From the NCBI GenBank assembly GCA_900696625.1, contig CAADGU010000472.1:1-36791 (forward strand): a stretch of 36,791 nt of DNA, written 5' to 3'. Below, one piece after another: positions 1-36,791 of this stretch. The position numbers and the translations under genes are program-made. Each line of letters opens with the position of its first letter. Positions within the stretch are counted from its first letter, which is position 1. The DNA comes from an uncultured Chloroflexota bacterium (GTDB lineage: Bacteria > Chloroflexota > Anaerolineae > Promineifilales > Promineifilaceae). Below the pieces are notes generated by a model. The model had not been told where the DNA came from. It saw only the letters and a list, made by a program, of their open reading frames with translations, and made no database searches.

Positions 1-2
1 GG

Positions 3-161
3 ATTAACATCCGTATTTCCAGCCGTGATTTATCGGCTATTCAGCGGCGGGCGTTGGAAGAAGGGATTCCCTACCAGACGCTGGTATCGAGCATCTTACA
101 CAAATATGTTTCTGGCACTCTGTATGATGTGACCGCCAACAAAAATGTACAGCAGTCGTGA
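3..161 (+). CDS. C-terminal fragment of a CopG/ribbon-helix-helix-type antitoxin (5' truncated by window edge)
   Basis: Frame 3 reads INIRISSRDLSAIQRRALEEGIPYQTLVSSILHKYVSGTLYDVTANKNVQQS*; 'RALEEGIPYQTLVSSILHKY' is typical of CopG-family antitoxins. Not in the ORF track because the start lies outside the window. Confidence 0.75.
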   Translation: MNIRISSRDLSAIQRRALEEGIPYQTLVSSILHKYVSGTLYDVTANKNVQQS

Positions 162-418
162 CGAGCTAAATGCAGTTTGGCGGTAGCCCCACCCACAATC
201 CACGCTAATGTTTGCAAGGGGTACGGCCGTTACACGCGATGAGGTCGGTTTACGCACAGTAGTAGACCTGAAAAGTCGGTGTGTTGGCTCATCTGAAATA
301 GTAGTGGGGGAATTGGGATAGGAGAGAGGAGAGGGGGACGGCCGTTTTTGAAAAGTCACAAGTGGATTCGCGTTTTCACGATGCATCCATTCAGAGCTAT
401 CTCAATGTAAATCAGAAA

Positions 419-1387
419 CTATCTCACTGGGCGTATGCTCTCCAGTCTTTTCCTATACTTGTCACTAGCTATTGGATGACATTTTGACATTTCTGTAACC
501 CGACCAAAAGTTGCATTGAACTGCTTTATGTACTCTTCACTACTTCGGTCATGCTCTGCGTAGATTTCACATTCCCTGACGGATGCTCTGATTTTAGCTC
601 TTTCCTTTTTATCATACGTTGGTCTAGTGGAATTTACGTTCCTTTTGTTTACGGTCATTCTTTGGTTATTTGTTCTGATACTTCTCTTCTTTCTGTTTGG
701 TTTTACTCCCGCGCTAAACAGCATGGCATAGATTTGCGACGTGATTTTCTGCTGGTCTTCCTTGCTGGTGAATTCGCTTGTTGACACAGAAATATCATCC
801 ACTAGACGGGAATATGTATATCCTTGTTTGCGTAGTGCAAATTCAAGTTCGGGTTCCTTGTCCCAAAATACCAATGTTGCAATATAAGAACTGGTAGGTG
901 CACCTTGGGGAACAAATCCTCGATAGGTGGTCAACTCAGCGAGGATTGTTGCGACAGATATTGGAAAATGAAAGAACTGCGTCCACATTTTCATTACCAA
1001 ATGACGCTGTATAGATGGAAAGAAATTATCTATATCCTCATTGATAACGATCCTTTTTCCAGAATGCAGGGCAGCATTGGTTATATAACTTCGCGGTGTC
1101 TCGGAATCCTTCACTGAACCTTGTAGATAGAGTGGATAGTAGACGGCATAGAATATTTTTGTCTTTATCATTCTATGCACACATTTCAAGGGGGGTTTGA
1201 CAGTGTAGGTTTGTCGAACCCCTCCACCTGGTTTTAATTTGGGCTTATTTGCCCAGTAAAGGTGATTAGTATTTTGGGCGAGCTGATACAGTCTATCTGG
1301 TGAAATTTCTAGAATTTGTGCCAAAGTCTCAATATCCTCAACAGGTTTATCAAGGTAAACTGGTGGATTCATTCGTTGAAGCCTCAA
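419..1387 (-). CDS. Retron-type reverse transcriptase
   Basis: 322 aa with motif X-like NAALH (NAxxH), motif A INEDIDNFFPSI, motif B GFVPQGAPTSSYIATLVF and motif C YSRLVDDISVS; MTVNKRNVN sits where retron motif Y (VTG) is expected. Confidence 0.85.
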   Translation of the reverse strand: MRLQRMNPPVYLDKPVEDIETLAQILEISPDRLYQLAQNTNHLYWANKPKLKPGGGVRQTYTVKPPLKCVHRMIKTKIFYAVYYPLYLQGSVKDSETPRSYITNAALHSGKRIVINEDIDNFFPSIQRHLVMKMWTQFFHFPISVATILAELTTYRGFVPQGAPTSSYIATLVFWDKEPELEFALRKQGYTYSRLVDDISVSTSEFTSKEDQQKITSQIYAMLFSAGVKPNRKKRSIRTNNQRMTVNKRNVNSTRPTYDKKERAKIRASVRECEIYAEHDRSSEEYIKQFNATFGRVTEMSKCHPIASDKYRKRLESIRPVR

Positions 1388-1655
1388 TCAATTTCAAAGC
1401 AGTGTAGGATAGCTTTTCAGCTAATTCTGGATTTATATCGTTCAACTCGTTTCTGTCAGCAGCAAGAAACATGAGGATGCTGAAAGGCACATTTAGGGCA
1501 TTGGCGATTTTCTGAACTGCTGACAAATTCGGGTCACGTTTGTTTCTTTCCAATAATGAAATATATGAAACAGACACCTCAGCCCGATCTGCCAATTCAG
1601 ATTGACTCATGTTTCTTTGTATACGACAAAGCTTTATTGCATTTCCAAGATTCAT
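1350..1655 (-). CDS. XRE-family helix-turn-helix regulator
   Basis: MNLGNAIKLCRIQRNMSQSELADRAEVSVSYISLLERNKRDPNLSAVQKIANALNVPFSILM is a classical HTH_3 domain; its 3' end overlaps the RT start by 38 nt. Confidence 0.88.
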   Translation of the reverse strand: MNLGNAIKLCRIQRNMSQSELADRAEVSVSYISLLERNKRDPNLSAVQKIANALNVPFSILMFLAADRNELNDINPELAEKLSYTALKLIEASTNESTSLP

Positions 1656-1671
1656 GGTAGGTTATAAAAAA

Positions 1672-1935
1672 TCAGTAGTTCGGTGTGTTTTTGATCAGAA
1701 GAGTTAGAAATTCAAGTGTTTTGGCGATTTCAGGCACCTTTTCAATGAGAGTGCCTAATAGGAGCAAAATCTCAAGCGCAGTAATAACCCTTTCGGTCTT
1801 ACCAGATTGAGCAGCTTCAAGGTCATGAATCACCTCATCTAACTGTTCAACTACACTGTCCTCAACGTTGCCGTGCAATTCTGCGCGAATCTCAATCAAT
1901 ATCGCTGCAGAATTCCTCAATAATTCTTTGTCCAT
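1672..1935 (-). CDS. Small helical protein of unknown function, first gene of the RT operon
   Basis: 87-aa ORF, 16 nt upstream of the HTH gene; SD-like AAAGGAGAACC precedes ATG (reverse strand). Confidence 0.65.
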   Translation of the reverse strand: MDKELLRNSAAILIEIRAELHGNVEDSVVEQLDEVIHDLEAAQSGKTERVITALEILLLLGTLIEKVPEIAKTLEFLTLLIKNTPNY

Positions 1936-2232
1936 AATGGTTCTCCTTTAGATAAGATTATTTGGGCACCAAGCGTGCCCGTCTTATTCACTTGGTGCCG
2001 AGAAGGAACAACGAGGAGGACCCGGACTACTTATTTCTTGCCCGTCGAATGATCTTCTTGAGATAGGGGAAAAGATGATTTGCCATCGTGGGTGCAGTGT
2101 AATAACCGGTAACAAACAACTTAACCGCCGTTATCGAGGGGATTGAGGAAGTGACATCAAAATGATGCTTTGTCAAACACCAAGCTAGGAGTTGAATTAT
2201 CAAGGTACACCTGGACGGTATCATCCAGCCAT
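1936..2232 (-). ncRNA. Candidate structured leader / msr-msd-like ncRNA of the RT operon
   Basis: ~300 nt between a strong promoter (2239-2267) and the first operon ATG (1935). Contains CTTGGTG/CACCAAG elements at 1967-1973, 1991-1997 and 2178-2184 that can pair in alternative ways, and a CATCA-TTT-TGATG hairpin. Not folded computationally. Confidence 0.35.
1965..1999. repeat. Hairpin GGCACCAAG...CTTGGTGCC in the RT operon leader
   Basis: 9-bp perfect arms (1965-1973 / 1991-1999); an overlapping alternative stem GGGCAC/GTGCCC (1964-1969 / 1975-1980) is mutually exclusive. Confidence 0.6.
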
Positions 2233-2238
2233 GCGAAG

Positions 2239-2267
2239 ATTCTAGTCGAAAAAATGACGGTTGTCAA
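2239..2267 (-). promoter_or_regulatory. Sigma70-type promoter of the RT operon
   Basis: Reverse strand TTGACA (2267-2262), 17 bp spacer, TAGAAT (2244-2239). Confidence 0.7.
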
Positions 2268-2274
2268 GTATTTA

Positions 2275-2289
2275 TTGACTGCTAGTCAA
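2275..2289. promoter_or_regulatory. Putative operator (perfect inverted repeat TTGACT-GCT-AGTCAA) for the operon HTH protein
   Basis: 6-bp perfect arms with 3-bp spacer, immediately upstream of the -35 box of the RT operon promoter. Confidence 0.45.
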
Positions 2290-2426
2290 AACAGATTGTT
2301 TTTGCGTAATAAAGCCTAAATTCTCAGTTGACACCTTATCCCCATTGAGATGGTAACAGCTGGCGATGGGAGTTGGTGATTGGGGCACGGCCGTACCCAC
2401 TCCCACCTCCCTCTCCCATCCCCAAA

Positions 2427-2470
2427 CATAACCCCCAACATAACTTTGGTTAGACGACGGCCGTACCCCC
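2427..2470. repeat. 44-bp dispersed intergenic repeat, copy 1
   Basis: cataacccccaacataactttggttagacgacggccgtaccccc; 41/44 identical to 10621-10664. Confidence 0.8.
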
Positions 2471-2506
2471 GTCCTATATTCTCTTGACTGACACTGCGTG
2501 AAGAAT

Positions 2507-2541
2507 CAGTGAGCGGTAAGCAGTGAGCAGTGAACAGTGGA
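2507..2541. repeat. Tandem heptamers (CAGTGAG)n, 5 units, running into the SD of the next gene
   Basis: cagtgag|cggtaag|cagtgag|cagtgaa|cagtgga directly upstream of ATG at 2549. Confidence 0.75.
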
Positions 2542-2548
2542 GAATAGG

Positions 2549-3361
2549 ATGAAAATTGTCATTGGTATTTTGATTGGGTTGGTGGTGCTGGTGGGGTTGG
2601 GCTGGTTGGGGCTGCGCGTGAAGCCCAAGTCATTTGCTGCCTATCCGGCGCAGACGCCGGATCTGCAAACTGTGCCCTTGCCGGAAGGTCTGCCCGCGCC
2701 GGTGGAACGCTATTACCGTCAGTTGTATGGCGATGAGATTCCGGTGATCACCTCGGCCGTCGTCAGTGGCCGGGCGACGATAGCCCCCTTTGGCTTTAAT
2801 CTACCCGCCCGCTTCCGCTTCACCCATGAAGCCGGGCAGGGCTACCGCCACTATATCGAGGCTACCTGGTTTGGCATCCCCATTATGAAGGTGAACGAGT
2901 GGTATCTGGATGGTCACGGCCGTCTCGAACTGCCCATCGGCACCGTCGAAGGTCCCAAGACCGACCAGGGCGCCAACCTGGGGCTGTGGGCCGAGTCGGC
3001 CAATCTGCCCGCCATCTGGCTCACCGACCCGCGTGTGCGTTGGGAAGCGGTAGATGACGAAACCGCGCTGCTCATTGTGCCCTTCGGCGAGGGAGAGGAG
3101 CAGTTTGTGGCCCGCTTTGACCCGCAAACAGGCCGCCTGCGGGCGTTAGAAGCGATGCGCTACCGGGACGAAGCCAGCGAGAAAATTCTGTGGCTGGCCG
3201 AAACCGTGCCTAGCCCCACCATCGCAGCGGCGGGAGCGGCATTGGAAACGGTGGGTACGGCCACCTGGCAGGATCAGGGCAAACCCTGGGCCACCTTTAC
3301 CACCGAAGAGATTGTCTACAACGTGGATGTGAGCAATTACATTCGCGCCAGAGGGCCTTAA
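2549..3361 (+). CDS. Membrane-anchored DUF6544-like protein
   Basis: N-terminal TM ([22 protein letters not shown]), then [11 protein letters not shown]...[27 protein letters not shown]. Internal ATG at 2549 has GGAG 6 nt upstream, preferred over 2537. Confidence 0.65.
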
Positions 3362-3364
3362 CGT

Positions 3365-3450
3365 GTCATTCCGAACGGGGTCTTCGGAGTGAGGAATCTC
3401 TCACCCTGGCCCACATAGAAGATTCCTCGTCGAAGACTCCTCGGAATGAC
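3365..3450. repeat. GTCATTCCGA-type inverted repeat element, copy A
   Basis: Outer arms GTCATTCCGA / TCGGAATGAC, inner GAGGAATCT / AGATTCCTC. Confidence 0.75.
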
Positions 3451-3485
3451 AAGGGTCTTTTAAGTTTGAGAAAAGGAGTTTGACG

Positions 3486-5030
3486 ATGAGCAACATTGTT
3501 TTGGAAAACCGGGAAACGGAACAACGGCCGTTAGCCCTGTTGTGGCAGCATCGCTGGTGGAGCCTGATCATTACTGTCGGCGTCACGGCGTTGTTAGGTG
3601 TGTTTATTGCCCTGACCATGCCACGCGGCCCGGCCACGGCCGTGCAGGCGCTTATCGTCATGGTCAGCAGTCTGGCGGTAGGGCTGTTGGCCGGGTTGGT
3701 GATGCGCAGCCGCTGGGCGATGTTGCTGGCCCCCATCGCCTACATCATTGCCATCGAACTGGCGCGGATGAACGCTGTTGGCCCCACAGTGGACGCCATT
3801 CGTTTCGATAATACCTTTAGCATCCTGGCCTTCATTTTGGGGCGCGGATTTCATGGCATCGTGGGGCTGCTGCCGATGATTTTAGGCGTGGAAGTGGGCG
3901 TACAGGCGGCGCGACGATTGGACGGCCGTACCCCAACCGGTGGGAGGATAATCAGGTGGCTGCCAACGGCCGTACTCGCCATCCTGGTCATCGCCTTAGC
4001 CATCCTCGTCACCCAGCCAGCCAGCACCCCGCCCATCCTCGGCGCGGACGGCGAACCGCTGCCCGGCAGCATCGCCGAACTGACCACCATTGACGTAAAC
4101 GGCAGCCAACAGGCCTTGATGATTCGCGGGTACGACGTACACAAACCGATCCTGCTCTACCTCAGCGGCGGGCCGGGCCAAAGCAGCCTGCCCTGGCCGC
4201 GTGTCCTGTTTGATGACCTGTCGCGTGATTTCCTCCTTGTTGGTTGGGATCAACGGGGCACCGGCAAATCCTACGCCGCCCTCGACCCGACCGAAACGCT
4301 GACACTCGACCAAACCATCGCCGACACGGTCACCGTGACGAACTATCTGCGCGAACGTTTCGATGAGGAAAAAATCTACCTGCTCGGTGAATCGTGGGGC
4401 ACGACACTGGCGGTGCTGGCGGCGCAGGCGCGGCCCGACCTCTACCACGCCATCATCGGCAGCGGCCAGATGGTCAGCCAGCGCGAAACCGACCGGCGGC
4501 TTTACTATGACGTGTTGGAATATGCTGAAAGTGTGGGGGACACGGCCGTGACCGAACAAATGCTGGCCTACGGGGAACCTCCCTACCAGGACTTATACGC
4601 CTACGTCTACGTCATGGCCCTCTACGAAAAGCTGTATCAGCCCTACACCCCACCGCAGGCGTACATCGAAAAAGGCACCCAGGCCAATTTAGGGCCGTGG
4701 AATGTGTTGGGCAGTGAATACAACTTTGTGGAAAAGGTGAACGTGTTTCGCGGTTTTCTGGACACGGCCGCCGTCCTCTACCCGCAGTTGCAGGGCATTG
4801 ACTTCCGCCAGGACGTGCCCCGGCTGGATGTGCCGCTCTACGTGCTGGATGGCGCAGCGGAGCTATCTGCCCGCCGTGACCTGGCGTTGGAATGGTTTAA
4901 TCAGGTAGACGCGCCGATCAAGCGCATCTTCACCTTTGAAAACGCCGCTCATGCCCCTGCCTTTGAACATTTTGAGGCATTCACCGACATCATGACCGAA
5001 ACCGTACTGCCGGAGACGTATACGGAATAG
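3486..5030 (+). CDS. Membrane-anchored alpha/beta hydrolase (proline iminopeptidase-like)
   Basis: N-terminal TM segments; LLYLSGGPGQSS, GWDQRGTGKS, LLGESWGTTLAVL nucleophile elbow; SD AAAGGAG upstream. Confidence 0.85.
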   Translation: MSNIVLENRETEQRPLALLWQHRWWSLIITVGVTALLGVFIALTMPRGPATAVQALIVMVSSLAVGLLAGLVMRSRWAMLLAPIAYIIAIELARMNAVGPTVDAIRFDNTFSILAFILGRGFHGIVGLLPMILGVEVGVQAARRLDGRTPTGGRIIRWLPTAVLAILVIALAILVTQPASTPPILGADGEPLPGSIAELTTIDVNGSQQALMIRGYDVHKPILLYLSGGPGQSSLPWPRVLFDDLSRDFLLVGWDQRGTGKSYAALDPTETLTLDQTIADTVTVTNYLRERFDEEKIYLLGESWGTTLAVLAAQARPDLYHAIIGSGQMVSQRETDRRLYYDVLEYAESVGDTAVTEQMLAYGEPPYQDLYAYVYVMALYEKLYQPYTPPQAYIEKGTQANLGPWNVLGSEYNFVEKVNVFRGFLDTAAVLYPQLQGIDFRQDVPRLDVPLYVLDGAAELSARRDLALEWFNQVDAPIKRIFTFENAAHAPAFEHFEAFTDIMTETVLPETYTE

Positions 5031-5043
5031 ATAAACGACGTTC

Positions 5044-5070
5044 GTAACACGATTTGCCAAATCGTACTAC
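5044..5070. repeat. GTAACACGATTTG-C-CAAATCGTNNTAC palindrome, copy 1
   Basis: gtaacacgatttg c caaatcgtactac, same family as 12198-12224 and 17005-17031. Confidence 0.75.
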
Positions 5071-5090
5071 AGCATCAAAGGAGAATTCTA

Positions 5091-5939
5091 ATGGCTCAAA
5101 TGACTTCAAGCACCCATGTCCACTCGATGGGGACAAAAACCCTAGGCCCCTTTCTGGCGATTTCCTTCGGCCTGACATGGGGACTGGCCGCTATCCTCAT
5201 GTTGTTCTATGACCAGGTGGTTGCCCTTTTCGGTGAAATTACCATGACCAATCCCCTGTTCATTCTGGCGGTATACGCCCCCGGCTTTGCCGGTATCCTC
5301 CTGGTCTGGTGGCATTATGGAGTCAGGGGGCTTGGCAGTTTCTTTCGCCGCCTGACCCTTTGGCGTGCGCCCGTCGCCTGGTGGCTGTTTCTGCTGTTCG
5401 GGATTCCCGCTCTGGTCTATGCTGGGGCAGCCTTGAGCGGAACACTCGACGATCCCTTCCCTTTCACTCCCTGGTATACGGTATTGCCCGCTATGGCGGT
5501 GGCCCTGTTCATCGGGCCTATCGAAGAGTTTGGCTGGCGCGGCGTGGCGCTGCCCCTGTTACAGCGCCGGTTCGCCCCATTTTGGGCCGGTCTGATCCTG
5601 GGTATCATTTGGGCAGCGTGGCACATTCCCTCCTTCCTGATTGGCGGGACACCACAGAGCGCCTGGGCTTTTGGGCCGTATTTCATCGGCGTCGTCACGA
5701 TTTCTGTCCTCATGACGCCCCTTTTCAATGCTGCTCGCGGCAGCCTGCTCATCGCCGCTCTATACCACTTCCAGATGATGAACCCGGCTTTCCCGGACGC
5801 CCAGCCCTGGGACACCCTGATGTTCCTCCTGGCGACTGTGGTTGTTGTCTGGTTAAACCGGCGCGACATGTTCCAGCGCGGCAGCGGGGTGACAGATGTT
5901 TTGATGCCGGAGGCACAGCACGAAGCTAACCAAAGGTAA
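5091..5939 (+). CDS. CPBP family intramembrane metalloprotease
   Basis: Motifs GPIEEFGWRGVALPLL, IIWAAWHIPSF, AALYHFQMMN; SD AAAGGAGAA. Confidence 0.88.
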   Translation: MAQMTSSTHVHSMGTKTLGPFLAISFGLTWGLAAILMLFYDQVVALFGEITMTNPLFILAVYAPGFAGILLVWWHYGVRGLGSFFRRLTLWRAPVAWWLFLLFGIPALVYAGAALSGTLDDPFPFTPWYTVLPAMAVALFIGPIEEFGWRGVALPLLQRRFAPFWAGLILGIIWAAWHIPSFLIGGTPQSAWAFGPYFIGVVTISVLMTPLFNAARGSLLIAALYHFQMMNPAFPDAQPWDTLMFLLATVVVVWLNRRDMFQRGSGVTDVLMPEAQHEANQR

Positions 5940-5972
5940 TGGCTTAATTGCTTGAAAAGGAGGACCCCTGTT

Positions 5973-6890
5973 ATGGCAACCATGACGGTAGAAACACGCA
6001 AAAGCAATCTGATGGTAATTGCCGCCTGGGGCTTTATGTTGCTGGCCTGCATTTTGCCGGAGATTGTGTTGAATGAAGTTTTACAGAGGCCAGACCTGGT
6101 GGCCTGGGTGACGTGGGGGCGGTTGGTGACTTTGGCGGTGTTGGTGGTGGTTTCCTGGGTGTGGCAGCCATTACGGCCGTTGTGGAAATATGCCGCTATC
6201 TTGCTCATCTTTGCCGGGGCGCAGGTGGTGATGAATGGGGTGCGGGAAACGGCCGTGTGGCAAACCACCATCTCGCGCCTCAACGGCTCCTTCGCCCGCG
6301 ACTATCTGGGCGTGCAGGTCTGGAAATTGGGCAGCACCCTCATCGTCCTCATCGGCCTGTTCGCGCTAGGCTTCCGGCGCCAAGATGCCTTCCTGGTGCG
6401 CGGGCAGTTGAATGCGCCCATCACCCCGGTCAAATGGCTCGGTTTCCCCAAGCCCGAACCCTGGACACATTTTGGCGTGAAATGGATCATCTTCTTGAGC
6501 ATCGGCATGGTGGTATTGTTGAGCATTTTTGGCACGGTACACCTGGACAGCCTCATCGCCGCGTTGGGTTTGATGCCGGTTATTCTCGTCCTGTCCGCGC
6601 TCAATGCGTTTAACGAGGAAGTGACCTACCGGGCGGCGCAGTTAGCCCCGCTTGAGCCCGCTGTGGGTGCGCGGCAGGCGTTGTGGATGGTGGCCGTGTT
6701 GTTTGCCATCATGCACTACTATTCGGCCGTGAATGGGGTGGCAGGCGTCATCCTGACCATCTTCATGGGCTGGATGCTGACGAAGGCGATGTTGGAAACA
6801 CGCGGCTTCTTCTGGCCCTGGCTCATTCATTTCACGCAGGATGTGATTATTTTCTGGTTCATCGCCGGCGCTTCCACGCGCTTGGGTTGA
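5973..6890 (+). CDS. CPBP family intramembrane protease-like protein
   Basis: ALNAFNEEVTYRAAQLAPL, FAIMHYYSAVNG, WPWLIHFTQDVIIFW; AAGGAGG upstream of ATG 5973. Confidence 0.78.
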   Translation: MATMTVETRKSNLMVIAAWGFMLLACILPEIVLNEVLQRPDLVAWVTWGRLVTLAVLVVVSWVWQPLRPLWKYAAILLIFAGAQVVMNGVRETAVWQTTISRLNGSFARDYLGVQVWKLGSTLIVLIGLFALGFRRQDAFLVRGQLNAPITPVKWLGFPKPEPWTHFGVKWIIFLSIGMVVLLSIFGTVHLDSLIAALGLMPVILVLSALNAFNEEVTYRAAQLAPLEPAVGARQALWMVAVLFAIMHYYSAVNGVAGVILTIFMGWMLTKAMLETRGFFWPWLIHFTQDVIIFWFIAGASTRLG

Positions 6891-6927
6891 TTGAATTAAG
6901 AGAACAGATCAGATTTAGGAAGATCAC

Positions 6928-7575
6928 ATGACCATTAAATGGCAGGAATTATCCCCACTTGTTGTGGGGTTGATGACGTTTTTACTGATGTGGAGTGATT
7001 GGCTGCTCACTGTGTTACAGGAACGGGAGCGCAGCAGCCATTACGCCGAGCATTATCAGAGTTACCCCATCAACACGATTGAGGGAAATCCGCTGTTGCA
7101 AGCCTCGGTCAAGAAAGCCCGGTTTTTTGAAATGCGGCACATTTTTGTGGCCATCCTCTTAAGCGGGGTTGTCGCTTACGCGGCGAGCCTTCTTGGGGAT
7201 CCGTATCTTGAGCTTTTCCTGGGATATGTATGGGGATTATTCCTGATAGTAGGCAGTACCCATCTGGGAAATATCATCGGTTACAAAGCCAGCCGGCGTG
7301 GTTTGCACGGGAAGCTTTATCTTCACCTGCGTACCGGACTTTTGGTACAGATGGGGCGCTATGCGGCCATGACCCTCTTTTTGATTATTCTGGCCGTTTT
7401 TTCCACCTCAGTTTTTGTGGCGGGGACAGCCATGGCGGGCTTCACCTCCACGCTGCGTCAACTGGTTTGGCTGCGAAAAACGCCACCGATTCCGATGGAT
7501 GATCAACCACCAATCGACCATGACTTGTATGACTGCAACCTAACAGAGGGGATTTATAACGGCCGTGATGCGTGA
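6928..7575 (+). CDS. Predicted multi-pass membrane protein
   Basis: 215 aa with several hydrophobic segments; co-directional with neighbours. C-term ..NGRDA* is encoded by ACGGCCGT plus the adjoining hairpin repeat. Confidence 0.65.
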   Translation: MTIKWQELSPLVVGLMTFLLMWSDWLLTVLQERERSSHYAEHYQSYPINTIEGNPLLQASVKKARFFEMRHIFVAILLSGVVAYAASLLGDPYLELFLGYVWGLFLIVGSTHLGNIIGYKASRRGLHGKLYLHLRTGLLVQMGRYAAMTLFLIILAVFSTSVFVAGTAMAGFTSTLRQLVWLRKTPPIPMDDQPPIDHDLYDCNLTEGIYNGRDA

Positions 7576-7595
7576 CCCTAAAACTCACGCATCAC
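7565..7595. repeat. Heptad hairpin (GTGATGC family), copy a
   Basis: GTGATGCGTGA / TCACGCATCAC, perfect 11-bp arms, 9-nt loop. Confidence 0.8.
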
Positions 7596-7619
7596 GCTAA
7601 TAAAACAGGAGAGATACAC

Positions 7620-8252
7620 ATGCCCATCTTAATCATTACACTGGCGATAATAATCGCTGTTCTGGTTCTCTACTTCTTGTTCATACGTCCCTGGCAAATG
7701 CGCTGGGGCGCAACCGATGGAGAAGTAGCCCAAACAATGCCGGGGGACGAGATCGTGGCACGCTCTCATTTCATCGCCACCCGCGCCGTTACCATACAGG
7801 CGTCACCGGCCGAGGTGTGGCCTTGGCTCTTACAGATCGGCTCTGCGCGCGCCGGTTGGTACAGTTTGGACCGGCTGGACAATGCTGGTAAACCCAGCGC
7901 CAGAGAGATACTGCCTGAATTTCAAAAGATTGAGCCTGACTATTTTGTGCCCTTCACGCCGGATCAGAAAAACGGCATGTGGGTCAAATCATTCCAAACA
8001 TATGAATACATCCTGTGGTGGGACAAAAAAGAGAACGCCACCTGGCTCTGGCGCCTGAAGCTTACCGCAGATGGCCAGACAAGGTTGATCACCCGCTTAA
8101 GGACAACCTACGACTTTAGCTTCCCGTGGATCATTTATTATCTTATTTACGATATGGGCGATATTGTCATGATGAGCAAATGCCTGCTTGGAATCAAAGA
8201 GCGTGCAGAAGCTCATGCCCAAATGGCTGCCATGGCAACCCTGGAGGTTTGA
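7620..8252 (+). CDS. SRPBCC-like domain protein with N-terminal TM
   Basis: MPILIITLAIIIAVLVLYFLF...VTIQASPAEVWPWLLQIGSARAGWYSLDRLDN; stop TGA overlaps next ATG (TGATG). Confidence 0.7.
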   Translation: MPILIITLAIIIAVLVLYFLFIRPWQMRWGATDGEVAQTMPGDEIVARSHFIATRAVTIQASPAEVWPWLLQIGSARAGWYSLDRLDNAGKPSAREILPEFQKIEPDYFVPFTPDQKNGMWVKSFQTYEYILWWDKKENATWLWRLKLTADGQTRLITRLRTTYDFSFPWIIYYLIYDMGDIVMMSKCLLGIKERAEAHAQMAAMATLEV

Positions 8253-9163
8253 TGAAAAAACAACCGATTCTCGACTGGCTGATCCCGTTGATCGCTATTT
8301 TGGCGCTGGTTGCCGCCGGGGCAGGGCTGTTTTGGCAGGATGGCGGCGCACCGGTTGCTTTTACCACGCTGCACGGCGAAACCGTGCAGCTTTACGGACA
8401 GGGCATTTACCGCTTTGATTGGGACTTCAAAGCGCCCATCCAGCGCGGCACAGACGCGGTGACATTGTTTGTCTGCCTACCGCTGCTGCTTTATGCCTTT
8501 TGGCGCACCCGGCGCGGCTCGCTCAAAGGGGGCGTATTGTTGATCGGGGCGCTCAGTTACTTTTTGTATTATGGCGTTTCGCTGGCCTTTTCGATGATGT
8601 TTAACAGCCTGTTTCTGGTGTATACCGTTCTGTTTTCGGCCAGTTTTTTTGCGTTTGTGGTTGCGATCACGGCCGTTTCCCCCCAGTACCTCGCCGCCCA
8701 CCTGTCACCCCAAACGCCGCGCCGCGGCATGGCTATTTTCTTATTTGTCGCCGGGGCAGGCGTCCTCTTCATCTGGCTCAGCGAAATCATCGGCCCGCTG
8801 CGGCAAGGGCAGGTTCCGGCTGAAGCCTTAGGCCCGTACACGACGATGGTCACGCACGCGCTGGACATAGCGATTATTGCCCCGGCGACGATGGTGACGG
8901 CCGTTTACCTGCTGCGGCGCGATCCGGTGGGCTACTTACTGGCTGCGCCCTTGCTCATTCTCTGCGCGCTGATCGGCGCGGTGGTGATTGCCCAAACTGT
9001 GTTTCAAACGCTGGCGGGCATCACGTTCCCCATTGGCGTCTACATCGGCATGATCGGGTCCTGGGTGGTGCTGGGCGTGTTTGCCATCTGGCTGACGCTG
9101 GCCTTTTTCCGCAATCTGACCGAACCGGCAACGGAACAACCTGTGACGTTGTCGGCAGCGTGA
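8252..9163 (+). CDS. Predicted multi-pass membrane protein
   Basis: MKKQPILDWLIPLIAILALVAAGAGLF...; translationally coupled to the preceding gene. Confidence 0.7.
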   Translation: MKKQPILDWLIPLIAILALVAAGAGLFWQDGGAPVAFTTLHGETVQLYGQGIYRFDWDFKAPIQRGTDAVTLFVCLPLLLYAFWRTRRGSLKGGVLLIGALSYFLYYGVSLAFSMMFNSLFLVYTVLFSASFFAFVVAITAVSPQYLAAHLSPQTPRRGMAIFLFVAGAGVLFIWLSEIIGPLRQGQVPAEALGPYTTMVTHALDIAIIAPATMVTAVYLLRRDPVGYLLAAPLLILCALIGAVVIAQTVFQTLAGITFPIGVYIGMIGSWVVLGVFAIWLTLAFFRNLTEPATEQPVTLSAA

Positions 9164-9175
9164 ATCATACAATTT

Positions 9176-9280
9176 GTCATTCCGACCCTTCGATGTCTCA
9201 GGGCAGGCTAGTCTGCGAGGAGGAATCCTTCATGTCAGGCATTAGCGATTCCTCACTCCGAAGACTGCGTTCGGAATGAC
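9176..9280. repeat. GTCATTCCGA-type inverted repeat element, copy B
   Basis: GTCATTCCGA...GAGGAATCC...GATTCCTCACTCCGAAGACT...TCGGAATGAC. Confidence 0.75.
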
Positions 9281-9299
9281 ACATTCAAGGAATAGAATT

Positions 9300-9692
9300 A
9301 TGTCAAATTGGTTACGCATTGTATTGGCCGTTGCCGTGGCGGCGCATGGCATTGGGCACATCTTGTTTTTGATGCCGCTGCTCAGCAGCACCACGTGGGG
9401 ACAGTCGGCCCAGTCCTGGCTGTTGGGCGATGGCGGATTGGCAAAGGGGCTGGGCGCCTTGATCTGGCTGGTAGCGCTGGTAGGATTTGTGGCCGCCGCT
9501 TTCGGCATTTTTCGGGAGACGGATTGGTGGCAGATGGCGGCGATTATGTCGGCTGTCGTTTCCACGGTAGGGCTGATTTTGTTTTGGACACGGCCGACAA
9601 CATCGCCCGCTGTTTCCGCATTGGTTTTTAACCTGCTCATCCTGATTTCGTTGCTGGTGGTCCGTTGGCCGCCGGTTGGCCAAACCAGCTAA
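9300..9692 (+). CDS. Small predicted membrane protein
   Basis: MSNWLRIVLAVAVAAHGIGHILFLMPLLSS...; 130 aa, four hydrophobic segments. Confidence 0.65.
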   Translation: MSNWLRIVLAVAVAAHGIGHILFLMPLLSSTTWGQSAQSWLLGDGGLAKGLGALIWLVALVGFVAAAFGIFRETDWWQMAAIMSAVVSTVGLILFWTRPTTSPAVSALVFNLLILISLLVVRWPPVGQTS

Positions 9693-9703
9693 ACGCTCGT
9701 AGT

Positions 9704-9719
9704 AGGCGATTTATCGCCT
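9704..9719. repeat. Palindrome AGGCGAT-TT-ATCGCCT (CGATTT-like intergenic hairpin)
   Basis: Perfect 7-bp arms; preceded by GTAGT, resembling the GTAACNCGATTT family. Confidence 0.5.
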
Positions 9720-9756
9720 TTGGGCGGACGGCACGAAAACAAACAAGAGGAAGGTG

Positions 9757-10593
9757 ATGACAAAACTCATCCTGGTGGAAGGATTACCCGGTTCGGGCAA
9801 AACGACAACGGCCGTATTCATCGCCAATTGGTTGCAGCAGCAGGGGCGGGAAACGGCCGTTTTCCTGGAAGGCAACCTGGATCATCCCGCCGACTTTGAA
9901 TCCGTCGCCTGCCTGGATGCGCGGGAATACGCCAGCCTGTTGGCCCGGTTCCCGGCCGAGGCGTCGTTTGTGCAGAGCCAGGTCATTCAGGATGGAGACG
10001 ACCACTTTTTCCATTATCGCGCCTTGCAGCAAAATTACCCCGATCTGGCCGAGGCGCTCATAACATCGCTGGCGCAGTATGAGATTTATGAATTGCCCGT
10101 GCCCAAATACCAACGGCTGGTGCGGCAGCGCTGGCAGCGTTTTGCCGAGGCAGCAGCCACCGGCAATCCCGTCTACATTTTTGAGTGCTGCTTCCTGCAA
10201 AACCCGCTGACGATGCTGCTGGGCCGCCACGATGAGTCGGTGAGCGCGGCGGAGTCGTTTGTGCTGGAATTGGCGGCGGCGGTGCGGGGGTTACGGCCGT
10301 GTCTCATTTATCTGCATCCCGGTGCGGTGCGGACCACATTGACAAAAATTGCCGGGGAACGGCCGTCGGCATGGCTCGATTTTGTCATTGCCTACCACAC
10401 GCAGCAGGGGCATGGCAAAGCCCAGGGCTGGCAGGGTTTTGACGGCCTGGTGCAGTTCTACGAAATGCGCCAGGCCATCGAACTGGCGCTGCTGCCGCAG
10501 TTACCATTTCCCGGTGTACTGGTGCAGCACAGCAGCCAGGCTGCTAACCAGTCACAAATTGCAGATTTTCTGGCAAGGATCTTCCCCGCCTGA
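9757..10593 (+). CDS. P-loop NTPase / nucleoside-kinase-like protein
   Basis: MTKLILVEGLPGSGKTTTAVFIANWLQQ (Walker A). Confidence 0.75.
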   Translation: MTKLILVEGLPGSGKTTTAVFIANWLQQQGRETAVFLEGNLDHPADFESVACLDAREYASLLARFPAEASFVQSQVIQDGDDHFFHYRALQQNYPDLAEALITSLAQYEIYELPVPKYQRLVRQRWQRFAEAAATGNPVYIFECCFLQNPLTMLLGRHDESVSAAESFVLELAAAVRGLRPCLIYLHPGAVRTTLTKIAGERPSAWLDFVIAYHTQQGHGKAQGWQGFDGLVQFYEMRQAIELALLPQLPFPGVLVQHSSQAANQSQIADFLARIFPA

Positions 10594-10620
10594 ATTCCCT
10601 TAACCGGTTTTAGTTGCAGA

Positions 10621-10664
10621 CATAACCCCGATCATAACTTTGGTTAGAGGACGGCCGTACCCCC
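10621..10664. repeat. 44-bp dispersed intergenic repeat, copy 2
   Basis: cataaccccgatcataactttggttagaggacggccgtaccccc; 41/44 identical to 2427-2470. Confidence 0.8.
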
Positions 10665-10842
10665 TCTACCCTATCCTATGAGCATATGTCCGGGTCAACC
10701 ACCCTGGTGATCGCGCAAGGCGCTTCGCAAAAGATTGCCAGTCGTTAGCACCCGGATAGGTACTTTTGTAGTGCCTGCCATATGATTTTGGTCACATGAC
10801 ACACTTTTCACAATATGACATGCTATGAAAACAGGAGAAATG

Positions 10843-11529
10843 ATGCACACTAAAACTTTCTTTTCGATGATCTTGTTGGTCCTATTGGCCACCTCTTTAG
10901 CAGCCTGCAATGGGTTGACAGGGCGCGTAGGGAATTCAGAAATCGTGTCCGGTTCCGGCAATGTGGTCACGGAAACGCGAGAGGTGAGTGGCTTCACGGC
11001 CGTGACCCTGCAAGGTTTTGGCCAGGTGATCATTGACCAGAACGGCAGCGAGTCGCTGACCATTACGGCCGATGATAACTTCATGCCACACCTGAAAACG
11101 GCCGTCAGAGGCAACACCCTCTACATCAGCAACACCGATAGAACTGCTTTCACGAACGTGACCGAACTGACCTTCCGCATCAGCGCCGCGGCGCTGAATG
11201 CGGTGGAACTGTCCGGCGCGGGCAGCATGGAGATCACTGATCTGGACACCGACCGATGGCAGGTCAAACTGCCAGGCGCGGGCAGCATCACCGTCTCCGG
11301 GCAGACCAACAGCCAGACGGTGGAACTGAGCGGCGCCGGCAGCTACAACGCCGCCGACCTGACCAGCCAGGAAGCCACCATCACCAGCAACGGTGCGGGG
11401 TCGGTTGTGGTGAATGTCAGTGACACATTAGATGTCACCATCAATGGGTTGGGCAATGTGGAATACATCGGCAACCCCACGGTGACCCAAAAAATTAACG
11501 GGGTGGGCAGTGTACGGCAACGGCCGTAG
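10843..11529 (+). CDS. GIN-domain (DUF2807) lipoprotein, putative auto-transporter adhesin type
   Basis: Lipobox LAAC; VSGFTAVTLQGFGQVIIDQNGSESLTITADDN...VELSGAGSMEI repeats; SD AGGAG. Confidence 0.85.
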   Translation: MHTKTFFSMILLVLLATSLAACNGLTGRVGNSEIVSGSGNVVTETREVSGFTAVTLQGFGQVIIDQNGSESLTITADDNFMPHLKTAVRGNTLYISNTDRTAFTNVTELTFRISAAALNAVELSGAGSMEITDLDTDRWQVKLPGAGSITVSGQTNSQTVELSGAGSYNAADLTSQEATITSNGAGSVVVNVSDTLDVTINGLGNVEYIGNPTVTQKINGVGSVRQRP

Positions 11530-11553
11530 CCCATCCCAGGAGGTAGTTTAACG

Positions 11554-12201
11554 ATGTTTCGTTCCATTCTCATATTGTTACTCTTTTTGTTGTTGGTCAG
11601 TTGCACGGCCGTTGGCGAAGCCGAACCGTCCGGGAATATGACGGACGATATGCAAAACGTGGCCGTCATCTGGCCGGGCGCCAATGAATCGGTAGACGCC
11701 CAGCCGGTGTTGCAATGGGAAGCGTTCCCCGAAGCGGCCCAATACCAGGTCATCATTGTCAACGGCGACACGAATGAGACGGTGTTCACGCAAAAGACCA
11801 CCGAGATGGTCATGCCGGTGACGCCGCCGCTGCCGGGCGGCGTTCGCTACACCTGGACGGTGCAGGCCCAAGACGCCAACGGTGAGGTGATCGGCGAGGT
11901 ACATACTTTTTTCCGGGTCAAGGCGCTCCTGGAAACGGTAGAACCGGCTAACCTGGCGACCACATCGGCCACGCCCACATTGGCCTGGAAACCATTTGAC
12001 AATGCCGTCACCTATCAGGTGGTGCTGCTGGACGACGATGCCTACCCGCCGGTGGTTGTGAGCGATGAAGAAAGCAAAGAAACCAGCTTTGCCGTCACCA
12101 CCCCCCTGGAATCGGGCAGCTACAGTTGGACGGTCTGGGCTAAAGATGCCAACGGCACAGTCATTGCCGAAGCAAATAACCAGTTTATGGTAGAGAAGTA
12201 A
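11554..12201 (+). CDS. Lipoprotein with two Ig/FN3-like repeats
   Basis: LLLVSC lipobox; two similar units (VDAQPVLQWEAFPEAAQYQVIIVNGD.. / TSATPTLAWKPFDNAVTYQVVLLDDD..); AGGAGG SD. Confidence 0.75.
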   Translation: MFRSILILLLFLLLVSCTAVGEAEPSGNMTDDMQNVAVIWPGANESVDAQPVLQWEAFPEAAQYQVIIVNGDTNETVFTQKTTEMVMPVTPPLPGGVRYTWTVQAQDANGEVIGEVHTFFRVKALLETVEPANLATTSATPTLAWKPFDNAVTYQVVLLDDDAYPPVVVSDEESKETSFAVTTPLESGSYSWTVWAKDANGTVIAEANNQFMVEK

Positions 12202-12224
12202 CGCGATTTTCCAAATCGCGCTAC
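12198..12224. repeat. GTAACGCGATTTTCCAAATCGCGCTAC palindrome, copy 2
   Basis: Includes the TAA stop of the upstream CDS. Confidence 0.75.
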
Positions 12225-12244
12225 CCGTCTGTAGGAGGAAAATC

Positions 12245-13204
12245 ATGAACCGTAATCGTGCAAATCTGGTGTGGGGCATTGTCCTCATTCTGTTTGGCAG
12301 CTTTTACCTGCTGCAAACGTTGGGCTTTGTTCCCGAATTAGCGCCAATTGTCTGGGGTGGGATTTTTGCCGTCACCAGCCTAATCTTCCTGGTACTGTAT
12401 CTGATGAATGGCTGGCAGGCATGGGGCTGGTTGTTTCCCACCAGCATTTTTGCCGGGCTGGCAATTGTTTTGTTCCTGGCGGATAGAGGTGCAGAAGGGG
12501 CCTGGATTGGCGCCCTGTTCCTGGCGTCGGTGGGGCTGCCGTTCTGGCTGGCCTTTGCCATTGACCGCAAGGCCAACTGGTGGGCGCTGATTCCGGGATG
12601 GGTGTTTGCCGTGCTAACGGCCGTCGTCTTGCTCAGCGAAACCGTCTCCGGTGAACTGATCGGGTCGTTGGTCATGTTTGGCATTGGCCTGCCCTTCCTG
12701 GCAGTGTATCTGCTCAATCGGGCGAATTGGTGGGCGCTCATCCCCGCCGCCATTTTGTGTGGCCTGGGGGTGTTGCTGCTGTTTGTCAATCAAGCGCCGG
12801 AAACGTGGATTGGCGCTTTCGTGCTGCTGATGATCAGCCTGCCTTTCCTGTTTGTCTTCGTCCGTGTACCCAAGCAGTGGTGGGCCATCATCCCTGGCGG
12901 CATTATGCTGACACTGGCAATTGTCACCTTGCTCGCCGGCGCGGTGGAGACGGAATCGTGGGGTGGGCGTTTGCTGGCGCTGGTGACGTTTTGGGGCACG
13001 GCCGTGCCCTTCATCTACCTTTGGCTGCGGCGCGAGGTGTATCCTACCGATTGGGCCAAATACCCGGCGGCGGCGCTGCTGCTGCTGGGCGTGGTTGCCC
13101 CCTTTGTGGAGGAAGTGCCCGGTGGTATGCTGGCTATCGTCTTAATCCTCGTTGGTGGTTGGTTGTTGCTAGACGCGGCCCGTCATCCCAAACTAAAAGG
13201 CTGA
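12245..13204 (+). CDS. Multi-pass membrane protein with repeated 'NWWALIPG' TM units
   Basis: Repeated KANWWALIPGWVFAVLTAVVLL / NRANWWALIPAAILCGLGVLLLF / PKQWWAIIPGGIMLTLAIVTLL; TAGGAGG SD. Confidence 0.75.
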   Translation: MNRNRANLVWGIVLILFGSFYLLQTLGFVPELAPIVWGGIFAVTSLIFLVLYLMNGWQAWGWLFPTSIFAGLAIVLFLADRGAEGAWIGALFLASVGLPFWLAFAIDRKANWWALIPGWVFAVLTAVVLLSETVSGELIGSLVMFGIGLPFLAVYLLNRANWWALIPAAILCGLGVLLLFVNQAPETWIGAFVLLMISLPFLFVFVRVPKQWWAIIPGGIMLTLAIVTLLAGAVETESWGGRLLALVTFWGTAVPFIYLWLRREVYPTDWAKYPAAALLLLGVVAPFVEEVPGGMLAIVLILVGGWLLLDAARHPKLKG

Positions 13205-13216
13205 TTCCCCATCAAA

Positions 13217-13251
13217 AGTGGCAGACCGAAAACCATTTTCGGTCTGCCACT
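13217..13251. terminator. Bidirectional terminator hairpin between convergent genes
   Basis: AGTGGCAGACCGAAAA-CCA-TTTTCGGTCTGCCACT: perfect 16-bp arms between CDS ends 13204(+) and 13253(-). Confidence 0.85.
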
Positions 13252-13252
13252 G

Positions 13253-14212
13253 TCAGCGTTTGATATGGCCGGGCAGCACGTAGGGGTAGGGTTTGCGGAA
13301 GAGACGGTGCAGCCAGCGGTCCAACCGGCGAAAGGTGAGATACACGCGCCAGATCATGGCATCTTCCCGGTAATAGGCGGCGACATCTTTTACTGTAATT
13401 GGCTCCACCTGGGGGAATTGTTCCTGCAAAATCTGGTTGGCTATGGTCACAAACGCGGGCACCAGATCGGGCAGTTGCTCTTTGTAAAGATTGCCCAGCA
13501 GGTCAATGCTTACTTTGCGCGCATCATAATAGCGTGTAACCACATCTTGCAAAAACAGCCAGCGCAGCAGCCAGCGCAAAAATGCAGGCGCACTGCGCAA
13601 AAACAATTCCGCATCTAACTGCTCCACCCCATTTTTCTGCACTAAGGGGGAACTGGTATCCAGAAATTCCAAAATGATGGGTTCCGGCAGCGTTGCGCCT
13701 GCAAAATCGCGCACCACCCAATTAGACATTTGCCCATCCAGCCCCAGCGCCACCAGCCCACTCTGGGCCTGGTTGAAGGAGAAGACGCGGCAAATTTCGT
13801 GCAGCACGGCCGTGAACAACCGCACCTGGTCTGCCGCCGCCAACAGATGCATGGCCCGGCTGGCAATGGCCTGAGGATTGAGTTTGGGTTGGACGAGGTA
13901 GATAATGGGACGGCCGTTGACCCCCCGAATCTGAATCAACGCACCAGGCACAGTTTGCAGCCCCACCACTTCTGTCAAAACCGCCATCGCTTCAGCATAC
14001 AACGCCGTATAAGCAGCGGCCTCTGACTCCGTCTCAAACATCGCCATCCGCTTAAAGGCCAGGTGTGGCGATAGGCTGTCAATGGCCAATACGGTGCTGA
14101 TTTCACCGTAGCCCAATACCTTTGCCGGCAGGGGGCCGGTTTCCGGCTGAAGCGGATTAAACAGATCTTCAAACCGCTGCAAGGCGGCCCGATCCACCGG
14201 TAAATCAACCAC
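13253..14212 (-). CDS. DUF6206-like protein
   Basis: 319-aa ORF, LPAKVLGYGEISTVLAI...LAFKRMAMF; overlaps the upstream aminotransferase gene by 8 nt. Confidence 0.6.
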   Translation of the reverse strand: MVDLPVDRAALQRFEDLFNPLQPETGPLPAKVLGYGEISTVLAIDSLSPHLAFKRMAMFETESEAAAYTALYAEAMAVLTEVVGLQTVPGALIQIRGVNGRPIIYLVQPKLNPQAIASRAMHLLAAADQVRLFTAVLHEICRVFSFNQAQSGLVALGLDGQMSNWVVRDFAGATLPEPIILEFLDTSSPLVQKNGVEQLDAELFLRSAPAFLRWLLRWLFLQDVVTRYYDARKVSIDLLGNLYKEQLPDLVPAFVTIANQILQEQFPQVEPITVKDVAAYYREDAMIWRVYLTFRRLDRWLHRLFRKPYPYVLPGHIKR

Positions 14213-15452
14213 TTATCTGACTCACAATATGGTCTAGCTGCGCCAGCGACCGATTGAGGCGCTCCAAAATATCTTCAACCAGTGGCCGGTCTACAATCAA
14301 AGGGGGCAGCAGTTGCGCCACCCGCCGGTCATTGTCCGCATAGACAATCAGTAAATCATTGTCGTAAGCCACTTTGGTAAACAGCGGCCCACAAAAATCA
14401 TAGACCATCTCAATGCCCATCATCAACCCTTTTTGGCGCAGCCCCACCAGCAGCGGATACTGCGCCTGGAAAGCGGCAAACCTATCCGTAAAAATGGCCG
14501 CCATTTCATTGACATGAGCTAAAAAGGCCGGGTCTGATGATAGCTCCAGCACTTTGAGGGCCACAACGCAGCCAATTTCGGCCCCACCAAAGGTAGAGAT
14601 ATGGATAAAGGGGTCGCGCTGAAAAACGGTTTCCAACTCGGTGCGGAAACAGGTGGCGGACATGGGGTAAATGCCGCCCGACAATCCTTTGCCAATGGTC
14701 AGGATGTCCGGCTCGATGCCAAAATGCTCAAATGCCCACAGCTTGCCGGTGCGGCCCAATCCGGCCTGAATTTCATCCAAAATCAGCAGCGCCCCGTGCT
14801 GGTCACAAAGCTGGCGCACCAGGGGCAAATAGTCCGGTGGGGGGATGGGCATACCAGAAGTGGCGGGGATGGTTTCCAGAATGACGGCAGCGGTCTGGTC
14901 GGTCACGGCCGTTTGCATCGCCTCATGATCCGCAAATGGAATCTGCCGGAAACCGGCAGGACGCCCGCCAAATGGCCGAAAATACTTCTCATCCCCCGTT
15001 GCCAGCGCCAGCCCGGTATGGCCATGATAGCCACCTTTAACCGAGATGATTTCCTGACGACCGGTGTACCCACGTGCTACCTTGATCGCCAGGTCAACCG
15101 CCTCACCGCCGCTTACGCCAAACACGGTGTAGGTCAACCTTTCTGGCGTCAATTCAGCCAGTTTGGCGGCCAATGCCGCCCGTGGCTGGCTGATGAGGTG
15201 TTGGTTGCCAATGTCCAACGTTTCCAGCCCTGCTTGTAGCGCCGCAATGATGGCCGGATGGCGATGGCCCAGATTAAAAACCCCGCCATTGCAGTGGCAG
15301 TTAATCAACTGCTTTTCCCCGTCCCAATCCCAGATATACACGCCTTCGCGCGCGCCGAGTACAAAATCAATGTCAGCTTGCTGGAAGAAGGCCACCTTGC
15401 CAGAGGAAACGTGGCGGGCGAATTGTTGGGTAACGGCCGTTTTACTATCCAT
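14205..15452 (-). CDS. Class III PLP-dependent aminotransferase
   Basis: VSGGEAVDLAIKVARGYTGRQEIISVKGGYHGHTG, LLILDEIQAGLGRTGKLWAFEHFGIEPDILTIGKGLSGGIYP (PLP Lys). Confidence 0.92.
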   Translation of the reverse strand: MDSKTAVTQQFARHVSSGKVAFFQQADIDFVLGAREGVYIWDWDGEKQLINCHCNGGVFNLGHRHPAIIAALQAGLETLDIGNQHLISQPRAALAAKLAELTPERLTYTVFGVSGGEAVDLAIKVARGYTGRQEIISVKGGYHGHTGLALATGDEKYFRPFGGRPAGFRQIPFADHEAMQTAVTDQTAAVILETIPATSGMPIPPPDYLPLVRQLCDQHGALLILDEIQAGLGRTGKLWAFEHFGIEPDILTIGKGLSGGIYPMSATCFRTELETVFQRDPFIHISTFGGAEIGCVVALKVLELSSDPAFLAHVNEMAAIFTDRFAAFQAQYPLLVGLRQKGLMMGIEMVYDFCGPLFTKVAYDNDLLIVYADNDRRVAQLLPPLIVDRPLVEDILERLNRSLAQLDHIVSQISG

Positions 15453-15460
15453 AACCGCTC

Positions 15461-15844
15461 CTATTCGTTTATATCAATTGTTTCGCCATATCCCCAGCCC
15501 TGAGACTGGTTAATTTGCAGGCGCGCCGGTTCAATTTTTACCAGCACACATCCGGGTGCATCGGCTGAGTGGGGCAGGGACAACTGCGGCGGCGCTTGAG
15601 ACAAAGGTATAGTACAGCCACGGCCGTAAAGTTGCCATTGTTCGGTGCTGACAACGGCCGTTGGTTCATACTCCAGGTTAAACAACTGGTCAGACGTGCC
15701 CGGCACCAGCAGATAAAGCCACATGCCCATGGCCTCACAGGGAAATACACGGGACTGAATACCGGCCGGCCCAGAGGTAGACAGGTTGGCTGCCTGTACC
15801 GGCGCTAATACTTCTTCCACTCGTTGTTGTAGATGTGCTAACAT
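15461..15844 (-). CDS. Hypothetical protein
   Basis: 127-aa ORF co-directional with, and 8 bp from, the aminotransferase gene. Confidence 0.55.
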   Translation of the reverse strand: MLAHLQQRVEEVLAPVQAANLSTSGPAGIQSRVFPCEAMGMWLYLLVPGTSDQLFNLEYEPTAVVSTEQWQLYGRGCTIPLSQAPPQLSLPHSADAPGCVLVKIEPARLQINQSQGWGYGETIDINE

Positions 15845-15971
15845 GGCTTGCCTCTTTGTGTAAGCATAGCGAAATCATGGGTGGCCTGTCCTCTATCTTT
15901 GGTTACGGTTATGGTTATAGATGTGCCGCACTAAAGCAATCAGTCACACCGGGAATGCATTGCCCTGCTCC

Positions 15972-16035
15972 ATCTCCTCACCCTCTCACCCCCTCACCCC
16001 TTCACCCCTTCACCTTGTCACCCCCTCCCCCCCTC
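15972..16035. repeat. C/T-rich tandem octamers (TCACCCC-type) upstream of moxR-like gene
   Basis: ctcaccct ctcacccc ctcacccc ttcacccc ttcacctt gtcacccc ctcccccc. Confidence 0.65.
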
Positions 16036-16051
16036 AGCTATACTCCCCCCT
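16015..16051 (+). promoter_or_regulatory. Promoter of a predicted leaderless moxR-like transcript
   Basis: TTGTCA (16015-16020), 18 bp, TATACT (16039-16044), only 7 nt to ATG (16052), no SD. Confidence 0.6.
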
Positions 16052-17008
16052 ATGAACCCAACAGCCCTCCAACCCATCGCCCAACGACTCCGCCAGGAAG
16101 CCGACAAAGTCCTGGTTGGCCTGGAAGAACCCTTTGAACTGCTCACCATCGCCCTGCTCACCGGCGGCCACGTCTTGCTGGAAGGGGTTCCGGGAACGGC
16201 CAAAACCCTCATGGCTAAAACCCTGGCCCATCTGGTGCAGGCCCAATTCACCCGCATCCAGTTCACCCCCGACCTCATGCCCTCAGATATCCTGGGCACC
16301 AGCGTTTTCGACATCACCAGCGGCCAATTCTTTCTCAAAAAAGGCCCCATCTTCACCCAAATCCTGCTCGCCGACGAGATCAACCGCGCCCCCGCCAAAA
16401 CGCAATCCGCCCTGCTGGAAGCCATGGAAGAGCGGCAAATCAACCTCGAAGGCGAACGCCACCTGCTGCCGCCCCCCTTCATGGTCATCGCCACCCAAAA
16501 CCCCATCGAATACGAAGGCACCTACCCCCTGCCCGAAGCCCAACTGGACCGTTTCCTCTTCAAAGTGCTCACTCCTTACGGCACGCTGGACAACGACATT
16601 GAAGTGCTGCGCCGCTACCATCACGGCTTCGACGCCCACGATCTGGCCGCCGCCGGGCTGCAAGTAACCCTGCCCGCCGCCGACATCGTGGCCGCCCGCC
16701 AGGCCATCAACCAGGTCGTCGTCGAAGATGGCATCCTGGCCTACATCGCCCAGGTCGCCGCCGCCTCCCGCCAATCGCCAGACCTGACGCTGGGGGCCAG
16801 CACCCGCGCCGCCACCCACGTGCTGCTGGCGTCCAAGACCTACGCCGCCATGCAAGGCCGCGATTACGTCACCCCCGATGATGTGAAATACGTCACCTTA
16901 CCCGTTTACCGCCACCGCATCTTGCTCAAACCGGAAGCGGAAATTGAAGGGCTAAATCCCGACGCCGTGGTGCGCCGCCTGTTACGGCAGGTGGAAGTGC
17001 CGCGGTAA
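16052..17008 (+). CDS. MoxR-family AAA+ ATPase
   Basis: [23 protein letters not shown] (Walker A), [24 protein letters not shown] (Walker B), [24 protein letters not shown]. Confidence 0.95.
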
Positions 17009-17031
17009 CACGATTTGCCAAATCGTGTTAC
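17005..17031. repeat. GTAACACGATTTG-C-CAAATCGTGTTAC perfect palindrome, copy 3
   Basis: 13-bp perfect arms with 1-nt centre; contains the moxR-like stop codon. Confidence 0.85.
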
Positions 17032-17040
17032 GCCCAGATC

Positions 17041-18354
17041 ATGCACATCACCAATCGCGGAATTCTCATGCTCCTGCTGGCTGCACCCATCATAGCGGCG
17101 GGAACCTGGGCGCCTCTGCTGCAATGGGTGGGGCTGGCCTACATCATCCTGCTGCTGCTGTTGCTGGCGCTGGATTGGCGGCTGGCGCAGCCTTTGGCGC
17201 AGCGCTTCGATGTACGCCGCGACCATGACGACAAACTCAGCCTGGGCGCAGACAACCCCATTACCCTGACCGTGCGCAACCGCAGTCCACGCCCCATCGC
17301 CATTGCCGCGCGGGACGAGCCGCCGGATGAATTTGGGGTAGATGTGCGGGTGGTGTACGGCCGTGTCCCCCCCCGCCAGCAATGGCAAACCACCTACCAC
17401 GTCCACCCCCTGCGGCGCGGCGATTACGCCTTTGGCAAACTCAACCTGCGCTGGCCTGGCCCCCTGGGTCTCATCATGCGCCAGGGCCGCGCCGACCTGG
17501 ACGAAGCCGTCAAGGTCTACCCCAATCTGCTCGATGTGCGCCGTTATGATTTGCTGCTGCGGCGCAACCGGCTGCAAGAGCTAGGGCTGCGCAGCACCCG
17601 CCAGTTCGGCGAAGGCACCGAATTTGAACGCCTGCGTGAATATCTGCCCGACGACGAATACCGTCGTATTGATTGGAAAGCCACCGCCCGCCGCCACCGC
17701 CCCGTCACCGTCGAATACCAGACCGAACGCAGCCAAAACGTCGTCGCCCTGCTGGATGTGGGCCGCATGATGCAAAGCCCCGTAGCCAACATGGCCAAGC
17801 TGGACTACGTCATCAATGCCGTCCTGCTGCTCGGTTACGTTGCCAGTGGCAAGGGGGACAAAGTGGGCATGATGAGTTTTGCCCAGGACGTGCGCCAATA
17901 TCTGGCGCCCCGGCAAGGGCGCGGCCAGTTTTACCGCATGTTGGAACTGCTCTATGCCGTAGAAGCAGAGCCGGTGGAGTCCGATTACCGCCGCGCCCTC
18001 AGCTACCTGGCGACCAAACAACGCAAACGCGCCCTCATCGTCATATTCACCGATTTGAGCGGCGGGGTAAGCATGGACGCATTGGTCTCTCATGTGTCGG
18101 TGCTGGCGCGGCGCAGCCTGCCGCTGGTGGTGACAATTAGCGATCCCGATGTGGTGCAGGCCGCCCGGCAACGGCCGTTTGACTCCCAAACCGTTTACCA
18201 ACGCGCCGCCGCCGCCCAACTGCTGGACGAACGCAAAGTAGCCCTGGATACCCTGCGCAATCGCGGTGTGCTGACGCTGGACGTGCCCGCCAATCAACTC
18301 TCCATCGCCGTCATCAACCGCTACCTGGAACTCAAAGCCAAAACCATGCTCTGA
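17041..18354 (+). CDS. DUF58 domain-containing protein
   Basis: N-terminal TM pair; GTEFERLREYLPDDEYRRIDWKATARRHRPVTVEYQTERSQNVVALLDVGRMM is the DUF58 signature. Confidence 0.93.
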   Translation: MHITNRGILMLLLAAPIIAAGTWAPLLQWVGLAYIILLLLLLALDWRLAQPLAQRFDVRRDHDDKLSLGADNPITLTVRNRSPRPIAIAARDEPPDEFGVDVRVVYGRVPPRQQWQTTYHVHPLRRGDYAFGKLNLRWPGPLGLIMRQGRADLDEAVKVYPNLLDVRRYDLLLRRNRLQELGLRSTRQFGEGTEFERLREYLPDDEYRRIDWKATARRHRPVTVEYQTERSQNVVALLDVGRMMQSPVANMAKLDYVINAVLLLGYVASGKGDKVGMMSFAQDVRQYLAPRQGRGQFYRMLELLYAVEAEPVESDYRRALSYLATKQRKRALIVIFTDLSGGVSMDALVSHVSVLARRSLPLVVTISDPDVVQAARQRPFDSQTVYQRAAAAQLLDERKVALDTLRNRGVLTLDVPANQLSIAVINRYLELKAKTML

Positions 18355-18358
18355 CAAG

Positions 18359-18457
18359 AAATAGATATGCGGATAACGCGGATTTGACGGATTGGCGCGG
18401 ATTTTTTTGATTTATCCGTGAACATCCGTCTTATCCGTCTAATCCGTGTATCTATTT
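18359..18457. repeat. Tandem/inverted ATCCG-rich palindromic element between convergent genes
   Basis: Outer arms AAATAGATA / TATCTATTT; left arm GCGGAT repeats, right arm ATCCGT repeats; includes stop codon of the minus-strand gene. Confidence 0.75.
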
Positions 18458-19390
18458 GTTGCGGCGTATCTGCACTATCAACGTGCCGGCGACAACGGCC
18501 GTCAGCCCCCATAGTTCACGGCCGTCCAGCGTTTCCCCCAAAAATAGCACCGCCAACAGCGCAATCTGTACCGTCATGGTATTGTTGATGACGGTGGATT
18601 CCATGGCCGAGAGGGTGCGCAGGGTGTGGTTCCAGAGGGTGAAGGCCACGGCCGTGTTCACCACCGCCAGCCAGACGATGATGGCCCAACTTTGCCAGCG
18701 CAGCACCGGAATGCCCTGGTTCATGATGCCTGCCGCCAGCAAAATCAGCGCGCCCACACCCATACTGATGACGGTGACGGTCAACGGCCGTAACCCCCCG
18801 CCCCGGTTCACATACCGCCCCAACACCGCCGCCACCGAATTAGACAACATGCCCACCAGCGCCGCCAACAGGCCAATGAACTGCGCTTCGGCCAGACCAA
18901 AGGGGTAAAAATAAACCACCGCTCCCGCCAACGCCAGCAGCATACCCGCCCACTGCGCCCCGTTCGGCCGTTCGCCTAAAGTGAAGATACCGAGGACGGC
19001 CACGGCGACGGCCGTGAAACTCCAGATCAAGGTCACACTCACCGCCGGCGCATAGGCCAGGGCCACAAACTGCGCCCCCTGGGTGATGGCGTAAAAGATG
19101 ATGCCCAACAGGATCAGGCGCAGCCAATCCGTCTTGGTGAGGGCGGTGATGGCGGTGGGGAAGGGGGACGGCCGTTTTCCGGCTACGACCCCCACCGGCT
19201 GCCGCCACAAAAATGGCCGCCACAGAAGCGGCGCCAGCACCAGAAAGGCCAGCATATACCGCAGCCCGGCAAAGGTCAGCGGCGGAATCTCTTCCAGGCC
19301 AAACTTGATCAGTACCCAGGAAGTTGACCAGAGAAAGGTGACAAACAGCGCTTGCAGCGCCGCTCGCACATGGGGGGAATTCTTAAACAA
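18452..19390 (-). CDS. EamA/DMT family transporter
   Basis: Ten-TM DMT pattern; ALFVTFLWSTSWVLIKFGLEEIPPLTFAGLRYMLAFLVLAP, IWSFTAVAVAVLGIFTLGERPNGAQWAGMLLALAGAVVYF. Start approximate (TTG at 19390); the upstream ORF extension runs through hairpin repeats. Confidence 0.85.
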   Translation of the reverse strand: MFKNSPHVRAALQALFVTFLWSTSWVLIKFGLEEIPPLTFAGLRYMLAFLVLAPLLWRPFLWRQPVGVVAGKRPSPFPTAITALTKTDWLRLILLGIIFYAITQGAQFVALAYAPAVSVTLIWSFTAVAVAVLGIFTLGERPNGAQWAGMLLALAGAVVYFYPFGLAEAQFIGLLAALVGMLSNSVAAVLGRYVNRGGGLRPLTVTVISMGVGALILLAAGIMNQGIPVLRWQSWAIIVWLAVVNTAVAFTLWNHTLRTLSAMESTVINNTMTVQIALLAVLFLGETLDGRELWGLTAVVAGTLIVQIRRNK

Positions 19391-19416
19391 GACACATGAC
19401 CATTGTAATATACCCG

Positions 19417-19488
19417 GCGGTTGAAACCGCGGTGACAGAAAGCAAAGCCGACCTTCGTCGGCTGGCTGCCAGACCGCGCAGGCGGTCT
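19417..19488. repeat. Triple-hairpin intergenic repeat
   Basis: GCGGTT-GA-AACCGC (19417-19430), AGCCGAC-CTTC-GTCGGCT (19446-19463), AGACCGC-GCAG-GCGGTCT (19471-19488). Confidence 0.75.
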
Positions 19489-19521
19489 TTGCCTTGTGTA
19501 GCCGCGAATTTATTCGCCAGT

Positions 19522-20490
19522 TTATTCGCCAGGCGCATTCCGACTTGCTAACAACAGGTAAGCGTACAGCACAATGCCTGTGCCGATGCCCACCGCCCAC
19601 TTGACCGCCACGGGGATGTTTTCATTGGGCGAAATGAAGCCTTCAATGATCCCGGCGATGACCAGCAAGGGGATGCAGCCACCAATTAACACGACGGCCC
19701 GCCGCGCGGCCTGGGTCAGCGCGTCACGGCGGCGGTGCAGGCCGGGGTGAATGATGGCCCACCCCATCATCAACCCGGAGGCCCCGGCAATGTAAATGGT
19801 GGTCAATTCAATGACGCCGTGCCCGATGACAAACGTCCACAGTTCAAAGCCCACATCATAATGGGCGGTGACGCCGGTAACGGCCCCCAGCAACAGCCCG
19901 TTAAAAAGCAGCACGTAGATGGTCAGCAGCCCGGCGGTCAACCCCCCGGCAAAAGCTGTTACCGCCACGCGGATGTTGTTGGTCATAATGAAGGTGGAGG
20001 TATACGGCCGTTCCGCCACCGGAATGTCCACCCACAACTCTTGCTCCTCAATCATCGGTAACAGGGATTGCACGGCCGTGGGCAGCAGCCAATCCGCCGC
20101 CCCTATGCGCCAGTTCAGCCACAGACCTGCCAGCAAAGCGGGGACGAGGAGGAGGAGTACGGCCGTGAGTTGAAAGCGCCACGTCGCCCGGAACATGCGT
20201 GGGAACGTCACCCTCACGAAGCGCGTAATCTGGCGCAGCGCCAGCGGTTCGCTGCGGTAAAGGACGGCATGACCGCGCGCCACCAACTGGTTCAAATAAG
20301 TTGTGACCTGGTGGCGCGGGAATTCGCGCTGCGCCACCGCCAGATCAGACGTCACCGCCCGGTACAACTGCCCCATTTGCTTCACTTCGTCCGGGGACAA
20401 CTGGCCGATATTGGCCTGGCTGCGGTCTAACAAGGTAGATAACCGCTGCCAATCGGCGCGGCGGGATTGGTAGAATTGATCAGCATTCAT
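19522..20490 (-). CDS. SpoIIM (stage II sporulation protein M)-family membrane protein
   Basis: MNADQFYQSRRADWQRLSTLLDRSQ... with C-terminal SpoIIM TM domain (FIMTNNIRVAVTAFAGGLTAGLLTIYVLLFNGLLLGA, GHGVIELTTIYIAGASGLMMGWAIIHPG). Confidence 0.88.
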   Translation of the reverse strand: MNADQFYQSRRADWQRLSTLLDRSQANIGQLSPDEVKQMGQLYRAVTSDLAVAQREFPRHQVTTYLNQLVARGHAVLYRSEPLALRQITRFVRVTFPRMFRATWRFQLTAVLLLLVPALLAGLWLNWRIGAADWLLPTAVQSLLPMIEEQELWVDIPVAERPYTSTFIMTNNIRVAVTAFAGGLTAGLLTIYVLLFNGLLLGAVTGVTAHYDVGFELWTFVIGHGVIELTTIYIAGASGLMMGWAIIHPGLHRRRDALTQAARRAVVLIGGCIPLLVIAGIIEGFISPNENIPVAVKWAVGIGTGIVLYAYLLLASRNAPGE

Positions 20491-20506
20491 AGGGTTGATA
20501 CTTTTT

Positions 20507-20554
20507 TGATGCGTGATGCGTGATACGTGACCTGATCTCACGCATCACGCATCA
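20507..20554. repeat. Heptad hairpin (GTGATGC family), copy b
   Basis: TGATGCGTGATGCGTGA / TCACGCATCACGCATCA, perfect 17-bp arms. Confidence 0.85.
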
Positions 20555-20604
20555 CCATTCAACTGCAATTATATGTTTCTTACCAGCATGGGTACAATTA
20601 TCGC

Positions 20605-21411
20605 ATGAGTTCATCGGACGAATTTCTCAACATTGATACCCCGGAAAATGTGATATTTGGTTATGAAGTGGTGGGCATTGGCTCCCGCTTTATGGCTGCC
20701 CTGTTAGATTCGTTGATTATTATCATCCTGGAACTGCTGGTTTTGTTTGGCATGCAGATTTTTTTCCGAATCCTGGATGAACAAATTGGTAATGTTTTTC
20801 TCGCCATTTATATTTTGCTGGCGTTTGTCTTGTTGGGCAGCTATTACATCTTTTTTGAGATGCGCTGGAATGGCAGCAGCCCCGGCAAGCGGGCGGTGAA
20901 GCTGCGGGTCATCCGGCGTGATGGCACGCCCATTACCCTGAGCGAATCCATCATTCGCAATCTGGTGCGGCTGGTGGATTTTTTGCCGTTTGCCTATGGC
21001 CTGGGAGTCATCACCATGTTTGTGGATGGGCAGGCGCGCCGGTTGGGCGACCTGGCGGCGGGCACATTGGTGGTGCGCGAAGAGGCAGAGGTGACGCTGG
21101 CGGCGCTGGACAAAAGCAGCCGCATGGCGCAGGCACGGCCGTCGCTGCGCGCCCCCGGTGAAACTGAAAACCTGGCCGAACAATGGCCCGTAGACCGGCT
21201 GAGCAGTGAAGATGTGCAGTTGATTGTGGAATTTTTGGAGCGCCAGAAGAGTATGAGCGATCCCACGCCGCTGGCAAACCAGATTCTCAAACGGGCGTTA
21301 GCCAAGATGGGAATGCCAGAGATGGGGATACGGCCGTCCCAGGCCATTTACGCCCTCGATAAAATTGTCAGAGTTTATTACGGACAGTCATCCGTGAACC
21401 GTAATCTGTGA
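20605..21411 (+). CDS. RDD family membrane protein
   Basis: VGIGSRFMAALLDSLIIIILELLVLF...SSPGKRAVKLRVIRRDGTPITLSESIIRNLVRLVDFLP. Confidence 0.9.
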   Translation: MSSSDEFLNIDTPENVIFGYEVVGIGSRFMAALLDSLIIIILELLVLFGMQIFFRILDEQIGNVFLAIYILLAFVLLGSYYIFFEMRWNGSSPGKRAVKLRVIRRDGTPITLSESIIRNLVRLVDFLPFAYGLGVITMFVDGQARRLGDLAAGTLVVREEAEVTLAALDKSSRMAQARPSLRAPGETENLAEQWPVDRLSSEDVQLIVEFLERQKSMSDPTPLANQILKRALAKMGMPEMGIRPSQAIYALDKIVRVYYGQSSVNRNL

Positions 21412-21442
21412 ACCGTAATCCGATTACGGGTTACGGGTTACG
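21394..21442. repeat. Heptad inverted repeat (GTGAACC/GTAATCY - GGTTACG) holding both stop codons of two convergent genes
   Basis: GTGAACC GTAATCT GTGAACC GTAATCC / GATTACG GGTTACG GGTTACG. Confidence 0.85.
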
Positions 21443-23461
21443 AAATTGTCCCATCGGCGTTACGTCGTATCCGGGCATGGCGGCTACGGCCGTCCTGAAA
21501 TCCTCGTCGTACAGCAAATCCAGTAACGGCCGTAACAGGTCACTCTCAAAATAAAGTTGCGGGATTACCAGATCGTACTGCTCGTGCGCCAGGGGCACGA
21601 AGTCCAACTCCAGGGCACGAGCGGCGGCGCGAATGCCCAGCCCGGTGTCGGCCGTACCGGAAGCGACAGCCGCAGCGACGGCCAGATGGGTGTACTCTTC
21701 ACGGCCGTACCCGTTTACCTGCTCCGGCGCAATCCCCAGTCTGCTCAATTCATAATCAAACAGCACCCGCGTGCCCGCGCCCCGCTGCCGGTTTACCATT
21801 TGCACGTCGGGGCGGGCAGCGTCGGCCCAACCGCTCAAACCTTTGGGATTGCCTTTGGGCACGATCCACCCCTGTTCACGGCCTACCAGCGTTACCAGGA
21901 CGATGGCCTGGCCGGGCAGATATTGGCGAATGCTGCTGACGTTGTATTCCCCCGTCTCTGGATCAAGCAGATGGGAACCGGCCAGGTGGGCTTCACCGCG
22001 CCGCAGCGCCACCAACCCTCCCAGGCTGCCCACGTTGGCAGAGACCAACCAGCGCTGGCTGCGTTCGGCCAGAAATTGGGCCAGCAAATCAAGCGTCAGG
22101 TCGTGGCTGCCAATGACCAGGATGCTGTTTTCAATCTCGTGAGTGGGACGGTAGAGGTGGACGGTGACGGCCGTGCCCACATCCGCCCCTTCGCTGAACC
22201 GGGGAATACGCACAATGCCATCCGCCCGCACCAGCGAGGAGATGACACCCGCGCCGCGGCTGATGGGCGTCGCCAGCGTCCGTTCGCCCACTTTGCCCAC
22301 CGCCACGCGCACAAAATCATCATCACCGGTATGGGAGACCACTTTGCGGGTGAGCACGGCCGTGAGCGTTTGTGGCTGGTAGGGCGGCTGCCCGCGCCAC
22401 CGCGCCAGCAGCGGCTCTACAAAAATCTCACCGGTGAGGGCGGCGCTAACCGGGTAGCCGGGTACGCCGAGGATGGGAATTGTAGATTGAAGACTGGAGA
22501 TTGGAGATTGTGTATTAATCTCCAATCTCCGATCTCTGATCTCTATCATACCCAAAATAACCGGATGCCCAGGCCGAACGGCGACGCCGTGGACGAGCAG
22601 GGTGCCCAAAGATTGCACCACGTGGGCAGTGTAATCTTCGGAACCGGCGGAGGAGCCAGCGTTGAGCAGGATGAGGTCGTGGGTGAGCGCGGCGGCGCGC
22701 ACGGCCGTTTGGATGGCCTCAAATTCGTCGGGCACTATGGGACAGCGGACGGGGTCGCCGCCCCAATTTTCCACCTGCGCGGCCAGCACCAGGCTGTTGT
22801 ATTCGATGATCTGGCCGGGGCGAATGCCGTCGCGGGCGGCGTCTTCGGGGGAGATGAGTTCGGAGCCGGTGGGGATGATGGCCACACGGGGGCGGCGGTA
22901 AACGGGTACGGCCGTGTGCCCCGACCCGGCCAGCGCCCCCAAATCTACCGGGCGCAAGGTGTGGTTGGCGGGCAGCACCAGTTCGGTAGCTACCATGTCT
23001 TCGCCCATCGCCCGCACATGCTGCCAGGGCGGTAGGGAAGCGCGAATTTCGATGGCGGCACGGCCGTCCTCATCGGCAGCGGGCTGTGTGTGTTCGATCA
23101 TAATCACGGCGTTGGCCCAGGCGGGTAGGGGATGGCCGGTATTCACGGCTTTGGCGGGATGCAGTCCAACCTGGGTTTCGGGGTCGAAATCCTCCACCAG
23201 TGTCAAGCGAATGGGATTGGTTTCGGTGGCGGCGTGGCTGTCCTGGGCGCGCACGGCGAACCCATCCATGGCGCTGGCGTGGTAGTGGGGGGAGGAGAGT
23301 CTGGCCCAGATGGCGGTGGCGGTGGTACGGCCGTTGGCTTCCGCCAGCGGTACTTTTTCCATGCCCAATGGCTGCCACAACCCGGCAGCCACCAACGCGC
23401 CACACCAGGCCGCCCACGCCTCATCTAACGGTATGTCTTCCAGATAAATGTGTCGTTCCAT
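21431..23461 (-). CDS. Molybdopterin biosynthesis protein: MoeA-like domain fused to a PBP-like substrate-binding domain
   Basis: MoeA: RLSSPHYHASAMDGFAVRAQD, RVAIIPTGSELIS, LILLNAGSSAGSEDYT, ILGVPGYPVSAALTGEIFVEPLLARW. C-term PBP-like: LAGSHLLDPETGEYNVSSIRQYLPGQAIVLVTLVGREQGWIVPKGNP. Confidence 0.92.
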   Translation of the reverse strand: MERHIYLEDIPLDEAWAAWCGALVAAGLWQPLGMEKVPLAEANGRTTATAIWARLSSPHYHASAMDGFAVRAQDSHAATETNPIRLTLVEDFDPETQVGLHPAKAVNTGHPLPAWANAVIMIEHTQPAADEDGRAAIEIRASLPPWQHVRAMGEDMVATELVLPANHTLRPVDLGALAGSGHTAVPVYRRPRVAIIPTGSELISPEDAARDGIRPGQIIEYNSLVLAAQVENWGGDPVRCPIVPDEFEAIQTAVRAAALTHDLILLNAGSSAGSEDYTAHVVQSLGTLLVHGVAVRPGHPVILGMIEIRDRRLEINTQSPISSLQSTIPILGVPGYPVSAALTGEIFVEPLLARWRGQPPYQPQTLTAVLTRKVVSHTGDDDFVRVAVGKVGERTLATPISRGAGVISSLVRADGIVRIPRFSEGADVGTAVTVHLYRPTHEIENSILVIGSHDLTLDLLAQFLAERSQRWLVSANVGSLGGLVALRRGEAHLAGSHLLDPETGEYNVSSIRQYLPGQAIVLVTLVGREQGWIVPKGNPKGLSGWADAARPDVQMVNRQRGAGTRVLFDYELSRLGIAPEQVNGYGREEYTHLAVAAAVASGTADTGLGIRAAARALELDFVPLAHEQYDLVIPQLYFESDLLRPLLDLLYDEDFRTAVAAMPGYDVTPMGQFRNP
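22482..22546. repeat. GGAGATT-heptad hairpin located in frame inside the moeA-like CDS
   Basis: GGAGATTGGAGATT (22496-22509) / AATCTCCAATCTCC (22517-22530) perfect 14-bp arms plus degenerate flanking units. Confidence 0.85.
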
Positions 23462-23644
23462 ACGCCTGATTGTATACCCCTATGGGAGGGCGGCAAAGGG
23501 TGTTGCGGACACGGCCGTGCTGGATGATCTGAGTGAGCCGGTGCTCACGGCCGTGACCCTGGACGACATCACCTTGCCAGAATAAACGCATCCTTGCTGT
23601 TTATAGTTTTCTTTTGTGGTTGCCAGAGGTATACTTTTTTCGAT

Positions 23645-23671
23645 GTGTAAACAATGGAATACTGTTTACAC
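23645..23671. promoter_or_regulatory. Inverted repeat GTGTAAACA-N9-TGTTTACAC upstream of 23685 CDS
   Basis: 9-bp perfect arms (23645-23653 / 23663-23671), between a TATACT -10-like box (23630-23635) and the SD AGAAGGAA. Confidence 0.6.
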
Positions 23672-23684
23672 AGAAGGAAAATGT

Positions 23685-24110
23685 ATGGCCATTACATTTG
23701 ATCCATTTGTCCTCCCGGAAAGAGGGCAGGTAAACGTTCAACTATACCGGCAGTTTGAAATCAGGGTTACGGCCGAAGAAGCCCAACGTCAAGTGCATCG
23801 CTGGCTTTTGCATGAAGTCAGCTATATGTTGCGGGCGCAGCCGCCCACGCTGGTGATTGGGGCGCAGGTGGTTTGGCGCGTGCCGGTGTCGTTGGGTTCG
23901 CCAGACTTTGGGCAAGTGGCAGTTGTAGGCGTGGTAGATGTAGAAGTGGAAACGGGGGAAATAGATGATTCTGACGGCCGTCGCGCTGCAATTTTGCGTC
24001 AAGCTGAAGAATTAACATCTCGCCTCCCCCCTTATCAACCAAAGCCAGTTACGCCCACAGAATTCCTGGCTAAAGATGTTCCGTTAGCGCCCCGGCTAAC
24101 CATCCAGTAG
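23685..24110 (+). CDS. Hypothetical protein
   Basis: MAITFDPFVLPERGQVNVQLYRQFEIRVTAEEAQRQVHRWLLHEVSYML...; SD AGAAGGAA before ATG 23685. Confidence 0.65.
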   Translation: MAITFDPFVLPERGQVNVQLYRQFEIRVTAEEAQRQVHRWLLHEVSYMLRAQPPTLVIGAQVVWRVPVSLGSPDFGQVAVVGVVDVEVETGEIDDSDGRRAAILRQAEELTSRLPPYQPKPVTPTEFLAKDVPLAPRLTIQ

Positions 24111-24131
24111 TTTCTCTCGATCAGCCATAAT

Positions 24132-24590
24132 ATGAATCGTATCCTTCTGCCTGTCCCGCATCTTCAACAGCAAGAACGCGGTGAATGTCTGGCTGCTTGC
24201 GCGGCAATGCTTCTTGCTTATTTGGGACGTCCCGTGCGTTATAAACATCTGCTAAAGGTACTCCAGGTTAGCAGTCAAATTGGTGCGCCAGCTTCCCGTA
24301 TCCGTAGATTGGAACAACCCGGATTGAAGGTGGTATATCAACACGGGACATTACCGGATTTGCAGGAGCAATTGACCAATAATCGGCCGTGCATTGCGTT
24401 TGTGAAAACTGGCGAATTGCCATACTGGGATGAGGATTGTGATCATGCTGTCGTGGTTGCCGGACTGGATGATGAGTTTGTTTATCTCAATGATCCGGCG
24501 TTTCCTGATGCACCGGTGCAAGTTCCTCGTGGTGATTTTGATCTGGCCTGGCTGGGTAGAGATGAGTTTTTTGCAGCTTTAGTGGTTTAG
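24132..24590 (+). CDS. C39-like (papain-fold) peptidase domain protein
   Basis: VPHLQQQERGECLAACAAMLLAYLG (Cys), DEDCDHAVVVAGLDDEFVYLNDPAF (His/Asp). Confidence 0.75.
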   Translation: MNRILLPVPHLQQQERGECLAACAAMLLAYLGRPVRYKHLLKVLQVSSQIGAPASRIRRLEQPGLKVVYQHGTLPDLQEQLTNNRPCIAFVKTGELPYWDEDCDHAVVVAGLDDEFVYLNDPAFPDAPVQVPRGDFDLAWLGRDEFFAALVV

Positions 24591-24596
24591 ACTCAT

Positions 24597-26297
24597 ATGA
24601 AATTCTTGCCCTCCCAACTGTATTATTTCCTGCGCCACCGGCCCAGCCGGGTGCAGTTGTTGAGCCTGTTTCGTTTTCTGCTTATCCTGACCGGGGTGAT
24701 TGCTCTTTACAGCATTTTGTTCCACTACATCATGGCCTGGGAGGGGCGCAGTTTTAGCTGGGTCACCGGTTTTTACTGGACGCTGACCGTCATGTCTACC
24801 CTGGGTTTTGGTGACATCACCTTTCATTCAGACCTGGGGCGGCTGTTTTCCATTATTGTGCTGCTGACGGGCATCGTCCTGCTGCTGGTGCTGCTGCCGT
24901 TCACCTTCATTGAGTTTTTCTACGCCCCCTGGGTCAAAGCCCAATCGGAAGCCCGCGCCCCGACGCGATTGCCGGAAAAAAGCCATGATCACGTCATCAT
25001 TACCGCGCTTGATGTGGTCACGATGGCGCTGATTAAAAAGTTGCAGCTTTTCCAATACCCCTATGTGCTACTGGTGCCAGATTTGAATGAGGCGCTGCAG
25101 CTGCACGATCTGGGGTACACGGTGGTGCGGGGAGATTTGGATAACCCGGAGACGTATCGCCGCATCCAGGCGGAACATGCGGCCCTGGTAGCCACCAGCA
25201 ACAACGATATGATGAATACCAACGTCGCCTTTACCGTGCGGGAAGTGTCGGAGCGTGTGCCCATTGTGGCGACGGCGAGTGCTTCCGCCTCGATAGACAT
25301 TTTGTATCTGGCTGGCTGTAACTACGTGTTTCGTTTGGGGGAAATGATGGGCCAGGCATTGTCGCGCCGGGTTTCAGGTGGGGATACGCTGGCGCATGTG
25401 ATTGGTGAGTTTGAAAATTTGGTGATTGCGGAAGCGGCCGTGCGTGATACGCCGCTGGTGGGCAAGCAGTTGCGCCATAGCCGCCTGCGGGAGGATGTGG
25501 GTATTGTGGTTTTGGGGGTTTGGGTGCGGGGCAAATATGAAAATGCCGGCGCGGATACGGTGATTGCGGCCGATACTATCCTGGTGTTGGCCGGTTCGGC
25601 CGAACAGATCAACCGGTATAACGAACTTTATTACCATGACCGCATCAATGAGGATCCGGTTATTATTTTGGGGGGTGGCCGGGTGGGGCGGGCGACGGCG
25701 CGGGCTTTGCAGGAACGGGGGTTGGATTATCGGATTGTAGAGAAGCTGCCGGAGCGTATACGTGACCCTGAGAAGTATGTGTTGGGGGATGCGGCGGAGC
25801 TGGCTGTGTTGGAAAAGGCAGGCATTAAACAGGCAGATACGCTGGTGGTGACGACGAATGATGATAATACCAATATTTACCTGACCATTTATTGCCGCCG
25901 CCTGCGCCCGGATATGCAGATTATTAGCCGGGCGACGTTAGAGCGGAATGTGGAAACGCTGCATCGCGCGGGGGCAGATTTTGTGATGTCTTATGCTTCG
26001 ATGGGGGCAAACGCGATTATGGGTTTCCTGGATCGGGGCGACATTTTGATGGTTGCGGAGGGGTTGAGCCTTTTCAAGGTCAAGACGCCGAAGGCGTTGC
26101 ATGGCAAGAGTATTGCGGAAGCGGAGATACGCCAGGAGACGGGCTGCACGGTGGTGGCAGTGACGTTGAATGGGACGACGCTCATTAACCCGGACCCGCA
26201 CACACAGTTAGGTGCACAGATGGAACTGGTGCTGATTGGCACGACAAAAGCGGAGGATGCTTTCCTGCGGCAGTATCAGCCTCTGGAAGATGATTGA
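24597..26297 (+). CDS. Potassium channel protein with two RCK (TrkA-N/TrkA-C) modules
   Basis: Selectivity filter VMSTLGFGDITFHSD; HVIITALDVVTMALIKKLQ and PVIILGGGRVGRATARALQERGLDYRIVEK Rossmann motifs. Confidence 0.9.
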   Translation: MKFLPSQLYYFLRHRPSRVQLLSLFRFLLILTGVIALYSILFHYIMAWEGRSFSWVTGFYWTLTVMSTLGFGDITFHSDLGRLFSIIVLLTGIVLLLVLLPFTFIEFFYAPWVKAQSEARAPTRLPEKSHDHVIITALDVVTMALIKKLQLFQYPYVLLVPDLNEALQLHDLGYTVVRGDLDNPETYRRIQAEHAALVATSNNDMMNTNVAFTVREVSERVPIVATASASASIDILYLAGCNYVFRLGEMMGQALSRRVSGGDTLAHVIGEFENLVIAEAAVRDTPLVGKQLRHSRLREDVGIVVLGVWVRGKYENAGADTVIAADTILVLAGSAEQINRYNELYYHDRINEDPVIILGGGRVGRATARALQERGLDYRIVEKLPERIRDPEKYVLGDAAELAVLEKAGIKQADTLVVTTNDDNTNIYLTIYCRRLRPDMQIISRATLERNVETLHRAGADFVMSYASMGANAIMGFLDRGDILMVAEGLSLFKVKTPKALHGKSIAEAEIRQETGCTVVAVTLNGTTLINPDPHTQLGAQMELVLIGTTKAEDAFLRQYQPLEDD

Positions 26298-26387
26298 TGG
26301 GGTGAGTAGGTGAGGGGCATCCCCATTCGCCCATTCCCCCATTCGCTATCCAAATCATGTGTTATACTCCTGGCTAGAGGTAAAGAT

Positions 26388-26714
26388 ATGACGCTAATTT
26401 TTGAAGTTCCTGTCATTCCTTTGCATACCGATCAGGACGGCGTAATCCGTGTCGGTAAAACACGGGTCAGGCTGGATACGGTTGTCTATGCTTTCAACCA
26501 GGGCTACACGGCCGAAGACATTATCAACCAATACCCTTCATTACCACTGGCTGAGGTGTATGCTGTCATCACCTATTACTTAAATAATCGCCCAGAGGTT
26601 GATGCGTATATTCGCCAACGGGAAGCGCACGCCGCCCAAATTCGCCAGGAAATTGAGTCCCGACCGGATTACCGAGAATTTAGAGAGAGATTGTTAGCCC
26701 GCCGCCCACAATGA
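26388..26714 (+). CDS. DUF433 (VapB-like) antitoxin
   Basis: VIPLHTDQDGVIRVGKTRVRLDTVVYAFNQGYTAEDIINQYPSLPLAEVYAVITYYLNNRPEVDAYI. Confidence 0.88.
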   Translation: MTLIFEVPVIPLHTDQDGVIRVGKTRVRLDTVVYAFNQGYTAEDIINQYPSLPLAEVYAVITYYLNNRPEVDAYIRQREAHAAQIRQEIESRPDYREFRERLLARRPQ

Positions 26715-26755
26715 TTCGCTTTTTAGCCGACGAAGATTTTAACGGCCGTAACCTG
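26711..26755 (+). pseudogene. Truncated DUF5615 (PIN-like) toxin remnant
   Basis: MIRFLADEDFNGRN, the N-terminus of DUF5615 proteins, overlaps the DUF433 stop (ATGA); similarity stops after ~14-15 codons. The ORF track continues to 27145 in unrelated sequence. Confidence 0.65.
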
Positions 26756-26927
26756 GCTGCACCACCCAACTCTTTCTATTCACACAGGGCAGATAGTATG
26801 CCGGGGAACGAGGCCGGACGAAAAACCTTGCCGCGACTGATGAAGACCGGACTGGTGACAGGAAACCACATGTGGCGCGGTGGGGACACTGGCCACAGTG
26901 ACCGAGGAAGACCATGCCGCAGTAAGA

Positions 26928-26946
26928 CCTCCCTTTATCAGGGAGG
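26928..26946. terminator. Putative terminator hairpin CCTCCCT-TTATC-AGGGAGG
   Basis: Perfect 7-bp arms just 3' of the minus-strand lipoprotein gene end; weak U-tract. Confidence 0.45.
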
Positions 26947-26951
26947 AGACA

Positions 26952-28489
26952 TCAACGCATTGGTGCCCATATTAACGGGTCTTCTGAAATTGCCATATGC
27001 GCTGAAATCCTCAAATCAGTACCATCTGGATGAATGGCTGATACAAACTCCCCGTATTGATCTGGGTGCGGCAAGAAAAAGGCAATCCATCGCCCATCGG
27101 GGCTCCAGTTTGGTGAATTTGTTCCACCATAACCAGCGTCAGTGATAGCTAGATACAAATCCTCCAGGCAGTCTTCCTCCTGAGACAAAATATCCAGAAA
27201 ACAAAGTTGCCTATTTGATGTATAGGTTAGTGTGTCACCATCGGGTGACCAAGGCATACTACCAAGACGGTATCCCTGCCTAACCGATACACATTTTTTA
27301 TCATCAGGCATCTCTTGCAAACGAGTTGTTTCCCCTGTATCCAGATCAATTAAGTCCATGCTTTCAATGATTATTGGGAATTGACTTTGATAGGGAATGT
27401 CAGGCCCACACGCAGCGTTCGCTCCTGAGAGTAAAATCTGATTGCGCGTTGGTGACCAATAACCATCTAGCCAGATATTGCCCGACGGATTTTCATAGAT
27501 TATTTGCTCGCCCGTTGTGACGTTTATAATCTCAAGTAGAATTTGTTCGGCATATGACCGTTCTCCATCCCATTTTAGGAACGCTACCCTTTTAGAATCA
27601 GCAGACCATCCTAACACCCTCCAGGAAACAACTGGCTCAAGCTGCAAAAGCACCTCTCTTGAATGTAAATTGTATATAACACCAGACAAAGAATCAGAGT
27701 CATCGCTATGCTCGAACCCGCGATAAAAAGGTATTGCCCATCTGGTGACCAATACGGCCTTCCTCCTTTGGGCGCATTTTCCAAAGCAACTAACTCGTTA
27801 CTTTCTAGGGAAAACAGGTTTATTTGTCCCTGTAAATCATTAACAGCCAGATGCATACCATCCGGTGACCAACTTCCCCCTTGAAAAGAAATGTTATCTA
27901 AAATTTCTAAATCACCTGTTGCTAAAGAGAAAATGCCAATGGATCCACCCCATTCATACATGAGTAAGTGTTTTCCATTGGGCGACCAAGAATGAATATG
28001 CCAGCCCGCTGGAACCGGTAGGGACATGGCTAATTTGCTATCAGGGTGCCATAAAGCGTCATTGCTTGAAATTAGTATATGATGATCAGCATTTTCTATG
28101 GGGATAAATGGAGTGAGTGAATCAGTAACCCATTCAGTAGATAAAGTAGGAATTGGTGTCAGTATAGGTTGAGTCAAGCTCATGTCACCTGTGGGCATGG
28201 GTGTAGATCGCGGTGCAGGAGTTCCACTTATCGTTGTCGCAGATACGGAAGAAGCAGGGTCAGTAGCTATATGAGTCAACTCTGATTTGTCATTCAAATG
28301 TGTGTATGAAGTAGCAACAGGCTCAGAAAGAGGTTGTGACAACGAGGTTGCACTGGTTGAAACAGGCGAAAGCATGTTCTCTGATTCAGGGAGTGCATTT
28401 TCTATGCAACCAGTAACAACGCACAAAATTATCAAGTTCCCTATCAAAATTCTTCTGGGAGTAAACTGGTGTATGAAATTAATCATCAT
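26952..28489 (-). pseudogene. TolB/PD40-like beta-propeller lipoprotein split by a single frameshift
   Basis: Two ORFs (27611-28489 and 26952-27752) join at a T5 run (top-strand A5 at 27725-27729): ..WSPDGQYLF + YRGFEHSDDSDSLSG... Repeated WSPDG motifs; N-terminal lipobox VVTGC. Confidence 0.75.
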
Positions 28490-28672
28490 CTTTCTTCACC
28501 CTTGTTCCGGCGAGGTCTTCCGCTGGTAGCGGTGGCCTGTGTCACCACCGTGTCACACCTGTTTGTCTAACGTGAATGGTGGAATTATACGGCCGTACCC
28601 CTCCCCCAGCTAATCCCCTCACGGCCGTACACCCCCTGCCCCCCGCCCCTTACCTGCCCTATTCCTTTCGTG

Positions 28673-28685
28673 TATACTACGCCCC
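28673..28685 (+). promoter_or_regulatory. -10 element of predicted leaderless transcript
   Basis: TATACT (28673-28678) with 7 nt before ATG 28686; no SD. Confidence 0.5.
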
Positions 28686-31600
28686 ATGCCCGCCTTCATT
28701 AGCCGCCTTTTTAACATCCGCCGTGAGGAGTGGCCGCGTGTTTTATTACTCTTTTTGATGGCCTTCCTGGCGGTGACGGGCATTACCTGGGGCAAGCTGA
28801 CGGTGCAGCCCTTGTTCTGGCAGGTGGTGGGGGTAGACCGGCTCGGTTTTAGTTTCATCGTGGAAGGGGTGGCGGCCATCCTGCTGGTGATGGTTTACTC
28901 CCCCTTTGCGGACAGGTTGAATCACGGCCGTCTGCTCTGGATTATTGCCTTGGGCAGCGCCACGGCCGTACTCATTGGCTGGTATCTGCTCATTGCCGAT
29001 TATCAGGCAGCGGGTGCGTTTTTGCTCTATCCCCTCTTCACCGTCATACCCTTTATCCTGAATCTGCATTGGTGGACGTATGTCACCGGCTTCTATGATG
29101 CCCGCGCCGCCAAACGCATTGTGCCCGTGCTGGCTTCCAATGCCCGGCTGGCGGGCGCGTTTGCCGGGTTTAGCGTCGGTTTGCTGACGCGCTGGTTGGG
29201 GTCGTCAGAAGCTGTGATTGCGCTGTGGGCGCTCACGTTGCTGGTGATGGCCGGACTGGTCTGGTTGTCGCCGGTGATATTGCGCGGGGAGGGGCCAGTG
29301 GTGGGGGAGACGGCCCCAGCCTCTACTCCCGCCACCATCCCCTTCACCGAGAGCCTGCGCGAAGGCTACCGCTACGTCATGGATTCGCCCTATCTGCGCT
29401 GGCTGTCCCTGGCCACCTTGCTCGTTTCCCTGCTGCTCATCCTGATGAAGTTTGAGAGCAGCCGTATTATTGACGGCGCTTTTGGCAGCCACGTCGCTGC
29501 CACTGCCTTTCTGGGTAATCTGGAAGGATGGGCCAACCTGCTGCTGCTGCCAGTGCAAATCTTCCTGCTCAGCCGCCTCATCAACAAAATCGGCCTGCAC
29601 AATGCCAACCTCATCTTTCCGGTGGGTACGGCCGGCATCGCCGGCGGGTTGCTCATGGTCATCTTCCTTTCCCTGACGCCCGGCATCGTCATTCTGGGGT
29701 CGCTGGCCTACCTTTCCGCCAATGTGCTGAACACCACCTTCCGCAACCCCATTGACAATTTGCTGTACAACGCCGTGCCCCTGCGCATGAAGGGGCGGGC
29801 GCGCGCTTTTGTCAATGGCCTGCTTGTGCCCACAGCTTCCTTGCTGGGCGGTTTGTTGTTATTGCTGCCCTTTATCACCGGTACTGGTTGGGTGCTGCCG
29901 GTGCTGCTGGTGGTGGTTGCCGCCGTTTATCTGATGGCCGCCTGGCGCGTCAGCCGCCAATATACCAGCGCCCTGGTGACGATGTTAGAACAGGAAGATT
30001 ACTCCTTCTTGCTGGGGCAGGAGGCGGCCGATGTGACGGTGACAGACCCGGCGGCGCTGGAATGGCTGCGCGAGCGGCTGGAACAAAGCCAGAGTGACGA
30101 ATTGACTCTGTTTATGGTCACACTCATTAGCGAAGTGGGCGGCGATAAGGCGGTCCCCATTCTGGCCGATGTGGCCCGCAGCCGGGACGCCCATATGCGG
30201 GCGGCGGTGCTGGACATTTTGGCAGCGGTGGCCGCCCCCGTCCCGGCGGTGCATGACTTTTTCGCCGAATTTCTGGCCGATGCCGACCCGCAGGTGCGCC
30301 GCTCGGCGCTGGCCGGGTTGGAGCGGGTGGATGGGGCGCAGGATACCCATTATCTGGCGGCGGCGGCGCGCATGTTGGCTGATGCGGACACGGCCGTGCG
30401 CCTGCAAGCTCTCCCCGGTTTACTGCGCTACGGCGACCTGGCGCAGCGGGAACAGGCCTTACGGCTGGTACAAACCATGCTCAGCAGCGAAGAATCGGTG
30501 GAGCGGGCGGCGGCGCTGCGGGCGTTGGGACAGACGGAAGATATGGGTTTTGTGGGCAACGTCACCAGGATGCTGCCTGACGGTTCAGACCGGGTGCGCC
30601 TGGAAGCGGCGCTGATCTTGGAACGGTTCTCGACGCAGAAAATGCCGCCGCCGGTGGCGGAGCAGGTGACACAGGCGATGAGCGGCCATCTGCATGACCC
30701 GGTAGAGCGCACCCGTGAGGCGTCGCTGGTGACGCTGGCGCGGCTGGGCGACCAGCGTGTTTATCCATTGTTGGCGGAAACGCTGAGTGACAACAGCCCC
30801 CAATTGCGGGCAACGGCCGTGACCGTCCTGGCCGGTCTGGGCAAAAGAGTGATCCCCACCGTTCACCCGCTGCTGGATTCGCCTAACCCGCAACTGCGCA
30901 AAATGGCGACCGTGATTCTGGGGCGCATCAACCGGCGCGAATATGGCCCGCTGGTGACGGCCCAGGTGCAGGCCAACCTGCTGCACATTGCCGAAAATGT
31001 GGGCTTCATTGAAGCCCTGGCCCCTATCAAGAGTTATGCCGCCGTCAATGTGCTGCTGACGGTATTCCAGAACGAAAACAGCCGGTTGTTGGACGAGATT
31101 TTCTTTTTGCTCACGGCCGTGCAAACGCCCCAATCGGTAGCCATCATCCGCGAATCGTTAGCCAGCGACACGGAACGGGTGCAGGCCAACGCCATTGAAG
31201 CGTTGGAATCGCTCACCTCGGCCAGAACGGCAGAAATGATCGCGCCGCTGGCGCAGCCAGAGCCTTCTATGGCCGAAATCAAACAAATGAGCCAGGAATT
31301 ATGGGATATGAAGTTCCCCAGCACGGCCGAAGCCATGGAAAAGCTGGCGACCGACCTGGGTGTTGACCCCTGGCCCCGTTCCATTGCTGTGTATGCGTTG
31401 GGCGAAATTGGGCAGGCCATTGTTGCGCCGCAACAAACAGCCCTACCGTCAACCCCGTCACCCAAACCGGATGATGCGGCAGCCGACGGCCGCGCCGCCC
31501 CCCGCCCCCGCCGCACCGATTTGTTGGACATGCTCACAGAAGAAGGTGAAACGCCGCCCGTTGTGAAGGACGCGCCACCCGCCGAGACGAAACTGGCCGA

Positions 31601-32387
31601 TGCCCGCCAATCACGCCGCGAACGGGCGGTCCGTGCCAGCGGTCTGCTGGATGATCTGGCAGCCGGTGACCCGCCTCCTACGCCTGTGCCAACACCCGCT
31701 GCTCTGGAAACGGTTTATTACCCACCGCCGGCCGTGGCCAAGAACCTACCCATTACCCGTGTGTTGGCCTGGTTGCAGGCGGCCAATCTGGCCCCGGAGG
31801 AAGAGGTGCGGCTGGCGGTGCAGCGGGCCAATGAACGCATGGCGGGCAAGGGGGATGCCTTGTTGCGGCGGCGCTCACAGCCACAGGAGGTCACGATGTT
31901 ATCCACCATTGAACGCATTATTTTCCTGAAGGAAGTCCTCTTTTTCCGCGAGATGACGGTTGACCAGCTCAAGGTGCTGGCTTCGGTTTGTGAAGAGGCG
32001 TTTTATACGGAAGATACGCTGATTTATAAAGAGGGCGACCCCGGCGGGCAGTTGTATGTGGTGGTGCAGGGCCGGGTGAGCATTGAACGAGAATCACGCA
32101 AAGGGGTGGTGGCCCGGTTGGCAACCATTGAGGCTTACTCCTATTTTGGCGAGATGAATTTGTTTGACGCCAGCCCGCGCACGGACACGGCCGTTGCTCT
32201 GCAAGACACCATCACCCTCACCCTGCGCCGCGAACCGCTCATCGCCCTGGCGCGACAATACCCTGACCTGTCGTTGGAATTGATCAACGTCCTCAGCCAA
32301 CGCCTGCGCGAGACCACCGACCAGGTGGCCAGCCTGACCAAATCCCACCCCCGCGCCTTGCACAAAGTGTTTGATCAACTTGAATAG
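28686..32387 (+). CDS. NTT/MFS-like transporter domain fused to HEAT repeats and a C-terminal cyclic nucleotide-binding domain
   Basis: 12-TM-like N-terminus; tandem HEAT units (VRRSALAGLERVDG, VRLQALPGLLRYGD, VRLEAALILERF, LRATAVTVLAGLGK); cNMP fold EDTLIYKEGDPGGQLYVVVQGRVSIERE...YSYFGEMNLFDASPRTDTAVAL. Confidence 0.85.
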   Translation: MPAFISRLFNIRREEWPRVLLLFLMAFLAVTGITWGKLTVQPLFWQVVGVDRLGFSFIVEGVAAILLVMVYSPFADRLNHGRLLWIIALGSATAVLIGWYLLIADYQAAGAFLLYPLFTVIPFILNLHWWTYVTGFYDARAAKRIVPVLASNARLAGAFAGFSVGLLTRWLGSSEAVIALWALTLLVMAGLVWLSPVILRGEGPVVGETAPASTPATIPFTESLREGYRYVMDSPYLRWLSLATLLVSLLLILMKFESSRIIDGAFGSHVAATAFLGNLEGWANLLLLPVQIFLLSRLINKIGLHNANLIFPVGTAGIAGGLLMVIFLSLTPGIVILGSLAYLSANVLNTTFRNPIDNLLYNAVPLRMKGRARAFVNGLLVPTASLLGGLLLLLPFITGTGWVLPVLLVVVAAVYLMAAWRVSRQYTSALVTMLEQEDYSFLLGQEAADVTVTDPAALEWLRERLEQSQSDELTLFMVTLISEVGGDKAVPILADVARSRDAHMRAAVLDILAAVAAPVPAVHDFFAEFLADADPQVRRSALAGLERVDGAQDTHYLAAAARMLADADTAVRLQALPGLLRYGDLAQREQALRLVQTMLSSEESVERAAALRALGQTEDMGFVGNVTRMLPDGSDRVRLEAALILERFSTQKMPPPVAEQVTQAMSGHLHDPVERTREASLVTLARLGDQRVYPLLAETLSDNSPQLRATAVTVLAGLGKRVIPTVHPLLDSPNPQLRKMATVILGRINRREYGPLVTAQVQANLLHIAENVGFIEALAPIKSYAAVNVLLTVFQNENSRLLDEIFFLLTAVQTPQSVAIIRESLASDTERVQANAIEALESLTSARTAEMIAPLAQPEPSMAEIKQMSQELWDMKFPSTAEAMEKLATDLGVDPWPRSIAVYALGEIGQAIVAPQQTALPSTPSPKPDDAAADGRAAPRPRRTDLLDMLTEEGETPPVVKDAPPAETKLADARQSRRERAVRASGLLDDLAAGDPPPTPVPTPAALETVYYPPPAVAKNLPITRVLAWLQAANLAPEEEVRLAVQRANERMAGKGDALLRRRSQPQEVTMLSTIERIIFLKEVLFFREMTVDQLKVLASVCEEAFYTEDTLIYKEGDPGGQLYVVVQGRVSIERESRKGVVARLATIEAYSYFGEMNLFDASPRTDTAVALQDTITLTLRREPLIALARQYPDLSLELINVLSQRLRETTDQVASLTKSHPRALHKVFDQLE

Positions 32388-32390
32388 TTG

Positions 32391-32447
32391 TAATTGGGTA
32401 ATTGGGTAATTGTGTAATTACCCAATTACCCAATTACCCAATTACCC
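32391..32447. repeat. Octamer hairpin (TAATTGGG)n/(CCCAATTA)n ending at the ATG of the next gene
   Basis: TAATTGGGTAATTGGGTAATT (32391-32411) / AATTACCCAATTACCCAATTA (32416-32436), loop GTGT, plus an extra unit up to 32447. Confidence 0.9.
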
Positions 32448-32951
32448 ATGCCCACCATCCGCCCCGCTACCCCAAACGACATCCCGGCCATTACTGAGAT
32501 ATACAATGAGGCCATTGTGTACACGCGCAATACGTTTGATACTGTACCCAAGACAGTAGCCGACCGGGAAGAATGGTACCACCAGCATATGCCGGCCTAC
32601 CCCATTTTGGTGGCTGAAGATGCGGGGCAGGTGGTGGGGTTTGCTTCGGTGAGTAAATGGTCGGATCGGCCGGCCTACGGCCGTACCGTTATCGCCTCTG
32701 AATACATCCGCCAGGATTATCGCGGTCAGGGGATTGGCAAGGCGCTGCTGGTAGCGTTACTGGAAGCCGCCTACGCCGCCGGGTATCATACTGTCATGGG
32801 CAACGTGTATGCCGGCAACGAAGTCAGCCGCCGCATGGTGGAATCCATCGGCTTCCGCACCGTGGGTCTGCTGAAAGAAGTGGGCTACAAATTTGACGAG
32901 TGGCTGGATGTATATCTGGTACAGCATATGAGGCCAAAGAGTGGAGATTGA
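32448..32951 (+). CDS. GNAT-family N-acetyltransferase (phosphinothricin acetyltransferase-like)
   Basis: MPTIRPATPNDIPAITEIYNEAIVYTRNTFD...EYIRQDYRGQGIGKALLVALLEAAYAAGYHTVMGNVYAGNEVSRRMVESIGFRTVG. Confidence 0.92.
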   Translation: MPTIRPATPNDIPAITEIYNEAIVYTRNTFDTVPKTVADREEWYHQHMPAYPILVAEDAGQVVGFASVSKWSDRPAYGRTVIASEYIRQDYRGQGIGKALLVALLEAAYAAGYHTVMGNVYAGNEVSRRMVESIGFRTVGLLKEVGYKFDEWLDVYLVQHMRPKSGD

Positions 32952-33028
32952 GAGATTAAGAGATTGAGAGACTAGAGATTTTTAGTCGCCCAATCTCCCA
33001 ATCTCCAATCTCCAATCTCCAATCTCCA
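32943..33028. repeat. GGAGATT/AATCTCC heptad inverted repeat
   Basis: ggagattgagagattaagagattgagaga... / ...caatctcccaatctccaatctccaatctccaatctcc; imperfect arms. Confidence 0.8.
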
Positions 33029-33033
33029 TACCA

Positions 33034-33810
33034 ATGGCAATTGCACCCTTAACCGAACGAGAAGAGAAAGTAAAACCGAGACAGGACTTCAACACCTTTG
33101 CGGACGAGTATGCGCAGTTTCGCAAAATTGACCCGCCGGTGTTGGAAGATTTATTAACGCGCGGCAATATCAATGCTGAAAGCGTGGTGTTGGAGGTGGG
33201 CTGCGGCACGGGCAATTACCTGACGGAGATTTCCGCCCGCACCCACGCTCTCTGTTATGGTCTTGACCCGGCGGAGAAGATGCTGTCCCAGGCCAGAGCG
33301 AATCCCCACGCCAATGGCATTCAGTGGCGCATAGGATACGCACGCCACCTGGATTTTCCTGATGAAATGTTTGACCTGGTGTATACAGTGGACGTCAGCC
33401 ACCACATCCAGCACCGCCTGACCTATTATCAAGAGGCGATGCGGGTATTGAAACCGGGTGGGAAGGTTTGCACCGTCACCGATTCGGAATGGATCATCAG
33501 CCACCGCGAACCGCTGGCTACCTATTTCCCGGAGACGATAGCCGTCAACCTGGCGCGCTATCCCACCACCCACGAATTATTGGCAGAGAAAGCGGCGGCG
33601 GGCTTTGTGAACATTGTGGAAAAGATGGCCGAATACCCTTATATGTTGTATGACCCGGCCGGGTATCGCCAGAAAGCGTACTCGTCGCTGCATCTGATTG
33701 ACGAAGCGGCCTGGCGGCGCGGCCTGGCCCACCTGGAAGCGGATTTACAGAATGGCCCGATGTTGTGCCATTCGTATTATTTGTTGATTTGGGGAGAGAA
33801 GGCGGCGTGA
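33034..33810 (+). CDS. Class I SAM-dependent methyltransferase
   Basis: VVLEVGCGTGNYLTEI, LDPAEKMLSQA, MRVLKPGGKVCTVTDSEW. Confidence 0.92.
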   Translation: MAIAPLTEREEKVKPRQDFNTFADEYAQFRKIDPPVLEDLLTRGNINAESVVLEVGCGTGNYLTEISARTHALCYGLDPAEKMLSQARANPHANGIQWRIGYARHLDFPDEMFDLVYTVDVSHHIQHRLTYYQEAMRVLKPGGKVCTVTDSEWIISHREPLATYFPETIAVNLARYPTTHELLAEKAAAGFVNIVEKMAEYPYMLYDPAGYRQKAYSSLHLIDEAAWRRGLAHLEADLQNGPMLCHSYYLLIWGEKAA

Positions 33811-33872
33811 TGCGTGACGTGTGACGTGTGATGCGTGAGAGAGAACCCTCACGCATCACACGTCACGCATCA
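33808..33872. repeat. Heptad hairpin (GTGATGC/GTGACGT family), copy c
   Basis: Left 33808-33839 TGATGCGTGACGTGTGACGTGTGATGCGTGAG; right 33848-33872 CTCACGCATCACACGTCACGCATCA; left arm has one extra heptad. Confidence 0.9.
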
Positions 33873-33886
33873 TTTGTATGTGAACC

Positions 33887-35629
33887 ATGACACATAAATG
33901 TATTTTAGGACTATTGCTACTCTTTCTGGTCGGCTGCACGGCCGTGAACGAACCCACCCTGCGGCCCACCCCTACCCCCATTGTCATCCCCACGTCGGAG
34001 CTAAAAGACCGTACGCTGCGGCTCTTTTGGTGGCAGGCGCCCCAGGTTGTCAATCCGCACCTGACCAGCGCCACTGCCGACCGGGACGCGGCGCGCCTGA
34101 TTTATGAACCCCTGGCCAGCTTTAACGCCGACGGTGAACTGGTACCGGTGCTGGCCGCCGAAATCCCCAGCTTTGACAATGGCCTGCTTGACCCCGATTT
34201 GAAATGGGTGCGCTGGACAATTCCGGCAGGGCTGCGTTGGTCAGACGGCAAAGCCTTTACCGCCCACGATATTAAATTCACCTACGACTTTATCAAGAGT
34301 GAAGGCGCAGTCACGGCCAGCACCTACAATGCTGTTGAGAGCGTGGATGTGGTGGATATGCAAACGGTGCAGGTCAATTTTAAGGACACCAATCCGGCCT
34401 GGGCGCTGCCGTTTGTGGGTACGGAAGGCATGATCATACCGGGGCACATCTATTCTGAAACGAGTGAAGCGCCCATGCCTTCGGTGGGCAGCGGGCCATA
34501 CCAGTTGCTCTCGGCCAACACGGAGGAGGTGTTGTTTCTGGGCAGTGAACTGGTGACGACGGTGAAGCTGATTTATGAGGTGAATCCGTATTACCGGGGC
34601 AAGGCGGATTTGTATTTTCAGCGGGTAGAGATGCAGGGCGGCGGCACGGCCGTAGAAGCGGCCGGCGCTGTTTTGCAATTTGGCGACGTAGACTTTGCCT
34701 ACAACTTGCAGTTGGAAGGGGACGTGCTGGATAGGATGGTGGCCGAGGGCAATGGGGTGGGGCGGCTGATGAACAGCCTGGGTGGCCGGGTGGAATTCCT
34801 TTCCCTCATCCAGAATGACCCCAACGATACCACCTTCAACACCCCCCATCCCTTCCTGAATGTGGCCGCCGACGAGACCAACCTGCTGGTGGCCCAGGCC
34901 ATCGCCCACGCCATTGACAAGGAAACGATTGCCGCTTTGTATGGGCCGACCGGGGCGGTAGCCAACGCCATCTTGTTTGCCCCGGCCAATTTCCGTTCTG
35001 AGCAGGATTTTTACCCCTACGATTTAGACAGAGCCAGACAATTGCTGGCGCAGGCCGGCTGGTCGGATAGTAATGGCAATGGGATTGTAGACAGGAACGG
35101 CCGTGACCTCTCTCTCACCCTGCGCACCGGCCCCAACGCCCTCCGCCAGGCCACGCAGCGCCTCATCCAGCAGTCACTTGGCCAGATTGGCATTGAGCTA
35201 AAACTGGATGTGAGCGGCCAATTTTTCAGCACCAGCACCGCCATCCCCAACAGCCTGTGGGCGGGCACGGCCGATATGCCCATGTTCACCAATGGTAACC
35301 AGACGCCTGACCCCACCTCCTACATGCGCGAATGGACGTGCGCCCGCATCCCACAAGAAACAGATGGCAGTTGGGTGGGCGTGAATGTGGCCCGCTGGTG
35401 TAGTGACGCCTATGACGCCCTCTATGCCCAGGTGGTGGCGGAAACAGACCCGGCCATGCGCGAACAACTCTTTAAGCAAATGAATGATATGCTGGTGCAA
35501 AATGGCATTGTCATCCCCCTCATCAGCCGGGCGCGGGTCTCCGGCGTCAGCAACCAGATTGAGGGAGTGGAACTCACCGACTGGGATTCGCACCTGTGGA
35601 ATATACACGAATGGAGGCGTAAACCATGA
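33887..35629 (+). CDS. ABC transporter family 5 (peptide-type) substrate-binding lipoprotein
   Basis: Lipobox LFLVGC; DRTLRLFWWQAPQVVNPHLTSATADRDAARLIYEPLASFNADGELVPVLAAEIPSF; RWSDGKAFTAHDIKFTYDF. Confidence 0.92.
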   Translation: MTHKCILGLLLLFLVGCTAVNEPTLRPTPTPIVIPTSELKDRTLRLFWWQAPQVVNPHLTSATADRDAARLIYEPLASFNADGELVPVLAAEIPSFDNGLLDPDLKWVRWTIPAGLRWSDGKAFTAHDIKFTYDFIKSEGAVTASTYNAVESVDVVDMQTVQVNFKDTNPAWALPFVGTEGMIIPGHIYSETSEAPMPSVGSGPYQLLSANTEEVLFLGSELVTTVKLIYEVNPYYRGKADLYFQRVEMQGGGTAVEAAGAVLQFGDVDFAYNLQLEGDVLDRMVAEGNGVGRLMNSLGGRVEFLSLIQNDPNDTTFNTPHPFLNVAADETNLLVAQAIAHAIDKETIAALYGPTGAVANAILFAPANFRSEQDFYPYDLDRARQLLAQAGWSDSNGNGIVDRNGRDLSLTLRTGPNALRQATQRLIQQSLGQIGIELKLDVSGQFFSTSTAIPNSLWAGTADMPMFTNGNQTPDPTSYMREWTCARIPQETDGSWVGVNVARWCSDAYDALYAQVVAETDPAMREQLFKQMNDMLVQNGIVIPLISRARVSGVSNQIEGVELTDWDSHLWNIHEWRRKP

Positions 35630-36791
35630 GCGAACAACAAATGACGCCCGATACGCCGGTGCTGGAAGTGATGGCGGCAGAGGTGCATACGGAAACAACC
35701 AGCCCGCAAACATTCTCCCTTTTCCGCCGCATCCCCATCAGCCGCAAGCTGACCATAGGCTTTTCTATCCTGGTGCTGTTGACGCTGCTGGTGGCGGCGC
35801 TCAGTTACTTCAGCAGTGATGACGCCAGCCAGAAGATCGAAGACACCAATCAACTACGGGTGCCTATTGCCCTGGAAGCCGCCGCCGCCGAATCTAACCT
35901 GCTGCGGATGCTTTCCAACACGCGCGGTTATCTGGCGCTGGGGGATGAACGCTTCTTGCTTGATTATCTGGCGGCGCAAATCGCCTTTGAGTCCAACCTG
36001 GATAATCTGGAGCCGCTGCTGGCGGCAACCGGCGGCGGCAGCCAGGAACAGTTAGCCATGTTGGGCCAATTACGCACATCGCTGTTGACTTATGATGACT
36101 GGGCCGAACAATCGTTTGTGCTGCGCGACGACCAATTAGCGCGTGAACCGGCTTACAAGATTGTGGCTACTGAAGGGACAACGTTGGCCGGTAATGTGCT
36201 GCTGGATACCCAAAAGGTGATTGACAGCGTGGCCCGTGAAGCGGCCGTAGAAGATGTGGCGGTTCTACGAGACCTGGCTCGCTTTCAAAGCTCCTTCCTG
36301 GCCATGTTGTCCGGCTTACGCAGTTACACCACCACCCGCAACCGTAGTTACCGCAGCGAATATATTGCCAACAGTTTGCTCAATGACCAGGCGTGGGCGG
36401 CGCTGCAAGAGCGGGTGGGGCGGGGGGAATTTAATGAGGAGCAGGTGGCCTTGCTGGCGGCGATGGGCGAAAACCGGGCGGCGTTTCTGCTGCTGCCTGA
36501 AGAGCAGGTTTTTCCTGTATTAGAGAGCGAACAATGGCGGCAGGATTTACTGTTGTTCCGGGAACAAGTGCTGCCGCTGGCCGATGATATGCTGCGGCTG
36601 CTGGAGAATATCACCGCCAGCCAGCAGCTAGAGTTGCAGCGGGAACTGGGCGCGGGCACACTCAGCCTGTTGCAGTCGCGGCAGTTGACGTTGACGATTG
36701 GGGCAATTGCTATTGTGATTGGGCTGATGCTGGCGTATCTGTTCCGGCGTAATATCGTGGGGCCGGTGGGGCGGCTCACGGCCGTGTCCGA
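35626..36791 (+). CDS. Membrane sensor protein (chemoreceptor/histidine-kinase type) N-terminal part with HAMP start; truncated by window end
   Basis: RIPISRKLTIGFSILVLLTLLVAALSYFSS (TM1), long helical sensor, second TM LTLTIGAIAIVIGLMLAYLFRRNIVGPVGRLTAVS (HAMP entry); ATGA overlap with the upstream stop. Not in ORF track because no stop in window. Confidence 0.8.
   Translation, partial: MSEQQMTPDTPVLEVMAAEVHTETTSPQTFSLFRRIPISRKLTIGFSILVLLTLLVAALSYFSSDDASQKIEDTNQLRVPIALEAAAAESNLLRMLSNTRGYLALGDERFLLDYLAAQIAFESNLDNLEPLLAATGGGSQEQLAMLGQLRTSLLTYDDWAEQSFVLRDDQLAREPAYKIVATEGTTLAGNVLLDTQKVIDSVAREAAVEDVAVLRDLARFQSSFLAMLSGLRSYTTTRNRSYRSEYIANSLLNDQAWAALQERVGRGEFNEEQVALLAAMGENRAAFLLLPEEQVFPVLESEQWRQDLLLFREQVLPLADDMLRLLENITASQQLELQRELGAGTLSLLQSRQLTLTIGAIAIVIGLMLAYLFRRNIVGPVGRLTAVS

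What the first reader, a model, noticed from the sequence alone, without database searches (positions are those of the whole stretch)
223..36785. ACGGCCGT is a highly iterated palindrome across the window (HIP1-like)
The exact 8-mer ACGGCCGT appears about 70 times (my manual list: 71; e.g. 223, 338, 2387, 2457, 3524, 3922, 3966, 9808, 9853, 18495, 18518, 21486, 21526, 22356, 28589, 28621, 28924, 28962, 36778), i.e. one per ~500 bp. At ~57% GC about one copy is expected by chance. One-base variants (ACGGCCGA, TCGGCCGT) occur but are far rarer, so selection or maintenance acts on the full palindrome. Copies sit in genes on both strands and in spacers. The architecture matches cyanobacterial HIP1 (GCGATCGC), but the sequence is different and the host is apparently not a cyanobacterium. 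It contains an EagI-type CGGCCG core, so a DNA methyltransferase or a nucleoid/segregation-type binding protein is a reasonable hypothesis.
Basis: partly seen in the sequence, partly recalled or inferred. Interest (0 to 1): 0.85.

Follow-up and report, generated by a model that had tools for sequence, protein, structure and literature searches.

The report
Near-saturated genome-wide palindrome in Chloroflexota
In a family of uncultured Chloroflexota bacteria, almost every place in the genome that could spell the eight letters ACGGCCGT without changing a protein does spell them, so strongly that proteins carry seven times more Thr-Ala-Val than expected; this is like the cyanobacterial HIP1 signal, which I found described only in cyanobacteria.

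Summary
Confirmed. ACGGCCGT occurs exactly 71 times in the window (about 1-2 expected) and 13,708 times in the 6.95 Mb genome (reversed control 192). The host belongs to a Chloroflexota family that includes Promineifilum. The palindrome is family-wide and absent elsewhere in the phylum sample. The core CGGCCG is kept while the outer base switches by lineage: ACGGCCGT in most genera, TCGGCCGA in two genomes, GCGGCCGC in one, bare CGGCCG in others.

Codon usage does not explain it. In genus genes, 963 of 1,078 places where the protein permits ACGGCCGT have it (125 after synonymous shuffling). T-A-V is 7-fold over-represented; where the outer base switched, the enriched tripeptides switch too (S-A-[DE], A-A-A). 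Orthologous sites are conserved as a sharp 8-bp block. Phage-like contigs nearly lack it.

The same test on cyanobacterial HIP1 gives the same behaviour, weaker (62%). So this is a HIP-class element outside cyanobacteria, not HIP1 itself. The maintaining enzyme is not identified: cytosine-5 methyltransferases are excluded as a general cause, and a Dam-like enzyme and a divergent amino-methyltransferase are each missing from some HIP genomes. I favour methylation-guided, repair-biased maintenance at about 0.4.

The parts
223..230 (.). ACGGCCGT copy 1 (not in a called gene)
   Evidence: exact match
338..345 (.). ACGGCCGT copy 2 (not in a called gene)
2387..2394 (.). ACGGCCGT copy 3 (not in a called gene)
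2457..2464 (.). ACGGCCGT copy 4 (not in a called gene)
2916..2923 (.). ACGGCCGT copy 5, encodes H-G-R (+)
3524..3531 (.). ACGGCCGT copy 6, encodes Q-R-P-L (+)
3636..3643 (.). ACGGCCGT copy 7, encodes T-A-V (+)
3922..3929 (.). ACGGCCGT copy 8, encodes D-G-R (+)
3966..3973 (.). ACGGCCGT copy 9, encodes T-A-V (+)
4542..4549 (.). ACGGCCGT copy 10, encodes T-A-V (+)
6173..6180 (.). ACGGCCGT copy 11, encodes L-R-P-L (+)
6249..6256 (.). ACGGCCGT copy 12, encodes T-A-V (+)
7559..7566 (.). ACGGCCGT copy 13, encodes N-G-R (+)
8669..8676 (.). ACGGCCGT copy 14, encodes T-A-V (+)
8897..8904 (.). ACGGCCGT copy 15, encodes T-A-V (+)
9808..9815 (.). ACGGCCGT copy 16, encodes T-A-V (+)
9853..9860 (.). ACGGCCGT copy 17, encodes T-A-V (+)
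10293..10300 (.). ACGGCCGT copy 18, encodes L-R-P-C (+)
10359..10366 (.). ACGGCCGT copy 19, encodes E-R-P-S (+)
10651..10658 (.). ACGGCCGT copy 20 (not in a called gene)
10996..11003 (.). ACGGCCGT copy 21, encodes T-A-V (+)
11098..11105 (.). ACGGCCGT copy 22, encodes T-A-V (+)
11520..11527 (.). ACGGCCGT copy 23 (at a gene end)
11605..11612 (.). ACGGCCGT copy 24, reads N-G-R (-) in the ORF called here
12617..12624 (.). ACGGCCGT copy 25, encodes T-A-V (+)
12998..13005 (.). ACGGCCGT copy 26, encodes T-A-V (+)
13806..13813 (.). ACGGCCGT copy 27, encodes T-A-V (-)
13910..13917 (.). ACGGCCGT copy 28, encodes N-G-R (-)
14905..14912 (.). ACGGCCGT copy 29, encodes T-A-V (-)
15433..15440 (.). ACGGCCGT copy 30, encodes T-A-V (-)
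15620..15627 (.). ACGGCCGT copy 31, encodes Y-G-R (-)
15654..15661 (.). ACGGCCGT copy 32, encodes T-A-V (-)
17357..17364 (.). ACGGCCGT copy 33, encodes Y-G-R (+)
18171..18178 (.). ACGGCCGT copy 34, encodes Q-R-P-F (+)
18495..18502 (.). ACGGCCGT copy 35, encodes T-A-V (-)
18518..18525 (.). ACGGCCGT copy 36, encodes D-G-R (-)
18648..18655 (.). ACGGCCGT copy 37, encodes T-A-V (-)
18784..18791 (.). ACGGCCGT copy 38, encodes L-R-P-L (-)
19008..19015 (.). ACGGCCGT copy 39, encodes T-A-V (-)
19168..19175 (.). ACGGCCGT copy 40, encodes K-R-P-S (-)
20004..20011 (.). ACGGCCGT copy 41, encodes E-R-P-Y (-)
20072..20079 (.). ACGGCCGT copy 42, encodes T-A-V (-)
20159..20166 (.). ACGGCCGT copy 43, encodes T-A-V (-)
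21135..21142 (.). ACGGCCGT copy 44, encodes A-R-P-S (+)
21330..21337 (.). ACGGCCGT copy 45, encodes I-R-P-S (+)
21486..21493 (.). ACGGCCGT copy 46, encodes T-A-V (-)
21526..21533 (.). ACGGCCGT copy 47, encodes L-R-P-L (-)
21701..21708 (.). ACGGCCGT copy 48, encodes Y-G-R (-)
22167..22174 (.). ACGGCCGT copy 49, encodes T-A-V (-)
22356..22363 (.). ACGGCCGT copy 50, encodes T-A-V (-)
22701..22708 (.). ACGGCCGT copy 51, encodes T-A-V (-)
22908..22915 (.). ACGGCCGT copy 52, encodes T-A-V (-)
23060..23067 (.). ACGGCCGT copy 53, encodes D-G-R (-)
23327..23334 (.). ACGGCCGT copy 54, encodes N-G-R (-)
23511..23518 (.). ACGGCCGT copy 55 (spacer)
23547..23554 (.). ACGGCCGT copy 56 (spacer)
23974..23981 (.). 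ACGGCCGT copy 57, encodes D-G-R (+)
26742..26749 (.). ACGGCCGT copy 58 (spacer)
28589..28596 (.). ACGGCCGT copy 59 (spacer)
28621..28628 (.). ACGGCCGT copy 60 (spacer)
28924..28931 (.). ACGGCCGT copy 61, encodes H-G-R (+)
28962..28969 (.). ACGGCCGT copy 62, encodes T-A-V (+)
30390..30397 (.). ACGGCCGT copy 63, encodes T-A-V (+)
30813..30820 (.). ACGGCCGT copy 64, encodes T-A-V (+)
31113..31120 (.). ACGGCCGT copy 65, encodes T-A-V (+)
32187..32194 (.). ACGGCCGT copy 66, encodes T-A-V (+)
32677..32684 (.). ACGGCCGT copy 67, encodes Y-G-R (+)
33938..33945 (.). ACGGCCGT copy 68, encodes T-A-V (+)
34646..34653 (.). ACGGCCGT copy 69, encodes T-A-V (+)
35097..35104 (.). ACGGCCGT copy 70, encodes N-G-R (+)
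36778..36785 (.). ACGGCCGT copy 71 (window edge)

Best explanation
ACGGCCGT is a highly iterated palindrome (HIP-class element) of a Chloroflexota family. It is read as DNA, not as codons, by something that recognises the palindromic core CGGCCG plus one outer base on each side. SHOWN: the word is at near-saturation wherever the protein allows, it is conserved site by site, and it shapes the proteome. Core recognition is family-wide and the outer base changes by lineage. INFERRED from the ratio of one-step variants to intact sites: a roughly constant scaled drive or selection of about 5 on each site, coding or not. INFERRED, most likely mechanism: the palindrome is recognised, probably methylated, by a solitary DNA-modification enzyme, and repair or recombination biased by that mark favours alleles that complete the palindrome and restores those that lose it (the type of model Elhai 2015 proposed for HIP1). 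Which enzyme does this is unknown. A divergent, Cys-rich amino-methyltransferase of about 660 aa (own-genome copy G000:C343:33393-35429) is one unproven candidate for setting the outer base.
For: 71 copies in the window, 13,708 in the genome. 963 of 1,078 permissible positions realised against 125 codon-shuffled; no other palindromic octamer passes 27%. In the window 59 of 63, and every T-A-V. T-A-V 7.0x; with TCGGCCGA instead S-A-[DE] 4.4x and T-A-V 1.0x; with GCGGCCGC A-A-A 4.2x and T-A-V 0.2x; none in non-HIP relatives. Realised fractions follow the outer base per genome: G253 TCGGCCGA 0.78, G181 GCGGCCGC 0.78, G151 bare CGGCCG 0.84. Silent one-off variants 30 against 419 expected. Orthologous sites 97.6% identical per base inside the 8 bp, 78-83% at the bases just outside; whole site kept 122 of 143 against 42% for same-GC octamers, P 7e-26. 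Spacer DNA: 63 copies against 0.5 expected. HIP1 in cyanobacterial plasmids behaves the same way. Phage-like contigs nearly lack it.
Against: No methylation data exist for these genomes here. m5C methyltransferases (PF00145) are absent from near-complete HIP genomes G249, G251, G252. The Dam-like enzyme is absent or very weak in HIP genomes G251 and G214. The A1 amino-methyltransferase is absent from HIP genomes G133 and G278 and present in many genomes outside the family with no HIP, so neither necessity nor sufficiency holds; the genus-level association of A1 with a fixed outer base is weak (Fisher P 0.01-0.045, not corrected for ancestry). Repair bias versus selection on individual sites cannot be separated with these data.
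Confidence: 0.4

Rival explanations
1. The palindrome is a DNA-uptake signal: competent cells prefer fragments that carry it, so recombination spreads it (molecular drive), as for the uptake sequences of Haemophilus and Neisseria.
For: Uptake sequences also reach about one per kb and change slowly between relatives (own knowledge); a drive by uptake would raise the word in coding and spacer DNA alike and would shape proteins, as seen. Mobile DNA nearly lacks the word.
Against: Known uptake sequences are non-palindromic (PMC1939737); a strict inner palindrome with a switching outer pair looks like recognition by a symmetric DNA-binding enzyme. Competence was not tested here.
Confidence: 0.2
2. 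It is a binding site for a nucleoid, segregation or recombination protein (for example Chi-like or MatS-like), and each copy is selected for that function.
For: Strong site-by-site conservation.
Against: Spacing is close to Poisson over 300 kb (CV 1.07) with no coding/spacer preference. The number of copies is set by how many places the proteins allow, not by an optimum density. A palindrome cannot give the strand polarity of Chi. Such sites need not be saturated.
Confidence: 0.15
3. Near-cognate words are toxic (cut by an endonuclease) and the palindrome is the protected form.
For: Silent one-offs are rare: 30 against 419.
Against: One-offs that cannot be mended silently persist: outer non-silent one-offs are enriched (248 against 107), core ones are only mildly reduced (97 against 138), and one-offs in spacers are at chance.
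Confidence: 0.07
4. It is a by-product of codon usage or of a protein motif (Thr-Ala-Val).
For: T-A-V is the commonest reading of the palindrome in genes.
Against: Codon shuffling gives 125, not 963; all three frames and spacers show it; the enriched peptides change with the outer DNA base.
Confidence: 0.01
5. It is part of a dispersed mobile or structural repeat.
For: A few copies sit in short spacer repeats (L027:5009-5490; window 23508-23590).
Against: Conservation stops at 8 bp: identity drops from 0.96-0.99 to 0.78-0.83 at the next base; no common 12-mer context.
Confidence: 0.01

Closest known systems
HIP1 (GCGATCGC) of cyanobacteria (PMC4390886)
   Same: 8-bp GC-rich palindrome at 500-2500 copies per Mb, in genes and spacers. 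Outer base less fixed than core, as HIP1 GCGATCGC versus TCGATCGA on CGATCG. Near-saturation of permissible sites and matching tripeptide enrichment, tested here on two cyanobacterial plasmids: 84/136 and 19/33, A-I-A 59 against 15 expected.
   Different: Different core (CGGCCG, not CGATCG); Chloroflexota host; stronger saturation (89%; 96% for T-A-V); no m5C methyltransferase common to the carriers; GCGATCGC itself is avoided here (0 of 290 possible, shuffled 19).
Alternate HIPs of cyanobacteria: GGGATCCC, GGCGCC, rCCGGy, GCsGC (PMC4390886)
   Same: A different palindrome replaces the usual one in a lineage.
   Different: There each switch is a sporadic single lineage and the genome carries a methyltransferase able to modify the word; here the core is kept across most genera of a family and only the outer pair switches. 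One genome (G262) does switch core, to TGCCGGCA.
DNA uptake sequences (USS/DUS) (PMC1939737)
   Same: Hundreds to thousands of short copies spread through genes and spacers.
   Different: Those words are non-palindromic; uptake was not tested here.

Membership tests
HIP class (Elhai 2015) | Palindromic, GC-rich oligomer, at least 75% GC in most cases | tested here: met
   ACGGCCGT is palindromic, 6 of 8 G/C (criterion).
HIP class (Elhai 2015) | About 500-2500 copies per Mb and far above expectation | tested here: met
   1,973 per Mb; 13,708 against 192 for the reversed word.
HIP class (Elhai 2015) | One-off variants concentrate at the first and last base | tested here: met
   Outer non-silent one-offs 248 against 107 expected, core ones 97 against 138.
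HIP class (Elhai 2015) | Genome carries a methyltransferase able to modify the word | tested here: inconclusive
   PF00145 absent in G249, G251, G252. Dam-like D12 and the A1 amino-methyltransferase are present in most carriers, not all; specificities unknown.
HIP1 proper | Sequence GCGATCGC in a cyanobacterium | tested here: not met
   GCGATCGC realised at 0 of 290 places; congeners are Chloroflexota.
Uptake sequence (USS/DUS) | Non-palindromic word | tested here: not met
   The word is a perfect palindrome.
Uptake sequence (USS/DUS) | Preferred in DNA uptake by competent cells | not testable with these tools
   Needs an uptake assay; competence genes not searched.
Chi-type recombination signal | Oriented, strand-biased word | tested here: not met
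   A palindrome has no orientation.
CGGCCG-specific m5C modification (EagI type) | m5C methyltransferase in every carrier | tested here: not met
   PF00145 found in 24 of 52 family genomes only; in G000, two of the three lie on phage-like contigs almost without the word.

The most novel reading that the evidence does not exclude
A DNA-modification system of one Chloroflexota family, whose outer-base specificity is swappable, drives an 8-bp palindrome to near-saturation and thereby fixes thousands of amino-acid positions; each change of specificity rewrites both genome and proteome anew.
Probability: 0.3. Interest if true: 0.95.

Novelty: new variant of a known kind. Interest (0 to 1): 0.82.

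Why it matters
What HIP1 is for has long been open, and I found such elements described only in cyanobacteria (14 papers in the library hold the phrase, none reports one elsewhere as far as titles and abstracts show). An independent case in another phylum, with natural switches of the outer base, separates core from flank recognition and gives many natural replicates for finding the responsible gene. The permissible-site (saturation) measure turns 'over-represented' into a near-absolute rule and yields an estimate of the force per site. The proteome effect shows that a DNA-level signal can fix thousands of amino acids.

Tried and rejected
m5C methyltransferases as the general cause: rejected. 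Dam-like D12 enzyme: near family-wide but Dam family (TIGR00571) and missing or very weak in two HIP genomes. A1 amino-methyltransferase: found through weak PF01555 hits, conserved in most carriers, but absent in G133 and G278 and present without HIP in other families and phyla; its tree shows very long branches in TCGGCCGA genomes, suggestive only, since long branches may mislead. Its predicted structure (pLDDT 84) gave only generic methyltransferase-fold matches in the PDB, none at E below 0.001. Its gene neighbours (dus, LysM, histidine kinase) give no hint. Codon usage and repeat origin rejected. Regular spacing not found. Literature: no hit for this word as a genomic motif among the papers listed.

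Full report
OBSERVATION. The whole genome (6.95 Mb, 641 contigs) holds 13,708 copies, one per 507 bp, while the same letters read backwards occur 192 times. In 300 kb of a congener the spacing is near Poisson (CV 1.07), and the share in genes is about what gene length predicts (556 observed, 535 expected).

HOST. G000 itself is unnamed. The family name is my inference from these titles.

DISTRIBUTION. Of 249 genomes of the class, ACGGCCGT is high only in this family (1,000-2,000 per Mb in most genera); elsewhere it is mostly about 20 per Mb, and at most about 120 per Mb. In a 121-genome draw over the phylum the highest outside count was 471 in 7.7 Mb. Within the family (52 genomes), most genera carry ACGGCCGT; two genomes carry TCGGCCGA, one GCGGCCGC; genus g9 and G151 carry CGGCCG with little or no fixed outer base; g2 and g172 are weak; g163 and g165 lack it; G262 carries TGCCGGCA instead (3,665 copies). 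The order-mate G224 also has bare CGGCCG at 5x. So the core is old and the outer pair turns over, which parallels GCGATCGC and TCGATCGA on CGATCG in cyanobacteria.

NOT CODON USAGE. I counted every place in genus-g1 genes (489 kb) where ACGGCCGT could stand without changing the protein: 1,078, of which 963 (89%) are ACGGCCGT; synonymous shuffling gives 125. For Thr-Ala-Val it is 535 of 558 (96%). The next best of all 256 palindromic octamers reaches 27%. In the window it is 59 of 63, with no T-A-V missed. In G253 the realised fraction is 0.78 for TCGGCCGA but 0.07 for ACGGCCGT; in G181 0.78 for GCGGCCGC and 0 for ACGGCCGT; in G151 0.84 for CGGCCG.

PROTEOME EFFECT. T-A-V is 7.0 times over-represented in g1 and 6.8 times in other ACGGCCGT genera; permutations such as V-A-T are not. 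In TCGGCCGA genomes T-A-V is at 1.0 and S-A-[DE] at 4.4; in the GCGGCCGC genome T-A-V is at 0.2 and A-A-A at 4.2; in relatives without HIP all are near 1 or below. The DNA word therefore dictates amino acids, not the reverse.

FORCE PER SITE. One-step variants that could be mended silently number 30 against 419 expected, beside 967 intact sites; in spacers one-offs are at chance beside 63 intact sites against 0.5 expected. If one-step variants and intact sites are in balance, this corresponds to a scaled force of about 5 per site, similar in coding and spacer DNA (the arithmetic assumes equal mutation rates and about 6.6 silent one-step variants per coding site, and the spacer value rests on very few counts). 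Variants with a wrong outer base that the protein forbids mending are enriched 2.3 times, as expected if the core is attracted independently of the outer base. Orthologous comparisons show a sharp 8-bp block of conservation: 0.976 inside, 0.78 and 0.83 at the bases just outside; intact sites are kept in 122 of 143 comparisons against 42% for octamers of equal GC. Two phage-like contigs of the same genome have 0 and 2 copies in 20 kb and 1 of 6 permissible sites, so the word seems to accumulate slowly in resident DNA.

COMPARISON WITH HIP1. The same measure on two cyanobacterial plasmids gives 84/136 and 19/33 for GCGATCGC, and A-I-A 59 against 15 expected in the first. ACGGCCGT therefore behaves as HIP1 does, more strongly (plasmids may understate the cyanobacterial chromosome). 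It fits the class 'HIP' as Elhai defined it but is not HIP1.

WHAT MAINTAINS IT. Elhai's model needs a methyltransferase. PF00145 is missing from G249, G251 and G252, which are near-complete and HIP-rich. PF01555 hits in G252 reduce to weak ones, among them a ~660 aa protein with Cys pairs, motif I near the N-terminus and TDPPY near the C-terminus. This A1 protein is full length in most carriers but absent from G133 and G278; it is absent from g9 and G151, where the outer base is not fixed, and very diverged in TCGGCCGA genomes. It also occurs in many phyla without HIP. It is a candidate for setting the outer base, no more. Selection, repair-biased drive and uptake-biased drive all remain possible; I rank methylation-guided, repair-biased maintenance first (about 0.4) because of the palindromic recognition, the parallel with HIP1 and the lineage-wise specificity switches.

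LIMITS. Genes were called by a simple ORF method; most family genomes are represented by 20-30 kb each; shuffles keep protein and codon counts but not codon-pair bias; related genomes are not independent.

Noticed in passing
window 22484-22542: A ~60-bp hairpin repeat (AGATTGGAGATT type), with dozens of partial relatives in the genus genomes, lies inside the open reading frame of the MoeA/PBP protein (21431-23461, minus strand); the alignment with congener G234 breaks there. Similar hairpins lie at 20506-20562 and, by blast, at 21387-21444.
   Followed up: partly
window 23508-23590: Stretch with two ACGGCCGT copies that matches many places in congeners at 80-95%, perhaps a dispersed regulatory or structural repeat.
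   Followed up: no
L027:5009-5490: Cluster of ten ACGGCCGT copies in 480 bp of imperfectly repeated DNA.
   Followed up: no
G262 (L133): Family member whose iterated palindrome is TGCCGGCA (realised at 0.51 of permissible sites) and in which GGCC is strongly avoided (0.07 against 0.24 shuffled) and CGGCCG nearly absent: a core switch.
   Followed up: partly
genus g1 genes: Several palindromic octamers are strongly avoided, e.g. ACCGCGGT 2 against 71 shuffled, GCGATCGC 0 against 19, TTCGCGAA 0 against 17.
   Followed up: no
L025 and L026 (own genome, C30 and C314): Phage-like contigs (terminase-like, primase-like ORFs by eye) each carry an m5C methyltransferase and almost lack ACGGCCGT.
   Followed up: partly
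L282:4644-11085: A 6.4-kb stretch without ACGGCCGT in an otherwise typical contig of the own genome, possibly recently acquired.
   Followed up: no
L162 (G277:C849): The ends of the fragment read MGSEMCIRD and VSYTHLRAHET, which I recognise from memory as sequencing-adapter read-through; the assembly of G277 is probably adapter-contaminated.
   Followed up: no
literature, PMC6329791: Another member of the class (CL500-11, genome BD1) has 77,932 GCWGC sites in a 2.89 Mb draft, 93% m4C-methylated: perhaps a further iterated, methylated word in Anaerolineae.
   Followed up: no
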